A DNA stretch of 64,000 nt from Phycisphaerales bacterium (GTDB lineage Bacteria > Planctomycetota > Phycisphaerae > Phycisphaerales > UBA1924): assembly GCA_019744815.1 (NCBI GenBank), contig JAIEUA010000001.1:186001-250000 (forward strand). The letters are read 5' to 3'. The notes under the pieces were generated by a model, which had not been told where the DNA came from, made no database searches, and saw only the letters and a program-made list of their open reading frames with translations. The position numbers were made by a program, and so were the translations under genes. Position 1 is the first letter of the stretch. Each line of letters begins with the position of its first letter. Positions 1-64,000 of the stretch are shown here, piece after piece.

Positions 1-315
1 CATCTGCGGCGTATACAGCGACGAGCCGAGCCGATTCGCGTACTGCTGCTGCCGCGCCGTCGCCGCCGCGGTACTCCATGGGTCCTTCCATCCCAGTCGA
101 TCCCAGTAGTCCACGTGGAACGACAGCGAGATCAAGTCGCCCGCGGCTTCGTGTTCTTTGATCAGCTTCGTCAGCAGCGCATCGGCCGGCGGACACGACG
201 AGCAGCCCTCGGAGGTGAAGAGCTCGACGACCGCGACAGGCTTGGCCGCCTCGGCAGACTCGGCCGCATTGGGAGTGATCGCCGCACAAACCGACGCGAG
301 CAATGAGACCAGCAT
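1..315 (-). CDS. DUF1223 family thioredoxin-like secreted protein, N-terminal part (cut by window edge)
   Basis: This gene is absent from the ORF track because it runs off the left edge. Reading the minus strand from the ATG at 315 gives 105 uninterrupted codons. The peptide begins with a short hydrophobic stretch ([12 protein letters not shown]), then [16 protein letters not shown], a CxxC-like thioredoxin-fold signature, and [14 protein letters not shown], both hallmarks of the DUF1223 family. Family members are exported proteins of unknown biochemical role with a thioredoxin fold. The start is the only ATG in this frame; codons upstream stay open but give no better start. The C-terminal half lies outside the window. 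Confidence 0.85.
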
Positions 316-469
316 GCCCCTGAGATGCCGCCCGGCCGCGCCCGTTGCCCCGAATCCCCTGTCGCCACTCCCCCTCCCCGAGGGCGGGGGCAGGGGGGTG
401 GGTTCGCCTCGAAACGACGGCGTTCTCTTCATCGCCCATTCACGACGACGAGGGAGCACGTCAGAGACA

Positions 470-566
470 GCGAGCCGGGGCGTCCTCGCCCCGGCGCAGT
501 GGCGTCCATCATTCAACGTCCGCGCTCCTCAGCTCCCAGCACCGGGGCGAGGACGCCCCGGCTCGC
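470..566. repeat. REPIN-like inverted doublet, family A, copy 1
   Basis: Two 25-bp arms in inverted orientation, beginning GCGAGCCGGGGCGTCCTCGC on the left, enclose about 47 bp of unrelated sequence. Each arm is itself nearly palindromic (CCGGGGCG-TCC-CGCCCCGG). Copies of almost identical length occur at 12620-12716 and 62440-62537, and single arms lie near 10549 and 29401. Confidence 0.8.
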
Positions 567-959
567 GGTCGGCCTCGCGTTCGATCTTGCTGGCTCTCCC
601 CAACCCTCTCCCAGCCCCTTTCCCCGCCCGCATAAACGGACTCCTCACAACTTTTCCTTCCCTTCAAACTTGCCCCGCGCCATCCTGAATCGCATCTTCA
701 CCCTGTCGACGGCACGCTCGGGTGTCGGCGGGGCTTTTCCGGTCCGCCCGGAGGAGAGAGAGACCCGCCGCCCATCCGAGCCCGCGCCGGGGCGACTCCT
801 TGACCGCGAGTTGTGCAGGTCCACGACTCCCGCCCCGCTCCGACGCGCCACCGCGACGCCTGGCTTTGCCTGACCCGTCGCCCTGGCACCCGCGCCGCCG
901 CGGCCAGCGGATGGACCCGTGCAACGGGCGCGACCGATTCCGTGATCACACGCCGCCAT

Positions 960-992
960 GAGCGGGGCGACAGCCCCGCTCGTGGCGTTTTT
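960..992 (+). terminator. Hairpin plus T-run, terminator-like
   Basis: A perfect 9-bp stem (GAGCGGGGC / GCCCCGCTC) with a GACA loop is followed, after six bases, by TTTTT. No plus-strand gene precedes it in the window, so it may be a decayed terminator or another REP element. Confidence 0.35.
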
Positions 993-1006
993 GGGGCGGA
1001 AGGGGT

Positions 1007-1098
1007 GAGGACTTAGGACTTCGGACTGAGGGGGCGGACTTCGAGTCTCCGGCCCAACCCCTAAGCGCTAATCCCTAAGACCTAAGACCTAAGTCCTC
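1007..1098. repeat. Inverted array of CCTAAG/CTTAGG heptamers
   Basis: GAGGACTTAGGACT on the left faces CCTAAGACCTAAGACCTAAG followed by TCCTC on the right, giving an imperfect inverted repeat just upstream of guaB. The right part is three near-exact tandem units of seven bases. Confidence 0.6.
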
Positions 1099-1146
1099 CA
1101 CCTCCTCCCCTCTTGACACTCTCCCCCTCCCCCCCAACCCTCATCC

Positions 1147-2796
1147 ATGTCGGACAAAGCGAATCGCAAGTCGGGCAAGCACTCCCTGGTTCGGCGGCAT
1201 TCTCCGGTCGCCAAAGCCCCACGCCCCGCCGTCAAACAACCCGCTCCCCCCGCCCACGCCGCGGCCCAATCGCCCACGCGTGTAGTTTCGCCGCTCGACA
1301 AGATCGTCGCCGAGGGCATCACGTTCGATGACGTCCTCCTGCTCCCGCGCCGCTCCGGCGTCATGCCCGCCGATGCCGACACCACCGCGCGGCTGACCCG
1401 GCAACTCACACTCAAGATCCCCCTCATCTCCGCCCCGATGGACACCGTCACCGAGCACGCGCTCGCCATCGCCCTCGCCCAAGAAGGCGGCCTCGGGATC
1501 ATCCACAAGAACCTCAGCGTCGAGACCCAGGCCCGCGAAGTCGCCAAGGTCAAACGCTCCGCCAACGGCATCATCACCGACCCGTTGACGCTTGGCCCGT
1601 CGGACTCTGTGTCGCGCGCGAAAGAACTCATGCGGGCCCACAACGTCAGCGGCTTCCCCGTCACCGAAGACGGCGCGACCAACCCCCGCGGCAAGGGCAA
1701 GGTCCTGGGCATCATCACCCGCCGCGACCTCAAGTTCGTCGAAGACCCCGCCACCCTCGTCCGCGACGTGATGACCAAGAAGGGCCTCGTCACCGCCCCG
1801 CCCGGCACCACGCTCGAACAGGCCGACGCGTTCCTCAGTAAGAACAAGGTCGAGAAGCTGCTGCTCGTCGATGAAGGCTTCAACCTCCGCGGCCTGATCA
1901 CGATGCGCGACATCGATCGCCTCAGCCGCTTCCCCAGCGCGCTCACCGACAAGCAGGGCCGCCTGATGTGCGGCGCCGCCGTCGGCGTCAACCAGTTCGA
2001 CCGCGTCGAAGCTCTGCTCAACGCTGAGGTCGATCTGATCACCATCGACACCGCCCACGGCCACAGCGAGAACGTGCTTCGGACGCTGAAGGAAGTGAAG
2101 AAGAAGTACAACGTCCCCGTGATCGTCGGCAACATCGCGACCCGCGAGGCCGCGATCGACCTCATCGAAGCGGGCGCGGATGCGATCAAGGTCGGCATCG
2201 GCCCGGGCTCGATCTGCACGACCCGCGTCGTCACCGGCGTCGGCGTGCCGCAGATCACCGCGATCATGAACGCCGTGCAGGGTGCAAGCGAGGCCGATCC
2301 GAGCGTGCCGGTGATCGCCGACGGCGGCATCCGCCACTCCGGCGACATCCCCAAGGCCCTCGCCGCGGGCGCTCACTGCGTGATGATGGGCTCGCTCTTC
2401 GCAGGCCTCGATGAGTCGCCCGGCGAACTCGTGATCTCCGGCGGCCGTCGCTACAAGACCTACCGCGGCATGGGCAGCGAGGGCGCGATGAACGCCGGCA
2501 GCGCGGACCGCTACCGCCAGAGCGAGAAGGTCGGCGCCGACGGCAAGCCCACCATGAAGTTCGTCCCCGAGGGTGTGGAGGGTCTGGTGCCGTACCGCGG
2601 CCCGTTGAATGAGTTTGTGTACCAGCTCGTCGGAGGCTTGCGCAGCAGCATGGGCTACGTCGGCTGCAAGACCATCGAAGAGCTCCGCACCCACGCCCGC
2701 TTCGTGAAGGTGAGCAACGCGACCGTCGTCGAGAACCACCCGCACGACATCCGCATCACCAAGGAAGCCCCGAACTACTCGGGCGAGAGCCGCTGA
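1147..2796 (+). CDS. guaB: IMP dehydrogenase
   Basis: Catalyses NAD-dependent oxidation of IMP to XMP, the committed step of GMP synthesis, in the cytoplasm. The family core starts at about residue 50 ([15 protein letters not shown]). Two CBS domains follow (about 145-265, including [12 protein letters not shown] and [13 protein letters not shown]). The catalytic loop [15 protein letters not shown] carries the active-site Cys. [32 protein letters not shown] and the flap [16 protein letters not shown] are all present. At 549 residues it is about 50-60 longer than usual because of a Lys/Pro/Ala-rich N-terminal extension. An internal start would remove the extension, but no ATG sits at the core boundary. 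It stands alone, with the next gene beginning after about 170 bp. Confidence 0.97.
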
Positions 2797-2968
2797 GAAG
2801 GCCCTGACGCGGGCCCGTCAAGTTCCTGTCTATTTTCTCGCGATTCGCCGCGAACTCGTGCTGAGCTCTGCCCGTATCGCTCGGCGAGCCGCTCCGACGA
2901 TGGTCGCCGCAGCGGGCTCGAGCCGGGCCGAGAGATCCCGGCGCACGCACAACCCACGGAACTTCCGC

Positions 2969-3757
2969 ATGTCCCAAGCCCCCGCCGAGGCTCGCCGGGC
3001 CGGTGTCTTCGTTGCGCTCGACGACCTGCTCCGCGATCGATTGACCACGCCGCAGCACGTCCGCGAAGGCCGCACCCCGCTGCGAATCTTCCTGCCATGG
3101 GCCCTCGTTCTCGGCGGACTGCACGGGCTGTTCATCGGTTGCTACGCCCTTTTCAACGGCACGACCGGCGCGACAACACACATGCTGGCCGTCATGGCCA
3201 AGCTGCCCGCACTCTTTCTCTTCACGCTGCTCGTCACCTTCCCAAGTCTCTACGTCTTCAACGCCCTGCTCGGCTACGGCCTGCGCTTCCGCGCCACGCT
3301 CCGGCTTCTGGTCGCCACCATCGTCGTCAACCTCGCTCTTGCCTCTTCGCTCGGGCCCATCCTCGCCTTCTTCACCGTCAGCACCAAGAGCTACACCTTC
3401 ATCGTCCTGCTCAACGTCGCCATCCTCGGCATCGGCGGCCTCGCCAGCATCGCGTTCCTGCTTCGCACCATGATCCGCGCTCAGAACGCCGAGCAACCGC
3501 TCGACGCAACACCGGACCCAACGGCTACGGCAGCACCCGCCGCGGCAACGGAGACGCCACGCCGGGCTCTGCCGCTGCTCTTCGTGTGGATCATCACCTA
3601 CTCGCTCGTCGGCACCCAGATGGGCTGGCTGCTCCGGCCCTTCATCGGCCACCCCGGTCAGCCGATCACGATCTTCCGCGAGCGCGAAGGCAGCTTCGTC
3701 GAAGCGATCTGGAACGCGACCGCCGGCCAGGCGACGCCGAACAACCTCCGCCGCTGA
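2969..3757 (+). CDS. Polytopic membrane protein, first of a tandem paralogous pair
   Basis: I do not recognise a named family with certainty. The protein (about 262 residues from the ATG at 2969, chosen because the upstream 37 codons are basic and repeat-like) has some six hydrophobic segments: around FLPWALVLGGLHGLFIG, LPALFLFTLLVTFPSLYVF, LLVATIVVNLALASS, FIVLLNVAILGIGGLA and LLFVWIITYSLVGTQ. Near the C-terminus is GTQMGWLLRPFIGHPGQP followed by FRE and an aromatic end. The same block closes the next gene (GIQTGWMLRPFIGTPG). I recall similar C-terminal blocks in small cyanobacterial and planctomycete membrane proteins of unknown role. The gap to the next gene is only 31 bp, so the two probably form an operon. 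Confidence 0.8.
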   Translation: MSQAPAEARRAGVFVALDDLLRDRLTTPQHVREGRTPLRIFLPWALVLGGLHGLFIGCYALFNGTTGATTHMLAVMAKLPALFLFTLLVTFPSLYVFNALLGYGLRFRATLRLLVATIVVNLALASSLGPILAFFTVSTKSYTFIVLLNVAILGIGGLASIAFLLRTMIRAQNAEQPLDATPDPTATAAPAAATETPRRALPLLFVWIITYSLVGTQMGWLLRPFIGHPGQPITIFREREGSFVEAIWNATAGQATPNNLRR

Positions 3758-3788
3758 GCGTGCGTCCCACCACCCTACCCCCGCCGCG

Positions 3789-4457
3789 ATGATCGCGCCA
3801 CTCACCATCTCCGCACCGCTGCACCGCGCCGGCACCGCGCTCCGCCGCATCGGCGACCAGCGCACGCCGCTCTCGATCCGCGGCTCGCTGCTGCTCATCC
3901 TCTTCCTCAGCCCAATCTACGGCCTGGCGATGGGCGCATCCGACCCGACCGGCGAACGCGCGTGGTACATGGTGTATTCAGCGCTGAAGATGCCGCTGAT
4001 GATCGACTGCTCCGCTGCGCTCTGCCTGCCGGGGTTCTTCACCATCACCACCGTGCTGGGCCTGCGCGACGCGTGGCGAGACTCGATCCGCGCCATCGCC
4101 CTCTCCCAAGCCGCCATGGCCGCCACGCTCGCTTCGCTCGCGCCCGTCACGCTCTTCATCTACGCCAACGGCGTCTCGCACCGAGCCGCGCTTCTCACCA
4201 ACGGCGGCATGTTCCTCCTCGCCGCGGCGTTGGCCCAGGTCACTCTCTGGCGGCACTACCGACCGCTGCTGAACCAAAGCCGCCGCCACTGGATCACACT
4301 CGCGTACTGGCTCGTCGCCTACATCTTCGTCGGCATCCAAACCGGCTGGATGCTCCGCCCGTTCATCGGAACACCGGGTGCTGCACCGACGTTCTTCCGC
4401 GACGAGCCGTTCAGCAACGCGTATGTCGTGGTGTGGAATCTTGTCTTCGGGGGTTGA
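3789..4457 (+). CDS. Polytopic membrane protein, second of the tandem pair
   Basis: 222 residues, about six hydrophobic segments, ending with YIFVGIQTGWMLRPFIGTPG, then FFRDEPFSNAYVVVWN. This is the same signature as the preceding protein, so the pair looks like an old tandem duplication, although the rest of the two sequences has diverged strongly. The first 35 residues are basic and cytoplasmic. No catalytic motif is visible; function unknown. It follows its paralogue by 31 bp and is followed by a palindromic element. Confidence 0.8.
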   Translation: MIAPLTISAPLHRAGTALRRIGDQRTPLSIRGSLLLILFLSPIYGLAMGASDPTGERAWYMVYSALKMPLMIDCSAALCLPGFFTITTVLGLRDAWRDSIRAIALSQAAMAATLASLAPVTLFIYANGVSHRAALLTNGGMFLLAAALAQVTLWRHYRPLLNQSRRHWITLAYWLVAYIFVGIQTGWMLRPFIGTPGAAPTFFRDEPFSNAYVVVWNLVFGG

Positions 4458-4469
4458 TCCCGACGCCTC

Positions 4470-4569
4470 GGGTGCCACCGCTTGACCGGCTCGGAGGTCG
4501 AGCGGTGCGAAGACCTCCGTCCTCGCCGCGACCACACGGCTTGGCTCCGAGCCGCCAAGCCGGGGCACC
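4470..4569. repeat. Palindromic element with GGTGCC/GGCACC ends
   Basis: Starts GGGTGCCACCGCTTGACCGG and ends GCCAAGCCGGGGCACCC. The arms CGGCTCGGAG / CTCCGAGCCG and the ends are inverted. Related in its outer bases and in the GGCTCCGAGC block to the elements at 10393, 17812, 18618 and 19596, and in its left arm to a fragment near 10336 (GATGCCACCGCTTGAATGGC). Confidence 0.7.
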
Positions 4570-4586
4570 CCAGCTCTTCTGCGACC

Positions 4587-5057
4587 CTACGCGTGACCCA
4601 ATGCCGGAAGCAGCCAATCAAGGAAGGTGATCACCTCAAGCAGCATGACTAGCCACATCAACCCGTGCCACCGACGTATCAACCAGACGAGCAACACCAA
4701 TCCCAACACAAACATCACGAGCTTCACGACATCAAGATGAGCCAGAAGCATGGAGTAGCGCCGCAGGTCCTCCACTTGCTCCCAACCGAAGACGCTTCCG
4801 ACGATCCCCGCAAATGCGTTGAGTGCGATGGTGACGGGAATGTACACGGCGCACACCACTCGCACGCGCCTTGGCAATGGCGCGCGAGGTGGCGACGGCG
4901 GCTGATACACCATCACACTCCCCAGCACCGACGCCGCACACTCCGGGCACACTGCGTCCACGCCGAGCCCTTGCACGTTGTACCCGCATTGCATGCAGAC
5001 GACACCCGGGATGGCCACCCCGTCTCGCGCGCCCGGCATGGACCGTTCGTCACTCAC
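4587..5057 (-). CDS. Zinc-ribbon membrane protein
   Basis: Only the C-terminal part of the long ORF 4587-5747 is a gene; the rest is a shadow of the hydrolase. The protein begins near the GTG at 5057, which directly follows the hydrolase stop, or at the ATG at 5039 (150 residues). It has a zinc ribbon (CMQCGYNVQGL...CPEC) of the kind that opens many small planctomycete membrane proteins. A proline-rich linker follows, then three or four membrane segments (VYIPVTIALNAFAGIVGSVFG, VVKLVMFVLGLVLLVWLI, LMWLVMLLEVITFLDWLLPA). Function unknown. It is probably cotranscribed with the upstream serine hydrolase because only two bases separate them. Confidence 0.75.
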   Translation of the reverse strand: MSDERSMPGARDGVAIPGVVCMQCGYNVQGLGVDAVCPECAASVLGSVMVYQPPSPPRAPLPRRVRVVCAVYIPVTIALNAFAGIVGSVFGWEQVEDLRRYSMLLAHLDVVKLVMFVLGLVLLVWLIRRWHGLMWLVMLLEVITFLDWLLPALGHA

Positions 5058-5059
5058 AC

Positions 5060-6250
5060 CTATTTCTTCGCACCCATCGCCCCGATGATCCGCGAATAAA
5101 ACTCTCCCTGCGCACTCCCCTTGTGCCAGCGCCACACCACCACGAGCCCGTGCTCGTTGTCGATCCAGATCGTGTTGTCGCCCGCGCCCTGGGCCGAGAA
5201 CGAACTCCTCGGCACGTCCGGCCAGCGTCCCTCGTTGTTCAGCCACCACAAGAAGCCGTAATCGCTCTTCACGCCCTGCGGCTTCGTCGCCTCGCGCACC
5301 CATTGCTCGCTGACGATCTGCTTCTCCCCCCACTTCCCGCCGCGGCTGATGAGCAGGCCGAACCGCGCGTGATCGAGCGTGCTGATCCACAGCCCGCCGC
5401 CCCAGCGGGTGCCGCCGCTGATTGATGGCATCTTCTCCTGCTTCCCGCCGACATCGACCTCGACCATCGCGTTGTCGTACGGGATCCACTTCCATGTCGT
5501 CGTCGCCCCGATCGGGTTCATCACCTCGTCGCGCCAGACCTCCGGCAGCGGCTTCTTCCACAGCCGCAGCATCGAGAGAGCGAAGCGATTGATCCGCACG
5601 TCGTTGTACTCGTAGAAGGTGCCGGGCTGCCACAGCTCGCGTGGCTTCATCGCGCCCATGCCGTACTCGGCCGCGCCGGGGAAGTCGTGCGATTTGCCGA
5701 ACATCTCGCCCCGCCACTCGATCGACTGGGTCGCGTGGTGCCGCCACGTCACCAGCGCGTTGTGGGCCGGCTGGCCCGGCGCGTCCACGTATCCCTCATC
5801 ACCCACGCTCGCGTTGATCCGCTCCCCCACTTTCTCGTCGATCGATCCGATCAAGCCGCGATCGAGCGTCAGGCCGAGGATCGTGGACAGATAACTCTTC
5901 GCCACGCTGTACGTCGGGTCGACGGCGTTCACATCGCCGAACTCCGCGATGATGTAGCCGTCCTTCAGGATCACGCCGTTGGTCGACGCCCGCGTCGAAG
6001 GCAGCGGCCCCAGCGGCCTGCCGAAAATCTCGGCCTGCTTCGAAAAGTCCTTGGGCCAGTCGGTCTCCTGCGTCAGCGCCCACGCCACCGCCTCGGCGAT
6101 CTTCGCATCGTCCATGCCCAATTCGGACGGCTTCTTGCGCTCCCACGATCCCGCGGGAGGGACGTACGCATCCGCGCCACGCACGGGTGCGCCGACCCAC
6201 ACCCACGCCGCCAGCATCGCCAGACCGACCAGCAGTGACTTCATTCGCAT
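5060..6250 (-). CDS. Secreted serine hydrolase, class C beta-lactamase-like
   Basis: 396 residues with an N-terminal signal peptide (LLVGLAMLAAWVWVGAPVRGA). The serine-hydrolase motifs of the beta-lactamase class C/PBP-like family are present: the SxxK tetrad as SVAK in DPTYSVAKSYLSTILG, the YxN motif as YEYNDVRIN, and GGGLWISTLDHARFGLLI in the C-terminal half. Such proteins are esterases, peptidases or amidases of the envelope; the substrate cannot be read from the sequence. A hexamer TAGACT ends six bases before the ATG and no SD is seen, so the mRNA is probably leaderless. Confidence 0.85.
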   Translation of the reverse strand: MRMKSLLVGLAMLAAWVWVGAPVRGADAYVPPAGSWERKKPSELGMDDAKIAEAVAWALTQETDWPKDFSKQAEIFGRPLGPLPSTRASTNGVILKDGYIIAEFGDVNAVDPTYSVAKSYLSTILGLTLDRGLIGSIDEKVGERINASVGDEGYVDAPGQPAHNALVTWRHHATQSIEWRGEMFGKSHDFPGAAEYGMGAMKPRELWQPGTFYEYNDVRINRFALSMLRLWKKPLPEVWRDEVMNPIGATTTWKWIPYDNAMVEVDVGGKQEKMPSISGGTRWGGGLWISTLDHARFGLLISRGGKWGEKQIVSEQWVREATKPQGVKSDYGFLWWLNNEGRWPDVPRSSFSAQGAGDNTIWIDNEHGLVVVWRWHKGSAQGEFYSRIIGAMGAKK

Positions 6251-6256
6251 GCGGCC

Positions 6257-6262
6257 AGTCTA
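6257..6262 (-). promoter_or_regulatory. -10-like hexamer TAGACT, six bases from the start
   Basis: On the minus strand TAGACT precedes GGCCGC and then the ATG of the serine hydrolase. This is the spacing expected when transcription starts on the start codon. Confidence 0.5.
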
Positions 6263-6269
6263 CCGCGGT

Positions 6270-8789
6270 TCAGCGTGTCGCCGCTTCGAGCGCGACGGCG
6301 GCGTTGATCACGCCCAGGTGCGAATAGACCTGAGGGAAGTTGCCGAGCGCCACGCGGGACTCTGGGTCCCATTGCTCGGCCAACAGCCCGGTCGGCCCGG
6401 CCTGTTCGAGCACACGCTCGAACAGCTCCCGGGCATCGTCGATCCGTCCCAGCGTGACCATCGCCTCGACGAGCCAGCACGCCGCGATGACGAAACCGCC
6501 CTCGCCGCCGGGCAGGCCGTCGTCGCCACGGTACCGCAGCACCGTCGCGCCCTCCAGCAACTCGCGCTCGACCGCTTCCACCGTCGCCTTCCAGCGCGGG
6601 TCCTTGGCATCGAGCAGCCCTTTCAGGCCGATGGCGAGCACCGAGGCATCAAGATCCTCGGACTCGTACGCCGCCGTGAACACGCCGCTGTGGCTGCCGC
6701 GCTCGAGCACCTCGCGGCCGATCTCGTCGCGGAGGGATCGCCACTGCGGGTTGTCTCCTCCCATCATCGCGTCGTGCACGACCAGAGCGCGATCCACGGC
6801 GTGCCAGCACATGACCTTGGAGTGCACGTGGTGCCGCCTCGGGCCACGGATCTCCCAGATGCCGTGGTCCGGCTCGCGCCACTTCGCCTCGACCGCGCGG
6901 ACCATGGCCCGCACCAGCCGCCAAGCCTCGGGCGACACCGGCACGCCCCGCTGCGTCATGCCCGCGACCATGTCGATCACCGGGCCGAAGACGTCGAGCT
7001 GCACCTGCTGGGCCGCGGCGTTCCCGACCCGCACCGGACGACTACCCGCGTAGCCCGCGAGACCATTGATCTCGGCCTCGGCGCCGAGGTCTTCACCCGC
7101 GACGGTGTAGATCGGGCGGAATCGCTCGGGCGCATCGAGTCGATCGACGATGGCGATCAGCCACTCGGTCATCTTCATCGCGTGCCCGGTGTTGCCAACG
7201 CTCAGGAGCGCGCTGGCCGCCATGCACGCGTCGCGGGGCCAGCAGAATCGGTAATCCCAGTTCCGCACGCCACCGAGCTGCTCGGGCAGACTCGTCGTTC
7301 CCGCCGCGGCGATCGCGCCGCTCGGGCCATTGCACAGGGCCCGGATCGTGAGCGCCGCGCGAGCCACATGCTCGCGGTACCGGGTCGGCAACTGCAGCGT
7401 TCCCAACCAGCCCGACCAGTGCCGCAGCGTCTGGTTCCGCCGCGCCGCCTCGGCGACGACGCCTTCCTTCATGTTGGCCGTGCCCACGCGAAGCTCGAGG
7501 ATCACCCGCCCGCCCATCGCGTCGAGATCGATGATCGCCTCAGCCGACGCCCGGTGCGCATCGTTCGGCACGATCGTCCAGGCCACGCCCGGCGCCCGCA
7601 GCACGCACGGCTCACTCACGCCCGACAGCTCCACGCCCTGCTCGCGCACCGTGATCGTCGCCTCGACGCGCCCAAAGTCCGGCCTCGGCGCGAACAGCAC
7701 ACGCACCCGGCCGCTTCCCTCGATCATCCGGACCAGATCGCTGCGCCCGGCCCGCTGATACGCGCGCCCGCCCGAGCAATCGAGATAGTCCGTGATGGAG
7801 AACGTCTCCCACCTCGTCCGCAGCACCAGCGAGTTCTTGAGGTACTCCTGACCGATCGGTGCCGCTCCGGACTCCGCCTCGATCGCGAAGAACCCCGCCT
7901 CGGGCCCGCCGAGCAGCTCGGCAAAGAACGCCGGCGAGTCCAGCCGCGGCAGGCACATCCACGTGATCCGCGCCGAAGGCGTCACGACCGCGATCGTGCG
8001 TTGATCGGACAAGATCGAGTGCCGCTCGATCGGCACGAGCGTGCGCCCCTCCAGCCATGCCCGACGCAGTCGCAGCAACTCCTCCAGAAACTCCGCAACC
8101 TCGTTCACGCCGGCGACCCGCGTCGCCGCGAGCGAGTCTCCCTCGCCCACCTTGATCCCGGTGTCGTGCGATTCCAAGGCCGCGAAGGCGTCCTCGTCGG
8201 TGGTGTCGTCGCCCAGGAAGACCACGTGCGAGGCCCCGGCTCGGTGCCGCGCCCGCCGCAGCGCCCCGCCCTTGTCCGCGGTCGAGAAGCAGAACTCCAT
8301 CACCCGCGATCCGTTGCGCAGGGTAACGCCGGGCATGTCCGCCGCGATCCGCTCCGCGGCCGTCATCACCTCCAGCACGCGGCTGTCGCTCACCTTCCTG
8401 TAGTGCAGCGCCACCGCGTAGGGCTTGCGTTCCACCAGGCAGCCCTCGATCCGTGCGGCCACCTCGTCGAGGCGCTCGGCGAGCGCCCCCTTGCCCTCGG
8501 TCGAGACGAACGCGACCGCGGCGCCCTCTTCCTCCACGCCGTGGCTTCCAAACCGCATCGCCCGGGGAATCGAGCTCGTGGCTTCCTTCAGCCACGCCAG
8601 ATCGCGCCCGGAGATGATCGCCACCCGCGTCTGCGGCAGCGTCGACAGCGCCGCGAGCGCCGCCCCGCACTTGGGATCCTGCTTCGCCTGCTGCGGCGTT
8701 CCCACCAGCGGAGAAATGGTCCCGTCAAAGTCGGACGCCACCAAGAGCAGCGGCGACTTGCTCAGGCTCTCCAGACGTGACTTGGGCAT
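6270..8789 (-). CDS. Trehalose-6-phosphate phosphatase fused to a GH15 domain
   Basis: 839 residues. Residues about 1-245 form a HAD-family trehalose-phosphatase: LLLVASDFDGTISPLVG holds the nucleophile Asp, and VFLGDDTTDEDAFAAL is the Mg-binding motif. Residues about 260-835 form a GH15 (alpha/alpha)6 domain as in glucoamylases and actinobacterial trehalases: the N-terminal SILSDQRTIAVVTPSARITW and the conserved block VRNWDYRFCWPRDACMAAS. The phosphatase would release trehalose from trehalose-6-P; the GH15 half would hydrolyse an alpha-glucoside, possibly trehalose itself. The ATG at 8789 is preferred over the track start 8810 because GGAGGTGAGAGG lies just before it with ideal spacing. It is the downstream gene of an operon with otsA. 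Confidence 0.9.
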   Translation of the reverse strand: MPKSRLESLSKSPLLLVASDFDGTISPLVGTPQQAKQDPKCGAALAALSTLPQTRVAIISGRDLAWLKEATSSIPRAMRFGSHGVEEEGAAVAFVSTEGKGALAERLDEVAARIEGCLVERKPYAVALHYRKVSDSRVLEVMTAAERIAADMPGVTLRNGSRVMEFCFSTADKGGALRRARHRAGASHVVFLGDDTTDEDAFAALESHDTGIKVGEGDSLAATRVAGVNEVAEFLEELLRLRRAWLEGRTLVPIERHSILSDQRTIAVVTPSARITWMCLPRLDSPAFFAELLGGPEAGFFAIEAESGAAPIGQEYLKNSLVLRTRWETFSITDYLDCSGGRAYQRAGRSDLVRMIEGSGRVRVLFAPRPDFGRVEATITVREQGVELSGVSEPCVLRAPGVAWTIVPNDAHRASAEAIIDLDAMGGRVILELRVGTANMKEGVVAEAARRNQTLRHWSGWLGTLQLPTRYREHVARAALTIRALCNGPSGAIAAAGTTSLPEQLGGVRNWDYRFCWPRDACMAASALLSVGNTGHAMKMTEWLIAIVDRLDAPERFRPIYTVAGEDLGAEAEINGLAGYAGSRPVRVGNAAAQQVQLDVFGPVIDMVAGMTQRGVPVSPEAWRLVRAMVRAVEAKWREPDHGIWEIRGPRRHHVHSKVMCWHAVDRALVVHDAMMGGDNPQWRSLRDEIGREVLERGSHSGVFTAAYESEDLDASVLAIGLKGLLDAKDPRWKATVEAVERELLEGATVLRYRGDDGLPGGEGGFVIAACWLVEAMVTLGRIDDARELFERVLEQAGPTGLLAEQWDPESRVALGNFPQVYSHLGVINAAVALEAATR

Positions 8790-8801
8790 CCTCTCACCTC
8801 C
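8790..8801 (-). promoter_or_regulatory. Strong Shine-Dalgarno that decides the phosphatase-GH15 start
   Basis: GGAGGTGAGAGG on the minus strand, with GGAGG ending seven bases before the ATG at 8789. The earlier ATG at 8810 overlaps the otsA stop as ATGA and has no SD of its own. Confidence 0.75.
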
Positions 8802-8806
8802 CATGG

Positions 8807-10186
8807 TCATTCGTCGAGCACCTCAAGAAAGCCTCGCGACCAATCGTGCACATCGTGCCGACGCACGTTGGAGCGGAGCATCGCCATCCGCATGCGTTGC
8901 TCTTCCTCGGGCATCCGCACCGCCTGCACGATCGTCTTCTTCAGCGTCTCCACGTCACGGGGATTCACAAGCAGCGCCCGACGCAGCTCGCGTGCCGCGC
9001 CGGCAAACTCGCTGAGCACCAACACACCCGTGCCATCGTCGCGGCACATCACGTACTCCTTCGCAACCAGATTCATCCCGTCACGCAGCGGCGTGACCAG
9101 CATCACGTCCGCCGCGAGGTAGTAGGCCACCAGCTCCTCACGCGACAGCGAACGCCGGAAGTAATGCACCGCCACCTTCCCGGGCATGCTGAACTCGCCG
9201 TTGATCCGGCCGACCATGCCCTCGACCTCGCGCCGGGTCTCCTCATAGCCCGGCACCGACTCGCGGCTCGGCACCGCGATCTGCACCATCACGCACTCGT
9301 TCACCGACAGCTTGCGATCCTGCAGCAGCTCGTGAAACGCGGCAAGCCGCAACGGAATGCCCTTGGTGTAATCGAGCCGATCGACGCCCAGAAGCAGCTT
9401 GCGCCCGGCGAGCTGCTGCTTGATCTCCGCCGACTTGCGTCGGACCGAGGGCGACGCCGCGATCTTCTCGAACTCCGCCGACGGAATCGAGATCGGGCAG
9501 GCCATCACCCGCACGCTGCGCCGGTCGATGGTCAGCTCTCGCTCGGTTCCCTCCGCGCCCGCGTACCGCTTGGCCACTCGAACAAAGTTCTCCGCGCTCG
9601 CCTGGGTCTGGAACCCGATCACATCGGCCCCCAGCAGCCCGCGCAGGATCGCGCTCCGCCAAGGCAGCCACGCGAAGAGCTCGTCCGGCGGGAACGGGAT
9701 GTGCAGGAAGAACCCGATCCGCGAGGAGGGCTTGCGCTCGCGGATCATCCGCGGCACGAGCTGCAACTGATAGTCGTGCACCCAGATCACGCCCTTGCGA
9801 CGCGACGCACGGGCCGCCGCAGCCGCGAACCGCTGGTTCACAGCGATATACGGATCCCACCACGCGCGGTGAAACTCCGGATTCACAATCGCATCGTGAT
9901 AGAGCGGCCAGAGCGTGGTGTTGCAGAAGCCGTGGTAGTAGCGATCCACCTCGCCGCGCGACAACGCCACCGCGCGCACCTCAATCGGCCCCGCCCGACC
10001 CGGACGCGGCGCAGGCCCCGCCCCGCCGTCCCACCCGATCCACACACCCCCGCGCTCCTCCATCACCGGCGCCACCGCCGACACCAACCCGCCCGGGCTG
10101 CGCTCCCACCGCGCGCCCGCACCCTCCCCGACCCGCGACGCGGGCAATCGATTGGCAACAACGACAAGCCGCGGCGGTGACTTCAT
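8807..10186 (-). CDS. otsA: Trehalose-6-phosphate synthase
   Basis: Transfers glucose from a nucleotide sugar to glucose-6-phosphate in the cytoplasm (GT20 family). The start at 10186 gives MKSPPRLVVVANRLPAS, the usual N-terminus of the family; the extra 30 residues in the track lack homology. Seen motifs: SPGGLVSAV (nucleotide-sugar loop), VWIHDYQLQLVP-like VIWVHDYQLQLVPRMI, FFLHIPFPPDELFAWLP, GVDRLDYTKGIPLRL and TPLRDGMNLVAKEYV. Length 459 is normal. Its stop overlaps or abuts the phosphatase-GH15 gene, so both steps of the OtsA/OtsB route come from one transcript. Confidence 0.96.
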   Translation of the reverse strand: MKSPPRLVVVANRLPASRVGEGAGARWERSPGGLVSAVAPVMEERGGVWIGWDGGAGPAPRPGRAGPIEVRAVALSRGEVDRYYHGFCNTTLWPLYHDAIVNPEFHRAWWDPYIAVNQRFAAAAARASRRKGVIWVHDYQLQLVPRMIRERKPSSRIGFFLHIPFPPDELFAWLPWRSAILRGLLGADVIGFQTQASAENFVRVAKRYAGAEGTERELTIDRRSVRVMACPISIPSAEFEKIAASPSVRRKSAEIKQQLAGRKLLLGVDRLDYTKGIPLRLAAFHELLQDRKLSVNECVMVQIAVPSRESVPGYEETRREVEGMVGRINGEFSMPGKVAVHYFRRSLSREELVAYYLAADVMLVTPLRDGMNLVAKEYVMCRDDGTGVLVLSEFAGAARELRRALLVNPRDVETLKKTIVQAVRMPEEEQRMRMAMLRSNVRRHDVHDWSRGFLEVLDE

Positions 10187-10582
10187 GCACTGAATCGCCT
10201 TTCCCGTCGCAGCGGCGACGGACGAGCCAAGTTGATCAAGTGCGCAGCGCCACACCGAACGCGCACGCGGATACATCGGTGTACGCCCGCGAGCCGAACG
10301 GGTTCAGGAAAAGTCCGAGATCACAATCACGCTGGATGCCACCGCTTGAATGGCTTAAGGCGAAAGCAGCGTGAGAGCGACTCGCAGAAAGAGGTGCCAT
10401 CAGTCCGCCGGCTCGGCGGCGCGACTGATGCGGCGCGGCGTCGACGCCCAAGCTCCAGACGCACCAGTCGCGCGGCTCCGAGCACCCGCGGACTGGTGGC
10501 ACCTTCGGATGGCTCGCGAACAAGACCACGCTCGCACAGCTGCAAAGAGCGAGGACGCCCCGGCTCGCTCAAGAAGCGTCGC
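10187..10582. other. Intergenic region between otsA and manA with repeat fragments
   Basis: Holds a fragment of the GGTGCC palindromic family at about 10336-10370, a full copy of the GGTGCCATCAGTC element (10393-10503) and a lone family-A arm (about 10549-10571). No credible gene; the ORFs 10232-10756 and 10327-10782 cross the repeat and the end of manA. Confidence 0.6.
10393..10503. repeat. Palindromic doublet, family B, copy 1
   Basis: 111 bp from GGTGCCATCAGTCCGCCGG to GCGGACTGGTGGCACC. The left half folds as CATCAGTC...GACTGATG with an inner CCGCCG-GCT-CGGCGG; the right half as CACCAGTC...GACTGGTG. The outer ends are inverted to each other. Near copy at 19596-19708. Confidence 0.8.
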
Positions 10583-11638
10583 TCACGAAACGTCGACCAC
10601 CAACGCGGTGACATCGCTCGTCGCAACCAACACCGCACCCGGCACGAGCGCCGCGGGCACGAGTCCCGTCTGTCCCCGTGTGATGCGTTCATCACCGGCC
10701 GCGGTGCGGACCGCTCCGCTGCCCGCGAGCACCGTGAACGCGTGCGCCCGCGTTGAGGCACCCGCCGCGTTCGAGTCCGCAATCGCGATCGACTCCCCCG
10801 CCTTCAGCCGCACCTCGTCGACGCGGAAGAACTCGGTCGTCACCAGCCTGCCGCGCTTCGCGCCGGGGGCGAGCTTCGCCAACGCCGGGGCCGGACCGAA
10901 ATCCGTGCATTCCACGCTCTGCGCGACATGCAGCTCCCGCCCCTTGCGGCCGTACTCCTTCGCCCAGTCGTACACCCGGAACGTCGTATCACTCGGCGTC
11001 TGCACCTCGGCGACGACGACGCCTGCGCCGAGCGCGTGGATCGTGCCGCTGGGTAGGTTGTGACATTCGCCGACGATCGCCGGCACCGCCTGCATCACCT
11101 CGGGCACGCGCTCCTCGCGGATCGCACGCTCGAGATCCGCCCGCGTCACGCCGGGCTTGAGGCCCTTGAAGATCACCGGCTCGTGCATCTGTCCACCGGG
11201 GCCCGCGACCTTCGCCGTGTGCAGGATGTACCAGCACTCGGTCTTGAGGTTCGCCCCCGGGTTGGCCTTCGCGTACGCGGGAGAGGGATGCACCTGAATC
11301 GACAGATGCTCGCGGGCATCGAGGAACTTCACCAAGAGTGGAAACGCCCCCACGCCGTCGCGGGTCGCCGACGCTTTCGTCGCACCAAGCAGATCGCGCC
11401 CCCACTGCTGCACCGCATCACGAATCGTCTTCCCCGCGAGCGGCCCGTTGATGATCTTCGAATGCTCCGCCCCGCCGCCGCCGCCGGAGACGCTGGTCGA
11501 ATCCAGGTCCGCCAACTCCCACGACTCGCCGATGTTCCCGGCGGGCAGCGTCTTGCCCAACGCCTCGAGCGCGCGGCCGCCCCAGACTTTGTCCTTGAAG
11601 ATGGGGGCGAACAGCAGCGGATACGGCGTCGAAGTCAT
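10583..11638 (-). CDS. manA: Mannose-6-phosphate isomerase, class I
   Basis: Interconverts mannose-6-P and fructose-6-P with a catalytic zinc, feeding mannose metabolism and GDP-mannose synthesis. Family landmarks: LLFAPIFKDKVWGGRALEAL, GESWELAD near residue 40, the metal-binding HLSIQVHPSPAYAK and KTECWYIL, then GTIHALGAGVVVAEVQTPSD and TTFRVYDW in the cupin core. 351 residues is in the range of the short Bacillus/planctomycete type. It stands alone, between repeat-rich gaps. Confidence 0.93.
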   Translation of the reverse strand: MTSTPYPLLFAPIFKDKVWGGRALEALGKTLPAGNIGESWELADLDSTSVSGGGGGAEHSKIINGPLAGKTIRDAVQQWGRDLLGATKASATRDGVGAFPLLVKFLDAREHLSIQVHPSPAYAKANPGANLKTECWYILHTAKVAGPGGQMHEPVIFKGLKPGVTRADLERAIREERVPEVMQAVPAIVGECHNLPSGTIHALGAGVVVAEVQTPSDTTFRVYDWAKEYGRKGRELHVAQSVECTDFGPAPALAKLAPGAKRGRLVTTEFFRVDEVRLKAGESIAIADSNAAGASTRAHAFTVLAGSGAVRTAAGDERITRGQTGLVPAALVPGAVLVATSDVTALVVDVS

Positions 11639-11657
11639 GGATTCATCATCGGCGCTT

Positions 11658-11746
11658 CGGGGGCGGGGGCTTCCAGCCCCCGCGCGATGACATGTTTGGA
11701 ACGCAAAACCGTCTGGCGCCGGGGCCTGGAAGGCCCCGCCCCCAAG
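11658..11746. repeat. Palindromic element with GGGGGCGGGGG arms
   Basis: Left arm GGGGGCGGGGGCTTCCAGCC, right arm GGCCTGGAAGGCCCCGCCCC, about 35 bp of AT-richer interior (ATGACATGTTTGGAACGC). It lies between manA and fabZ on the minus strand and could act as a terminator for fabZ. Confidence 0.6.
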
Positions 11747-11761
11747 GCTTGCCCCGCCGCT

Positions 11762-12316
11762 TCAGGCTTCCATGCTCATCCCGCTGATCCGGGCGCTGAA
11801 CGCGAGCTTGCCCTCGACCACGCCCTGCACGTCGCTGATGAACCGCCGCCGGTTCCGCTTCACCTCTTGACACAAGATGAACAGATCGCGGTCCGGCTCC
11901 ACCATGCTGCGGAACACGCACTCGTCGATCCGCAGGAACACAGCCAAGGTCGGCTTGCCGATCCGGGCGTTGTACAGGTAGCACGCCAGCTGCGCCGCCG
12001 TCTCCACCATCAGGACGCCGGGCATAATCGGACGCCCCGGGAAGTGTCCCGCGGCCCAGAACTCCGTCTTCCGCGCGTGGTGCACGCCCACGCCCTTTGA
12101 CGCGTCCTCGTTCCGCCACACCACCCCGTCGAGCAGAGCCATGTCCCCGCGGTGCGGGTTCCACGTCTCCAGCTCCTTCTTGGTGACGACGATCTTGGTC
12201 AGGTCGACGCCCGACAGATCAAACAGCAGCTTGCTCGGCGCGCTCTGCGACTCGTCCTCGTTCCCAAGGACCGCCGCCGACCCGCTCGGGCTTGCCTCAG
12301 CTGGGCTTCTCGACAT
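11762..12316 (-). CDS. fabZ: FabZ-type 3-hydroxyacyl-ACP dehydratase
   Basis: Dehydrates 3-hydroxyacyl-ACP in type II fatty-acid synthesis, or acts on hydroxymyristoyl chains. The hot-dog fold signature AAGHFPGRPIMPGVLMVETAAQLACY carries the catalytic His and Glu in the expected places. At 184 residues it is about 30-40 longer than E. coli FabZ through an N-terminal extension that includes LLFDLSGVDLTKIVVTKKELE, typical of planctomycete relatives. The start overlaps the end of the Hc1 gene by 20 bp, so translation is probably coupled. A close alternative would be an acyl-ACP dehydratase paralogue not used in bulk fatty-acid synthesis. Confidence 0.88.
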   Translation of the reverse strand: MSRSPAEASPSGSAAVLGNEDESQSAPSKLLFDLSGVDLTKIVVTKKELETWNPHRGDMALLDGVVWRNEDASKGVGVHHARKTEFWAAGHFPGRPIMPGVLMVETAAQLACYLYNARIGKPTLAVFLRIDECVFRSMVEPDRDLFILCQEVKRNRRRFISDVQGVVEGKLAFSARISGMSMEA

Positions 12317-12479
12317 CTTTCTTTTCCAGCACCGTCTCGCGAATCTCCTGCGCCGCGGCCTTCACGTCCTGCATGGCCTTGCGCACCCGCGTCCCGGCGG
12401 CCTTGTTCCCGCCGTCAAACTTCAGCACATCGGCCTCGGCCTCGGCAACGATCTTCTTCAATTTCTCAAAGGCTTCCAC
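12297..12479 (-). CDS. Histone H1-like protein, Hc1 family
   Basis: 60 residues: VEAFEKLKKIVAEAEADVLK, then FDGGNKAAGTRVRKAMQDVK and AAAQEIRETVLEKK. The GGNKAAGTRVRK(A/T)MQD block matches the chlamydial/planctomycete Hc1 family, small DNA-binding nucleoid proteins thought to compact DNA. It is a GTG start with AGGAG about ten bases upstream, and a TAGAAT hexamer lies some 60 bp upstream (12540-12545). The stop falls within fabZ, 20 bp past the fabZ start. The acidic balance of this copy (many D/E) is higher than in the classic Lys-rich Hc1, so nucleic-acid binding is inferred rather than shown. Confidence 0.82.
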   Translation of the reverse strand: MEAFEKLKKIVAEAEADVLKFDGGNKAAGTRVRKAMQDVKAAAQEIRETVLEKKDVEKPS

Positions 12480-12619
12480 GGTTGGCAGCTCCTGATTTCA
12501 CAACGTCGCTTGCGGGCGGACTCCCCCGCCCAGGTCGGCATTCTAGGACGCCATTTCGTCCGCGTTGATCGGACACTGTTCGGGGCACCCTCGCGCCCCC
12601 TCACCCCCACACCCCCACA

Positions 12620-12716
12620 GCGAGCCGGGGCGTCCTCGCCCCGGTGCCGTGGAACCCAATCGAGAGCACCGTGCAAGGTTCGAAGGGCAGCCCGGACCAC
12701 AGACGCCCCGGCTCGC
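12620..12716. repeat. REPIN-like inverted doublet, family A, copy 2
   Basis: 97 bp. Left arm identical to copy 1 at 470; the right arm keeps GACGCCCCGGCTCGC but has substitutions at its inner end. The interior is unrelated to copies 1 and 3. Sits between the Hc1 promoter and the end of the kinase-like gene. Confidence 0.75.
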
Positions 12717-12749
12717 GGACTCATCGGCCCTCGAACAAGACGCCATTCC

Positions 12750-13736
12750 CTAATGCACCAACCGCGGCAGCGTCCGCTCCAGCACCTCCAGCGCCGCCGC
12801 TAGGTACTTGGGATGCCCCTCCCGATCCATGAACGCCGGCGACACCGCCGCCATGAACACCCTCCGCAAGTTCGCGTACTCGGGATACTCCGAATCCACC
12901 TTCGCTCCCCGCTCCTTCCGCAGCTGCGCCAGCGCCGTCACCGGCTTCACGCCGTGCAAGTAATCCGGCGCCGCCCAGTACTGCCGCTCCAGGTACACCG
13001 CGTCCTCCACCCAGTGCCCCGCGTGCACCATCCCCAGATCGATGATCACGCACGACCCGCCCCCCTCCCGCGGCCGGGCCAAGCGCATCACGTTCCCCGG
13101 GTGCAGATCCCCGTGGCACCAGCAGTTCAAAGGACGCGACTCCCACCGCGCCATGAGCTTGGGCAAGAACTTCGTCACCTGCTTCACCGCTTCGTTCCAC
13201 CGCTGGCTCTCGGCGATCGCCCCGGCGTGGCACACCTCGCGGGCCTTCGCCAGCGTCCCCATCCAGTCCAACACCTTGGGCTTTTCCGGCTTCGGACCCA
13301 CCCGCAGCGCCGCCTCGTGGAAATCCGCCGCCGCCCGGATCACGTCCGCCGCATCCCCGTCTTTCATCCGCGCCGGAAGCGAAGTGCCCTGCACGCGCTC
13401 CTCCACGATCCACGCAAAGTCGTAGCTGCCCAGCTCGGTCCCGCTCGCGTACACCCGCGGCGTCGGCGCCCGCAGCTTCGCGTCCCCCAAGAGCGACGTC
13501 CACCGGTGCTCCGCCGGGCCCAGCGGGAGCTTCACGATCACCTCGGCTGCACCCTCGCCGTCACGCCACACCGCGCTGCCCGTCGCGCTCCCGCTGTTGG
13601 ACCACGCCGCCTGGAACCACGTCACCTCCGACAAGCACCCGCCGCAGCAATCCCGCAGCGTCGGCTCGAGGGCACGAGCCAGCGACGAGGTATCCGTCGA
13701 AGCGATCCGGCGGCTGTGTGGATCGAGATAGCTCAT
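12750..13736 (-). CDS. Aminoglycoside phosphotransferase-fold kinase
   Basis: 328 residues of the APH/choline-kinase fold. The catalytic loop is WCHGDLHPGNVMRLARP and the metal-binding segment is CVIIDLGMVHAGHW, in place of the more common IDW/DFG form. YDFAWIVEERVQGTSLPARM matches the hinge region. It probably phosphorylates a small hydroxylated substrate, sugar or amine; there is no reason to call it drug resistance. It starts 24 bp after the rsmA stop on the same strand, so it is likely in the same operon. Confidence 0.82.
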   Translation of the reverse strand: MSYLDPHSRRIASTDTSSLARALEPTLRDCCGGCLSEVTWFQAAWSNSGSATGSAVWRDGEGAAEVIVKLPLGPAEHRWTSLLGDAKLRAPTPRVYASGTELGSYDFAWIVEERVQGTSLPARMKDGDAADVIRAAADFHEAALRVGPKPEKPKVLDWMGTLAKAREVCHAGAIAESQRWNEAVKQVTKFLPKLMARWESRPLNCWCHGDLHPGNVMRLARPREGGGSCVIIDLGMVHAGHWVEDAVYLERQYWAAPDYLHGVKPVTALAQLRKERGAKVDSEYPEYANLRRVFMAAVSPAFMDREGHPKYLAAALEVLERTLPRLVH

Positions 13737-13760
13737 GCAGCAGCGACAACGATCGTTCGA

Positions 13761-14636
13761 TCAAGATACCGCGCCGGTTCGACCACCGCCAGACTCCACC
13801 GCCAGAAGAAGCTCCAACAACTGCGCCGCCGACAGGTTCTCGGCCCGCGTCTTGGCGTCGATCCCCTCCGGGTATGCGAATGGCTCGCGAACATCGAACC
13901 GATCCCGCAAAACCCCCCCGATCTGCTTGCGCCTCTGCTCGAACAGCAATTGCACAAAGTCCGCCAACGCGTGCGTCTGCGGGGTCAAGGCTTCCCCCAG
14001 CCGCACCGCCGAACACATCGCGCTCGTCACCTCCGGCCTCGGCCAGAAACACTCCGGCGGCAGCTTCGCGATCGACTTCACACTCGCCGTCGCCGTCGCG
14101 ATGATCGACAAAGGCCCGTACTCCTTCGTCCCCGGCTTGGCCCCCAGGCGATCCGCCACCTCCTTCTGCACCGTCACATACAACCCGGCGCAGTTGGGAT
14201 AGTCCAGCAGCAGGTTCGTCATCAGCGGCGTCGCGCACCCATACGGCAAGTTCGCCACCAGCTTGAACGACGACAGCGGCAGCAGAATCTCCCGCAAAGT
14301 CGGATGCAGCGCCCGCTTCCCGTCCAGGCAGTCCCCCTTGATCAACCGGAAGCTCCCCGCTCGCTTGGCCTCCACCAGCCGCTCTTCCAGCAGCGCCGCC
14401 AACCCGTCGTCCAGCTCGCACGCGATCACCCGCACCCCGCGGATCAAGAGCTCCTCGGTCAGGACGCCCGTCCCGGGGCCGACCTCCAGGGCCACATCAC
14501 CGGGCTTGAGGTCCGCCGCGTCCGCCAGCTTCTTCACCAGGTTGTGGTCGACCAGGAAGTTCTGCCCCAGCGACTTCTTGGGCGCGAGCCCGCGGGTCGC
14601 GAGCAGATCCTTGATGGTGGTGAGCGTCTGGTGCAA
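13761..14636 (-). CDS. rsmA: 16S rRNA (adenine1518/1519-N6) dimethyltransferase
   Basis: Dimethylates two adjacent adenosines in helix 45 of 16S rRNA, a late step in 30S assembly. Seen: KKSLGQNFLVDHNLVKKL at the N-terminus, the SAM-binding motif ALEVGPGTGVLTEELL, VIACELDDGLAALL, and the catalytic motif IV LVANLPYGCATPL. The C-terminal domain keeps RRKQIGGVLRDRF. 291 residues is normal. The start codon is TTG at 14636; a TATGTT hexamer lies about 31 bp upstream. Confidence 0.95.
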   Translation of the reverse strand: MHQTLTTIKDLLATRGLAPKKSLGQNFLVDHNLVKKLADAADLKPGDVALEVGPGTGVLTEELLIRGVRVIACELDDGLAALLEERLVEAKRAGSFRLIKGDCLDGKRALHPTLREILLPLSSFKLVANLPYGCATPLMTNLLLDYPNCAGLYVTVQKEVADRLGAKPGTKEYGPLSIIATATASVKSIAKLPPECFWPRPEVTSAMCSAVRLGEALTPQTHALADFVQLLFEQRRKQIGGVLRDRFDVREPFAYPEGIDAKTRAENLSAAQLLELLLAVESGGGRTGAVS

Positions 14637-14854
14637 GGGCGTCTCGGGTCGGGCCGTGGATCACAACATAGGCAAACCCGACCGGCCTGATTCGGCACGT
14701 TCCCGTACGACCGGACCCCAAATCCTGCGAAGATTGCAAAAGAACCATACAAGCCTCTTCCCAAGAGGCCGATCCTTCCGGTATGCTGCGCTCGTACAAG
14801 TCCGCGGGGCAGGATCGCCCCGTCGCCGAGAGACCTCCACGGACGGAGAGATCG

Positions 14855-16564
14855 ATGTCGAAGCTGCTCACCCGCGCCAACGGTTCAGGCCACCCCGCTG
14901 CCTCCGACGCGGCACCCGCGCTCTCCGGGCCCAGCGCCAACCCCAGCGCCAACCCCAGCGCCAAATCGACGCCAGAAAAAGCCAAGCCCACCGTGCCAAG
15001 CAAGACAACCGAATCAGACACGTCCAAGTCCGCACCCGCCGGCGCCAACGCCGAGCTCACCACGGGCAAGCCCGACCGCGCCCGCAAAGCCCCGCCCGGC
15101 TCCACCACCCAGAACCAGGCCCAGGCCGCCGCCGCCGACGAACTCCTCGTCAAGACCTTCGTCCTCGACACCAACATCCTGCTTCACAACCCAAGCGCGC
15201 TGTTCGTCTTCCAGGAACACAACGTCGTCATCCCCTTCGCCGTCATCAGCGAGCTCGACAAGATGAAGCGCAAGGAGGATGACCTCGGGCGCAACGCCCG
15301 TGAGTGCATCCGCCACCTCGACCGCCTCCGGGCCGCCGGCCGCCTCCTCGACGGCGTCAACTGGGGCGAGCTCGCCCCCAAGGCCGGCACCGCGGCCAGC
15401 ACCGGGATCAACGGCAAGACCGGCACCATCCGCATCGACATCATCGATCACTCCCGCCCCGAGGCCATCAAGGAGGACATGCCCGACAACCGCATCATCG
15501 CGGTCGCGCTCTCCCTCCACCGCGCCGGGGCTCGCACCGTCTTCGTCTCCAAGGACCTCGCCGCCCGCATCAAGGCCGACAGCCTCGGCGTCAAGACCGA
15601 AGACTTCGCCAACCAGCGCGTCGACGCCGACCGGCTCTACACCGGCTTCGTCAACGCCGACGTCGAAGGCTCGCTCATCGACGAGCTCTACAAGGACCGC
15701 CTCCTCGAGATCCCGCGGCTGCAGCCCAACCTCCTCGCCACCGACGAGATGGGCAACCAGTACGAACGCGAGCTCCTCGCCAACCAGTTCGTCGTGCTCA
15801 AAGACGAGGCCGACGAGAACCACACCGGCCTGGGCCGTCGCCTCGGCGACACCGATCACGTCATCCCCGTCACCGGCCCCCGCAAGCCCGTCTTCGGCAT
15901 CATGGCTCGCAACGTGCAGCAGACCATGGCCCTCGACCTGCTGATGGACGACGAGATCCGCATGGTCACGCTGCTCGGTAGCGCCGGCACCGGCAAGACG
16001 CTGCTGGCGCTCGCCGCCGGCATGGCCAAAGTCTTCAACGAAGAACGCTACGACAAACTCCTCGTCGCCCGCCCGATCATGCCCATGGGCCGCGACATCG
16101 GCTACCTCCCCGGCGACAAGGACGAAAAGCTCGGCGCGTGGATGCAGCCGATCTTCGACAACCTGTCGTACCTCCTGAGCACCCGCGGCGCGACGATGCA
16201 TCAGGCCGCCGACAGCCACTCGCCCGAGCAGCGGATCCAGAAGCTCATGGCCGACGGCAAGCTGGTGCTCGAGCCCCTCACCTACATCCGCGGCCGCTCC
16301 ATCCCGCATCAGTTCATGATCGTGGACGAAGCCCAGAACCTCACGCCGCACGAGGTGAAGACGATCGCGTCGCGCGTCGGCGAGGGCACGAAGCTCATCC
16401 TCACCGGCGACATCGGGCAGATCGACAACCCGTACCTGGACCAGTCCAGCAACGGCCTGTCCTACGCCGCCGAAAAGATGAAGGGCATCGGCCTCTTCGG
16501 CCACGTCGTCCTCGCCAAGAGCGAACGCAGCGAACTCGCAAGCCTCGCGGCCAGCCGCCTGTAG
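14855..16564 (+). CDS. PIN domain-PhoH ATPase (PhoH2-type)
   Basis: 569 residues from the ATG at 14855, preferred to 14783 because GGAG precedes it and the longer form adds no homology. Residues about 105-265 are a PIN nuclease domain (KTFVLDTNILLHNPSAL, VIPFAVISELDKMKR, DMPDNRIIAVAL with the acidic residues). Residues about 335-560 are a PhoH ATPase: Walker A GSAGTGKTLLAL, RPIMPMGRDIGYLPGD, Walker B FMIVDEAQNLTPHEVK, and LTGDIGQIDNPYLD. PhoH2 proteins are described as ATP-dependent RNA-unwinding nucleases. The first 90 residues are low complexity. TATGCT at 14780-14785 may be the -10, with a 70-base leader. Confidence 0.93.
   Translation: MSKLLTRANGSGHPAASDAAPALSGPSANPSANPSAKSTPEKAKPTVPSKTTESDTSKSAPAGANAELTTGKPDRARKAPPGSTTQNQAQAAAADELLVKTFVLDTNILLHNPSALFVFQEHNVVIPFAVISELDKMKRKEDDLGRNARECIRHLDRLRAAGRLLDGVNWGELAPKAGTAASTGINGKTGTIRIDIIDHSRPEAIKEDMPDNRIIAVALSLHRAGARTVFVSKDLAARIKADSLGVKTEDFANQRVDADRLYTGFVNADVEGSLIDELYKDRLLEIPRLQPNLLATDEMGNQYERELLANQFVVLKDEADENHTGLGRRLGDTDHVIPVTGPRKPVFGIMARNVQQTMALDLLMDDEIRMVTLLGSAGTGKTLLALAAGMAKVFNEERYDKLLVARPIMPMGRDIGYLPGDKDEKLGAWMQPIFDNLSYLLSTRGATMHQAADSHSPEQRIQKLMADGKLVLEPLTYIRGRSIPHQFMIVDEAQNLTPHEVKTIASRVGEGTKLILTGDIGQIDNPYLDQSSNGLSYAAEKMKGIGLFGHVVLAKSERSELASLAASRL
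14932..14964 (+). repeat. 12-bp in-frame tandem repeat in the PhoH2 N-terminus
   Basis: CAGCGCCAACCC-type units repeated 2.75 times encode SANPSANPSAK in the disordered N-terminal segment. Confidence 0.7.
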
Positions 16565-16570
16565 CCCTCA

Positions 16571-16607
16571 CACCAGTGGGACCGGCTTCCAGCCGGTCCA
16601 CGAGCGA
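16571..16607. repeat. CCAGTGGGACCGGC hairpin, half copy of the element at 42539
   Basis: CACCAGTGGGACCGGCTTCC followed by AGCCGGTCC, immediately downstream of the PhoH2 stop. The first 15 bases match the arm of the long inverted repeat upstream of metG. Confidence 0.65.
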
Positions 16608-16791
16608 TCAGTCCCGCGCCATATCGCGACCATCGGTGTGGCGTGGCACGGCCTGAACCGCCTTCTGTTCCATCCGAGCAGGGTGACGTGCGCCACAGCT
16701 CCGCATGGGGTGTGGCATTCCCGACACGCCCTTGCGACCAGCATCACCGCGCATAGTCAATGCACTCTCATGCACTCCCGATCGGGAGCCT

Positions 16792-17733
16792 TTAGCTGAA
16801 CCACGCGTACTCGTACCTCTGACCGCGGTCTTTGATTGCATCAAAGCCGCGCCGCGTTGCCCAGATCGAGACACGGGCGAGCAGCTTGGCGCGGAGGATG
16901 GGAGCTTCCGGCAGCGTGACAACCAGATGATCCGACATTTCGCTCTCGAAGTCCTGCACGATCTTCATCACGGTCACTCGCTCAGCGCCGTCCGCGTAGA
17001 TCGCTTCGATCAGGGCGCGTGATTCATCGGACGACCGACAGTCACCGATAATCCGGGAAGTCCCCGACGAGGCGCTCAGCCACGTTCGTGCCTCAGCCGC
17101 ATCAGGAGACGACAAGAGGTCCATGCACCACCGATCCGCAACCGCAGCCTGCTCGCGTTGGGCCTTGCTCACCGGTCGCTTGCGGCAGATCTTCTTCGCG
17201 AGTTTCTCGATCGCCTCGCGATCCTCGAAGAAAACGGGCTCAGCGACCCCTTGAGCTTCCATGGCTGAGAGTTCTTCGAACCGCTTTCTGCTGCACCGGC
17301 GCCCGTTGAAGAAGTACTGGCGGGAGATGACCTTCTTCCCGTCCGCCGACTTGCATACCAACGGACCGTGCAACTGCTCGTTGCGCCACGAGCTTTCGAC
17401 CGTGCTTCCGAGCCATCCCCTTGCTTGCGTCTTCTTCCCTGTCCCGCGCACCATGGTGTACGACTCAATAGGGTTGCCATCGGCGTCCCAACTGCGCGTT
17501 GTTCCATCCTCCATGCCGTCTACGAACGTGGCTTCGTGCTTCAACACCCCGTTGTCGTGCCAGTGTCGGACGACGCCCTGAGGCTTGGCTTCGTCGAAAT
17601 GCGCCTCGTAGATCAACTGCCCCCGCTCGTTCCACGATCGACAGTGCCCGTGCAGCTTCCCATTCTGGAAAAACTGCTCGTGACGGAGTTGCCCGTTCGA
17701 GTGATAGGTGCGCTGGACCGAGGGAAGACCCAT
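16792..17733 (-). CDS. MORN-variant (YwqK-like) repeat protein
   Basis: 313 residues. The N-terminal 130 residues hold four to five repeats of about 22 residues such as YHSNGQLRHEQFFQNGKLHG and WHDNGVLKHEATFVDGMEDG, the MORN-variant type that databases often label toxin-antitoxin YwqK antitoxin. The C-terminal half (ELSAMEAQG to WFS) has no motif I recognise. There is no signal peptide and no partner toxin next door, so the antitoxin label is not supported here. TATGCT lies nine bases upstream of the ATG. The flanks on both sides are repeats. Confidence 0.75.
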   Translation of the reverse strand: MGLPSVQRTYHSNGQLRHEQFFQNGKLHGHCRSWNERGQLIYEAHFDEAKPQGVVRHWHDNGVLKHEATFVDGMEDGTTRSWDADGNPIESYTMVRGTGKKTQARGWLGSTVESSWRNEQLHGPLVCKSADGKKVISRQYFFNGRRCSRKRFEELSAMEAQGVAEPVFFEDREAIEKLAKKICRKRPVSKAQREQAAVADRWCMDLLSSPDAAEARTWLSASSGTSRIIGDCRSSDESRALIEAIYADGAERVTVMKIVQDFESEMSDHLVVTLPEAPILRAKLLARVSIWATRRGFDAIKDRGQRYEYAWFS

Positions 17734-17742
17734 ACCCCGTAG

Positions 17743-17748
17743 AGCATA
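17743..17748 (-). promoter_or_regulatory. -10-like TATGCT close to the MORN-protein start
   Basis: TATGCT then CTACGGGGT then ATG on the minus strand, a nine-base gap without SD. Confidence 0.4.
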
Positions 17749-17811
17749 CCGGCGTCCATCGAAGCGATGAACCGAAGAGTCCCCACGGCGTCCGCACAGC
17801 TCGGCAACGGT

Positions 17812-17915
17812 GGTGCCATCAGTACGCCGGCCTTGAAACGCGACTGATGTGACAAGGCTTAGGCACCAACCAGCCGCGTCAGTCGCCTAGGTCCGAGCGG
17901 CCGCGGACTGGTGGC
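17812..17915. repeat. Palindromic doublet, family B, copy 2 (diverged)
   Basis: Begins GGTGCCATCAGTACGCCGGC and ends GGTCCGAGCGGCCGCGGACTGGTGGC. The right arm lacks the terminal ACC and the interior differs strongly from copies 1 and 4. Confidence 0.65.
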
Positions 17916-17952
17916 GATGAGCGAGGAAGTGAACTCCCCACGACCGTCTCGT

Positions 17953-17958
17953 TACACT
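17953..17958 (+). promoter_or_regulatory. -10-like TACACT six bases before a GTG start
   Basis: GTTACACTCAGCGCGTG: TACACT, six bases, GTG of the small membrane protein. No SD. Confidence 0.5.
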
Positions 17959-17964
17959 CAGCGC

Positions 17965-18576
17965 GTGAACGATCGCGAAGCCGAAGACCGACCGTACACG
18001 CCGCGGCTGATGAGCCGATGGCTGGTCGTCGTCGTGTCGTTGGCGCTCCTGACGATCTTTCTGTGGCCGTACGTCTTCATTGTCGTGATGTCGATACGAC
18101 ATCTGGCCAGCGAGCGCGTCGACGTCTATCGAGGCTGGACCGATGCGGCGTACTTGGCAGATTGTCTGGAGAACTTCCATGAAGAACGCGCTCGGGCCGC
18201 GGCGAGCTTCCTCGCTTGGGACATCATCGAGAAGGCGCCGGTCGAGACACAGCGTCGCATCATCCGGGCATGGATCGATCGCGGCGATGGAGGAACCGGA
18301 AACGCCGTGGTACTGGGGTTTCGATACACCTATCGCGCCGGTCCGGCGTCGCAGGCAATGCTCCTCGACGAGTGCGTCCGGGGATTGCTCGCGACCGATG
18401 CTGACCGCGTTCGCCTCGCGGGGTGGATCTGTCGAGCTTTCTCCAAAGCCCCGGCGGAGCAAACCGGCTTTCCCGAGATTGAATTAGAGGTCTGCGGACC
18501 ACAGCCGCTCAACGACCGAGGCATCAACGAAATGGTCGTGTATCTGATCGAATGGCGATCACACGTCTCACCGTGA
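17965..18576 (+). CDS. Small single-pass membrane protein, unknown function
   Basis: 203 residues from the GTG at 17965 (the ORF track start 17911 is inside the repeat). One clear membrane segment near the N-terminus (WLVVVVSLALLTIFLWPYVFIVVMS), then a charged, probably extracytoplasmic domain with about two cysteines and no motif I know. The start is supported by a TACACT hexamer six bases upstream. It is enclosed by two family-B palindromic elements. Confidence 0.65.
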   Translation: MNDREAEDRPYTPRLMSRWLVVVVSLALLTIFLWPYVFIVVMSIRHLASERVDVYRGWTDAAYLADCLENFHEERARAAASFLAWDIIEKAPVETQRRIIRAWIDRGDGGTGNAVVLGFRYTYRAGPASQAMLLDECVRGLLATDADRVRLAGWICRAFSKAPAEQTGFPEIELEVCGPQPLNDRGINEMVVYLIEWRSHVSP

Positions 18577-18617
18577 TGGCAGATGACTTCAATGCTCACT
18601 TGCGCTGGCGTCCGACG

Positions 18618-18710
18618 GATGTGCCGCGCGACTGATGCGGCGAGGCTTCGACGCGAGTGTTCCAGACCCACCAGTCGCGCGGCTCCGAGCCGCCGCGGAC
18701 TGGTGGCACC
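18618..18710. repeat. Palindromic doublet, family B, copy 3 (5'-shortened)
   Basis: GATGTGCCGCGCGACTGATG to CCGCGGACTGGTGGCACC. It lacks the CATCAGTCCGCCGG segment of the left hairpin, while the right hairpin is nearly identical to copy 1. Confidence 0.7.
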
Positions 18711-18786
18711 AAAACACTTCCGCCGCCGACCGCCCCCACCAATTCCGGACGCCCACCTCTCCAGACTCCCCGCGAAAGAATCCTGG

Positions 18787-19563
18787 ATGCAAGCCCTCAA
18801 GCGATTCACCGAGTCCGCGCCCTTCTCCGCCTTCGTCTTCGCCACCATCGTCCTCAACGGCGTCCTCGTCGGCTGGCAGACCTACGACAACGCCCCGTGG
18901 GTCGCGCTCCTGCTCACCATCTGCCTCTGGATCTTCGTCGTCGAGCTCGCGCTCAAGCTCGTCGCGGCAATCGGCACCCGCACCACCCGAGCGTTCCTCT
19001 CCGACGGCTGGAACCTCTTCGACATCGCCATCGTCGCCGGCAGCTTCCTGCCCGACGCCGGTCCCCTCGCCGCCATCGCCCGTGTGATCCGCGTCCTCCG
19101 CGTCTTCCGCCTGGTCCGCAGCATCCCCGAACTCCGCCTCATCGTCACCGTCCTGCTCCGCAGCGTCGTGAGCATGAAGTACATCACGCTCCTGGCGTTC
19201 ATCATCCTCTACATCTACGGCGTCATCGGCGTCAAGCTCTTCGGGGCCCACCTCCCCGAGTACGCCACCCTCCACGAGGCCTTCTTCACCCTCTTCCGCG
19301 TCCTCACCGGCGACAACTGGACCGACCTCCGCTACGCCGCCAAGGACCAGCCCTGGCAGTGGAAGAGCACCTTCTACCACGTCTCGTGGATCGTCGTCAG
19401 CACCTTCCTCTTGATCAACCTCATCGTGGGCGCGGTGCTGAACAACTACCAGGAAGTGCAGGAGGCCGAGCGGAACAAGAACTCCAAGCTCGACGCCAGC
19501 GACACCCGCCTCAAAGAGCTCGCCGAAGAGATGCACACGATCCTCAAAGCCCGCCGCGGCTAG
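18787..19563 (+). CDS. Voltage-gated cation channel (bacterial Nav/Cav-like ion transporter)
   Basis: 258 residues from the ATG at 18787 (upstream codons lie in a repeat). One six-helix ion-transport domain: S1 about FSAFVFATIVLNGVLVG, S3 GWNLFDIAIVAGSFLPD, an arginine-rich S4 (RVIRVLRVFRLVRSIPELR), S5 YITLLAFIILYIYGVIGVKLFG, pore loop FFTLFRVLTGDNWTD and S6 STFLLINLIVGAVLNNYQEV. A C-terminal coiled coil follows (DTRLKELAEEMHTIL), as in tetrameric NaChBac-type channels. The filter TGDNWTD aligns with TLESWSM of NavAb and TLDDWSD of its calcium-selective variant. It is not a potassium channel, as there is no GYG. Confidence 0.88.
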   Translation: MQALKRFTESAPFSAFVFATIVLNGVLVGWQTYDNAPWVALLLTICLWIFVVELALKLVAAIGTRTTRAFLSDGWNLFDIAIVAGSFLPDAGPLAAIARVIRVLRVFRLVRSIPELRLIVTVLLRSVVSMKYITLLAFIILYIYGVIGVKLFGAHLPEYATLHEAFFTLFRVLTGDNWTDLRYAAKDQPWQWKSTFYHVSWIVVSTFLLINLIVGAVLNNYQEVQEAERNKNSKLDASDTRLKELAEEMHTILKARRG

Positions 19564-19595
19564 CTTCACCAACCCGCGCCCGTTCCAACACGACC

Positions 19596-19708
19596 GGTGC
19601 CATCAGTCCGCCGGCTCGGCGGCGCGACTGATGCGGCATGGAGACGGTCGCGGATCGTTCCAGACGCACCAATCGCGCGGCTCCGAGCAGAGGCGGACTG
19701 GTGGCACC
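19596..19708. repeat. Palindromic doublet, family B, copy 4
   Basis: 113 bp, GGTGCCATCAGTCCGCCGGC to GGCGGACTGGTGGCACC. Left hairpin identical to copy 1 over about 38 bases. It lies between the convergent channel and Tat-protein genes. Confidence 0.8.
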
Positions 19709-19716
19709 GAACGCTC

Positions 19717-20373
19717 TCACTTCACCCGCGTCCACTCCATCACCCAGTTCTCTTCCCACGTCTTCCCATCATCCCACGACACCGCCTGCCACCAGCGGCA
19801 CGAGTTCGGCGTGATCTGATCCCACACGCCCTTCACCTTGATCGGCTTGTCGCCGTCCATGTCGTCGGCGCCGAACGTGCCGACGCCGTTCTCAAAGCCG
19901 CCGGTCTGACCGGGCGTGGTCAAGACGCCGCTCTTGGCGTTCACCCAGAAGTCGTTCCACACTTTGTTCTCGACGTCGAGCAGGCGCAGGCCCATGCCCG
20001 AGAAGCCGCGGCTGGGAATGCGGAGTTCTTCCACGCTGCCAACACCAGCGAGAATCGTGAAGCACGTCGCCTCGCCCTCGAACTCGTCCCATTCCTTCGT
20101 GGCCGCACTCGGGCCGGGGGTCTTCAGGCGCCGGTGCTTGATCTTCCACTCGCCCGCGAGGAAATCGAACTCGCCGGGCTTGCCGGCGCCTTGTTTCACA
20201 ACGGCGGGTGAAGCTGCTTCGGGCTGAACTTGGTCGTTGGCGGTACTGGTGCTCACGTGTTTCTCCTGTGCGAGTGCGACGAGTGCGGCGAGCCCGGGCG
20301 TGGCGACGAGCACGCACGCACCGACCCCGGTCTTGAGCACGTCTCGCCGCGCGATCGCTTGCTGGTCGTTCAT
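19717..20373 (-). CDS. Tat-exported protein of DUF1579-like type
   Basis: 218 residues from the ATG at 20373, preceded by GGAG. The N-terminus carries a twin-arginine signal: ARRDVLKTGVGACVLVATPG, then an AxA-like region. The mature part opens with GEFDFLAGEWKIKHRRLKTPG, a lipocalin/DUF1579-like beginning seen in many secreted proteins of unknown role, and ends WWQAVSWDDGKTWEENWVMEWTRVK. Four tryptophans in the last 30 residues fit a beta-barrel closing strand. The substrate is unknown. The DUF assignment is from memory of the motif and is only moderately sure. Confidence 0.72.
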   Translation of the reverse strand: MNDQQAIARRDVLKTGVGACVLVATPGLAALVALAQEKHVSTSTANDQVQPEAASPAVVKQGAGKPGEFDFLAGEWKIKHRRLKTPGPSAATKEWDEFEGEATCFTILAGVGSVEELRIPSRGFSGMGLRLLDVENKVWNDFWVNAKSGVLTTPGQTGGFENGVGTFGADDMDGDKPIKVKGVWDQITPNSCRWWQAVSWDDGKTWEENWVMEWTRVK

Positions 20374-21137
20374 GATGCATCTCCGTTTCGTGCGTGGGAT
20401 CGCGCTTCGATCCGCGACTATGGACAGCCGATCGCCGCAACGGTTCCATGTTTCGCGAAGATTCCAGCGCGACTCGACACACGGCTCATCCGGCTCTCGA
20501 TCGTGACGTAAACGCGACGAACAGTCTTCGGCGCGACGCGCGCACCACACGCGTCGATGGAGTTCATGGTGCTCCACACGCCATCAACTTTCCCTTTTAT
20601 TCAAGAGTGATCCGAATCGCGACACGCTCGCCGTCGATTCGACGGAAGACCAGCCCGTCACGCGAACCGCGTCCCATTCCTCCGACGTTTCTTCGGACGG
20701 AGTTCAACGCAACCGGCCTGCGGCACCGCCAGAGGCGTCGCGCGCCCCCGCGCGCGACGATTCGTCGGCGAAGCAACGCCCGACCGGTTCCAGCCGCTCG
20801 GCGCCGGCGGAGGGATGACGAATCGTCGCCCCGACCCGCGTGCTCCATGGGCGCTCGAACGCATCGCTCGCCGCTCGGCTTCTCGGGTGGGTGGGCGCGC
20901 GGATCGGTGCCGAAGCAAGCTCGTCGGGCAGGAAGTCCCGGCCCCGCTGCCGCACCGCACGACCGCGCCGAGCAACGGGACCGATCGGCTTCGCCCATCG
21001 GCCACAACGAACGATCGCTCGATTCCACTTTGTTTCTGCAAACATCCCTAGCACGCGGACACCCCAGCAGGACGCCCCGTAATGAGTGAACAAACAGCAA
21101 TTTTTTCACTATTTGAACCCTCTTCCCCTCCGGACTC
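20374..21137. other. Gene-free stretch
   Basis: About 760 bases with no gene I can support. The overlapping ORFs on both strands are Arg/Ala/Pro-rich shadows without domains. Near 21085-21120 the base composition falls sharply (CAGCAATTTTTTCACTATTT), the most AT-rich spot of the window, just upstream of the likely promoter at 21138. Confidence 0.55.
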
Positions 21138-21165
21138 TTGAACGGACCAGCGCACGCGGTAGGCT
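21138..21165 (+). promoter_or_regulatory. Sigma-70-like promoter of the NxxGxxAF protein gene
   Basis: TTGAAC, 16-bp spacer, TAGGCT, followed by a leader of about 75 bases and GGGAG eight bases before the ATG at 21249. An AT-rich tract lies just upstream. Confidence 0.55.
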
Positions 21166-21248
21166 CTTCCCATCGCCCTGCTGAGCCCCGCGACCGCGCC
21201 GGCGGCCTGCACAGCGGCGAGCTTGGGTGTCCATAGGGAGTGCAGAGA

Positions 21249-22559
21249 ATGTCGATTCGTTCCGTTTCGCGTCCGTCCACCGGTCTATTCGGCGCCATCG
21301 CCGTCGCCGCCCTCGCCGGCTCCGCCGCCGCCGCCAGCCACACCTCCATCGCCGTGCAAGGAGCCGCCGCCCCCGGAGGCGGCATCTTCGGTGCCTTCAG
21401 CGGCCCACCCTCCGTCAACAAGAACGGCGAGGTCGCCTTCCTCGGCTCCTTCGTCGGCGGCGCCACCAGCGCGGTCTTCCGCGGCAACGGCTCCTCGTCC
21501 TCGCTCGTCGCCACCATCGGCGCCACCACCCCGCTGGGCGGAACCTAAAGCGCTTCGGGCTTCGCCTCCGTCGCCATCGCCGACTCCGGCGACGTCGTGT
21601 TCGTTGGCAGCACCACCGGCGGCAGCGCGGCCCAGGCCATCTTCCGCCACAACGCCGGCTCCACCTCCGCCCTCTTCGCCCGCGGCGCCGCCGCCCCCGG
21701 CACCGGCGGCACCCTCCAGAACTTCTCCAACGTCGCCGTCAACGCCAGCGGCAACGTCGCCTTCATCGCGACCGTCAACGGCGGCACATCCAGCGGCGCC
21801 ATCTACAAGTCCGGCCCCGGCGCCACCCTCTCACCCGTGGCCCTCGCCGGCACGGCCGCCCCCGGCGGCGAAACCTACAACGGCTTCTCCGCTCAGCCCA
21901 GCTTCAACAAGTTCGGGCACACGCTCTTTCAGGCCAACATGCTCGGCGGAACGTCCCGCATCTTCCGCTCCGACGCCGGCGGCACCAGCCTCGTCTTCTC
22001 CGATTCGACCAGCTTCCCGACCTTCGGCAACGCCTCCTCCTTCGGCAACGCCGTCATCAACGACGCCGGCACCATCGCCGTCAACGCCAGCTTCGCCGCC
22101 GGCAGCGCCAACTTCGTCGTCCGCGGCTCCACCATCACCACACTCGCCGCCACCGGCGGCACCATCGACGGCCTCGGCGGCGTCACCATCGCCTCCGTCT
22201 CCTCGCCGCTGCTCAACAACTTCGGCGTCGCCGTCTTCCGCGTCACGCTCGCGGGCGCCGGCGTCACCACCACCAACGACACCGCCTACGTCTTCGGCAC
22301 CCAGGCCGACAACCTCAAGGTCCTCGTCCGCGAAGGCGACACCATCAACATCGGAGGCATCATGCAGACCCTCACCGGCAACCTCTCCAGCATCAACCTC
22401 GCCCTCTCCGACGGCGGCGTCTCCTGGCGCGCCACCTACGCCACCGGCTCCGCCATCATGTACTCCACCGACCCCGGCCTGCTCGTCCCCGGCCCCGGCA
22501 TCGCTCTCGGCGGCATCGCGTTCGGGCTCATCACCGCCGCTCGTCGCCGCCGGGCCTGA
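21249..22559 (+). pseudogene. PEP-CTERM-like secreted NxxGxxAF-repeat protein, interrupted by one in-frame TAA
   Basis: The ORFs at 21240-21548 and 21597-22559 are in the same frame, separated only by TAA at 21546-21548. Read through, the 436-codon frame has a signal peptide (LFGAIAVAALAGSAAAA), six or so repeats of about 60 residues with NKNGEVAF, ADSGDVVF, NASGNVAF, NKFGHTLF and NDAGTIAV, and a C-terminal sorting tail (VPGPGIALGGIAFGLITAARRRRA). Sister repeats read GGETYNGF where this one reads GGT*SASGF, so the lost codon was probably Tyr (TAC or TAT). Codon use stays normal downstream, so the stop is recent, a sequencing error, or read through. The start follows GGGAG. Confidence 0.8.
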
Positions 22560-22765
22560 CCTTGCCCTCCGTTTCTCTCTGCCAATGAACAACCCGCGCC
22601 CGCCCGGTTGTTCTGCTTTCCCGCGATCGGCGAGCCCGCCGCTTCGCCGTTCAACCCACGCGGGCGAACGAAAGACGACTGATCGCGGTGGCCTTGGCGC
22701 GGGTGGGCGGGTGATGTTGCATCAGCCCATGCTTGGACCCAAACGCCTGAAGCCGTGGGGATCCG

Positions 22766-23935
22766 ATGAGCAAGGATGCACACTTCTCCAGCGAGTTTGA
22801 AGCCGCCGAGATGCACCGCCGCTCTCACCATGAGCAGTGGAAGGAGCGGCTGGCGTCGTTCGCGTTGGCGATCGTGATCGGGATGGGGCTGGTCGCCTTC
22901 TACAACTGGCGGCGGGTGATCCCGGACCAGTTGGCCCTCGGAGCAGCGGTCCAGGTGAAGCCGGCCTTCTGGAACGGGATGCCGGTGAACGGGCGCAGGG
23001 TGGACGATTATCCGGAGGTCTTTCCCCCGAAGAGATACAAGCCCGGGGATGACCTCTGGGTCTGGCTGGGCAACTCGCAGATGCACAGCATCAACCAGTT
23101 GCAGGAGCACGACGAGGTGGCGGTGGCCCACGCCAGCCGCATCATGAACTTCCCGGTCTTCGGGCTGTCGATCCCCAACGCCAGCCTGCGTGAGAACCTC
23201 GCGGTGACGGGGTGGGCGTTCAGCAAGGCGAAACCCCAGTGGGTGATCGTGCCGGTGGTCTTCTACATGTTCCGGATGTACGACCTCCGCACCGGCTTCC
23301 ACGAGATCTACGACGACGCGGCCAAGAAGTCCCTCGCCGCGACCTCGATTGGCGCCGACATGGCCAAGGAGATCGAAAAGCTCGGCAGCGAGGAGAATCG
23401 CGACGCCCAGGGGACGTCGCGCCTGGGGTTCTCGCTGCAGACCTGGTCCGAGGAGAAGCTGAGCGCCCTGGTCAGCTCGCACTCGCAGGTCTGGCGGGAT
23501 CGCGACCAGGCCTACGCCGCGGTCATGAACGACCTGTACACCTCGCGCCACTGGTTCATGGGCATCCGCTCCGACACCAAGCGTCCGATGATCCCGGCCC
23601 GCCTTGAGGCGAACATGCAGGCGCTGTCGGCGCTCATCGATCTGGCCAAGAAGAATGGCGCTCGGGTGCTGGTGTATGTCGCCCCGATCCGCTGGGACGT
23701 CGAGCCGCCCTACATGCTCGACCAGTACTTCTCGTGGAAGAAGGACCTCGAAGCGGCGTGCGCCCGAGACGGCGCGTCGTTCGTCGATCTCGACCGGCTG
23801 ATCCCCGACAACCTCTGGGGGACGGTGTCGGACCAGGTCGACTTCATGCACTTCCAGGGCAAGGGACACGAGATCCTGGCCAACCGCGTCACCCAGGAGA
23901 TCCGCAAGATCGAGGCCTCGGGCCAGGCCGAGTAA
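22766..23935 (+). CDS. SGNH-fold membrane-anchored protein (AlgJ/AlgX/DltD-like)
   Basis: 389 residues. A charged cytoplasmic N-terminus leads into one membrane anchor (LASFALAIVIGMGLVAFYNW), then an extracytoplasmic SGNH-like domain. WVWLGNSQMHSINQL looks like the GDS-type block with the nucleophile Ser, VIVPVVFYMFRMYDLR is a central strand, and VDFMHFQGKGHEILANRV holds the closing Asp/His. Such proteins accept acyl groups from an MBOAT protein and transfer them to an exported polysaccharide or teichoic-type polymer. The MBOAT gene follows after 55 bp, which supports this reading; the polymer is unknown. Confidence 0.82.
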   Translation: MSKDAHFSSEFEAAEMHRRSHHEQWKERLASFALAIVIGMGLVAFYNWRRVIPDQLALGAAVQVKPAFWNGMPVNGRRVDDYPEVFPPKRYKPGDDLWVWLGNSQMHSINQLQEHDEVAVAHASRIMNFPVFGLSIPNASLRENLAVTGWAFSKAKPQWVIVPVVFYMFRMYDLRTGFHEIYDDAAKKSLAATSIGADMAKEIEKLGSEENRDAQGTSRLGFSLQTWSEEKLSALVSSHSQVWRDRDQAYAAVMNDLYTSRHWFMGIRSDTKRPMIPARLEANMQALSALIDLAKKNGARVLVYVAPIRWDVEPPYMLDQYFSWKKDLEAACARDGASFVDLDRLIPDNLWGTVSDQVDFMHFQGKGHEILANRVTQEIRKIEASGQAE

Positions 23936-23990
23936 AGCCCGCGTCACGAACTCACGTCACGAACCTGCGGCACGCGACGGAATCGCAACG

Positions 23991-25454
23991 ATGCTCTTCA
24001 ACTCTCTGACCTTTCTGATCTTCTCGGTCCTGATGGTGCCGCCCGCGGTCTTCGGACCGGCTTGGATGCGCAAGGCCATCCTGTTCTTCGGCGGGATCAT
24101 CTTCTACGCGTTCTGGCGCATCGACTTCACGTTCCTGGTGCTCTTCACCGCGTTCGTCGATTGGTACGGCGGGCTGCGGATCTATCACGCCCAATCCGCG
24201 AAGGCGAAGAAGGTCTGGCTGGTCCTCAGCCTCACGATGAACCTGGTCGTCTTGGGGTTCTTCAAGTACTTCTATTTCGCCCTGGGCACCACCCAGAGCA
24301 TCGTCGCGCTGTTCGGGGGCACCTTCGAGCTCGACCTGCCCTTCAAGATCATCCTCCCGCTGGGCATCAGCTTCTACACCTTCCATTCGCTCAGCTACGT
24401 CTTCGACATGTACCGCGGGATCGTGCCGCCGATCAAGTACTACACCCAGTTCATCACCTATGTGATGTTCTGGACCCAATTGGTCGCCGGCCCGATCCTC
24501 CGCGCCCACGAGATCGTGCCCCAGCTCGAGAACTACAAACGCCCGACCAAGGGAGAGGCGGTCTACGCGATCGAGGAGATCCTGCAAGGGTTCTTCAAGA
24601 AGGTCGTGCTCGCCGACCAGATCGCGCCCATGGTCGACGCCGGCTACGCCATGCCGGTGGACACGCTGGGAACCCTCGACGTCTGGGTGCTCGCCTTCGC
24701 GTTCGGGTTCCAGATCTACTTTGACTTCTCGGGATACTCGTCGATCGCGCTGGGCTCCGCACGGCTCATGGGTTTCCAGTTCCCGCCCAACTTCAACTGG
24801 CCCTATCTCGCGACCTCGCCCCGCGAGTTCTGGAGACGCTGGCACATCTCCCTCTCAACCTGGATCCGCGACTACCTGTACTTGCCGCTGCAGGGGGCCA
24901 CGTTCAACAAGCGCAGCCGCGTCGGGCTGGCGGACGCCAAATCCGATCAGCCCGAGACCGAGACCAGGCGCACGATCGCCCTGTTCCTCACCTGGTTCAT
25001 CATGGGCCTGTGGCACGGCGCCAACTGGACGTTCGCCGTCTGGGGCATCTGGCACGCGGCGTTCGTCTGGCTCCACCGGGTCACCGAGCCGATCCGTGTC
25101 CGGTTCCCGATGATGGTCCGCATCGTCGGCGGCTTCGTGCTGACGCTGATGATCGAGATGCTCGCCTGGGTCTTCTTCCGCGCCGCGACCCTCACCGACG
25201 CCTTCACCATGGTCTACCGCGCCCTGAACCCCGCCTATCTGGGCGTGCGGTCGCTCCGAGAAACCGCCTACCTGCACGTGTTCAGCTACATGGCAGGCTT
25301 CCTCATCGTGGCTGCCGCGTGGCGTATCAACAAGATGCCCCAGCTCCCACGCCCCGTCCGCTTCGCGACGCTCGCCTGCTCCCACGGCGTGATGTTCTTC
25401 TTCGTCTTCCTGCTGCTCCGCCAGGCCAAGTCGTTCATCTACTTCCAGTTCTAA
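23991..25454 (+). CDS. MBOAT O-acyltransferase (AlgI/DltB-like)
   Basis: 487 residues with about eleven membrane segments. It starts MLFNSLTFLIFSVLMVPPAVF, has FGGIIFYAFWRIDFTFLVLF, PLGISFYTFHSLSYVFDMYRG, FPPNFNWPYLATSPREFWRRWHISLS, and the invariant catalytic His in FIMGLWHGANWTFAVWGIWHA. These are the canonical blocks of the AlgI branch of membrane-bound O-acyltransferases, which move an acyl group (usually acetyl) across the membrane. It acts with the SGNH gene immediately upstream. Confidence 0.95.
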   Translation: MLFNSLTFLIFSVLMVPPAVFGPAWMRKAILFFGGIIFYAFWRIDFTFLVLFTAFVDWYGGLRIYHAQSAKAKKVWLVLSLTMNLVVLGFFKYFYFALGTTQSIVALFGGTFELDLPFKIILPLGISFYTFHSLSYVFDMYRGIVPPIKYYTQFITYVMFWTQLVAGPILRAHEIVPQLENYKRPTKGEAVYAIEEILQGFFKKVVLADQIAPMVDAGYAMPVDTLGTLDVWVLAFAFGFQIYFDFSGYSSIALGSARLMGFQFPPNFNWPYLATSPREFWRRWHISLSTWIRDYLYLPLQGATFNKRSRVGLADAKSDQPETETRRTIALFLTWFIMGLWHGANWTFAVWGIWHAAFVWLHRVTEPIRVRFPMMVRIVGGFVLTLMIEMLAWVFFRAATLTDAFTMVYRALNPAYLGVRSLRETAYLHVFSYMAGFLIVAAAWRINKMPQLPRPVRFATLACSHGVMFFFVFLLLRQAKSFIYFQF

Positions 25455-25518
25455 ACGACCGGCTTCCGAGGCTCAGGTCTTCCGGGCGACCGAGCATCCG
25501 GGGCGATAGCACAGCCGT

Positions 25519-25538
25519 CCCGCCGACGCGTCGGCGGG
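25519..25538. terminator. Perfect 20-bp palindrome between convergent genes
   Basis: CCCGCCGACG/CGTCGGCGGG with no loop spacer and no T-run, placed between the MBOAT and cyclophilin stops. It could be a bidirectional terminator without a U tract. Confidence 0.4.
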
Positions 25539-25604
25539 TTCGCCTCGCGGACCGGATCTCCGCGCCACCTCTGCGAGTCCACGCGAGAACGGCCCAGTCC
25601 GCCC

Positions 25605-26606
25605 TTACCGCTCCGCCGGCTTGTTCGTCTCGATCTCGTCCTTCTTCACCCCAGCGTCCACCATCTTGATCGAACCCGCGAACGGCGGAGCGTCGACCAG
25701 CTTCGCGGACTTGATCTTGGGCATCGGGTCCAGCGGCCTGTCCCCCGGCCCGGTCGGTGACGCCGCGATCGCCCGAATCACGTCGCCGCCCCGCGTCGCC
25801 TGCGCAAACGACGTGTACTGCCCGTCCAGGAACGACGTCCCGTTGCGGCTCAGGCACACAAACACCTGCGACCCGTTCGAGTTCGGATCCCCGCTCCGCG
25901 CGTTCGAAAGCACGCCAAAGTCGTGCGGCAGCGTGCTCTGCTCCAGATCCACCTGGTACCCCGGGCCCCCGCTCCCGCTCGCCGTCGGATCGCCCACCTG
26001 GATCACGAACGGCTCCCCGCTGGGCAGCTTCGGCACGATCCTGTGGAAGATGATGTCGGTGTAAAACCCGCCCTCCACCAGGTGGCGGAAGTTGAACGCC
26101 GTGTTGGGGGCGGCGTCGGGCCGGAGCTGGAACTCGATCTCACCCTTGTCGGTCTCGAACACCACATGCTTGTCGGTGTAGATGCGAAGCCCCGAATACA
26201 CGTTCGGCCCATCGACGAACCGCACCCCGCCCGGCCCGCCCTGAGCCGACTTCGGGCTCACCAACGGCTGCAACACCAGCGCCGGCCCGATCTTCTCCCC
26301 GCCCACCGAGAGCTGCGCGTACAGCAGTGTGGGAGTCTTGGTGTTCCACAGCGTCGGGAACAGCGTCGCCAGGTTCACCTTCCCCGGCAGCACCGACGCC
26401 GTGCCCGCCTTCTCCGCCGTGATCGGCCGGAGCAGCTCGATCACCGCCTCCCCCTCCTTGCCCTCGGGCACCTTCACCTCGATCGGAATCTCCCGCCCCA
26501 CGCCGAAGTAGAGCCGCGTGGACGCGAGCTGAGCGTGCGCCGCCCCCGCGAGTCCGCAGAAGGCGAGCAGGGCCACGGTCGATCGAGCGAGCGAGGAGTT
26601 CATCAT
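25605..26606 (-). CDS. Exported cyclophilin-type peptidyl-prolyl isomerase
   Basis: 333 residues from the ATG at 26606; the track start is a GTG five codons earlier. Signal peptide STVALLAFCGLAGAAHAQ. The first 150 residues form an N-terminal domain of unknown role. The cyclophilin domain is at about 150-295: VVFETDKGEIEFQLRPDAAPNTAFNF, YTDIIFHRIVPKLPSGEPFVIQVGD, FGVLSNARSGDPNSNGSQVFV, FLDGQYTSFAQATRGGDVI. The F-H-R and the Q/S-Q-F(V) active-site positions are kept. It probably helps fold envelope proteins. GATACC lies seven bases upstream of the start. A second, cytoplasmic cyclophilin is at 61841. Confidence 0.9.
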   Translation of the reverse strand: MMNSSLARSTVALLAFCGLAGAAHAQLASTRLYFGVGREIPIEVKVPEGKEGEAVIELLRPITAEKAGTASVLPGKVNLATLFPTLWNTKTPTLLYAQLSVGGEKIGPALVLQPLVSPKSAQGGPGGVRFVDGPNVYSGLRIYTDKHVVFETDKGEIEFQLRPDAAPNTAFNFRHLVEGGFYTDIIFHRIVPKLPSGEPFVIQVGDPTASGSGGPGYQVDLEQSTLPHDFGVLSNARSGDPNSNGSQVFVCLSRNGTSFLDGQYTSFAQATRGGDVIRAIAASPTGPGDRPLDPMPKIKSAKLVDAPPFAGSIKMVDAGVKKDEIETNKPAER

Positions 26607-26704
26607 GGCCGAGGGTATCACGCCCGGCCGCCACGAATCCGCGCACGAAGACGCCGAGGCGCACAGCCGAGCTGTCCGCCGATGACCCTCGAGTCAGCCC
26701 GTCA

Positions 26705-27532
26705 TCACTTGTTCTCGTACATCCCCAACGCGGCATCGAGAATCGGCCACGTCTCGTCGACAATCTTGTCCTTGTTGCCGACCTTGCTGATCTGGGCGAT
26801 GATCTTCTTCTGGTTGTCCGCCAGCCAGCTCACCGACAGATCGCCACGCATGACGTTCAAGCCGGACCTGTGGCTGAACTCGGCCGCCGAGATCACGGCG
26901 TCGGAGATCAGCGCCCCCATCGCGGCCTCGTTCTGCGTGTTCAGCAGCCGCGAGCCGTCCGCCATCGTGCCCCGGAACTGGTAGTTCCCGTTGATCACGC
27001 CCGGCTTGCCCGCCCACTGCGGCGCAAACCGCGCGAACGAGTTGTTCCCCGAGTGCGAGGGGCAATAGAACACCTTGGGTGCGTTGATGTATTCGCGAAC
27101 AAACAACAAGCCCAGCCCGTCGTAATCCGACGGCCGGGGCAGCTTGGTCCCGCCCGATTCATCCAGACGCATGGTCAGCGTCGACGCCGCCTTGCCACCC
27201 TTGCCCGAAGTGGTCACAAACTGCGACCGAGGCAGGAACTGCGAGTTGTCCTGGGCGTACATTGAGACACCGATCGACACCTGCCGCATATTCGAGCGGC
27301 AGATCACGCGACGGGTGGTCTCGTGAACCTTCGAGATCGAGGGCAGCAACAACCCGATCAAGATCGTGATAATGACGATCGACACCATCAGATCCATGAT
27401 GGTGAAGCCGCGGCTGCTCGCGAGAGATGAAGCGCGCCCGGCGGTCGCGTGCCGATCACGCGGAGCGCGCAGCAAAGCGCTGTCATGCACCAACAGGAGT
27501 TGTGCCGCTCGAAGCCGCACGATCACCTCCAC
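26705..27532 (-). CDS. Type II pseudopilin-like protein with prepilin leader
   Basis: 275 residues from a GTG; several other GTG/TTG codons lie in the leader, so the exact start is open. The prepilin peptidase site is SRG|FTIMDLMVSIVIITILIGLLLPSI, followed by RRVICRSNMRQVSIGVSMYAQDN, the usual start of planctomycete pseudopilins, and a domain with VFYCPSH and a GVINGNYQFRGTM block. At position +5 the usual Glu is Asp. The leader of about 41 residues is long. The role is likely in a pseudopilus or surface fibre; the planctomycete expansions of this family have no assigned function. Confidence 0.85.
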   Translation of the reverse strand: MEVIVRLRAAQLLLVHDSALLRAPRDRHATAGRASSLASSRGFTIMDLMVSIVIITILIGLLLPSISKVHETTRRVICRSNMRQVSIGVSMYAQDNSQFLPRSQFVTTSGKGGKAASTLTMRLDESGGTKLPRPSDYDGLGLLFVREYINAPKVFYCPSHSGNNSFARFAPQWAGKPGVINGNYQFRGTMADGSRLLNTQNEAAMGALISDAVISAAEFSHRSGLNVMRGDLSVSWLADNQKKIIAQISKVGNKDKIVDETWPILDAALGMYENK

Positions 27533-27873
27533 CGCGGAGCCTCCGCTCCGCTGTCATCTTTACGCTATCAGAATCGACCCCGACCCGCAAGGGGTTTTCC
27601 GGTTTTGGGACTTCCTGTGTACAACACTGGTTATAGGACTACGAACATCTCCCAATCAAGATTCTGCAAACTTTCTGGAAACGAAGTGCCTTGCAGGGCT
27701 TGCGAAACGGACGGAAATACGCGATTCTGGCATCCCGGAATGCATGCTCCACGTATCAGCTACCGCGAGCCGATCTTGTTGGTTCGCGTCTCCCTTCGGT
27801 CCTGAAGGCAGGCTCAATGGGCGGCGTTCCGTACCGGGCGGGCCTTCCGCACGGGTTCTCACGGGATTCGACC
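27533..27873. other. Divergent intergenic region between pseudopilin and sigma-factor genes
   Basis: 340 bases, less GC-rich than the surroundings in 27560-27700. AT-rich tracts TTTTACGCTATC-like (27548-27570) and GTACAACACTGGTTATAGG (about 27616) are plausible promoter parts for the two divergent genes, but I cannot assign -35/-10 pairs with confidence. No gene seen. Confidence 0.5.
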
Positions 27874-28458
27874 ATGGCAGATCGACGGATCAATCGCGAC
27901 CAGGGTGCCATCGACGTTGCTTTGATGCAACGCGTGGCCTCCGGTGACGAAAGAGCTGTCGCGGAGCTGTATGACCGGTTTGCAAGTCTCGTCTACAAAA
28001 TGGCTTTCCAGTCCATGCCAACCCGGGCCGAATCCGAGGACGCCGTCCAGGAGATCTTCATTCGCCTGTGGCGGACCGCGGATCGCTACGACCCGGAGCG
28101 GGCGGCTCTCGTGACCTGGGTCATGCTCATCGCCCGCCGCCAGCTCGTCGACCGCATGCGTCGCATGCGGGCCCGCATCAAGCCCGGCCTGCTCGACGAG
28201 TCCACGCCCGTGCAAGCCCCGGCCCCCGAAGACTCCCGCTCGCAGTCCGAGCGCGAAGAGAACATGAAAGACATGATGCGCCGCATCGATTCGTTGCCGG
28301 AACTGCAACGGACCGTCGTCAAGCGGGCATACCTAGGTGGTCAAACACTCCGGCAGATCGGTGAAGAACTGAACACGCCTTTGGGGACGGTCAAGTCGGC
28401 ACTCAGCCGAGCGCTCACGCGACTGCGCGAGCGGGGAAGTGAGGAATTCGCGGTATGA
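27874..28458 (+). CDS. ECF-type RNA polymerase sigma factor
   Basis: 194 residues from the ATG at 27874; the 61 upstream codons in the track lack homology. Region 2: DVALMQRVASGDERAVAELYDRFASLVYKMAF, then EDAVQEIFIRLWR and WVMLIARRQLVDRMRRMRAR. Region 4: LPELQRTVVKRAYLGGQTLRQIGEELNTPLGTVKSALSRALTRLRE, a clear helix-turn-helix. It resembles the SigK/RpoE-like group that is controlled by RskA-type anti-sigma factors. Its stop overlaps the next start as ATGA, so sigma and anti-sigma are made in step. Confidence 0.95.
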   Translation: MADRRINRDQGAIDVALMQRVASGDERAVAELYDRFASLVYKMAFQSMPTRAESEDAVQEIFIRLWRTADRYDPERAALVTWVMLIARRQLVDRMRRMRARIKPGLLDESTPVQAPAPEDSRSQSEREENMKDMMRRIDSLPELQRTVVKRAYLGGQTLRQIGEELNTPLGTVKSALSRALTRLRERGSEEFAV

Positions 28459-29279
28459 AGACGCAAGAACTATTCGAAGCGGCCCAACTCGACGCCATGG
28501 GTTTGCTCGACGCCCAGGAACAAGCCGACTTTGAAGCCGCCCTCATGGCCGCCAGCCCCGCCCTGCGCGCTCAGATCCGCGAAGAGCAGGCCCGCTACGC
28601 CAAGCCCGAGCGCCTGCCCGCGGGCATCGAGCCCGCCACCGACCTCCGCGCCCGCGTCCTCGACGCCGTCAAGGCCGACATCGCCAGCGTCTTTGGTTCC
28701 AAGGCCCCCGCTCGCGCCAGCCTCCCGCATGCCGCCGGCCGCGCGATCCCTTCCGCTCAGCCGGTTCGTCGCGCCACGGCCAACATCTGGCGCGGCCTGG
28801 CCCTCGCCTGTATGACCGCCGCCGTCGTTCTGGGCGTCGTCGTCGCCCAGCAGAACGCCACCATGAAGAACCTGGCCGCCGCCAGCAACACCGACACCTC
28901 CCTCAGCGGACTGGTCAGTGTCTTCGGAGCCAACAACCTCGTCGACGTCGTCTTCACCCCCAACACCAAGCAGGTCGCCTTCGCCCCCGCCCTGCCCGAC
29001 TCCAAGGCCCAGGCCGCCATCTGGTACAACAACGACCGCGGCTCGGCCCACGTCATCTGCCGCAACCTCCCGGTGCAGTCCAACGAGACCGTCCGCCTCG
29101 TCACCATCGATGACAACGGCAAAGTCGTCAGCGAGCTCGCCGAGTTCGACTCCAACGGCGGCTTCGCCAGCAACGAGCTGCACACCTCCAACTTCAACCC
29201 CAAGCAGCTCGCGATCTACGTCGCCGCCCGCGGGGCCAAGGCCGCGTCCGGTCGCCTCGTCCTGATCGCCAGCGCCTGA
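28455..29279 (+). CDS. Anti-sigma factor, RskA-like, membrane anchored
   Basis: 274 residues. The N-terminal cytoplasmic part (ELFEAAQLDAMGLLDAQEQADFEAALMAASPALRAQI) is the anti-sigma domain that would bind the partner sigma factor. One membrane segment follows (IWRGLALACMTAAVVLGVVVAQQ), then an extracytoplasmic RskA C-terminal-like domain with AAIWYNNDRGSAHVICRNLPVQS and QLAIYVAARGAK. Release by regulated proteolysis or ligand sensing outside is inferred from the family. It overlaps the sigma gene by four bases. Its last codons form the first unit of a 14-bp tandem repeat. Confidence 0.88.
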   Translation: MKTQELFEAAQLDAMGLLDAQEQADFEAALMAASPALRAQIREEQARYAKPERLPAGIEPATDLRARVLDAVKADIASVFGSKAPARASLPHAAGRAIPSAQPVRRATANIWRGLALACMTAAVVLGVVVAQQNATMKNLAAASNTDTSLSGLVSVFGANNLVDVVFTPNTKQVAFAPALPDSKAQAAIWYNNDRGSAHVICRNLPVQSNETVRLVTIDDNGKVVSELAEFDSNGGFASNELHTSNFNPKQLAIYVAARGAKAASGRLVLIASA

Positions 29280-29368
29280 TCGCCAGCGCCTGATCGCCAG
29301 CGCCTGATTGCCAGCGCCTGATTGCCAGCGCCTCATCGCCAGCGCCTCATCGCCAGCGCCTCATCGCC
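29262..29368 (+). repeat. 14-bp tandem array across the anti-sigma stop codon
   Basis: 7.6 copies of CTGATCGCCAGCGC. Variants are ordered in blocks: three CTGATC units, two CTGATT, then CTCATC units. The first unit encodes the protein's end and the TGA stop is in the second unit. Confidence 0.9.
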
Positions 29369-29575
29369 TCCGCGCCACCACACTGAAACGCGCTTCTCAA
29401 AGCGAGCCGTGGCGTCCTCGCCCCGTGCGCCTCGGTGCCCTTGCCGCGATCGCGTTCCACACATCGGTTCGCACGATCATCCCGCGGCAATCCGCTCCGC
29501 GAAGGGCCCCTTCCAAGAAAGGGCCACTCAAACACCTTCATGCTGTTGTTCGCGCGCTCCGAGGCGGGGCGCCGC

Positions 29576-30232
29576 TCAGCCCCGAGCCCGCTTGGGATCC
29601 CACGTGGGTCCGGCCTTCTTCTCGTAACGCTCGACCAGCGCGTTGACCAATTGGATCGCACGCCGCGTCTCCGGGTGCGACGCCGCGTCGCGCTCCGCCA
29701 GCCGCACCGCACGCACGCACGCCCCGAGCCGCCGGGGCAGGTTGTCGCCCTGCTTGGGGTCGTTGTCACTGTCGGCGACGTTGTCGTACGCGTCGGCCAG
29801 CTTCACCAGCCTCACCCGCCAATCGGCCTTCGCCAGCCTCGCCTCGTAGTCCCGCTCCCGATCGGGCTCGGGCAGCGACATGTTCTTGGTGAGTGACACC
29901 ACCATGTCGGCCACGTCCTTCCCGAAGCGATCTTCGAGATCTTCGTAGTCCGTGGTCGTGTCCTCGATCAGGTCGTGCGCCAGCGCCGCCGCGATCACCG
30001 CCGGGTCGTCGCACCCGAACAGCACGCTCGCGGTGAACGCCACCCGGACCACGTGCGCGTAATACGGCGTGCGCCCGTCCTTGCGGAGCTGCCCCGCGTG
30101 CTTGCGGGCCGCGAAGCTCGCCGCCTGCTGCCACAACGGGAACAACGCCCCCTTGTCGGGCTTGCCGCCCTTGCCCGCGCCCCGTTCCGCGCCCCGTCCT
30201 GCGCTGGCACCCTTGCGAGCGGCCTTCTTCAT
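29576..30232 (-). CDS. HD-domain protein, (p)ppGpp hydrolase/SpoT-like fold
   Basis: 218 residues from the ATG at 30232. A 40-residue basic, low-complexity N-terminus precedes the HD domain: FAARKHAGQLRKDGRTPYYAHVVRVAF, the metal ligands AAALAHDLIEDTTTDYEDL, FGKDVADMVVSLTKNM, and LVKLADAYDNVADS. These are the blocks of the RelA/SpoT HD family, and small stand-alone members (MESH1/SAH-like) hydrolyse (p)ppGpp or NADPH. The activity here is inferred. It begins with an ATGA overlap with the GH35 stop, so it is translated with it. Confidence 0.85.
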   Translation of the reverse strand: MKKAARKGASAGRGAERGAGKGGKPDKGALFPLWQQAASFAARKHAGQLRKDGRTPYYAHVVRVAFTASVLFGCDDPAVIAAALAHDLIEDTTTDYEDLEDRFGKDVADMVVSLTKNMSLPEPDRERDYEARLAKADWRVRLVKLADAYDNVADSDNDPKQGDNLPRRLGACVRAVRLAERDAASHPETRRAIQLVNALVERYEKKAGPTWDPKRARG

Positions 30233-33192
30233 GCGCCCTCCGGCGTCACGCCGGTGGTGATCGGCATCACGCTGTCGTCGAACACCAGCTTCACCCGCGT
30301 CGGCTTGCCGCCGTGCTCGTCGAAGATCATCAGCTCGTTCATCGGCGGGTGCTTGGGGTCGGCCTTCTTGGCGTCGGCCTGGCTCTTCAGCCAGCACGCC
30401 GGCACCCAGTAGCGACGCTGCGGGCCCACGTCCTTGCCTTGCTTGGTGGCGACAAAGTACCGGCCCAGGTGCTTGCCGTTCAGATAGATCTGACCCTTGG
30501 TCAGGCCCTCCAGCTCGAGGAACATCGGCACGGTGGAATGGGGCGACGCGAACGTCGTCTTCCACCAGACCGGACCTTCTTCGTGCTTGGCGCCGGCCTT
30601 GAACGCCGTCGCCGCCGGCACGTCGAACTTCGCGAACGCCCACTCGGCCTTCTGCGAGACCACCGAGTCGACCGCGAGGAACTCGATCGCGTGGGCCGCC
30701 GAGTCGATGAGACCCGCCGCCACGCTGTCCTCTTCGCCGTCCATCGGGAAGAGCGCGAGCTGGATCGTCACGTTCCCGCGACCCAGCTTCTCGTGATCGA
30801 TCAGGATGGTCGAAGGACCGGCGCTGTCCAGCACGCCGATCGGCTTGTCGTTCACGACCAGGAGCGCCCCGAACGACACACCCTTGTTCACCAGCACGAT
30901 GTCGCCCGAGCGTTTGCCCAGGTGCCAGGTGATCCGCTCCGGCAGCGTCGCATCCGACGAACGCACGCCGTAGACCGGGCTGGCGTAGCGCAGGATGTCG
31001 ATGGGAGCGCCCAGCTCGGCCTTGGGAGCCGCGGTCTTGATCGGCGACACCTCCAGCAGGTGCGACACCAACCCCTTCGCCTCGCCCATGTGACGCCCGT
31101 CGCTGTAGCGACCGAGCGCTTCACCCAAGACCACCAGCGTCTGATCGGGCTTGTGCAGCGAGAGCCCCACGGTCGTGTGCGCGCCCGGGCCGACGCCCAG
31201 CAAGCCCACCTCGCGCCCGCGGTCAAAGAAGTGCAGCCGATCGCCCGCGCCCGGCGCCGCGATCGCCACCCGCTCCGACTTGCTCGGCTTCAGGCGGACC
31301 CGGTACCAGCCGTAGCTCGTCACCGTGCCCAGGGTCGCCAGGTCCGACGGCCCGTCGATCGCCGCGTACCGCGCGCTCTCGCCCGTGACGTACTCGTCGA
31401 GCGGCGCACAGATCCAGTTCGAGAGCGGGATCTTGTCCGGCGCCTTCTCGATCTTCTTGTTGGTCGACAGCTTCGCGACATCGACGGTGCGGACATCGCC
31501 CTCGCCGTCCACTCGCGTGATCTGCTTCTCGCCCGGGATCGGCAGCGGACGCCCGTCCGAGGTCAGCCCCGCGGCATTCACATACACCGCGTCTTCCGCG
31601 AAGTAGGTCGAATCGGCCAGCTCCTCGCTCAGCACCACGATGAACATGTTCTCGTGCTCGATCACCTCGGGGCGACGCTCCTTGGCGTCGGGCACCCGCA
31701 GCTCCAGGGGCGAGCCGTTGATCGAGATGGTCCCGTGCAGACCCGCCGGCCCGAAGATCACCAGCGTGCGGCCCACCGCGCCCAGAGCGCACAGCGTGCA
31801 GTAGTCCACGTTCGCACGACCGCCCACGCTCGCGTTGATCAGGCACCACGCCACCGACTGGTTGGTCATGTGCACCGGCAGCACCGTGCCGTCGTGCATC
31901 ATCAGGTCCACCGTCCGCACCTCGCCCTTGTCGGCCGGTGCGGGCGTGAACACGAACGCCACGCCGCCCTGGCTGCCCGAGGCGTGCACCACCGTCGCCG
32001 GCGGCTCGTGCGGATCGTGCTTGCCCTTCTTGGTGTGCGCGCTCGCCAGACGCGGCGCGACCATCACCGGATGGAACGTCGGATCAAACCCGCTCAGCAC
32101 CCGCGCGAAGCGGTTCGCGAACGTGTTGATCCGCTTCAGGAACGCGTACGTCTCGTTGATCCCGCCGGTCTCCGTCAGCGGCGCCCGCGACGCGACGGCG
32201 GTGGTGCCGAAGTGGTCGGGCGAGGTTTCCAGTCGCCCGCCGCTGGTCCCAAAGCTCGTCCCCGCGTGGAAGGGAGACAGGTTGTACTGCCCCGCGCCCG
32301 CCAACGCTTCCGCGATCTGCCGCTGCAACAGCCACGCCGGCTTGGGCGCGCCGGGCTCCACGCCCCACGCATCGGGCTCGCAGGTCTCAAAGTCCACCAC
32401 GAACCGCGGCTGGAGCGAGCGCACCATCGCGAACTGGCGCATCGCGCTCAGCATCTCGTCGCTGCCGGTCCAGCCGTCGATCTCACCCTCGACCCCCGAC
32501 CACAGGTTGTTGCTGTTCACGATCGGGACATCAAAGCCCGACTCGCGGATGTAGCGCAGCACCTCGCCCAGATAGGCGTCGGCCACGGTCTGATCGCCGC
32601 AGGTCCAGTTCGCCTCGTTGTGAATGACGACCAAAGGCCCGCCCTTGGCGGTCGCCGTCACCTGCAGCGAGCGCACCTGCGCCGACACCGCGTTGATGAA
32701 CCGCGACACCGCTTCCAGGAACGGCTGGCTCGGAGCCCGCAGCCGCATCACCTTGGCCTTGATCGCTCGCGTCTCGGCGTTGTCGTCGCCGTCCGGCTTG
32801 ACGGGCAGCTTGCCCTCGGCCACCTTGGCCTCCGCGGCCTTGGCCTCGGCGCTCTTGTTCGCCACCAGCCACGCCGGCATCCCGCCCATGTCAAACCCGT
32901 GCCCCACGTGCGGCCCGATCCGCAGCGAGCAGTACATCCCCGCCTTGCCGACCAGGTCGACGAAGTGCTTCAGGTCGTTGTCGCCCTTGAAGTCAAAGTG
33001 CCCCGGACGCGACTCGTGCCGCGACCACACCACGCTCGTATCCACACAGTTCAACCCCGCCAGCTTCGCGGCATGGATCCGGTCCGCCCAATACTCCCGC
33101 GGCACCCGCGTGTACTGGATCGAGCCGGAGACCAGCCAGATGCGTTTGCCGTCGATCAGAAGACTGCGGCCGTCGTAGGTGATGGAAGCCAT
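30229..33192 (-). CDS. Glycoside hydrolase family 35-like (beta-galactosidase family)
   Basis: 987 residues from the ATG at 33192 (the track start 33291 adds a basic tail without homology). The N-terminal (beta/alpha)8 domain has IDGKRIWLVSGSIQYTRVPREYW, GLNCVDTSVVWSRHESRPGHFDF, RIGPHVGHGFDMGGMPAWL, the acid/base Glu likely in LVVIHNEANWT, and a nucleophile candidate in FVVDFETCEPDAWG. The C-terminal part is beta-sandwich-like (QIYLNGKHLGRYFV near the end), typical of GH35. No signal peptide, so cytoplasmic. The acid/base block departs from the usual NEYG, so specificity is open. Coupled to the HD gene by ATGA. Confidence 0.85.
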   Translation of the reverse strand: MASITYDGRSLLIDGKRIWLVSGSIQYTRVPREYWADRIHAAKLAGLNCVDTSVVWSRHESRPGHFDFKGDNDLKHFVDLVGKAGMYCSLRIGPHVGHGFDMGGMPAWLVANKSAEAKAAEAKVAEGKLPVKPDGDDNAETRAIKAKVMRLRAPSQPFLEAVSRFINAVSAQVRSLQVTATAKGGPLVVIHNEANWTCGDQTVADAYLGEVLRYIRESGFDVPIVNSNNLWSGVEGEIDGWTGSDEMLSAMRQFAMVRSLQPRFVVDFETCEPDAWGVEPGAPKPAWLLQRQIAEALAGAGQYNLSPFHAGTSFGTSGGRLETSPDHFGTTAVASRAPLTETGGINETYAFLKRINTFANRFARVLSGFDPTFHPVMVAPRLASAHTKKGKHDPHEPPATVVHASGSQGGVAFVFTPAPADKGEVRTVDLMMHDGTVLPVHMTNQSVAWCLINASVGGRANVDYCTLCALGAVGRTLVIFGPAGLHGTISINGSPLELRVPDAKERRPEVIEHENMFIVVLSEELADSTYFAEDAVYVNAAGLTSDGRPLPIPGEKQITRVDGEGDVRTVDVAKLSTNKKIEKAPDKIPLSNWICAPLDEYVTGESARYAAIDGPSDLATLGTVTSYGWYRVRLKPSKSERVAIAAPGAGDRLHFFDRGREVGLLGVGPGAHTTVGLSLHKPDQTLVVLGEALGRYSDGRHMGEAKGLVSHLLEVSPIKTAAPKAELGAPIDILRYASPVYGVRSSDATLPERITWHLGKRSGDIVLVNKGVSFGALLVVNDKPIGVLDSAGPSTILIDHEKLGRGNVTIQLALFPMDGEEDSVAAGLIDSAAHAIEFLAVDSVVSQKAEWAFAKFDVPAATAFKAGAKHEEGPVWWKTTFASPHSTVPMFLELEGLTKGQIYLNGKHLGRYFVATKQGKDVGPQRRYWVPACWLKSQADAKKADPKHPPMNELMIFDEHGGKPTRVKLVFDDSVMPITTGVTPEGA

Positions 33193-33657
33193 CGAAAGGG
33201 AATCCTTTGCCCGAGAGCCTTCTTGCCGCACCAGCCGGAAGAAACTCAGCGAGCCTTCACGCCGCCGCCGAGGCACACTCCGCCTCGACAACGGCCAACT
33301 TCTTGGAGAGCATCCAGGCTCGCGAGCATCTGGAGTCGCGTCTTCCAGGGCTCAAAGGCCTCGAGGGAAGAACTGGCCCCGCAGGTTGTCCCATTGGGCT
33401 CGTCCTTCGGCACGACCCACCAGCCCGAGCATCCGCTCGCAACCGATGACGATCGGTGACACCCCGGAGGCCACGGAGAGGTCCTCCCTCACATCCGTCC
33501 AAATCCCAAACGGGATGGGGCATCCGCTCGACGATGGGGAACTGTATGCAACTCCGAGTCCTTTGCAACATCCCGGCTCTAAAGAAGGTACACTCACCCA
33601 GCGATTCCTCGCCTCCCGCGGGGTTTTTATCCTTCTAAAGACCAAACGGAGACGGCG
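33193..33657. other. Divergent intergenic region before the TolC-like gene
   Basis: 465 bases. The ORF 33179-33661 has no domain. TACACT at 33589-33594 is the best -10 candidate for the TolC-like gene, leaving a leader of about 60 bases with a TTTTTA-containing stretch. I see no gene. Confidence 0.5.
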
Positions 33658-35526
33658 ATGACCCAGACCCCGCCGGCACGAACCACCCCGACCTCCCCGC
33701 GGCGGGGACAGGCCCTTCCAACCCTCCTCGCACATTCCGCTCGAAGCTCCGCTCTGGCCACGCTGCTCGTGTGTCTCGCCGGCTGCGCCTCCTCCATGGA
33801 CGAGGTCGACCGCCGCGTCGCCGAGATGCTCCAGAACAAGAACGCCGCCATCGAAGCCAACAAGGCACCCGAGCGCGCATACGCCGACCTCGAACGCGCC
33901 CCCAAGGACCCCGACGACCGCCGCCGCGCCCTCAAGACCACCCCCGCCACCACCAACCCCACCGCCGACACGCTCACCTACAAGGTGCAGGACGAGGCCC
34001 GCGACGTCTCCAAAAAGCTCGAGGGATACGCCGCGGGCGCGTACGGCAGCGACACCGCCGGCACCGGCCTGGAGGGCGCTCTCGAGCTCAACCTCGCCGG
34101 GGCCTGGCGCCAGACCCAGAAGACCGCCCGCGAGTACCTGAACAGCGAAGAGGACTACATCCTCGCCGTCATCCGCCTGCTCACCGAGCAGCACCGCTGG
34201 GAACCCCGGCTCTTCAACGACACCACCTTCACCGCCAACAACTCCTGGGACAACGGCGAGCCCACACCCGCCCTCAGCGTCATCAACACCCTCCGCGCCC
34301 AGAAACGCCTCCCCTACGGCGGACAGGTCGAAGCCTCTTGGATCACCAACGCCAGCCAGGACCTCCGCGAACAAGTCTCCGCCGGGTACACCCAATCCTC
34401 CTCGCTGGTCCTCTCCGCCAACGTCCCCTTGCTCCGCGGCTCGGGCAACGTCGCTCGCGAGCCACTCATCCAGGCCGAACGCGATCTCATCTACCAGGCC
34501 CGCACCTTCGAGCGCTTCCGCCGCAGCTTCCTCGTCAACATCGCCAACGACTACTTCCAGCTCATCCAGCTCCAGGCCCAGATCGCCAACCAAGAACGCT
34601 CCCTCAAGAGCCTCCGCCTCTTCCGCGACGGCACCCAGGCCCGCGTCGACGCCGGCCGCATCCCCGCCTTCAACGTCAGCATCGCCGAGAACGACGTGCT
34701 GAACGCGCAGGCCTCGCTCGCCAGCCTCCGCGAGCAGTACATCCTCCAGCTCGATCGCTTCAAGGTCCGACTGGGCCTCGACGTCGCCTCCAAGGTCATC
34801 ATCAAGCCCCTCGCCCTGGAGATCCCGCTCCCCGACACCACACTCGACGAGGCCACCCGGGCCGCGCTCGAGTACCGGCTGGATCTCCAGAACGCCCGTG
34901 ACCGCGTCGACGACGCCAAGCGGGGCGTCGACAACGCCGAGAACAACCTCCTCCCCGATCTCAACGTCGGCGGCCGCGCCACCGTCCCCACCGACACCGA
35001 CCGCGACGTCGGCGGCCTCTCCTTCAGCCCCCGCGACGCCACCGTCGAGGGCACCGCGACGCTCAGCCTCCCGCTCGACCGTCAGATCGAGAAGTACGGC
35101 CTGCGCCAGGCGACCATCGCGCTCCAGCAGCGGGCACGGGCCGCCGAGCAGCTCCGCGACAACGTCGTGGTCGGCGTCCGCGGCGCGCTGCGCAACATCG
35201 ACCTCGCGGCCTTCCAGTTCAAGCTCGCCGAGCAGCAGGTCGAGATCAACCGCCGCCGCCTCGAAGAGCAGCTCCTCAAGATCGACACCGTCGAGCCCCG
35301 CGACGTCGTCCAATCAGAGAACGACCTGCTCGCCGCCGAGAACCGGCGCGATCAGGCCAAGACCAATCTCCGCAACGCGGTGCTGAACTACCTGCTCGAG
35401 TCCGACCAATTGCGGGTCGCGCCCGACGGCATGTTCCAGCCGCTGCCGGGCATGCCCCAGGTCCCGGTCAAGGACAACCCCGCCAAGGTCGAGGAACGCC
35501 CGATGGGCGCCGCGATCGGTCGATAG
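33658..35526 (+). CDS. TolC-family outer-membrane lipoprotein
   Basis: 622 residues. An unusually long basic N-terminus (about 30 residues) precedes a lipobox-type signal (LATLLVCLAGCASS). Two OEP repeats follow: LSVINTLRAQKRLPYGGQVEASW, then FLVNIANDYFQLIQLQAQIANQE and SIAENDVLNAQASLASLREQYILQLDRFKVRLGL, and the second repeat LEYRLDLQNARDRVDDAKRGVDNAEN to ENRRDQAKTNLRNAVLNYLLESDQLRV. This is the coiled-coil/beta-barrel plan of TolC channels for efflux or type I secretion. The inner-membrane partners are not adjacent. The closest relatives may be longer-helix planctomycete forms. Confidence 0.9.
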   Translation: MTQTPPARTTPTSPRRGQALPTLLAHSARSSALATLLVCLAGCASSMDEVDRRVAEMLQNKNAAIEANKAPERAYADLERAPKDPDDRRRALKTTPATTNPTADTLTYKVQDEARDVSKKLEGYAAGAYGSDTAGTGLEGALELNLAGAWRQTQKTAREYLNSEEDYILAVIRLLTEQHRWEPRLFNDTTFTANNSWDNGEPTPALSVINTLRAQKRLPYGGQVEASWITNASQDLREQVSAGYTQSSSLVLSANVPLLRGSGNVAREPLIQAERDLIYQARTFERFRRSFLVNIANDYFQLIQLQAQIANQERSLKSLRLFRDGTQARVDAGRIPAFNVSIAENDVLNAQASLASLREQYILQLDRFKVRLGLDVASKVIIKPLALEIPLPDTTLDEATRAALEYRLDLQNARDRVDDAKRGVDNAENNLLPDLNVGGRATVPTDTDRDVGGLSFSPRDATVEGTATLSLPLDRQIEKYGLRQATIALQQRARAAEQLRDNVVVGVRGALRNIDLAAFQFKLAEQQVEINRRRLEEQLLKIDTVEPRDVVQSENDLLAAENRRDQAKTNLRNAVLNYLLESDQLRVAPDGMFQPLPGMPQVPVKDNPAKVEERPMGAAIGR

Positions 35527-35572
35527 CGCTCGTGCTGTTGATGAGGCCTCTTCTCGCGTCCGCGGCGACGAG

Positions 35573-37333
35573 CTATTTCTTCGCCCGCTTGTCGCTCTGC
35601 GTCGCGACGTGATCCAGCGCACGGATCGTCGCGCCGGCTTTGTCCAAGAGGTCCCGCAGCGTCTCGGCCGCCGCGATCGATTGCTGCAGCAAGGGCTCCG
35701 CCAACGCCGCGGGCTTGGCGTCCGGCCCAAACCGAACACCCAACTCGGCCGCCAGCTTCTCCGCGTTCTCGTTCAGGCGCATCAGGTGCTCGCCCAGGCG
35801 CGAGGTGTACTCGTGGAACGCCTGCGCGTCCGCTCGCAGTTGATCGATCCGACCCTCCACCGTCCGCTCGATCTCCTTCGCGGCGGCGCGGCTGGTGGCG
35901 ACGGCCCGCTCCAATCCCTCGGTCTGCTGCAGCAGCAAGTCGATCTTGTCCGCGCCCTCGAGGATCGCCTTGTCGATCCCCCGACGCGCCACTTCCACCT
36001 GCTGCTCCAGCGTCGCGAACTCGCCCGCCTTGGCCACCATCCGGTCGTGCACCCGGGACGCGTGCTCCACCATCGGCGCCAGTCCGGGGAAACCCGTCGC
36101 CTCTCCCGGCGGCAGGCCCAGCTTCACCGAGTCCTGCGGCCCCAGCAAACTCGCCGCCGCCCGGCACAGTTGCTCCAGCCTCTGCATCCCCGGCCCGCTC
36201 GCGACCTCGACCTCAACGCGGGCCCGGCGGATGCGCTTGTCGAGCTCGCGCACGTCGCGATCAACCTGCTCGTGCAGCGGCGCCAACCGCTGCTCCATGC
36301 CGTTGACCATGTCGTCGAGCTTCTGTTGGATCTGGCGCTCGCGGTCGAGGATCGCGCCCTCCCGGGCCGCGGCATCGGCCTGGCGCTGCTCGCTGCGGCG
36401 CTCGATCTCGCTCGCCTGCTCGCGCAGCTCGTCGAGCTTCACCCGCATCGCCCGCTCGGCCTCTTCGATCTGCTTCGAGGCCTCGCGCTGCTGGGTCTCC
36501 AGGGCGCGCCGGTTCTCGTCCCCGATCGCCTCGGCCGCTCGCCGCGCCTCGTCCAGCTTGCCCTCGATCGTCGCCTGCAGCTGGATCACCGTCCGCTGAT
36601 GGTCCACCACCGCGTCCAGGGCCGCACGCTCGCGGGCCTCGATCTGCTGCATCACCGCCGACTCGGCCTTGGACAAGCGCTCGATCAGCTCACCGTGCAG
36701 CGTCGCCAGCGAGTCCGCCGCGGCCTTCTCCCGCTCCTCGATCTTCCGCAGCGTCGCCTCGTGGGCCGCCTGCAGATCTCCCAACCGCGCCCCGACGAAC
36801 GCCTCGAACTCCTCGCCCGCCCGGGTGATGTCCCGCTCACGCCCCTCGATCCGCGCGATCGATCGCTCCACCGTCTGGCGGCACAGGGCCTCGACCTCGT
36901 CCGCCTTCGCGCTCACCAGCCCCGTCAATATCTGCCGAATCTGCTCGGCCAGAGCTTCGGGGTCGGCCGTCAGCTTCGTGACGTCCTGAGCCACCTGCTC
37001 CGCACGGCTCACCCGCGACTCGAGCGAGGGCAGCACCTTCAGCGCCGCCTCCAGCCTTGTCTGCAGGTCGCGTGAGATCGTCTGCACGCCCTCGCGCAGC
37101 GACTTGATCTCCGTGCTCGTGGTCTCCAGCGTCCGGCCGTGCCCGCTCGCCTCGCGGATCAACTGCTGCAGCGTCGCCGAGTATTCCTCGAACGTGCGCT
37201 TATCGACGACTCGCGGCGAGAGGAAGATGTCCGCGACCGCACTCTCCGGCCCCGCCAGAGGTTTGCGCGCAGCGGTGCCGAACCCACTTCCAAGCGCGGT
37301 CCCCGCGACATTGGTGGCCGGAGCCTGAGACAT
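35573..37333 (-). CDS. Large coiled-coil protein, unknown function
   Basis: 586 residues, almost wholly helical and charged, with heptad-rich stretches such as EKAAADSLATLHGELIERLSK and QREASKQIEEAERAMRVKLDEL. There is no signal peptide or membrane segment, so it is probably cytoplasmic. A conserved-looking N-terminal segment (SAVADIFLSPRVVDKRTFEEYSATLQQLI) and a C-terminal cap (FGPDAKPAALAEPLLQQSI) bracket the coil. It could be structural or chemoreceptor-adaptor-like, but nothing in the sequence decides this. GATACC lies six bases upstream of the ATG. Convergent to the TolC-like gene with a 46-bp gap. Confidence 0.75.
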   Translation of the reverse strand: MSQAPATNVAGTALGSGFGTAARKPLAGPESAVADIFLSPRVVDKRTFEEYSATLQQLIREASGHGRTLETTSTEIKSLREGVQTISRDLQTRLEAALKVLPSLESRVSRAEQVAQDVTKLTADPEALAEQIRQILTGLVSAKADEVEALCRQTVERSIARIEGRERDITRAGEEFEAFVGARLGDLQAAHEATLRKIEEREKAAADSLATLHGELIERLSKAESAVMQQIEARERAALDAVVDHQRTVIQLQATIEGKLDEARRAAEAIGDENRRALETQQREASKQIEEAERAMRVKLDELREQASEIERRSEQRQADAAAREGAILDRERQIQQKLDDMVNGMEQRLAPLHEQVDRDVRELDKRIRRARVEVEVASGPGMQRLEQLCRAAASLLGPQDSVKLGLPPGEATGFPGLAPMVEHASRVHDRMVAKAGEFATLEQQVEVARRGIDKAILEGADKIDLLLQQTEGLERAVATSRAAAKEIERTVEGRIDQLRADAQAFHEYTSRLGEHLMRLNENAEKLAAELGVRFGPDAKPAALAEPLLQQSIAAAETLRDLLDKAGATIRALDHVATQSDKRAKK

Positions 37334-37418
37334 CGCGAAGGTATCGGCAGGCTCTGCGCCGACGCATCAGATTTTCGGACCTTGGCCGGTTCGCCACCGG
37401 CTCGCCCACATCGCCGGC

Positions 37419-38150
37419 TCATCCGCGGCGACGACGGGCCGCCACCAGCCCCACGCCCAAAAGGGCCAGAGATCCGGGAGTCGGAATCACGAAGGTGATG
37501 TCGTCGAAGCCGACCGCGTCGGTCACGCCGCCGCCGAGCGGGCGGGAGATGGTGATCCGATCGAACGCCGCGTCACCGATGATCCCAAAGTACCCGACCG
37601 AGCCGCCGCGGATGTCTTGGCTCTGCAGGGCGGTCACGAGGTCAAAGGTCTGGGCGTTGGGGCCGCTGCCCAGGGTGACGAGCAACGAGGGCGGGTTCTT
37701 GCTGGTGTCGAACCAGTCCATCGCGTCGGTCCAGGTGAAGCCGATGGCCAGGATGGGCTGGTTGAAGGTCAGGGTCAGCACGTCGCTGGCGTCGTCGGCC
37801 TCGGTGTAGATGAACCGCGAGCCGTGGGTGCCGAAGGCCTGATTGAACGCGGTGTCGCGGATCTCGCCGCGGGGCCCGACGGCGTTGGCGGTCTGCCCGC
37901 CCGTGAAGTTGATCGCGGCGGGGAGCACGCCGTTGGTGTTGGACTCGACGTCGCTGTAGTGCTGCGTGCCCAGACCGGCGATCGCGGTCAGGAAGTCCTT
38001 GCGGGCCTGATCGGTGCTGGGGGTGGTGGTCAACGGGAAGACAAAGCCGTCGTTGTTGTCGATGCCGCGATAGACGCTGGCGGCGGAGGCGGTCATGGTC
38101 AAGGCGGAACCAGTGAGGGCCACCAGAACGAGGGCGGACGAGCGGATCAT
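37419..38150 (-). CDS. PEP-CTERM-type secreted protein
   Basis: 243 residues from the ATG at 38150, preceded by GGAG. Signal peptide MIRSSALVLVALTGSALTMTASAAS. The middle resembles the beta-rich extracellular domain of PEP-CTERM proteins with a 'temperature-of-date' style core: TEADDASDVLTLTFNQPILAIGF and AAFDRITISRPLGGGVTDAVGFDDI. The C-terminus VIPTPGSLALLGVGLVAARRRRG is the sorting tail: proline motif, hydrophobic stretch and arginines. Probably exported and processed by an exosortase; the exosortase is outside the window. Confidence 0.88.
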   Translation of the reverse strand: MIRSSALVLVALTGSALTMTASAASVYRGIDNNDGFVFPLTTTPSTDQARKDFLTAIAGLGTQHYSDVESNTNGVLPAAINFTGGQTANAVGPRGEIRDTAFNQAFGTHGSRFIYTEADDASDVLTLTFNQPILAIGFTWTDAMDWFDTSKNPPSLLVTLGSGPNAQTFDLVTALQSQDIRGGSVGYFGIIGDAAFDRITISRPLGGGVTDAVGFDDITFVIPTPGSLALLGVGLVAARRRRG

Positions 38151-38387
38151 GCAAAGCTCCAAAGGTTGCGTAGGTCCAATATGCAACGCTTCCTTGGACA
38201 TGCCAGTGAACTCGGGGTGCACCCCGAACAGTTATCAGACACGATCGGTCACCGCACGATTCCCCATTTCCGCCTGATTCAACGGGTTCTGGTTCGAGTT
38301 TGCTGACGCCGCCTGTACACTCAAAATCGAGTCCATCGCGATCGCCGCGGCTCGGTGTCCGCGGCGCGATCGCTCAGGGGAGAGGCC

Positions 38388-39518
38388 ATGCAGATTCGTC
38401 ACCTCGTCGCCGCGTCGGTTTCGGCGTTGCTCAGCGCCGCAGCCCTCGCCCAGCCGTTCCAGATCGTGACCACGATCGCCCCGCCCTTCAGCATCCCCAA
38501 GCCCCAGTGGCGCGACGTGCTGCGCTTCTCGCTCCCCGGCTCGGGCGGAGCGTTCAGCTCACTCACCAACATCCCCAACGGCTCGGTCAACGACCCCGTG
38601 GGTGTCGCCTTCCGCACGCCGACGGATCTGTTCATCGGTAACCGCCACGGCAACGGCGTCGAGCCCGGCTCCATCAGCCGCTTCCAGCTCACCAACAACG
38701 GCACGACGGCGACGCTCGCGAACACCTACACGCAACCGGGACTGGTGGGCGTGCACGAGATCTGCTTTAACCCAGTGACCAAGGAACTGTTCGCCGCCGC
38801 CGTCTTTGACGGGATCTGGCGCTGGAAGGTGGACACGCTCGGCATCGTCGATCCCAACGGCTCGTTCGCCCGGGGCCGCCCGTGGCGCGGCGTCTGCGTC
38901 GAGGCGAGCGGCACCTATCTCTACTCCACGGCGTTCAGCTCCACCGTCTTCCGCTTCCGCATCAACGCCGACGGCTCCATGACCGAGCTGGCGTCGCAGA
39001 ACCTCGTCGGTGCCAGCAACCTCCACTTCTTCGCCCTCGGGCCCAAGAAGGGCGAGATCTACGTCGCCGACATCGCCGCCGGCAAGGTCTTCCGCCTCCG
39101 CTCCAACGCCGACGGCAGCCTCACCCAGCTCCAGGCCATCACGTCCACGAACGCCATCGACTGCGCCTTCAGCCCCGACGGGCAGGAGATGTTCGTCGCC
39201 AAGCACATCACCGGCGGCATCGACCGGTTCAACTACAACGCCGGCACCGACACCTGGGTCTACTCCAGCACCGTCGCCACCGACTCGCTCGGCGGCTTCG
39301 CCACCTACGTCCCCGCGATCTGCCCGGCCGACCTGACCGGCGAGGGCTTCGTCGACGACTCGGACTTCCAGGTCTTCGCCCAGGCGTACAACATCCTCGA
39401 CTGCGCCGACGGCGCGATGCCGCAGGGCTGCCCGGCGGACCTCAATCTCGACGGGTTTGTCGACGACAGCGACTTTGTGATCTTTGTAATCGCTTACAAC
39501 GAACTGATCTGTTCGTAA
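38388..39518 (+). CDS. Secreted beta-propeller-like protein with GC-type dockerin C-terminus
   Basis: 376 residues from the ATG at 38388. Signal peptide LVAASVSALLSAAALAQ. The body looks like a propeller or SMP-30-like fold (GVAFRTPTDLFIGNRHG, VHEICFNPVTKELFAAA, IYVADIAAGKVFRLRSN). The C-terminal 65 residues are two Ca-binding dockerin-like loops (CPADLTGEGFVDDSDFQVFAQAYN and CPADLNLDGFVDDSDFVIFVIAYN) ending in LICS. This C-terminal domain recurs in two other proteins here. TACACT at 38316-38321 could be the -10, with a TTCGAG-like -35, leaving a 66-base leader. Confidence 0.85.
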   Translation: MQIRHLVAASVSALLSAAALAQPFQIVTTIAPPFSIPKPQWRDVLRFSLPGSGGAFSSLTNIPNGSVNDPVGVAFRTPTDLFIGNRHGNGVEPGSISRFQLTNNGTTATLANTYTQPGLVGVHEICFNPVTKELFAAAVFDGIWRWKVDTLGIVDPNGSFARGRPWRGVCVEASGTYLYSTAFSSTVFRFRINADGSMTELASQNLVGASNLHFFALGPKKGEIYVADIAAGKVFRLRSNADGSLTQLQAITSTNAIDCAFSPDGQEMFVAKHITGGIDRFNYNAGTDTWVYSSTVATDSLGGFATYVPAICPADLTGEGFVDDSDFQVFAQAYNILDCADGAMPQGCPADLNLDGFVDDSDFVIFVIAYNELICS

Positions 39519-39683
39519 GCCGAACCACTCTCGTTCGGTATCCGATCAAAACATCCGTATTTCTCTCTGGATAGTTTTGCGTATCGGCGATCCTGCGCGA
39601 TAATGAAGTCCAACGGCGTCGGCTGCGGGGTCTGATGCCGGGGGATTTCAGTCATCCCGCTGGCCCTTGAGAGAGTCCAACTC

Positions 39684-40658
39684 ATGATGCGCAACTTCTG
39701 TATCGTCGCCGCCCTCGGCGCGGCCGTCGCCCCGCTATCGCTCGCTCAGACGCTCACCCACGGCGACGCGACGTTCTCGCTGATCCCCAATCCGCCCTTC
39801 AGCAGCTCGCTGCCGGACACCAACTTCAAAACCGACCCCACCAGCGGCGACTACATGAGCAAGTACTCGTGGTCGTACCGCACCCAGTTCAACAACCAGA
39901 ACAGCCTCATGAGCAAGCTGGACAACCCGGTGGTCTTCACCAGCGGGAACCTCTGCCGCATGACCTGGACCAACGCCGGCCCCGCGCCCGCCGGTCAGGA
40001 ACGCTTCAACGCCGAGCTGACCATCACGCTCGTCGACGGCGCGAACCCCAAGCAGGCACGCCTCTTCAGCGTCATGAAGTTCCAGAGCGCCGCCAACAGC
40101 CCGGTCGTCTATCAGATCTTCAACCTCAACGACATCGACATGCCCGGCGGCACTCCCAACCCCCAGACCGACGACAGCGTGCTGTTCATCTCCCCCGGCG
40201 AAGCCGTCTTCTCCGAACAAGCCTCCTTTGAGAACGCGATCGCGGTCACCAACACCAACTCGGCTCACGAGGCCAACAACGGCTTCACGCTCCGCAACAA
40301 AACCTCCAGCGGCTCGTTTGATCTCACCAACGTCGACGGCCCCGTCACCGGCGACGGCAGCAGCGCGTTCCAGTGGACCGCCCCGCTCGGCCCGGGTGAG
40401 GAGTTCACGATCTGTTCCGGCATCGCCATCAACCAGGACTCGTATCCGCAGAACCCGTGCATCGCCGACGTGAACTTCGATCACGTCGTCGACGACCTCG
40501 ACTTCCAGACCTTTGTGATCGCGTACAACGATCTGCTCTGCCCCGGCAGCGGCCCCAGCCGCCCGTTCTGCCTGTCGGACCTCAACGACGACAACGTGGT
40601 CGACGACCTTGATTTCCAGGTCTTTGTCCTGCAGTACAACACGTTGGTCTGCCCGTAA
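39684..40658 (+). CDS. Secreted protein with GC-type dockerin C-terminus
   Basis: 324 residues; the second ATG (39687) is an equally possible start. Signal peptide FCIVAALGAAVAPLSLAQ. The body is Asn/Thr-rich and beta-like, with no catalytic motif I recognise. The C-terminal 65 residues hold two dockerin-like loops (IADVNFDHVVDDLDFQTFVIAYN and LSDLNDDNVVDDLDFQVFVLQYN), ending in LVCP. The gene follows the other dockerin protein by 165 bp on the same strand and is closed by an intrinsic terminator. Confidence 0.83.
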   Translation: MMRNFCIVAALGAAVAPLSLAQTLTHGDATFSLIPNPPFSSSLPDTNFKTDPTSGDYMSKYSWSYRTQFNNQNSLMSKLDNPVVFTSGNLCRMTWTNAGPAPAGQERFNAELTITLVDGANPKQARLFSVMKFQSAANSPVVYQIFNLNDIDMPGGTPNPQTDDSVLFISPGEAVFSEQASFENAIAVTNTNSAHEANNGFTLRNKTSSGSFDLTNVDGPVTGDGSSAFQWTAPLGPGEEFTICSGIAINQDSYPQNPCIADVNFDHVVDDLDFQTFVIAYNDLLCPGSGPSRPFCLSDLNDDNVVDDLDFQVFVLQYNTLVCP

Positions 40659-40670
40659 GCTCCATCCACG

Positions 40671-40699
40671 AAAAGCCCCCGCTCTCGCGGGGGCTTTTT
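40671..40699 (+). terminator. Intrinsic terminator
   Basis: Perfect stem AAAAGCCCCCGC / GCGGGGGCTTTTT with a TCTC loop, 12 bp after the dockerin-protein stop. The flanking A and T runs also make it usable for the convergent gene. Confidence 0.9.
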
Positions 40700-40722
40700 C
40701 ATGCGCTCGTTGTTCAACCAAC

Positions 40723-42471
40723 TTACTTGCTCGGCTCGGTCGTCGAACCCAGCCACACACCGCGGCAGAACAGCGCCAACTGCTGATCCGCCAGCGACGG
40801 CTCGTCCTTGTCAGGGATCCGCGACAGCATCGCCTCGATCCCACGCTCCACACCCGACCGATCCCCGAGCTGGAACGAGAAGTACGCGTAGATCAGACCC
40901 GCGTCGCGCACCGGCTGCAGCCCCAACGCGCCCAGCGCCTTAGCGTTCAGGCTCATCCGCGTCTCCAGGTCCGCCTTGATCACCCGGGCCCGCTCGTCGG
41001 TGCTCACCAATTCCTTGGCGTAGCGAACGCCAGCCACCTCGGGGTGCGCCGAGAGCAGGTCCCGCAGGTTGTTCCCCGCCGACACGAACAACCCGCCGCT
41101 GATCTGAGCGTGGGTCCGCGCCGCCTGGGCCGCCACGTCACCGGGGCGCAGGGTCATAGCTCGCGCGAATTTCTCCTCGGCGGCGAAGAACTGGTTCCGA
41201 CTCATGAGCGCCTCGCCCTGCTTCATCGCCTGGATGAACGCGCTCGCATCGACCGCGTCGGGCTTGATGAAGCGCGCACCCTGCTCGCCCGAGTCGCGGA
41301 TCAGGTCCGTCACGCTCTTGTCGACCAGGGGCACCAGCTTCCCGCTCATGTCGTACCGCATCCCCGCCGGCGGCTTGCCCAGGCCCGGGGGCGTCGGACC
41401 GGTCTTGCTGGCAGACTTAGGCCCGCCGGTGCGATCACTCAGGGAGTCCTTCAGATCCTCGATGTCCCGCAGCCACTTGGGCTTGCCGATGTCGGCCGCT
41501 TCCTTGGGAGTGGTCGCGCCGGGCTCGCTGGGCGTATTGCCGGGGGGCGTAGTGCCGGAGGGCGTTGCCGTTCTCGATCCCGGAGCCGTTTCGCCGGTCT
41601 CGGGGATCATCGCCTTGCCGCGCTCCGCCAGTCGCCGCGCGAGCGAGTCGTAGATCGTGACCTCTTTGGCCGCCCGGGCCGCCGCCTCGGCCTTGGCCGA
41701 TTCCGGCCCGCCCGCCGCGGCCGAGCGTGGGTCCGGCGCCGCGAGCTCCTCGGGTTTCGCGCCCACCTGCTGACTTCCCACCGGTTGATTCCCCACCGGT
41801 TGATTCAGCGGCGAGCTGACTTCCCGCCGCACCGGCTGCATGCCCAGAAGCGGCGACGCCACCACCGCAAAGCTCCTGCCGCTGTCATCCAATCCCTGGC
41901 CGACGATCGAGGGCCGGAGCGACAGCGAGGTGCTGTACGAAGCGGTTGAACGCAGCGTGCCGCCGGGCCTGGATGAATCGCTGAGCCACGAGGGCTTGCG
42001 CTCGATCCCGCTGGACTGAGAGAACCCGGTCACCCCGCCGCCGGTGCTGCCCGAATCCCGGGCGACGAACCCGGCGCCGGTGAGGCTCGAGCCCCGGGTG
42101 CTGCCGCCGGTGGTGAGGGCGAACTGATACTGGAGCGCCTCGGTGCCGCGGATGCCCTGACCGGCGAGGCCGGAGTAATAGGAATCGCGCCGGAAGTTGT
42201 AGAGCGAATCGCTGCCGAGCGAGCCCATGAACTGGCTGGAGTCCCGCAGGGTGCTGGACCTCTGCGAGCTGCCGGGCGCGTTGCCAAAGACAATCGCGTT
42301 GCGGAACCGGGCGGCGTCCTTGTCCCACCCTTTGTTCACCGGCCCTTTGCTGGCGTCGTACTTGTTGGTGTTCTTCTGCAAGCCGCGGCCGTCGCCGAGC
42401 GCGTTCTGAGCCGAGGCCGAGGACGCCAGGCCGGCGGTGAGGGCGAGGATGGTGCAAACGCGAATCAACAT
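40723..42471 (-). CDS. Large secreted protein with C-terminal TPR-like region
   Basis: 582 residues. Signal peptide ILALTAGLASSASAQ. The first 250 residues are low complexity, Ser/Gly/Gln-rich, with a short repeat (NQPVGNQPVGSQQVG). About residues 280-360 are a Pro/Thr/Gly-rich linker. The C-terminal 200 residues are helical and TPR-like (MKQGEALMSRNQFFAAEEKFARAMTLRPGDVAAQAARTHAQI, then DAGLIYAYFSFQLGDRSGVERGI). It is likely an exported scaffold. The start follows GGAGAG, and TATACC is found some 25 bp upstream. Confidence 0.75.
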   Translation of the reverse strand: MLIRVCTILALTAGLASSASAQNALGDGRGLQKNTNKYDASKGPVNKGWDKDAARFRNAIVFGNAPGSSQRSSTLRDSSQFMGSLGSDSLYNFRRDSYYSGLAGQGIRGTEALQYQFALTTGGSTRGSSLTGAGFVARDSGSTGGGVTGFSQSSGIERKPSWLSDSSRPGGTLRSTASYSTSLSLRPSIVGQGLDDSGRSFAVVASPLLGMQPVRREVSSPLNQPVGNQPVGSQQVGAKPEELAAPDPRSAAAGGPESAKAEAAARAAKEVTIYDSLARRLAERGKAMIPETGETAPGSRTATPSGTTPPGNTPSEPGATTPKEAADIGKPKWLRDIEDLKDSLSDRTGGPKSASKTGPTPPGLGKPPAGMRYDMSGKLVPLVDKSVTDLIRDSGEQGARFIKPDAVDASAFIQAMKQGEALMSRNQFFAAEEKFARAMTLRPGDVAAQAARTHAQISGGLFVSAGNNLRDLLSAHPEVAGVRYAKELVSTDERARVIKADLETRMSLNAKALGALGLQPVRDAGLIYAYFSFQLGDRSGVERGIEAMLSRIPDKDEPSLADQQLALFCRGVWLGSTTEPSK

Positions 42472-42538
42472 GGTGCTCTCCTGACACTGGTATATCGGAT
42501 GGGGGAAGGGGAGGTTCGTGGTATTCGTGCCGTTCGCG

Positions 42539-42610
42539 CCAGTGGGACCGGCCTCCGGCCGGTCGAGAGAGGCGTGCGTCCGCCGACCGGCCGGAGGCCG
42601 GTCCCACTGG
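42539..42610. repeat. Perfect 27-bp inverted repeat upstream of metG
   Basis: The left arm starts CCAGTGGGACCGGCCTCCGG and the right arm ends CGGAGGCCGGTCCCACTGG, with an 18-base loop. A further half-arm (GGCGGAGGCCGGTCC) follows at 42647-42661, touching the metG -10 hexamer. A related half copy sits at 16571. Confidence 0.85.
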
Positions 42611-42661
42611 TGAACAGGCGGGTCCCAGCGGCGCGGCGGTCAGTCCGGCGGAGGCCGGTCC

Positions 42662-42667
42662 TACGCT
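42662..42667 (+). promoter_or_regulatory. -10-like TACGCT six bases before metG
   Basis: TACGCT, GGGTCG, ATG. The palindromic repeat ends right at the hexamer; no SD. Confidence 0.5.
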
Positions 42668-42673
42668 GGGTCG

Positions 42674-44329
42674 ATGACCACGCCCACCACCTACATCACC
42701 ACACCTATCTATTACGTCAACGACCGCCCCCACATCGGGCACTGCTACACCACGCTGCTGGGCGACGTGACCGCTCGCTTCCACCGCCTGATGGACCCGA
42801 CCCCGGGTTCGACGTTCTTCCTCACCGGCACCGACGAGCACGCGGACAAGGTCGTGACCTCGGCCGCGGCCCACAACGTGACCCCGCTCCAGTGGGCCGA
42901 TCGCAACGCCGCGGAGTTTGAGAAGGCCTTCGCGTTCATGAACGCGAGCCACGACGACTTCATCCGTACCACGCAGGAGCGCCACAAGACCAAGGTCCTG
43001 GAGTACATCAGAGCTCTGCAGAAGCGTGGCGACGTCTACCTCGGCGACTACACCGGCTGGTTCGACGCCTCCCAGGAGGAGTACCTCACCGAGACGGCGG
43101 CCAAGGAAGCCAACTACGTCAGCCCCGTCACCGGCGTGCCGCTGGTGAAGAAGACCGAGAAGAACTACTTCTTCAAGCTCAGCGCGTACGAATCGCGGCT
43201 GCGGGAACACTTCGCCAAGAACCCCGAGTTCGTCCAGCCCGAGGCACGCCGCAACGAGGTGCTGGGGCGGCTGAACGAACTGCGCGACATCCCGATCTCG
43301 CGGGCGATCACCGACGACCCCACCAGCCAGTGGGGCATCAAGATGCCCGACGATCCGACGCACCGCATCTATGTCTGGATCGATGCGCTCTTCAACTACC
43401 TCAGCGTCGTCGACACCGACGCGCGGCGGAAGTACTGGCCCGCCAGCGTCCACTTCATCGCCAAGGACATCCTCTGGTTCCACGCGGTGATCTGGCCGGC
43501 GCTGCTCATGGCCTTGCGCGAGTCGGACCCGAAGTACGGCTTTGTGCAACTGCCCAAGACGGTCTACTCCCACGCGTACTGGGTGCGTGAAGGCCGCAAG
43601 ATGAGCAAGAGCCTGGGCAATTTCGTCTCGATCGAAGTGCTGCAGGCCTACGCCGCCAAGTACGGCCTCGATGCCGTGCGGTGGTACCTGATCACCCAAG
43701 GCCCACAGGGCGCGACCGACGCAGACTTCAGCCACGCGAAGTTCGTGGAGGTCTACAACGCAGAGCTGGCCAACGGCATCGGCAACTGCGCGAGCCGCGT
43801 GAGCAACATGATCGAGAAGTACTTTGGGGGAGAAGTACCTCCCCGAGGGAGCGGCGATGCCTTCCGCTTTGAAGCCCACACGCCGACCGGCACCGAGGTC
43901 TTCGACTGGAGCCAGCTCGCCCGTGACCTGTCGAAACGAGCGAACGATGGGCTTGGCTTGATGCAGTCGGCCGCCGCGCTGCAGTGCTCGGTGGATCTGA
44001 TCCGCCGCGTCGACCAGTTCATCAACGTCACTTCGCCGTTCAAGATCACCAAGGTGATGGAGACGGACGCGAACGCCAAGGCGTCGCTGCAGGTGATCCT
44101 GTATCAGTGTGCCGAAGCCATCCGCATCGCCTCGGTCCTCATGTCACCCGCCATGCCGCAGAAGATGGCTCAGTTGTGGCAGGCATGGAACTGCACGCCC
44201 GCGGCGGGTGCATCGCTCGCGGATCTCTGCGTCTTCGGCGGCAAGCACGCGCTCCAGCCCGGCCAGAAGATCAGCAAGGGCGAGAACCTGTTCAACCGTG
44301 CCGATGCTGCCGAAGCGCCGCCGGCGTGA
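42674..44329 (+). CDS. metG: Methionyl-tRNA synthetase
   Basis: Charges tRNA-Met in the cytoplasm. Class I signatures: TPIYYVNDRPHIGHCYTTLL (HIGH) and GRKMSKSLGNFVSIE (KMSKS). In the connective domain the GWF.......E segment (GDYTGWFDASQEEYLTE) lacks the zinc-binding cysteines, as in zinc-free bacterial forms. FHAVIWPALLMAL and WYLITQGPQGATDADFSHAKFVEVYNAELANGIGN are family blocks. 551 residues indicates that the C-terminal tRNA-binding/dimerization extension is absent. TACGCT lies six bases upstream of the ATG. Confidence 0.97.
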   Translation: MTTPTTYITTPIYYVNDRPHIGHCYTTLLGDVTARFHRLMDPTPGSTFFLTGTDEHADKVVTSAAAHNVTPLQWADRNAAEFEKAFAFMNASHDDFIRTTQERHKTKVLEYIRALQKRGDVYLGDYTGWFDASQEEYLTETAAKEANYVSPVTGVPLVKKTEKNYFFKLSAYESRLREHFAKNPEFVQPEARRNEVLGRLNELRDIPISRAITDDPTSQWGIKMPDDPTHRIYVWIDALFNYLSVVDTDARRKYWPASVHFIAKDILWFHAVIWPALLMALRESDPKYGFVQLPKTVYSHAYWVREGRKMSKSLGNFVSIEVLQAYAAKYGLDAVRWYLITQGPQGATDADFSHAKFVEVYNAELANGIGNCASRVSNMIEKYFGGEVPPRGSGDAFRFEAHTPTGTEVFDWSQLARDLSKRANDGLGLMQSAAALQCSVDLIRRVDQFINVTSPFKITKVMETDANAKASLQVILYQCAEAIRIASVLMSPAMPQKMAQLWQAWNCTPAAGASLADLCVFGGKHALQPGQKISKGENLFNRADAAEAPPA

Positions 44330-44335
44330 TTCGCT

Positions 44336-44566
44336 CTACAGAAAGATCGCCCGCAGGGCCCGTCGCCACCAGCGCTCGCACACCGCCCGCCCACGGGCCG
44401 TCGCGGTCAGGAAATCAAACCCGCCCGAGTCCGCCCGGCGGACCGGGATCCGCGGGAGGTCGAACTCGCCCCGGTTCAGCGCCTCGGTCAGCCAACGGCT
44501 GTGCTCGTCCCGCATGCGGGCGCCCACGTCGTCGGCCGGTCGCGATGAGAAGAAATCGAAGCACAC
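44336..44566 (-). CDS. Small protein, unknown function
   Basis: 76 residues from a GTG: VCFDFFSSRPADDVGARMRD, then HSRWLTEALNRGEFDLPRIP and DFLTATARGRAVCERWWRRAL. I know no family. Codon use fits a real gene (frequent G/C in third positions) and a TAAACT hexamer lies nine bases upstream. It is convergent to metG with a six-base gap, and divergent from the antiporter gene. Confidence 0.5.
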   Translation of the reverse strand: MCFDFFSSRPADDVGARMRDEHSRWLTEALNRGEFDLPRIPVRRADSGGFDFLTATARGRAVCERWWRRALRAIFL

Positions 44567-44636
44567 GGCACGCAGAGTTTATCCGTTCGGTCAAGGAGGC
44601 CGTGCCGTGGGGCGTGACTCGTCCGGGGATCACTGG

Positions 44637-44642
44637 TACGCT
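44637..44642 (+). promoter_or_regulatory. -10-like TACGCT eight bases before the antiporter start
   Basis: TACGCT, CGCCCCGC, ATG. Same hexamer as at metG; no SD. Confidence 0.45.
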
Positions 44643-44650
44643 CGCCCCGC

Positions 44651-45814
44651 ATGACCCGCCCGCTCCTCACCACCCGCGCCGTCCCACCCATCGCTTCGCT
44701 CCGCCGCGAGTGGCCCCTGGTGCTCGCGGTGGTGACCCTGGCGGCCTCCATCGCGGGCAAGGGCATCATCACCTCGTGGCTCGCGCAGCCCGTGGCGTTG
44801 GTGGCGCTGCTGCTGATCTTCTGTGCCGTCATCCTCGCCGCGGCGGTCGCGACCGTGCGCCATGCCGACGTGCTGGCCCATCGACTAGGGGAACCCGCGG
44901 GCACGCTGCTGCTGACGCTGGCGATCACCGGGCTCGAGGTCGCGATGGTCGGCTTTGTCATGTCCACCGGCGATGAGAAGCCGACGCTGGCCCGCGACAC
45001 CATGTTCGCGGTGGTCATGCTCGTCCTCAACGGCTTCATGGGTGTTGCGCTGGTTCTCGGCGGGCTGCGCCACAAGGAGCAGACGTACAACCTGCAGAGC
45101 GCGAACGCGTTCCTGGTGCTCATCCTGCCGCTGACCGTGCTCGGGCTGGTGCTGCCCAACTTCACCAAGGCCACGCCCGGGCCGACGCTGTCGACGTTCC
45201 AGAAGGTCTTTCTGTCGGTCATGTCGGTGAGCATCTACGCGATCTTTCTGTACGTTCAGAACCGACGGCACAAGGGTTTCTTTGTCTCGCCCGAGGAGCA
45301 CGCTCGAGAGGTGGCCGCGGAGGAGCACGCTCACGAGAAGGCCGTCGACCACGGCGCCGAGGGCTCGACGCTGTATCACGCGGCGATGCTGGCGGCGTAC
45401 GGATTGCCGCTGGTCCTCTTGGCCAAGCAGATGTCGCTGCCGCTGGAGGCGATGGTGGGAAGGCTCGGCGCGCCGGTCGCGCTCAGCGGGTTTGTGATGG
45501 CGACGCTGGTGCTCACGCCCGAATCGATCGCGGCGGTGAAGGCGGCGCGGGAGAACCGCTTGCAGCGCTCGGTGAACGTCCTGCTCGGCTCGGTGCTGGC
45601 CTCGATCGGACTGACCATCCCGCTGGTGATCACGATCTCGCTGGTGACCGGGCGCGGGCTGACGCTGGGGCTCGAGGCGGCGGAGATGGTGATGCTGGTG
45701 CTGACACTCGTCACCGCGATGCTGACGTTCGCTCTGCCCCGCACCAACGTGCTGCTGGGCTGCGTGCACTTGCTGCTGTTCGGGGCGTACTTCATGCTGA
45801 TGTTTGATCGGTGA
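44651..45814 (+). CDS. chaA: ChaA-type calcium/cation:proton antiporter
   Basis: 387 residues with about eleven membrane segments in two inverted halves. The first conserved acidic helix is LAHRLGEPAGTLLLTLAITGLEVAMVG, and the second LTPESIAAVKAARENRLQRSVNVLLGSVLASIGLTIP; each carries the Glu used for cation binding in Ca2+:cation antiporters. A His-rich, acidic cytoplasmic loop (EEHAREVAAEEHAHEKAVDH) joins the halves, as in ChaA. It exports Ca2+, Na+ or K+ in exchange for protons; the ion is not decided by sequence alone. The 3' end overlaps the convergent methyltransferase by 23 bp. Confidence 0.9.
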   Translation: MTRPLLTTRAVPPIASLRREWPLVLAVVTLAASIAGKGIITSWLAQPVALVALLLIFCAVILAAAVATVRHADVLAHRLGEPAGTLLLTLAITGLEVAMVGFVMSTGDEKPTLARDTMFAVVMLVLNGFMGVALVLGGLRHKEQTYNLQSANAFLVLILPLTVLGLVLPNFTKATPGPTLSTFQKVFLSVMSVSIYAIFLYVQNRRHKGFFVSPEEHAREVAAEEHAHEKAVDHGAEGSTLYHAAMLAAYGLPLVLLAKQMSLPLEAMVGRLGAPVALSGFVMATLVLTPESIAAVKAARENRLQRSVNVLLGSVLASIGLTIPLVITISLVTGRGLTLGLEAAEMVMLVLTLVTAMLTFALPRTNVLLGCVHLLLFGAYFMLMFDR

Positions 45815-46598
45815 GGCGCGCGGTCGAGTTTGCGGGGCGGCTCACGATCAGCCGCAGCGCCCCGGTGAACGTGGGCATGGAGCGATACTGCCCGTACTTC
45901 CGATCCCATTCGCCGCTGGCCAGGTCGGCGCGGAGGGTGGTGACGAATCGCTCGCGGACGGCTTCATCGACGAAGGCCCAGGAAGACTGAGCGCGGGTGA
46001 CGTTGGGGTCGAGCAGGCGTTCGGGGCGTGCGTAGTAGGCTTCGGAGAAGCCGTCGGTGCAGTCGATCGGCACGGGCACGGGGACGATCTCGACGCGGCG
46101 GCCCGCTGGAGCGAGGGCGGCGGCGAGGGTTTCGATCGGAGGGTCGCGTCGGGCCTCGACGGCGGCGAGTTCGGGGCAGTAGTCGCCGAGCCAGAAGTAG
46201 GAGGCGGAGCCGGGCGCGAAGGTCATCAGGACGATGTTGCCGCGGGTGACGCGGAGGAGCTCGCGCAGTCCGGCGCGCATGTCCTGCCACTGGTGGACGG
46301 TGATGATGGCCATGCTGGCGTCGACGCTCTGGTCGGCGAGCGGCAGGGACTCGGCGCGGGTGTCGATGGCGGGGGCGAGATGCGCGGGTCGTTGGCGGCG
46401 CATGGTGTCGGCGGGCTCGACGGCGATGACGGCCCGGTCGGTGGGTTCGTAGGAGCCGCTGCCGGCGCCGACATTGAGCACGGACTTGGCGTCGCCCAAC
46501 GCCGCGTGGATCATGGCGGCGATGCGCGGATCGGGGCGGCGGTGGCTGGAGTAGCCGAGCCCGATGACGGAGTAATCGACATCGCCGGCGGAGGACAT
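45792..46598 (-). CDS. Class I SAM-dependent methyltransferase (type 11)
   Basis: 268 residues from the ATG at 46598; the 86 upstream codons of the track belong to the overlapping repeat-rich gene. SAM motif I: AKSVLNVGAGSGSYEPTDR, then IAVEPADTMRRQRP, and motif IV/post I: MAIITVHQWQDMRAGLRELLRVTRGNIVLMTF. Substrate unknown; relatives act on small molecules or quinones. TACGCT sits five bases upstream of the ATG. It overlaps the neighbour gene at both ends: 23 bp with chaA (convergent) and 88 bp with the next gene (same strand, other frame). Confidence 0.87.
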   Translation of the reverse strand: MSSAGDVDYSVIGLGYSSHRRPDPRIAAMIHAALGDAKSVLNVGAGSGSYEPTDRAVIAVEPADTMRRQRPAHLAPAIDTRAESLPLADQSVDASMAIITVHQWQDMRAGLRELLRVTRGNIVLMTFAPGSASYFWLGDYCPELAAVEARRDPPIETLAAALAPAGRRVEIVPVPVPIDCTDGFSEAYYARPERLLDPNVTRAQSSWAFVDEAVRERFVTTLRADLASGEWDRKYGQYRSMPTFTGALRLIVSRPANSTARLTDQTSA

Positions 46599-47548
46599 GG
46601 GCGAGCGTACGCGGAGAGGCGAGGGCTGGGGGCGTAGAGGTCGGCGGAGGTTTGGGGGTGGCGAGATGGCGGGCCGGGATGAGTCGGTATTGCGGCTGCC
46701 AGAGGCGCGGGGAGATGCGTGGATGCGGGGGGCGAGAGTGGCTGGTTGCTGGGCGTTGGTTGTGCTTGCGATGTCGGGGTGGCCCCACGCTCGCGCGTGG
46801 GGTTCGTTGGAGCTTGACGCTGAAACGCGGTGGCGTTGAGGCACGCGCTCGACCACTCACCTGTTTCGCCGGGGGCGAAACGGTCATCTCGCCTCGGCGC
46901 GGAGAGATGCGCGGATGCGGGGTGTGAGAGTGGCTGGTTGCTGGGCGTTGGTTGTGCTTGCGACGTCGGGGTGGCCCCACGCTCGCGCGTGGGGTTCGTT
47001 GGGGCCACGTCGGCGAGCGGTGTGTAGCGAGCGATCCGGAGCAGGAGGTTGGCGGACTTGCGGGCGCTCTCGCGGCTTTGCATGCGGGCGGCGAAGGCGT
47101 GATGGGTCGCCGCGGGAACGCGATGGACCGAGGCGTGATCGTCCTTGGCCTCGGCGAGCAGGTGGAGCAGCGTGTTGGCGATGGCGTTGAGGTTGTTGGC
47201 GACGGTGAGTCGGGCGCGGCGGGCGCAGGCGTACTCGAGCGCGCTCAGACGCTCCGCGATGTCGGGACGGATCATCCAGAGGGTGAGGGCTTCGAGGGTT
47301 GTCTCGTGACGGTCGGCGATGTCGAGGAGGGTGATCTCGTTGGAGGCGAGCTCGTTGATGATGGTGGCGGCGGTGGCGGCGGAGGGGTTGAAGTGGAGCG
47401 GATCAAGGGAGGACGGGAGAAGGACAGCAGCGTCGGAGTCCGAGGCAGCCCTTCCCCCTGCCCCTTCCCTCTGGGAAGGGGAGTGCGCGTGCGGCGATGC
47501 CGCGGGGCGCGGGGTGATGGTGAGTGGTGTGAAGGGCAGGGCCGACAT
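46511..47548 (-). CDS. Unknown protein whose C-terminus is built from captured repeats
   Basis: 345 residues. Residues about 55-175 look like a genuine alpha-helical domain: AATIINELASNEITLLDIADRHETTLEALTLWM, an HTH-like start, then ARRARLTVANNLNAIANTLLHLLAEAK. From about residue 180 the protein is Pro/Thr/Ser-rich and carries two copies of APTNPTRERGATPTSQAQPTPS, the translation of the 110-bp direct repeat at 46702 and 46892. The last 30 codons overlap the methyltransferase start. I think the original gene ended near 47020 and has been extended by repeat insertion. Function unknown; the HTH suggestion is weak. Confidence 0.6.
   Translation of the reverse strand: MSALPFTPLTITPRPAASPHAHSPSQREGAGGRAASDSDAAVLLPSSLDPLHFNPSAATAATIINELASNEITLLDIADRHETTLEALTLWMIRPDIAERLSALEYACARRARLTVANNLNAIANTLLHLLAEAKDDHASVHRVPAATHHAFAARMQSRESARKSANLLLRIARYTPLADVAPTNPTRERGATPTSQAQPTPSNQPLSHPASAHLSAPRRDDRFAPGETGEWSSACLNATAFQRQAPTNPTRERGATPTSQAQPTPSNQPLSPPASTHLPAPLAAAIPTHPGPPSRHPQTSADLYAPSPRLSAYARPCPPPAMSITPSSGSATPATAAPIRASPP
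46604..46609 (-). promoter_or_regulatory. -10-like TACGCT five bases before the methyltransferase start
   Basis: TACGCT, CGCCC, ATG on the minus strand, within the overlapping gene's 3' end. Confidence 0.4.
46702..46810. repeat. 110-bp direct repeat, copy 1
   Basis: About 93% identical by eye to copy 2 (46892-47002). Contains GTGGCTGGTTGCTGGGCGTT and ends with the hairpin CCCCACGC-TCGC-GCGTGGGG. On the minus strand it encodes NPTRERG. Confidence 0.85.
46892..47002. repeat. 110-bp direct repeat, copy 2
   Basis: Second copy, separated from the first by about 80 bp and also within the reading frame of 46511-47548. Confidence 0.85.
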
Positions 47549-47733
47549 GGTGGGTAGTTTCCCACGAGTCGGGGGGATGATTCAAGGGGGGAAGAGACGA
47601 AGAGACGGAGAGACGAAGAGACGGAGTGGAAGGAGTTGTGCGGCCTGGGGTTGGGGCGTGAGAGAATTCGAGGGGTGGGAGGTGCAACGACGGGGTTGTG
47701 CGCACAAGGACGGAGTTGTGCTGGAGCGGAGTT

Positions 47734-47890
47734 ACGACGACGGCCTGCTGGGAGGGCTTGGTCGCACTTGGGCGTGGGAAGCGGGGTTGCGAGATGGGAG
47801 CGAGTACACGTCCGAACACGATCAGTCGCTCAGAGCAGCGAGTGACCGTGGCACGGCGCGGCACGTCACGGCGTGGCCGGGCCACTTGCC
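47734..47890. repeat. 155-bp direct repeat, copy 1
   Basis: From ACGACGACGGCCTGCTGGGA to GGCCGGGCCACTTGCC. Includes CGCTCAGAGCAGCGAGTGA. Roughly three quarters identical to copy 2, with a 7-base gap (GGCGCGG) relative to it. Confidence 0.7.
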
Positions 47891-48215
47891 GACGGAGAGG
47901 CTTTCGCAGTGGGGTATTGTGATCCACGTCGGCAGAACATCGAGGCGTGCCACCGACCGTGGCTCGGCACGGTTGGTGCGCTGGACGCGAATCGCACCAC
48001 TTGTTCAGAGCAACGAGTGGTAGCACGGGTGGTGCCACCTGCCCGGACGAATGCGACCAGGCGCCACTCGTCCGCCCCTCCGGGGCGGGGATCGCAAAGG
48101 CAGAGAGGGAGAACGGTGGCTTCGACCGGCGGTTGAAACCGCCGGCAACAGTCGTGCGCCCTCCGGGCGGGAGACGGGGCGGTGGTGTCGAGGGTTGAGC
48201 GGGCGGCCGGATGCC

Positions 48216-48366
48216 ACGACGACGGCCTGCTCGGAGGTCGTGGTCGTGTTTGCGGGTGGGAAACGAAGCGGTTCGAGATGGAAGCGAAGACCCGTTCGAC
48301 CACGATCGCTCGCTCAGAGCAGCGAGTGATCGTGGCACGTCACTGCGTGATCGGGCCACCTGCCAC
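48216..48366. repeat. 155-bp direct repeat, copy 2
   Basis: From CACGACGACGGCCTGCTCGG to GATCGGGCCACCTGCCAC. A third partial copy of its core (CAGAGCAACGAGTGGTAGCA) lies near 48006. Confidence 0.7.
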
Positions 48367-48400
48367 AGCGCCGAGTGATCGGGACACCCGCCCCGTCGAA

Positions 48401-48772
48401 TCACGGCTTGGCGGGGCGACCTACGACTCTTGTTTCGCTGCGTTGTTGCTTGAGGGCTTTTCGTATTGGCTCGATGAGTTTGATCGCAAGCGTTCCAGCG
48501 AGTTCGGCCTTGAGCCTGCGGTACTCGTTCTTGGTATAGCGGCCTTCAGGAATCTCGCCCGACAGGTTCAATCCGGTCGGCTTGTGGAAAACCGTTACAC
48601 GGCAGGATGAGATGGTGGCGGCGCGATTCTTTCGGCGTCCCATCGCGCCGCTGCGCGACCCGGATTCAGCGAACGTGAACTCAGACAGTGGAAATGGGAA
48701 CTCTCGCTGAAGCTCAGTCTTTCCTGAGTCGTCTTTCTGAAGGCGCTGGCTTGTGCGACGCTTGGCGACCAC
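48401..48772 (-). CDS. Small basic protein downstream of ilvE, unknown function
   Basis: 123 residues if the GTG at 48772 is used; it shares one base with the ilvE stop (TAGTG), so translation could be coupled. An ATG at 48643 would give 80 residues. The C-terminal half looks coherent: GRRKNRAATISSCRVTVFHKPTGLNLSGEIPEGRYTKNEYRRLKAELAGTLA, with a helical end (IKLIEPIRKALKQQ). No family recognised, no membrane segment. The ORF in the track extends far upstream, but that part is a shadow of ilvE. Confidence 0.5.
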   Translation of the reverse strand: MVAKRRTSQRLQKDDSGKTELQREFPFPLSEFTFAESGSRSGAMGRRKNRAATISSCRVTVFHKPTGLNLSGEIPEGRYTKNEYRRLKAELAGTLAIKLIEPIRKALKQQRSETRVVGRPAKP

Positions 48773-49779
48773 TACTCCTCCGGCACCGCGTCGCTGGTCA
48801 CGATTTCGCGGAACTTGTGGCGGAGCTTCTTGGTGATCGGGCCTTCGGGGGGCGCCTTTTTGCCGCTGCCGCCCTTGCCGACGTAGTTCACTTTGGTGAT
48901 CTGCTTGCCGTCGTGCTGGTCGATCTGGGTGCAGGCGATGATTTCGGCGGCGCTTCCGGTGAGGAACACCTCGTCGGCGCTCAGGACGTCTTCGAGGCGC
49001 AGTTCCTTTTCGGTGACCTTGATGCCGAGCATGGGGGCGAGGCGGGTCTTGACGAACATTCTGGTGATGCCTTCGAGGATGCCGGCCTCGGAGGGGGGCG
49101 TGAAGATCTCGCCGTTCTTGATGATGAAGATGTTGTCGCCGGAGCCTTCGGTGACGAAGCCTTCGGTGTTGAGCATGATGACTTCGTGGCAGCCGTAGTC
49201 GATGGCCTCGCACTTGGCGAGGATGTTGTTGAGGTAGTTGAGGCTCTTGACGCGTGGGTCGAGGCAGGGGATGGGGGTTTTGGGGCGGTTGGCGACGATG
49301 ACGCGCATGCCGTTCTCGTACATCTCCTGGGGGAAGAGGGAGATGGTGTCGGCGATGCAGATGACGCCGGGGACGGGGCACTTGCGGGGGTCGAGGCCGA
49401 GGGTGCCGTAGCCGCGGGTGACGACGAGGCGGATGTAGGAATCGGAGAGGTTGTTGGCCTCGATGCACTTGCGCTGGATGGCGACCATTTCATCGCGGCT
49501 GACGGGGATCTTGAGGCGGATCTGCTCGGCGCAGTGGTAGAGGCGATCCATGTGCTGCTTGGAGAGGAAGATCTTGCCCTTGTAGACGCGGATGCCTTCG
49601 AAGATGCCGTCGCCGTAGAGCAGGCCGTGGTCGTAGACGGAGACCATGGCTTTGTTTTTGGGGAGCATCTGGCCGTTGACGTAGATGTAGGGCTTTTCGT
49701 CGTTGGCGGAGTCGACGTGGAAGACGGAGGGGCCGGGTAGGTTGGCGGGCTTGGCGGGTGCGGGTGCGGCGGTGACCAT
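48772..49779 (-). CDS. ilvE: Branched-chain amino-acid aminotransferase
   Basis: Transfers amino groups to 2-keto acids of Val, Leu and Ile, PLP dependent, cytoplasmic. The start at 49779 follows GGAG with good spacing; the long ORF to 52308 is a frame chain through the next gene. Fold-type IV class signatures: YIYVNGQMLPKNKAMVSVYDHGLLYGDGIFEGIRVY, then the PLP lysine in DPRVKSLNYLNNILAKCEA, the Glu and loop in LNTEGFVTEGSGDNIFII, and FLTGSAAEIIACTQID. 335 residues with a 25-residue Pro/Ala N-terminal tail. A D-amino-acid or 4-amino-4-deoxychorismate lyase function is less likely because the KSLNYLNN pattern is the IlvE one. Confidence 0.94.
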   Translation of the reverse strand: MVTAAPAPAKPANLPGPSVFHVDSANDEKPYIYVNGQMLPKNKAMVSVYDHGLLYGDGIFEGIRVYKGKIFLSKQHMDRLYHCAEQIRLKIPVSRDEMVAIQRKCIEANNLSDSYIRLVVTRGYGTLGLDPRKCPVPGVICIADTISLFPQEMYENGMRVIVANRPKTPIPCLDPRVKSLNYLNNILAKCEAIDYGCHEVIMLNTEGFVTEGSGDNIFIIKNGEIFTPPSEAGILEGITRMFVKTRLAPMLGIKVTEKELRLEDVLSADEVFLTGSAAEIIACTQIDQHDGKQITKVNYVGKGGSGKKAPPEGPITKKLRHKFREIVTSDAVPEE

Positions 49780-49950
49780 GAGCGACTCTCCACGGAGCAG
49801 GGGTGCGTGGCCTGGAACGCAGGGCGGCACCGGTGCGAGAGCGGCGGGGGACGCCGCGGTGGAGCATGATACGGGGAAACCGGGGTTGGGATGCTGCGGG
49901 TGGACCGGGTCGGCGGTCGGTCTGTGCGATTGGAGAAGGGTGTGGTTTCG

Positions 49951-49980
49951 CACGGCCCGGCCCAGAGCGGCCGGGCCGTG
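49951..49980 (-). terminator. Perfect 12-bp-stem hairpin between two minus-strand genes
   Basis: CACGGCCCGGCC / GGCCGGGCCGTG with a CAGAGC loop, between the spermidine-synthase-like gene's stop and ilvE. There is no T-run, so termination is a guess. Confidence 0.4.
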
Positions 49981-50063
49981 GCACCCGGAGAGAAAGGCAC
50001 CCCGCCCCGACCTCGCCAAGCCTCGGTCACCCCTCCCCGCTGCGCGGGGTGGGGAAGGGGGAG

Positions 50064-52292
50064 TCACCGCTGGTGGGGCGCGGCGTCGGCGTTGATGGCG
50101 GGGGCGAGGGCGCTCCAGATGCTGGAGTAGGAGTCGGTCCAGGGCCGCATGCTGGCGGGGGGTGGGACGACGGACCACTTCGAGGTGGTGAGCAAGGGGT
50201 CGAGGTCGGCGCGGGCGGCGGCGACGAGCCAGGTGGAGGGGTAGCGGCCGGTCTTGTTGCTCTCTTCGAGCGTCAAGGAGTCGTCGCGCGATACGAGCGT
50301 GAACGGCTGATCGAGCGAGGAGACGGTGGCGCTGATGACGGGGGCGAGGTTGAGGAAGCGGCTGGAGATGTGGAAGACGATCGGGCCGTGGGGCTTCAGG
50401 CGGGAGCGGTAGGAGGCGAGCGCTTCGCGCGTCAAGAGGTGGAGCGGGACGGCGTCGGAGCTGAAGGCGTCGAGGATGATGAGGTCGAAGGTGCGGGGGT
50501 CGCGGGTGACGCCGAGGCGGCCGTCGGCGAGGACGATGTCGACTTTGCCCTTGGCGTCGGCGATGAAGGAGAAGAGATCGGGGTTGGTGGCGATGGTGGC
50601 GACGGCGGGGTCGATCTCGAAGAAGGTGAGGGTGTCGCGGTCGCGGGTGTAGGCGGCGATGGAGCCGGCGCCGAGGCCGACGCCGGCGACGGAGATGGGA
50701 GTGTCGGGGAGCTGCTTCCAGCGGAAGAGGTCGCCGAGCGGGCCGTCGGGGTGGTAGTAGGTGACGGGTGTGCGTCGGAGCGCGTCGGTGCGGACCTGCA
50801 TGCCGTGGACGGTGTTGCCGTGCTGGAGCTTGTTGAGGTTGGCGGTGTGGTAGATCTCGTGGATGCCGAAGAAGGTTCGCTCGACGTAGATGAGCTCGCC
50901 GGATTGCTGGCGGCTGATGAGCAGTGCGGCGACGAAGGCGACCATCGCGGCGACGCCGAAGCGGATGGCTCCGCCCGGCGGGCCCAGGAGCAGGAGCGCA
51001 CAGGCGACGGCGATGGTGAGGAAGCGGGCGTTGGGCACGGAGGCCGGGGAGATCGAGGGCGCGACGTACTGGATGGCGACGACGGCGGCGCTGACCAGTA
51101 GCAGTGAGGCGAGCACGCCGAAGAGGATGGTGCGTCGATCGAGCCCGCCGCGGCGCGAGGGGATGAGGCAGCACGCGGCGGCGATGGCGATGGGGTATTC
51201 GAGCGAGGCGTTGAAGGCGAGGGGGGCGAGGAGGGCGTTGAAGAGGCCGCCGGCGACGCCGCCGAGGGCGAGCCAGAGGTAGAACTCGGTGAGGTTGTGG
51301 GCGGCGGGCCGCAGCTCGGCGAGGCGGCGGTGGCAGGAGAGAGCGCCCGCGAAAAGCATGAAGAGATGGGCGAGGATGGCGAGGTCGTTGGGGAAGTCGT
51401 TGGAGAGGAAGCGGGTGGCGATGACGGCGAGGGACGCGGGGATGAGGAGCTTGCCGGCGAAGGAAGATGAGAACGGGAAGCGGGGCGAGAAGGCGAGGAC
51501 GAACGTGAGCAGATAGATGGAGAGCGGCACGACCCACAGCAGGGGCACGGGCGCGATGTCGGTGGTAATGGTCTGGGTGACGCCCAGCGAAAGGCTGGAG
51601 GGCACGGCGGCGAGGGCGAGCCAGAGCAGGCGGCGGGGCCAGGTGATGGAGGGCGCGTGGAGGTCCGGCGTTGCCGGAGCGGGGCCGCTGGTGGAGGTGC
51701 GGGCGGGGCGTGCGATGAAGAAGCAGAGGGCGACGAGGGCGGCGAAGGCGAAGTAGCCGCGGGAGAACCAGGCGGATTGCTCGGGGATGGAGAAGCGGGG
51801 CTCGAGGAAGAAGGGGAACGAGAGCAGGCCGACGAAGCTGCCGGTGTTGCTGGCGGCGTAGAGGAAGTACGGGTCTTTGGCTCGTGGGTGATTGGAGGCG
51901 GCGAACCAGGATTGGAGCAACGGGCCGGTGGTGGTGAGGACAAAGAACGGCGCGCCGGCGACGATGGGGAGCAGCAGCAGCAGCCAGAGCGCCGGTGAGT
52001 CGGCGGGCCCCGGAGCGGCGACGGCTTGGGGGAGCGCGATGGGCAGCGTCAACGCGGCGGCGGCGATGACGCTGGCGTGCACGAGTCCCTGGGCCGGGCG
52101 GGGGAGCTTCTTGGTGACGAGGTGGGAGTAGAAGTAGCCGAGCAGCAGAAGCGACTGGAAGAAGACCATCGTGGTGTTCCACACCGCGGGCGAGCCGCCC
52201 AGGAGCGGGAGCACGAGCTTGGCGGCCATGGGCTGCACCAGGAAGAGCAGGGCCGCGGCGAGGAAGATGGCGAGGGTGTACAGAAAGAGCAC
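50064..52292 (-). CDS. Membrane protein fused to a spermidine synthase-like domain
   Basis: 742 residues from a GTG. The first 400 residues hold about ten to twelve membrane segments in an MFS-like arrangement (FLYTLAIFLAAALLFLVQPMAAKLVLPLLGG; FLYAASNTGSFVGLLSFPFF). The C-terminal 250 residues form a Rossmann-type aminopropyltransferase-like domain: PISVAGVGLGAGSIAAYTRD (SAM motif), LTFFEIDPAVATIA, VDIVLADGRLGVTRDPRTFDLIILDAFSSDAVPLHLLTREAL. This is the 'fused MFS/spermidine synthase' family; the polyamine activity is unproven. GATAGT sits eight bases upstream of the GTG. The end is separated from ilvE by a hairpin. Confidence 0.9.
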   Translation of the reverse strand: MLFLYTLAIFLAAALLFLVQPMAAKLVLPLLGGSPAVWNTTMVFFQSLLLLGYFYSHLVTKKLPRPAQGLVHASVIAAAALTLPIALPQAVAAPGPADSPALWLLLLLPIVAGAPFFVLTTTGPLLQSWFAASNHPRAKDPYFLYAASNTGSFVGLLSFPFFLEPRFSIPEQSAWFSRGYFAFAALVALCFFIARPARTSTSGPAPATPDLHAPSITWPRRLLWLALAAVPSSLSLGVTQTITTDIAPVPLLWVVPLSIYLLTFVLAFSPRFPFSSSFAGKLLIPASLAVIATRFLSNDFPNDLAILAHLFMLFAGALSCHRRLAELRPAAHNLTEFYLWLALGGVAGGLFNALLAPLAFNASLEYPIAIAAACCLIPSRRGGLDRRTILFGVLASLLLVSAAVVAIQYVAPSISPASVPNARFLTIAVACALLLLGPPGGAIRFGVAAMVAFVAALLISRQQSGELIYVERTFFGIHEIYHTANLNKLQHGNTVHGMQVRTDALRRTPVTYYHPDGPLGDLFRWKQLPDTPISVAGVGLGAGSIAAYTRDRDTLTFFEIDPAVATIATNPDLFSFIADAKGKVDIVLADGRLGVTRDPRTFDLIILDAFSSDAVPLHLLTREALASYRSRLKPHGPIVFHISSRFLNLAPVISATVSSLDQPFTLVSRDDSLTLEESNKTGRYPSTWLVAAARADLDPLLTTSKWSVVPPPASMRPWTDSYSSIWSALAPAINADAAPHQR

Positions 52293-52300
52293 GAGGTGAG

Positions 52301-52306
52301 ACTATC
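52301..52306 (-). promoter_or_regulatory. -10-like GATAGT eight bases before the membrane-fusion start
   Basis: TGATAGT, CTCACCTC, GTG on the minus strand. Weaker match to TATAAT than the others. Confidence 0.35.
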
Positions 52307-52364
52307 ACAGCCTCGAACGGCGGCGGGTGCGGGAGGTGTGAGACCGGCGTCCTTTGAACGCAGG

Positions 52365-52393
52365 AACCCGCTCGCTCACGCTCGGGGCTCGTT
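52365..52393. repeat. CTCGCTCACGCTCGGGGCTCG repeat, single arm
   Basis: AACCCGCTCGCTCACGCTCG followed by GGGCTCGTT. Same core as the doublet at 54155-54237. Confidence 0.6.
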
Positions 52394-52422
52394 CAGTAGG
52401 AGATGCCGCGAGCGTTCGGAGG

Positions 52423-53211
52423 CTACTTCTCGTCTTCGGCGACCAGGGTCACGGTCTGGGTGTTGCGGCTGAGGTTGAAGAGGCCGACCTTGACGACGCG
52501 TTCCTGGGTTTCGCGGACGATGCCCTTGGCGGGATCGATGTCGAGGATCGCGGTGCGGTCGACGGTGGTGAAGTCGAACTTGGCAACGAGCTCGGACTCG
52601 AGGCGCAAGAGGCCGTCTTTGGTGCCCAGGAGGGTGGTGGTCTGGGTGGCGGTGCCGCGGGTTTTGTTCTGACCTTTGGAGTCGGACATGGTGACGTCGG
52701 CGGTGCTGACGCAGGGCTTGGTGAGCGTGGCGGGCATGAGGACGAGGGCGGGGTCGAAGGTGAGGATGCGTCCCTCGGCGGCGAGGTCGAGCTGCTTGAG
52801 GAAGACGGCGCCCTCGGCGGAACGCTCGAGGGTGGTGCGGCGGACCAGCGCGCCCTGCAGGGTGGCGTCTCGCGTCTCGTACTCGTCGATGGTCCAGGTC
52901 TGGACCGTGCTCAGCGATGTTTCCGCTGGCTTGGCCTCGCGCCGGACCAGACGCTTGCCTTCACGGTAGTTCTTGGTCCAGGGGGCGGCGCGATAGACGA
53001 CGGCGGCGTCGAGGGAGGTTGGAGCCGACGCGTTGGGAGCGGCGCTGACGACGGGGGTGTTGTCGGTGCTGCGATCAGCGCTGGCGCAGGCGGGGATCAG
53101 GCACGCGAGGGTGAGGAGGCACGTTGACGCAACCCACCCCCTGGCCCCCTCCCTCCCCCCACTGTGGGAGCGGGAGAAGCAACGGCCAGAAATCGCGCGT
53201 GCGGTGAGCAT
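52423..53211 (-). CDS. Lipoprotein of unknown function
   Basis: 262 residues from the ATG at 53211. The N-terminus is basic for about 25 residues, then STCLLTLACLIPACASAD, a likely lipobox ending at Cys. The mature protein is beta-rich (AVVYRAAPWTKNYREGKRLVRRE, TTLLGTKDGLLRLESELVAKFDF, RETQERVVKVGLFNLSRNTQTVTLV). No catalytic motif. It is divergent from the HEAT-repeat lipoprotein with only 22 bp between the start codons; their likely -10 elements overlap. Confidence 0.7.
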   Translation of the reverse strand: MLTARAISGRCFSRSHSGGREGARGWVASTCLLTLACLIPACASADRSTDNTPVVSAAPNASAPTSLDAAVVYRAAPWTKNYREGKRLVRREAKPAETSLSTVQTWTIDEYETRDATLQGALVRRTTLERSAEGAVFLKQLDLAAEGRILTFDPALVLMPATLTKPCVSTADVTMSDSKGQNKTRGTATQTTTLLGTKDGLLRLESELVAKFDFTTVDRTAILDIDPAKGIVRETQERVVKVGLFNLSRNTQTVTLVAEDEK

Positions 53212-53218
53212 GGGGAAA

Positions 53219-53226
53219 CTTATACT
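53219..53226. promoter_or_regulatory. Overlapping divergent -10 elements
   Basis: CTTATACT reads TATACT on plus (53221-53226), seven bases before the ATG at 53234, and TATAAG on minus (53224-53219), seven bases before the ATG at 53211. The two would exclude each other when bound by polymerase. Confidence 0.5.
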
Positions 53227-53233
53227 CCCGCCC

Positions 53234-54136
53234 ATGGCCTTGCCACGACGAGTTGTCTTTGCCGCCGCTGCCGCCCGAAAGGGGCGTGTCGCGCTTTGCG
53301 GGATGATGGTGGGTGTGGCGGCGTGCCTGGGCGGGTGCGATGTCTTCGACGATGTGAGGCCCGGGGCGCAGAGCCTGTTTGACCTGTGGCAGTTGCCCTC
53401 GCCCAGCGAGGCGGCGGAGATGGCGGTCGATCCCTACGACGCGGACAAGCGGTATCGCGGGACGATGCTGCTCTCCAGCGCGTACTTCGCCGGGCAGGAT
53501 GTCTACATCCGGCTGTTCGAGGACGCGGCCAAGGACCCTGACTCGGGCGTGCGGCTGGCGGGCACCAAGGCGCTGGCGAACCACGGATCGTCGAAGCACG
53601 TGGCGATCCTGATCGAGCGGCTGAAGGACAAAGAGCCGTTGGTGCGCCTGGAAGCGGCGCGCGGGCTGCAGCGGCTGCACGGCGAGGAGGCGATCGAGCC
53701 CCTGATGAACGCGAGCCGCGACCCGGACCTGGTCGCGCTGCGGGGCGAGGAGTCGGAGGAGAATCCCGACATCCGCACCGAGGCGGCCCACGCGCTGGGG
53801 CAGTATCGCACCGACGCGGTGGTGCAGCACCTAATCAAGGTCCTGGTGGATTCCAAGCTGAGCGTGAACCGCAGCGCGTTGGCGTCGCTGCGGACGCTGA
53901 CGGGGCAGGACTTTGGCTTTGATCGGCGGGCGTGGGTGACGTGGTACGACGCGGCCCCGGAGCCGTTCGCGGCGGGGACGCCGTATGTGTATCCGGTGTT
54001 CCAGCGTGACAAGACGTTCCTGGAGTACCTGCCCTTTGTGAGCCCGCCGCCGAACGAGGTGGCGGCGACGCCCTCGGGCATGCCGCCGATCGCGGGTGGA
54101 ACGCTGGCGCCGCAGTCCGAGAACGCGAAGAACTGA
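53234..54136 (+). CDS. HEAT-repeat lipoprotein
   Basis: 300 residues from the ATG at 53234, chosen over earlier in-frame codons because TATACT lies seven bases upstream. The signal ends in a lipobox (MMVGVAACLGGCDVF). Four to five HEAT/PBS-lyase-like repeats follow at about 75-225: SGVRLAGTKALANHGSSKHVAILIERLKDKEPLVRLEAARGLQRL, NPDIRTEAAHALGQYRTDAVVQHLIKVLVDSKLSVNRSALASLRTL. The C-terminus is Pro-rich. Probably a periplasmic scaffold or binding protein; partner unknown. Confidence 0.85.
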   Translation: MALPRRVVFAAAAARKGRVALCGMMVGVAACLGGCDVFDDVRPGAQSLFDLWQLPSPSEAAEMAVDPYDADKRYRGTMLLSSAYFAGQDVYIRLFEDAAKDPDSGVRLAGTKALANHGSSKHVAILIERLKDKEPLVRLEAARGLQRLHGEEAIEPLMNASRDPDLVALRGEESEENPDIRTEAAHALGQYRTDAVVQHLIKVLVDSKLSVNRSALASLRTLTGQDFGFDRRAWVTWYDAAPEPFAAGTPYVYPVFQRDKTFLEYLPFVSPPPNEVAATPSGMPPIAGGTLAPQSENAKN

Positions 54137-54154
54137 GGGCGGGTGTCTTGACGA

Positions 54155-54237
54155 GTCCGGAGCGTGAGCAACGGGTTTTCGGGCGTTGCGTCGCCGGCTG
54201 CGCTTCAGACCCACTCGCTGACGCTCGGGGCTCGTTG
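54155..54237. repeat. Inverted doublet with GAGCGTGAGC / GCTGACGCTC arms
   Basis: CGGAGCGTGAGCAACGGGTT faces ACCCACTCGCTGACGCTCGG. Another pairing of the CTCGCTCACGCTCGGGG repeat, of which a single arm is at 52365. Confidence 0.6.
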
Positions 54238-54279
54238 AAGCGGGCTCGTTGGAGCGGGACATCGGGTCGATAAGAGAGG

Positions 54280-55242
54280 ATGCGAAGGCTGGTCTGGCAA
54301 GCCGAGGGTGCGGCTGGGAGCGCGGTGCTGCGCGCGAGCGACGGCGCGGAGCCATCGCCTCAAAGCGGTGACGTGATCGTGCGGATGACGCGGGCGGCGC
54401 TCGACGGCTTGACGCCCGGTGAGCCGGGGCGGGTGGCGGGGCGCGAGCTCGTGGGCGTGGTGCTGAGCGTGGCGGATCCGGGGCGAACCTGGCTGGTCGG
54501 CAAGCGGGTGGTGGCGTTGCCGACGGTGGCGTGCGGGGCGTGTGATCTGTGCCGTGGCGGGTTGGCGACGCACTGTCGGGAGCGGCGGGAGCTGGGCGTG
54601 ACGCGCGACGGGACGCTGGCGGAGCGGGTGAGCGTGCCGCTGGCGAATCTGGTGGAGATTCCCAAGGAACTGGATGACGACCGGGCGGCGTTCTGCGTGC
54701 CCTTGGGCGCGGCGCTGCACGCGGCGAGTCTGGCGAAGGTCGAGGGCAAGGTGTTTGTCACGGTGATCGGCGATTCGCTGGAGGCGCTCTTGGCGGCTCA
54801 GGTGATGGCGCAGCGGAACGCGTCGGTGCGGCTGCTTGGGCGGAAGCCGCCGCGTTTGAGCGTGTGCGAGAAATGGGGCGTGAAGCACCGGCACATCGAT
54901 GAGGTGGGGCGGCGCGGAGATCAGGACCTGGTGCTGTCGTTCTCGGGGAGTGATGTGGATCTGGATGTGGCGCTGCGGCTGGCCCGGCCGCGGGCGACGG
55001 TGGTGCTGGCGGAACGGGTGGCGTGGTCGGGCGCGCGGGACGCGCTGGTGCCGCTGCGAGAGGGAGAGATGACGCTGATCGGTTCGCGGGGGGTGCGACT
55101 CGCGGAGGCGGCGGCGCTGCTGGCGTCGGGCGCGATCGATGTGGGGCCGCTGGTGAGCGGGAGGTACAAGCTGACGCATGCCGAGGCGGCGTTGGCGGGG
55201 TTGAGGGAGCCGCACCTTCGGTTGTTGGTGGAGGGCGGGTGA
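54280..55242 (+). CDS. Zinc-containing MDR-family oxidoreductase
   Basis: 320 residues of the medium-chain dehydrogenase/reductase fold. The N-terminal domain has GDVIVRMTRAALDGLTPG and GRVAGRELVGVVLSV. The structural zinc lobe is VACGACDLCRGGLATHC with four Cys. The catalytic zinc position (usually C-x-S/T-D) is not obvious, as the segment reads ALDGLT instead of CGSD, so it may lack the catalytic zinc. The Rossmann part keeps VFVTVIGDSLEALLAAQVMA, in place of GxGxxG, which suggests reduced cofactor binding. GATAAG lies five bases before the ATG. Possibly an inactive or diverged relative; role unknown. Confidence 0.78.
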   Translation: MRRLVWQAEGAAGSAVLRASDGAEPSPQSGDVIVRMTRAALDGLTPGEPGRVAGRELVGVVLSVADPGRTWLVGKRVVALPTVACGACDLCRGGLATHCRERRELGVTRDGTLAERVSVPLANLVEIPKELDDDRAAFCVPLGAALHAASLAKVEGKVFVTVIGDSLEALLAAQVMAQRNASVRLLGRKPPRLSVCEKWGVKHRHIDEVGRRGDQDLVLSFSGSDVDLDVALRLARPRATVVLAERVAWSGARDALVPLREGEMTLIGSRGVRLAEAAALLASGAIDVGPLVSGRYKLTHAEAALAGLREPHLRLLVEGG

Positions 55243-55266
55243 GCGATCCGGCGTGGCGCGGATCAC

Positions 55267-55272
55267 TACCCT
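55267..55272 (+). promoter_or_regulatory. -10-like TACCCT five bases before aroC
   Basis: CACTACCCTTGGAGATG: TACCCT, TGGAG, ATG. Spacing too short for GGAG to act as SD. Confidence 0.4.
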
Positions 55273-55277
55273 TGGAG

Positions 55278-56477
55278 ATGCCAGTTCTTGACTATCAGAC
55301 AGCCGGCGAATCGCACGGCCCGGCGCTTGTCATCACCGTCACCGGCCTGCCGGCGGGCCTTGATCTTGACGTGGAGTTCATCAACGCGGAGCTGGGTCGT
55401 CGCCAGGGCGGCTACGGCCGTGGCGGGCGACAGCGCATCGAGCAGGACACGGTGGAGTTTCTGACCGGCGTCCGTCGCGGGCGCACGATCGCGGCCCCGC
55501 TCACGATGGTGATTAAGAACAACGACTCGCGCCTCGATGATTTGGCGAAGACGCCGCCGGTGTATCGGCCGCGGCCGGGGCACGCGGACCTGGCGGGGAG
55601 CGTGAAGTGGCTGACGACCGATTGCCGCGAGACGCTGGAGCGAGCGAGCGCGCGGGAGACGGCGAGCCGCGTGGCGGCGGGTGCGCTGGCGCGATGCCTG
55701 CTCCGCGAGTTCAACATCGAGGCGTTTGGCTTTGTCCGCAGCATTCTCGACGCCCAGACCGGCGTGAGCGTGACGGACGCGAACTGGCAGGACCTGAAGA
55801 AGATCCGCGACGAGAGCGAGACGTATTGCCCTGATGAGGCCGTGACGACGCGGCAGTGCGAGATCATCCGCCAGGCCAAGATCGACAAGGACACCGTCGG
55901 CGGCCTGGTCGAGGCTCACATCTTCGGCTGCCCCATCGGCCTGGGCTCGTGCATGGACTGGACGACGAAGCTGGACGCGCGGCTGGCGTACGCGGTGATG
56001 GGCATCCAGGCTTTCAAGGCGGTGGAGATCGGCATGGGCAAGGAGTGCGCCTTCAAGCCCGGGCACCAGGTGCACGATCCGATCCGCTACGACGCCAAGC
56101 AGCGCGACAAGGCTCATCTGGGCTTTGTTCGCGACAGCAACAACGCCGGCGGCACCGAGGGCGGCATGACCAATGGCATGCCGGTGGTGGTGCGCGGCAC
56201 GATGAAGCCGATCGCGACGCTCTTGCGGGGGATGCCGAGCGTGGACCTGAATACCAAGGCGAGCGAGCAGAGCAGCTACGAGCGGAGCGACGTGTGCGCG
56301 GTGAGCGCGGCGAGCGTGGTGCTCGAGAACGTGTGCGCGTTCGAGGTGGCGCGGGCGTTCACGGAGAAGTTCAGCGGCGATTCGGTGACGGAGATCCGGG
56401 CCCAGTACGACGCGTACCTGCGGTTCGCGCGGATGCTGCCGCTGGAGCCGCCGGTGGCGGTGATCGCGAAGGGGTAG
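55278..56477 (+). CDS. aroC: Chorismate synthase
   Basis: Converts EPSP to chorismate, last common step of aromatic biosynthesis, with reduced FMN. 399 residues from the ATG at 55278. The conserved blocks are YQTAGESHGPALVITVTGLPAG, RRQGGYGRGGRQRIEQDTVEFLTGVRRGRTIAAPL, YRPRPGHADLAGSVKW, RASARETASRVAAGALARCLL, and the C-terminal NNAGGTEGGMTNGMPVVVRGTMKPI. The longer ORF start at 55023 is a shadow of the MDR gene. TACCCT lies five bases before the ATG, and the GGAG next to the ATG is too close to serve as SD, so a leaderless mRNA is likely. Confidence 0.96.
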   Translation: MPVLDYQTAGESHGPALVITVTGLPAGLDLDVEFINAELGRRQGGYGRGGRQRIEQDTVEFLTGVRRGRTIAAPLTMVIKNNDSRLDDLAKTPPVYRPRPGHADLAGSVKWLTTDCRETLERASARETASRVAAGALARCLLREFNIEAFGFVRSILDAQTGVSVTDANWQDLKKIRDESETYCPDEAVTTRQCEIIRQAKIDKDTVGGLVEAHIFGCPIGLGSCMDWTTKLDARLAYAVMGIQAFKAVEIGMGKECAFKPGHQVHDPIRYDAKQRDKAHLGFVRDSNNAGGTEGGMTNGMPVVVRGTMKPIATLLRGMPSVDLNTKASEQSSYERSDVCAVSAASVVLENVCAFEVARAFTEKFSGDSVTEIRAQYDAYLRFARMLPLEPPVAVIAKG

Positions 56478-56528
56478 CTGAGTTTTCTTCCGAGATGGCT
56501 ACGGACTTCGATTGGCAGCAAGCGCCCT

Positions 56529-56534
56529 TACAAT
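56529..56534 (+). promoter_or_regulatory. -10-like TACAAT six bases before hicB
   Basis: TTACAATCCACGCATG: TACAAT, six bases, ATG. The best TATAAT match of the set. Confidence 0.55.
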
Positions 56535-56540
56535 CCACGC

Positions 56541-56741
56541 ATGAAATGGCGAGTGATCCTCGAACGCGATCCCGAAACCGGTGACTGGGCGGCATGGGTT
56601 CCCGAACTTCCTGGCTGCGCCTCGGCAGGCTCGACAGAGGCGGAAGCCCTCGCCAACATCCGCGAGGCCATCGAGCTCTACCTGCAGCGCGACCCGATCG
56701 AACTGCCCCCTGGCGCAGTGATCCGCGAGATCGCGGCGTAA
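56541..56741 (+). CDS. hicB: HicB-like antitoxin
   Basis: 66 residues: KWRVILERDPETGDWAAWVP, then ELPGCASAGSTEAEALANIREAIELYLQ, the partial RNase H-like fold of HicB, ending RDPIELPPGAVIREIAA. It lacks the C-terminal DNA-binding domain of long HicB proteins, as in the short HicB group, so autoregulation would need another factor. It starts 63 bp after aroC with TACAAT six bases upstream of the ATG. The toxin gene follows after 38 bp in the same direction. Confidence 0.9.
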   Translation: MKWRVILERDPETGDWAAWVPELPGCASAGSTEAEALANIREAIELYLQRDPIELPPGAVIREIAA

Positions 56742-56779
56742 GAGCCATTCTTCCACCACCTCGCGGGAGTGCGGCACGA

Positions 56780-57004
56780 ATGGGAGAGCGCGTCCTTCGG
56801 ATGACATCACGCGAGGTGCAGGACGTACTCCGACGCTACGGCTTTGTGCTTGTGTCGCAGAAGGGCAGCCACCAAAAGTGGCGCAGCCTGACGCGGGGAC
56901 TTCAGGTCATTGTGCCTCACCACCAGAGCAAGCCCCTGCCGCTCGGTACGATGCTCTCGATCATGAAGGGCGCGGAGATTCCCGAGTCGGAGTATCGAGG
57001 TTGA
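56780..57004 (+). CDS. hicA: HicA-like mRNA interferase toxin
   Basis: 74 residues from the ATG at 56780 (an internal ATG at 56801 would remove the first seven residues). The dsRNA-binding-like fold has VLRMTSREVQDVLRRYGFVL, then VSQKGSHQKWRSL with the catalytic His of the GSH motif, and VIVPHHQSKPLPLGTMLSIMKGAEIPESEY. HicA cleaves mRNA and is held by HicB. The order here is antitoxin first. The ORF in the track starting at 56594 is a shadow of hicB for its N-terminal part. Confidence 0.92.
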   Translation: MGERVLRMTSREVQDVLRRYGFVLVSQKGSHQKWRSLTRGLQVIVPHHQSKPLPLGTMLSIMKGAEIPESEYRG

Positions 57005-57117
57005 ATTGCCTCGTGAATCCTCTGCGCGGGGCGATCCGCCCGCTCTGACGAGTGGGGCTGATTCACGAGCTGACTGAGCACGGTGTCCGCCCGCAGGTTC
57101 CTCCCCAAGAATCACAG

Positions 57118-58686
57118 ATGCTGCGAAGTGCGTTGGCGTTGACGATGTTGGCGTGTTCCTCGATCGCGGGAGCGAACGCGGGCGATTGGATGGCCGCGGA
57201 CGCGGGGGCGTTGCACCCGCCCGAGCCGGCGCGGGAGTTCCGCGCGGTCTGGGTCGCCAGCGTGCAGAACATCGATTGGCCGAGCGCGAAGGACCTGTCG
57301 GTCGAGAAGCAGAAGGCCGAGATCGTCCGCAACGTGGACGGGCTGGCGAAGATGAACTTCAACGCCGTGCTGTTGCAGGTGCGGCCTTCGTGCGATGCGT
57401 TGTATCCGTCCACGCTGGAGCCGTGGAGCGAGTACCTGACCGGGGCGAGCGGCAAGGCGCCGGACGATCCCGCGTACGACCCGCTGGCGATCTGGATCGA
57501 AGAGTGCCACAGGCGCGGCATCGACGTGCACGTGTGGATCAACCCGTACCGCGCCCGGCACTTCAAGGCGACCTCGCCCGATGCGCCCAGCCATATCTCC
57601 AACACCAATCCGTCGATCGTGAAGTCGTACGACAACTACGAGTGGCTCGACCCCGGCGAGCCCGAGGCGGTCGAGCACACGATGAAGGTGGTGATGGACA
57701 TCGTCTCGCGCTACGACATCGACGGCGTGGCGATCGACGATTACTTCTATCCGTATCCCAAGGAAGGCGTGCCCTTTCCGGATGACGAGAGCTACCAGAA
57801 GTACGTGACGAAGCTGAAAGCGGAGGCGCCCGAGGGCACGGCGGTGCGGCCGCTCGCGCGCGATCTGTGGCGCCAGGACAACATCAACCGCTTCGTGGAG
57901 CGGTTCTACACCGACATCAAGAAGGCCAAGCCGCATGTGTTGGTGGGGATCGCGCCGTTCGGGATCTGGCGTCCGGGCAACCCGGAGGGGATCAAGGGGA
58001 TGGACGCGGTGGCGCGTTTGCACGCGGACGCGAAGTACTGGCTGGCGAACGGGTGGCTGGATTACCTGTCGCCGCAGCTGTATTGGAGCGTCGATTCGGT
58101 GCCGCAGAACTTTGCGCGGCTCTTGGTGTGGTGGGCATCGGTGAACAGCAAGGACCGGCATCTGTGGCCGAGCCTGTACACGAGCCGCATCAACCAGCAG
58201 AGCGAGGACCCGACGAAGAACTGGATCCCCGACGAGATCGTGCGGCAGATCACGATCACCCGCGAGCGGGCCACCAACCCCGGGATCGCGACGCCGGGGC
58301 AGATCCATTTCTCGCTGAAGGTGATGCTCGAGAACCGCGGCGGGATCAACACGGCGCTGATGGCGAGTTACGAGCAGCCGGCGCTGGTGCCGGAGACGGC
58401 GTGGTCGAGCGACCCGGCGTTCGCGGCGACCGGGTGGGAGGCGCTGATCGCCAGCGACGCCGAGAAGACGGCGTTGGCGTGGAAGCCGTGGGAGTTGCCC
58501 ACGATGCCCTCGCGCTGGGTGCTGTGGGTCCGGCGCGGCGAGGCGTGGACGACGACGATACTGCCCGGCACGCGCGGCGGCGAGACGTTCGAGACCAAGG
58601 GGGCGGACGCGGTGGTGCTGGCACCTGTGTCGCGGACCGGGACGGTGGGCAAGCAGCGTGCGTGGACGGTTTCGTCGCCTCGGTAA
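57118..58686 (+). CDS. Secreted GHL10/DUF187 glycoside hydrolase-like protein
   Basis: 522 residues from the ATG at 57118. Signal peptide LRSALALTMLACSSIAGANA. The catalytic (beta/alpha)8 domain starts REFRAVWVASVQNIDWPSAKDL and has FNAVLLQVRPSCDALYPST, YDPLAIWIEECHRRGIDVHVWINPYRA, YDIDGVAIDDYFYPYP with two Asp near the strand end, and VLVGIAPFGIWRPGNPEGI. These are the hallmarks of the GHL10 (DUF187) family, which includes peptidoglycan- or polysaccharide-acting enzymes. The C-terminal 90 residues form a beta domain. Substrate unknown. Confidence 0.9.
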   Translation: MLRSALALTMLACSSIAGANAGDWMAADAGALHPPEPAREFRAVWVASVQNIDWPSAKDLSVEKQKAEIVRNVDGLAKMNFNAVLLQVRPSCDALYPSTLEPWSEYLTGASGKAPDDPAYDPLAIWIEECHRRGIDVHVWINPYRARHFKATSPDAPSHISNTNPSIVKSYDNYEWLDPGEPEAVEHTMKVVMDIVSRYDIDGVAIDDYFYPYPKEGVPFPDDESYQKYVTKLKAEAPEGTAVRPLARDLWRQDNINRFVERFYTDIKKAKPHVLVGIAPFGIWRPGNPEGIKGMDAVARLHADAKYWLANGWLDYLSPQLYWSVDSVPQNFARLLVWWASVNSKDRHLWPSLYTSRINQQSEDPTKNWIPDEIVRQITITRERATNPGIATPGQIHFSLKVMLENRGGINTALMASYEQPALVPETAWSSDPAFAATGWEALIASDAEKTALAWKPWELPTMPSRWVLWVRRGEAWTTTILPGTRGGETFETKGADAVVLAPVSRTGTVGKQRAWTVSSPR

Positions 58687-58827
58687 GGCGCTGGGCGCGA
58701 AAAGAGCAGGGAACCGATCCCAAGAAACGACTCGGCCCCGCGGCGGTGGCGTGCGGGGGCCGGGGTTGCGTCGCGTGGTAGTGTGGGCGGGCGATCGGTC
58801 GCGGGTTCGGTGAGGGAGGAGCTGCTC
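58687..58827. other. Short intergenic region
   Basis: 140 bases between the hydrolase and the cytochrome protein, same direction. Only the SD GGAGGA (58815-58820) for the next gene is notable. Confidence 0.5.
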
Positions 58828-61785
58828 ATGGCGTTTGGCAAAGAGGCCGGGTACGCACTGGTGGTGGGGTTGGCGTGCGTGGGCATGGCCGGGGCGTGGG
58901 TGGTGCAGGACGATCCCTTCGCCGACCGGTACGTCAACAGCTCGTTCGTGAACTGGGAGAGCCCGCACGTCCATCCGCTGGAGCGCGTGGGCGATCGGCT
59001 GCTCGCGGTGAACACGGCCGACGCGCGGCTGGAGCTCTTCGATATCGCCAGCGGGCTGCCGTATGCCGCGGGGTCGATCGCGGTGGGCATCGATCCGGTC
59101 AGCGTGCGGGCCCGCACCGCGACCGAGGTGTGGGTGGTGAATCACATCTCCGACAGCATCAGCGTGGTGGACCTTGCGACCAAGCGGGTGGTGCGGACGA
59201 TCTCGACCAAGGACGAGCCGTGCGATGTGGTGTTTGCGGGCACGCCGCAGCGGGCGTTTGTGACGTGTTCCTCGGCGAAGGTCGTGCAGGTGTTTGATCC
59301 CGCCGACACGACGCCCGGTGGCGTGGTGCTCAGCGAGATCGCGATCAAGGGCGAGGCTCCGCGCTCGATGGGCGTGAGCCCCGACGGCAGCAAGGTGTAC
59401 GCGGCGATCTTTGAATCGGGCAACGGCTCGACCGTGCTCGGCGGCGGCGCCCAGTCGATCCCCGGCGGCATGGTGCTCGGCTTCCCGCCCAACGTCGTGA
59501 ACGATGTCAGCGGCCCCTATGGCGGCATCAACCCGCCGCCCAATGTCGGGTTGCTCTTCGTCCCGGCCCTGAACCCCGCGGCGGGCACGCCGCCGAAGGT
59601 GGGGCTGATCGTGCGCAAGAACGCGGCCGGTCAGTGGATGGACGACAACAACGGCAACTGGACGGATCTGGTCAGCGGCGCCAACGCGAGCAAGTCCGGG
59701 CGTCAGCCGGGATGGGACCTGCCCGATCGCGATCTGGCGGTCATCGACGCCAACGCGCTGACGGTGAACTACGCCACGCGACTGATGACCATGTGCATGA
59801 GCGTGGGCGTGAACCCGGTGACCGGCAAGGTCGCGGTGATCGGCACCGAGGCGCAGAACCAGAAGCGCTTCGAGCCCAACCTCACCGGCACGTTCATCAA
59901 GGTTGAGGTCGCGAGCGTCGATCCGGTCTCGCTCGGCGCGAGCGTGGCGGATCTGAATCCGCATCTTGCGTACACCAGCTCGAGCATCGCGGTGGGCGAG
60001 CGAAACAAGGCGCTGGGCGATCCGCGGGCGATCGCGTGGAACGCGGCGGGAACGGTGGCGTATGTCGCGGGCATGGGCTCGAACAACGTGATCGCGATCG
60101 ATGCGGGCGGCTCGCGCCTCACGCCGACGCCGATCGAGGTGGGTGAGGGCCCGACCGGTCTGGCGCTCGACGAGAGCCGCGACCGGCTGTTCGTGCTGAA
60201 CAAGTTCGACGGCTCGATCTCGGTGGTGTCGCTGTCAGGCGGGAATGAAGTGATCCGCGTGCCGTTCTTTGATCCGACGCCCAACGCGATCAAGTCCGGG
60301 CGAGTCCATCTGTACAACACGCACCTCAACTCGGGCTTGGGGCAGGTTTCGTGCGCCTCGTGCCATGTTGACGGGCGCACCGACCGGCTGGCGTGGGACC
60401 TGGGCGACCCGAGCGGCTCGACGCAGGCGCTCACGGGCCTGAACCTGGGCGCGAACTTCCCCGGTCTGAACACCGGCTTCCAGCCCTTCCATCCCATGAA
60501 GGGCCCGATGACGACGCAGACGCTGCAGGACATCATCGAGCACGAGCCGCACCACTGGCGCGGCGATCGCTCCGGCATCGAGGCCTTCGCCGGCGCGTTC
60601 GCCGGGCTGCAGGGAGCGGACACGCCGCTGAACCCCGCGGCGATGCAGGAGTTCGAGAACTTCCTCGCGTCGATCACCATCCCGCCGAACCCAAACCGCA
60701 ACATCGACAACACGCTGCCCAGCAGCCTGCCGCTGCCGGGTCACTACACCACCGGGCGCTTCGGGCCCGCGGGCCAGCCTTTGCCCAACGGCAACGCGAA
60801 CAACGGCGTGGCGATCTATCGCAGCCAGTCGCGGCGGCTCGACGGCGGGAATCTCTCGTGCGTGCAGTGTCACACCCTGCCCACCGGCATGGGCACGGAC
60901 ATGACCCTGCAGGGCAATCGCTTCGTCGCGATCCCGCCCGGACCCAAGGGCGAGAAGCACCACGCCGTGGTCTCGGTCGACGGCTCGACCAACGTCACGA
61001 TCAAGATCCCGCAGCTCCGCACGCTCTACAAGAAGACCGGTTTCAACACCACGCAGCTCGACAACACCAGCGGCTTTGGTTTGCTCCACGACGGCTCGGT
61101 CGATTCGATCGAGCGTTTCGTCTCCGAGCCCGTCTTCACGCTCGTGAGCAATCAGGAAGTCGCGGACATGACGGCGTTCATGCTGTCGTTCGCCGGGTCG
61201 GACCTGCCGCAGGGCTCGGCGACCAATCCCTTCGAGCCGCTGGGCCCGCCCAGCAAGGACACCCACGCGGCGGTGGGACGACAGAGCACGCTGGTGTCGC
61301 TCGCGACCGCGTCCACCGACCAGAAGGCCTTGCTCACCTCGTTCGAGACGCAGGCCAACACCGGCAAGGTCGGGCTCATTGTGCGGGCCACGATCAACGG
61401 CGTCGAACGCGGCTGGGCCTTCACCGGCGGCGGGAACTTCAAGTCCGACACCAACACGACGATCACCTCGGCCGCACTCAAGGCCCTCGCCGGCGCCGGC
61501 AGCGAGCAGACCTGGACCGTCGTGCCCAAGGGGAGCGAGACGCGTCTGGGCATTGATCGCGACCTCGACGGCATCCTCAACGGCAACGAGGCCGCGGTGT
61601 GCGTCGGCGATCTCAATGGCGACGGCCAGGTGGACGACGCCGACTTCCAGGTGTTCGTGGTGAACTACGACCTGCTGGTCGTGCCGCCGGCGAGCATGGC
61701 GTCGGACTTGAACCGCGACGCCCAGGTGGACGACGCGGACTTCCAGGTCTTTGTGGTGGCGTACGACGCCCTGATCTGTCCGTAA
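58828..61785 (+). CDS. Beta-propeller / di-heme cytochrome c / GC-type dockerin protein
   Basis: 985 residues from the ATG at 58828, preceded by GGAGGA. Signal peptide GYALVVGLACVGMAGAWVV. Residues about 40-530 carry YVTN-type propeller repeats (RLELFDIASGLPYAAGSIAVG, VWVVNHISDSISVVDLATKRVVRTI). Two c-type heme sites follow, SCASCHVDGRTDR (about 510) and LSCVQCHTLPTGMG (about 680). Near 850-925 is TGKVGLIVRATINGVERGWAF, then the C-terminal dockerin-like pair (GDLNGDGQVDDADFQVFVVNYDLL, SDLNRDAQVDDADFQVFVVAYDAL) ending LICP. It is probably an exported electron-transfer or oxidase-like protein anchored through the dockerin domain. Confidence 0.87.
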   Translation: MAFGKEAGYALVVGLACVGMAGAWVVQDDPFADRYVNSSFVNWESPHVHPLERVGDRLLAVNTADARLELFDIASGLPYAAGSIAVGIDPVSVRARTATEVWVVNHISDSISVVDLATKRVVRTISTKDEPCDVVFAGTPQRAFVTCSSAKVVQVFDPADTTPGGVVLSEIAIKGEAPRSMGVSPDGSKVYAAIFESGNGSTVLGGGAQSIPGGMVLGFPPNVVNDVSGPYGGINPPPNVGLLFVPALNPAAGTPPKVGLIVRKNAAGQWMDDNNGNWTDLVSGANASKSGRQPGWDLPDRDLAVIDANALTVNYATRLMTMCMSVGVNPVTGKVAVIGTEAQNQKRFEPNLTGTFIKVEVASVDPVSLGASVADLNPHLAYTSSSIAVGERNKALGDPRAIAWNAAGTVAYVAGMGSNNVIAIDAGGSRLTPTPIEVGEGPTGLALDESRDRLFVLNKFDGSISVVSLSGGNEVIRVPFFDPTPNAIKSGRVHLYNTHLNSGLGQVSCASCHVDGRTDRLAWDLGDPSGSTQALTGLNLGANFPGLNTGFQPFHPMKGPMTTQTLQDIIEHEPHHWRGDRSGIEAFAGAFAGLQGADTPLNPAAMQEFENFLASITIPPNPNRNIDNTLPSSLPLPGHYTTGRFGPAGQPLPNGNANNGVAIYRSQSRRLDGGNLSCVQCHTLPTGMGTDMTLQGNRFVAIPPGPKGEKHHAVVSVDGSTNVTIKIPQLRTLYKKTGFNTTQLDNTSGFGLLHDGSVDSIERFVSEPVFTLVSNQEVADMTAFMLSFAGSDLPQGSATNPFEPLGPPSKDTHAAVGRQSTLVSLATASTDQKALLTSFETQANTGKVGLIVRATINGVERGWAFTGGGNFKSDTNTTITSAALKALAGAGSEQTWTVVPKGSETRLGIDRDLDGILNGNEAAVCVGDLNGDGQVDDADFQVFVVNYDLLVVPPASMASDLNRDAQVDDADFQVFVVAYDALICP

Positions 61786-61840
61786 GGACGATCGGGGGAA
61801 TGAGCTTGGAAGCGGGCGGTGCCGCGGCGGTCTGGATCGA

Positions 61841-62338
61841 TCAGCCGATCACTTCGGCCTTGGTGATGGTGACGGGTTCAACCGGGACGTCGCCGTGGCC
61901 GTGCTTGGTGCCGGTCTTGACCTGGCGGATCGCGTCGACGACGTCGAGGCCGGCGGTGACCTTGCCGAAGACGGCGTAGGCGGCGCCGTCGGGCTGGGGA
62001 CGATCAAGGAAGGCGTTGTCGACGGTGTTGATGAAGAACTGGCTGGTGGCGCTGTCGGCGTCGCCGCCGAGGCGGGCCATGGCGACGGTGCCGCGGAGGT
62101 TCTTGAGGCCGTTCTTCCACTCGTTCTTGATGGGCTTGTTGGTGGGCTTCTTGGCCATGTCGGCGGTGTGCCCGCCGCCCTGGATCATGAAGTTGGGGAT
62201 GACGCGGTGGAAGACGGTGCCGGCGTAGTGGCCGCTGTTGACGTAGGCGAGGAAGTTCTCGGTGGAGATGGGGGCTTTGGCGGCATCGAGCTCGATGGTG
62301 ATGTCGCCCTTGGACGTGGTCAGTTTGACGGTTGGCAT
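61841..62338 (-). CDS. ppiB: Cytoplasmic cyclophilin-type peptidyl-prolyl isomerase
   Basis: 165 residues from the ATG at 62338; the track start adds 18 codons from the intergenic repeat. The core is [78 protein letters not shown], and [21 protein letters not shown]: all active-site positions (R, F, Q, F/I) are kept. No signal peptide. It helps cytoplasmic protein folding. TACTCT lies six bases upstream of the ATG. It runs convergent to the dockerin-cytochrome gene with a 55-bp gap. Confidence 0.93.
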
Positions 62339-62344
62339 GGGGTA

Positions 62345-62350
62345 AGAGTA
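62345..62350 (-). promoter_or_regulatory. -10-like TACTCT six bases before ppiB
   Basis: TACTCT, TACCCC, ATG on the minus strand. No SD. Confidence 0.45.
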
Positions 62351-62439
62351 GGAAAGGGGTGAGCGGGAAGGGGTGAGCGGAGGCGTGCGCAAGACGATGA
62401 ATCAGAGCGTCCTGACGGTCGGATTTCGTCTGCGTATTC

Positions 62440-62537
62440 GCGAGCCGGGGCGTCCTCGCCCCGGCGGTTGACGCTCCGAACCAGGATCATCTTTTCGTCA
62501 CGACGCGATGGCGCCGGGGCGAGGACGCCCCGGCTCG
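62440..62537. repeat. REPIN-like inverted doublet, family A, copy 3
   Basis: 98 bp. Both 25-bp arms are identical to those of copy 1 (470-566), while the 48-bp interior is unrelated. Lies in the divergent gap between ppiB and the BtuF-like gene. Confidence 0.85.
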
Positions 62538-62630
62538 CTCGTCATAAGACGCCGCACGACGCGTACGCTGCATGCTTCGACCTCTCTGGTTCTGGTTCTC
62601 GATCTGAGCTTTGCTCGTTTGAGTTTTCGC

Positions 62631-63632
62631 ATGCGAGTCGTCTCCCTTCTGCCCTCCACCACCGAGTCCCTCTGCCTGATCGGTGGGGCGTCGATGCTCG
62701 TCGGGCGGTCGCACGAGTGTGACTTTCCCGCTTCGATCGCGAGCGTGCCGGTGCTGACCTCGCAATCGATCCCGGCGGCGTTGAGCGATGCCGCGAACCC
62801 GCAGCCGGGCGCGATCGACGCGATGGTGCGGGAGCAGTTGGCGTCGGGGCGGTCGCTGTATCAGGTGGATGAGAAGCTGCTCCGCGAGCTGCGGCCGGAT
62901 GTGATCCTGACGCAGGACCTGTGCAGCGTCTGCTCGATCGACCTCGCGACGGTGCGGCGGATCGTGGCGGAGATGACGACCAGCGAGTACACGCCGCGGA
63001 TTGTGTCGCTGAACCCGCAGACTTTTGAAGACGTGCTCGATGATGTGTACCGCGTCGGTGCGGCGGTCGGATTGGAACCCGAAGCGACGGCGGCGGTGGT
63101 GCGGCTGCGCGAGCGGGTGTTCAGCGCGAGCGAATACGTGAACCCGTTCGACGATGGGCCCAATGTCGTGTTCCTGGAGTGGACGGATCCGCTGTTCATT
63201 GGCGGGCACTGGACGCCGCAGCTGATCGAGCGTGCGGGAGCGCGGCATCCGTTGAACGCAACGGTGGCGAAGGAGAGCGCGGGCGCGGCGCTGGGGCCTC
63301 AGGTGGCGGAGCGCGTGGCGGGCAAGTCGATCCGCGTGCCGAAGGAAGCGGTGGTCGGCGTGAACCCGGACGCGATCGTGATTGCGCCGTGCGGGATGAA
63401 CCTGGACCAGACGCGGGCGTGTGCGGCGGCGCTTTCACGCGAAGACTGGTTCCGCTCGCTACGGGCGGTGCGGAACGGGCGCGTGGCGCTGGTAGACGGG
63501 AGTCAGTACTTCAACCGTCCGGGGCCGCGGCTGGTGGAGGCGTATGAGTTTTTGGTGGGGTGGTTGAACGGGCGGCCGGATGTGGTGCCGCGGGGGTTTG
63601 GGTGGGAGCAACTATCGAGCCGGTCGGTCTGA
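62631..63632 (+). CDS. BtuF-like periplasmic-binding-fold protein
   Basis: 333 residues from the ATG at 62631; the upstream 41 codons of the track run through the repeat. The family N-terminus is RVVSLLPSTTESLCLIGGAS, then LVGRSHECDFP, ELRPDVILTQDLCSVC, and YTPRIVSLNPQTFEDVLDDV. A helical backbone follows, with FLEWTDPLFIGGHWTPQLIE and WFRSLRAVRNGRVALVDGSQYFNRPGPRL at the end. This is the class III substrate-binding fold used for cobalamin and iron chelates. No signal peptide is visible, so it may be a cytoplasmic relative; no permease or ATPase gene is near. Ends 21 bp inside the next, convergent gene. Confidence 0.85.
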   Translation: MRVVSLLPSTTESLCLIGGASMLVGRSHECDFPASIASVPVLTSQSIPAALSDAANPQPGAIDAMVREQLASGRSLYQVDEKLLRELRPDVILTQDLCSVCSIDLATVRRIVAEMTTSEYTPRIVSLNPQTFEDVLDDVYRVGAAVGLEPEATAAVVRLRERVFSASEYVNPFDDGPNVVFLEWTDPLFIGGHWTPQLIERAGARHPLNATVAKESAGAALGPQVAERVAGKSIRVPKEAVVGVNPDAIVIAPCGMNLDQTRACAAALSREDWFRSLRAVRNGRVALVDGSQYFNRPGPRLVEAYEFLVGWLNGRPDVVPRGFGWEQLSSRSV

Positions 63633-64000
63633 ACGGGGATCGTGCGAGGTTGCATCCACGAATCTCGCCTTGCCGGCGAGCTTTTCCTTGATGTTGTCGA
63701 TCAACTTTGCGATGCGCCCAGAATCGGTGACCATCGAGAAGACAAAGTCGTCCTCGTAGCGACCGCCGCCCCCTTGATGGAACTGCCACGCCAAGGCGTG
63801 CCCAACGACCTTCTCTTTGCCGACGATCACGTACGACTCTTGTTCTTGAAGACATCCGAGTATTTCACGAGGCGGTGGTTGCTCGGAGTCTGCGATATCT
63901 TCGATGACGATCTCCAAGCCGCATGCCAGCATCGATTCCTGGACCATCGCGACCAAGTTGCGATTCAAGAAGTATCCGCCGGAGACCTCTGGGTATCCGG
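63612..64000 (-). CDS. Protein of unknown function, cut by right edge
   Basis: The open frame continues from the stop at 63612 to the right edge, so the start is outside; the TTG used by the track is inside the gene. The visible 129 residues begin GYPEVSGGYFLNRNLVAMVQ and continue with SMLACGLEIVIEDIADSEQ, ILGCLQEQESYVIVGKEKVVGHALAWQFHQGGGGRYEDDFVF and a C-terminal helix. I do not recognise a family. Codon use looks like a gene. The 3' end overlaps the BtuF-like gene by 21 bp (convergent). Confidence 0.65.
   Translation of the reverse strand, partial: GYPEVSGGYFLNRNLVAMVQESMLACGLEIVIEDIADSEQPPPREILGCLQEQESYVIVGKEKVVGHALAWQFHQGGGGRYEDDFVFSMVTDSGRIAKLIDNIKEKLAGKARFVDATSHDPRSDRPAR

What the first reader, a model, noticed from the sequence alone, without database searches (positions are those of the whole stretch)
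6250..62350. Recurrent -10-like hexamer 5-9 nt before start codons: widespread leaderless transcripts?
At about a dozen genes a TATAAT-like hexamer ends only 5-9 bases before the start codon and no SD lies between: serine hydrolase (TAGACT-6), small membrane protein (TACACT-6), MORN protein (TATGCT-9), metG (TACGCT-6), ChaA (TACGCT-8), methyltransferase (TACGCT-5), lipoprotein (TATAAG-7), HEAT lipoprotein (TATACT-7), aroC (TACCCT-5), hicB (TACAAT-6), ppiB (TACTCT-6), fused spermidine synthase (GATAGT-8). A -10 at this distance puts the transcription start on or next to the start codon. Other genes (OtsB-GH15, ilvE, PEP-CTERM, cytochrome-dockerin) have clear SDs, so two initiation modes coexist. 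A TANNCT consensus differs somewhat from TATAAT.
Basis: partly seen in the sequence, partly recalled or inferred. Interest (0 to 1): 0.75.

Follow-up and report, generated by a model that had tools for sequence, protein, structure and literature searches.

The report
Leaderless genes in a Phycisphaerales bacterium
About a quarter of the genes in this planctomycete (Phycisphaerales) genome carry the promoter's -10 box exactly where transcription would begin on the start codon, so their messages probably have no leader and no ribosome-binding site, a mode known from Deinococcus and actinobacteria but apparently not described for this group.

Summary
In 1.64 Mb of the window's own genome (Phycisphaerales, 66% GC), with gene starts called without looking at motifs, TANNNT peaks sharply at -12/-11 (67 and 47 of 1049 genes; background about 3.5 per position). 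The rate is 12.5% at starts against 0.06% at internal ATG/GTG codons. It excludes Shine-Dalgarno (6/164 vs 365/885) and is absent from overlapping, operon-internal genes (0/53). A blind two-motif model assigns about 28% of genes to this mode and 61% to GGAG.

The hexamer is a promoter -10 box: it sits before tRNA genes, and SD genes carry it, correctly oriented, 20-100 nt upstream with a -35 TTG at 16-17 bp spacing. Leaderless genes lack a -35 and prefer TACnCT. The hexamer is conserved before aroC (65/84 loci) and metG (27/28 genera of the family), while metG of another class uses SD (12/18) and never the hexamer (0/18).

It works like the -10-only leaderless promoters of Deinococcus-Thermus. 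The mechanism is known; its occurrence in Planctomycetota, its conservation and the split promoter grammar appear unreported in the literature I could search.

The parts
6257..6262 (-). -10 hexamer TAGACT, 6 nt before ATG 6250 (beta-lactamase-family serine hydrolase, 5060-6250)
   Evidence: EM posterior 0.94
17743..17748 (-). -10 hexamer TATGCT, 9 nt before ATG 17733 (MORN-repeat protein)
17953..17958 (+). -10 hexamer TACACT, 6 nt before GTG 17965 (203-aa membrane protein)
37338..37343 (-). weak candidate TACCTT, 4 nt before ATG 37333 (586-aa protein)
   Evidence: EM posterior only 0.20
42662..42667 (+). -10 hexamer TACGCT, 6 nt before ATG 42674 (metG); TANNNT at this place in 27/28 other genera of the family
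44637..44642 (+). -10 hexamer TACGCT, 8 nt before ATG 44651 (sodium/calcium exchanger)
46604..46609 (-). -10 hexamer TACGCT, 5 nt before ATG 46598 (methyltransferase)
53217..53224 (-). ambiguous TATAAG/TAAGTT 5-7 nt before ATG 53211 (lipoprotein), overlapping the divergent TATACT
   Evidence: EM L 0.48 / SD 0.43
53221..53226 (+). -10 hexamer TATACT, 7 nt before ATG 53234 (HEAT-repeat lipoprotein)
   Evidence: start choice not certain
55267..55272 (+). -10 hexamer TACCCT, 5 nt before ATG 55278 (aroC); conserved in 65/84 non-redundant related loci
56529..56534 (+). -10 hexamer TACAAT, 6 nt before ATG 56541 (HicB-like antitoxin)
62345..62350 (-). -10 hexamer TACTCT, 6 nt before ATG 62338 (cyclophilin-type PPIase)

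Best explanation
The hexamers are sigma-70-type -10 promoter elements (consensus TACnCT, near-invariant core TA...T) set 5-6 bp, sometimes 7-9 bp, before the start codon. RNA polymerase would start on the A or G of the start codon or within about 3 nt of it. The mRNAs then have no leader and no Shine-Dalgarno, and ribosomes would initiate directly on the 5'-terminal start codon. About a quarter of the genes use this mode, mostly genes that are transcribed first. The others have a GGAG site and an ordinary promoter (-35 TTG, 16-17 bp, TANNNT) 20-100 nt upstream. The leaderless promoters have no -35 and depend on the -10 alone. Shown here: position, exclusion of SD, promoter identity of the hexamer by several independent sequence tests, absence of a -35, conservation in relatives. 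Inferred: the exact 5' ends, recognition by RpoD, and 70S-type initiation.
For: Sharp peak at -12/-11 on motif-blind starts. EM from a flat start finds the same motif and spacing; leaving this mode out costs 422 log units. Rate 12.5% at starts vs 0.06% at 18,710 internal in-frame ATG/GTG; SD exclusion odds ratio 0.054, p=1e-25; 0/53 at overlapping genes; 33% at divergent genes with short spacers. tRNA genes have TANNNT starting -14 to -26 in 8 of 17 cases. SD genes: sense/antisense TANNNT 29:6, 24:3, 21:4, 16:1, 36:10 upstream, while leaderless genes show no such excess. -35 TTG at SD-gene sites 21/138 vs 5.2 expected (p=9e-8) and at leaderless sites 1/131. aroC 65/84 vs 0.8 expected; metG 27/28 vs 0.4 expected, SD 0/28. 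Pyrimidine at -1 (97% at spacer 5, 76% at spacer 6) before a purine start, as at a transcription start, although SD genes also favour C at -1. Controls behave: Deinococcus MP1 shows a peak (6/65), E. coli none (0/44).
Against: No transcript 5' ends are available. The hexamer is short and degenerate, so individual calls can be wrong; the PWM passes 34 control positions against 222 at starts at 5 bits. Some genes could have a second, upstream promoter. At spacers of 8-9 the transcript may carry a 1-3 nt leader. Gene starts come from a home-made caller and no proteomics.
Confidence: 0.92

Rival explanations
1. The hexamer is a translation signal (an AT-rich, non-SD ribosome site or S1 contact) within a normal leader, not a promoter.
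For: It sits near the place where an SD would be and replaces it. AT-rich upstream bias in non-SD genes has been read as a possible S1 signal (PMC5397173).
Against: It also precedes tRNA genes. In SD genes it lies far upstream, strand-oriented and with a -35. It is missing at overlapping genes that need translation but no promoter (0/53). Only T1, A2 and T6 are fixed, as in a -10 box.
Confidence: 0.04
2. The genes carry both modes: the proximal -10 gives a leaderless transcript, and an upstream promoter gives an additional leadered transcript that matters more for expression.
For: Common in mapped bacterial transcriptomes (general knowledge). Some leaderless calls lie short distances behind a co-directional gene and may also be read through.
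Against: Leaderless genes show no excess of sense TANNNT at -20 to -100 (2:1 and 3:3) and almost never an SD, so a leadered form would have no ribosome site.
Confidence: 0.2
3. A separate sigma factor reads the TACnCT, -35-less promoters, making the leaderless genes a regulon rather than the housekeeping default.
For: The two promoter sets differ in -35 and in C at position 3 (61% vs 32%). The genome has about 30 sigma-70 region-2 matches.
Against: TA...T is the classical housekeeping -10. The genes include metG, aroC and ppiB. tRNA genes use similar hexamers. Deinococcus RpoD reads the same TACACT-type -10-only sites (PMC12340547). A normal RpoD is present.
Confidence: 0.08
4. Chance or selective reading by the first stage.
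Against: Genome-wide peak about 20 times background at its top, control codons, orthologue conservation and a negative E. coli control.
Confidence: 0.01

Closest known systems
-10 motif adjacent to ORFs in Deinococcus-Thermus (Zhong et al. 2025, PMC12340547)
   Same: TANNNT with fixed bases 1, 2 and 6; TACACT as commonest form there, TACnCT here; 6-7 bp before the ORF there, mostly 5-6 here; nearly one third of genes there, about 28% here; GGAG as the alternative motif; -35 not required
   Different: Different phylum. There the promoter function, RpoD binding and mutations were tested; here only sequence evidence. Here leadered promoters of the same genome can be shown to carry a -35 that leaderless ones lack.
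TA-like signal leaderless genes of bacteria (Zheng et al. 2011, PMC3160421)
   Same: TANNNT about 12 nt before the start, strongest in high-GC genomes, coexisting with SD genes
   Different: Planctomycetes are not among the phyla listed there as having leaderless genes.
Leaderless transcriptome of Mycobacterium tuberculosis (Cortes et al. 2013, PMC3898074)
   Same: High-GC genome with a large leaderless share, reported with TANNNT -10 boxes (search hit, paper not read in full; comparison partly from general knowledge)
   Different: 5' ends were mapped there; unrelated lineage.

Membership tests
Bacterial leaderless genes (Zheng 2011 type) | TANNNT positional peak about 12 nt upstream of the start codon | tested here: met
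   67 and 47 genes at -12/-11, background 3.5
Bacterial leaderless genes (Zheng 2011 type) | No Shine-Dalgarno at these genes | tested here: met
   6/164 with SD vs 365/885 elsewhere
Bacterial leaderless genes (Zheng 2011 type) | The hexamer is a promoter element | tested here: met
   Indirect, by sequence only: tRNA genes, oriented upstream sites with -35 in SD genes, absence in overlapping genes
Bacterial leaderless genes (Zheng 2011 type) | Mapped mRNA 5' end at the start codon | not testable with these tools
   No RNA data
Bacterial leaderless genes (Zheng 2011 type) | Translation initiation on the 5'-terminal start codon | not testable with these tools
   Needs ribosome profiling or toeprinting
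Deinococcus-Thermus -10-motif expression | No -35 requirement | tested here: inconclusive
   Only the absence of a -35 sequence could be tested, and it holds: TTG at -23/-22 in 1/131 leaderless vs 21/138 SD-gene sites; the requirement itself needs a reporter assay
Deinococcus-Thermus -10-motif expression | RpoD binds the motif; bases 1, 2 and 6 essential | not testable with these tools
   RpoD present and well aligned over its C-terminal regions; the three bases are the near-invariant ones
Deinococcus-Thermus -10-motif expression | Member of the Deinococcus-Thermus phylum | tested here: not met
   Nearest named relatives are Phycisphaerales MAGs

The most novel reading that the evidence does not exclude
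Phycisphaerales evolved, independently of Deinococcus-Thermus, a separate -10-only promoter grammar (TACnCT, no -35) for leaderless genes next to ordinary -35/-10 promoters for SD genes, and individual housekeeping genes such as metG switched from SD to leaderless expression early in the lineage and then stayed so.
Probability: 0.5. Interest if true: 0.6.

Novelty: new member of a known kind. Interest (0 to 1): 0.5.

Why it matters
It extends abundant leaderless expression to Planctomycetota, a phylum not listed in the large 2011 survey. It supplies clean orthologue series (metG, aroC) in which the switch between SD and leaderless expression can be dated, and it means automatic gene starts in these genomes can be improved by using the -10 box. 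The contrast of -35-less leaderless promoters with -35-bearing leadered promoters in one genome makes the question of why leaderless promoters drop the -35 testable.

Tried and rejected
Translation-signal and chance explanations were tested and rejected. A -35 at leaderless genes was looked for by column frequencies, TTGACA matches and TTG offsets without success. An extended -10 (TG at -3) shows a slight excess in the own genome and none in relatives, not pursued. Closely spaced divergent leaderless pairs sharing a -10 were sought genome-wide; the motif-aware starts gave none under 45 bp, partly because N-terminal signal peptides score poorly. Breadth by small samples: G032 and G087 (same family) show a weaker peak (4/66, 2/57), G071 (same order) none in 31 genes, and five more distant planctomycete genomes no excess. 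Rfam gave no hits in the window.

Full report
Where it is. The window is G000:C2:186001-250000 of a 4.11 Mb, 18-contig assembly. The nearest named relatives by AroC are MAGs labelled Phycisphaerales bacterium or Planctomycetota (98-91% identity). I took 1.64 Mb of this genome in 20-kb pieces and called genes with a three-periodic Markov model that chooses starts by coding potential and start-codon type only, blind to upstream motifs (1116 genes, 1049 used).

The observation. TANNNT relative to these starts is flat at about 3.5 per position from -60 to -17, then rises to 13, 20, 17, 67 and 47 at -15 to -11 and falls to 2 at -10. At the top position the hexamer covers -12 to -7, exactly where a -10 box stands relative to +1. 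The rate at -13..-11 is 12.5% at predicted starts, against 0.06% at 18,710 internal in-frame and 5,086 out-of-frame ATG/GTG codons; the reverse complement ANNNTA shows no peak. Two needed re-reading: TAGTCT-6 for the spermidine synthase, and an ambiguous case for the lipoprotein at 53211. Two further candidates were missed.

Two modes. An expectation-maximisation model with one -10-like mode, one SD mode and a null mode gives 28% (bootstrap 26-30%), 61% and 11%. From a flat start it finds T-A-C-n-C-T with spacers 5 and 6 on its own, and GGAG with spacers 5-7. The modes exclude each other even on the motif-blind starts: SD in 6/164 hexamer genes and in 365/885 others (Fisher p=1e-25). Context fits a promoter: 0/53 at genes overlapping the previous gene (68% SD there) and 33% at divergent genes with short spacers.

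Why it is a promoter. First, tRNA genes, which have no start codon, carry TANNNT starting 14-26 nt before the mature end in 8 of 17 cases in this genome, and similarly in relatives. Second, SD genes carry the same hexamer at variable distance, on the sense strand: 29 against 6 antisense at -60..-20 and 16:1 at -100..-60 for co-directional genes, and 36:10 at -100..-60 for divergent ones. Leaderless genes have no such upstream excess (2:1, 3:3). Third, the SD-gene sites have a -35: TTG 22-23 nt before the hexamer, that is 16-17 bp spacing, in 21 of 138 against 5.2 expected (p=9e-8). Leaderless sites have it in 1 of 131 (Fisher p=6e-6). Leaderless hexamers also prefer C at position 3 (61% vs 32%, p=2e-6). 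In 79 loci from other Phycisphaerae the -35 at SD-gene sites (12 vs 3.8) and the C preference repeat, although the direct -35 contrast is only suggestive there (5/129 vs 12/115, p=0.075). The genome encodes a normal RpoD.

Conservation. Anchored at the AroC start, 65 of 84 non-redundant loci have TANNNT at -15..-11 (0.8 expected), with twenty different hexamer sequences and unrelated flanks. Anchored at MetG, 27 of 28 genera of the family have it (0.4 expected) and none has an SD. In a different planctomycete class metG has it in 0/18 and an SD in 12/18, whereas aroC has it in 9/28, some of them near-identical. So the mode is old and stable in Phycisphaerales, metG switched mode between classes, and the phenomenon is not wholly absent elsewhere. 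Its share varies: samples of two same-family genomes show a weaker peak. The pipeline gives a peak on the D. radiodurans MP1 plasmid (6/65) and none on E. coli (0/44).

Comparison with the known. This works like the -10 motif of Deinococcus-Thermus, which is TACACT-like, 6-7 bp from the ORF, present in about a third of genes and active without a -35 (PMC12340547), and like the TA-like signals of Zheng et al. 2011 (PMC3160421). That survey found leaderless genes in 207 of 953 genomes and does not list Planctomycetes among the positive phyla. [quoted passage not shown] GeneMarkS-2 predicts leaderless transcription in 21.6% of bacterial species (cited in PMC9581028), and planctomycetes may be among them; I could not check. 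Searches for leaderless expression or mapped transcription starts in planctomycetes found nothing direct, within an open-access library only.

Verdict. It is a new lineage for a known mechanism, with unusually clear evidence for two promoter grammars in one genome.

Noticed in passing
53211-53234: Divergent lipoprotein and HEAT-lipoprotein genes have proposed starts only 22 bp apart with overlapping -10 hexamers (CTTATACT), a possible bidirectional leaderless promoter; D. radiodurans MP1 (L324, 23963/23994) has a similar arrangement. The start of the plus gene is uncertain.
   Followed up: partly
1-64000: TANNNT is about three-fold rarer in the window than in dinucleotide shuffles (67 vs 193); part may be codon structure, part avoidance of spurious -10 boxes.
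   Followed up: no
56541-57005: HicB-like antitoxin gene followed by a HicA-like ORF (by eye), in antitoxin-first order, with a leaderless-type start at hicB.
   Followed up: no
L247, L250, L252 (aroC loci): Several related MAG aroC frames contain one in-frame TGA or TAG in the search output, probably assembly errors or an artefact of the match end.
   Followed up: no
L285, L287, L288, L291: Some genomes of another planctomycete class have TACAAT at -12 before aroC, so leaderless aroC may be older than Phycisphaerales or arose more than once.
   Followed up: partly
own genome: About 30 sigma-70 region-2 matches, consistent with the sigma-factor expansion known from planctomycetes.
   Followed up: no
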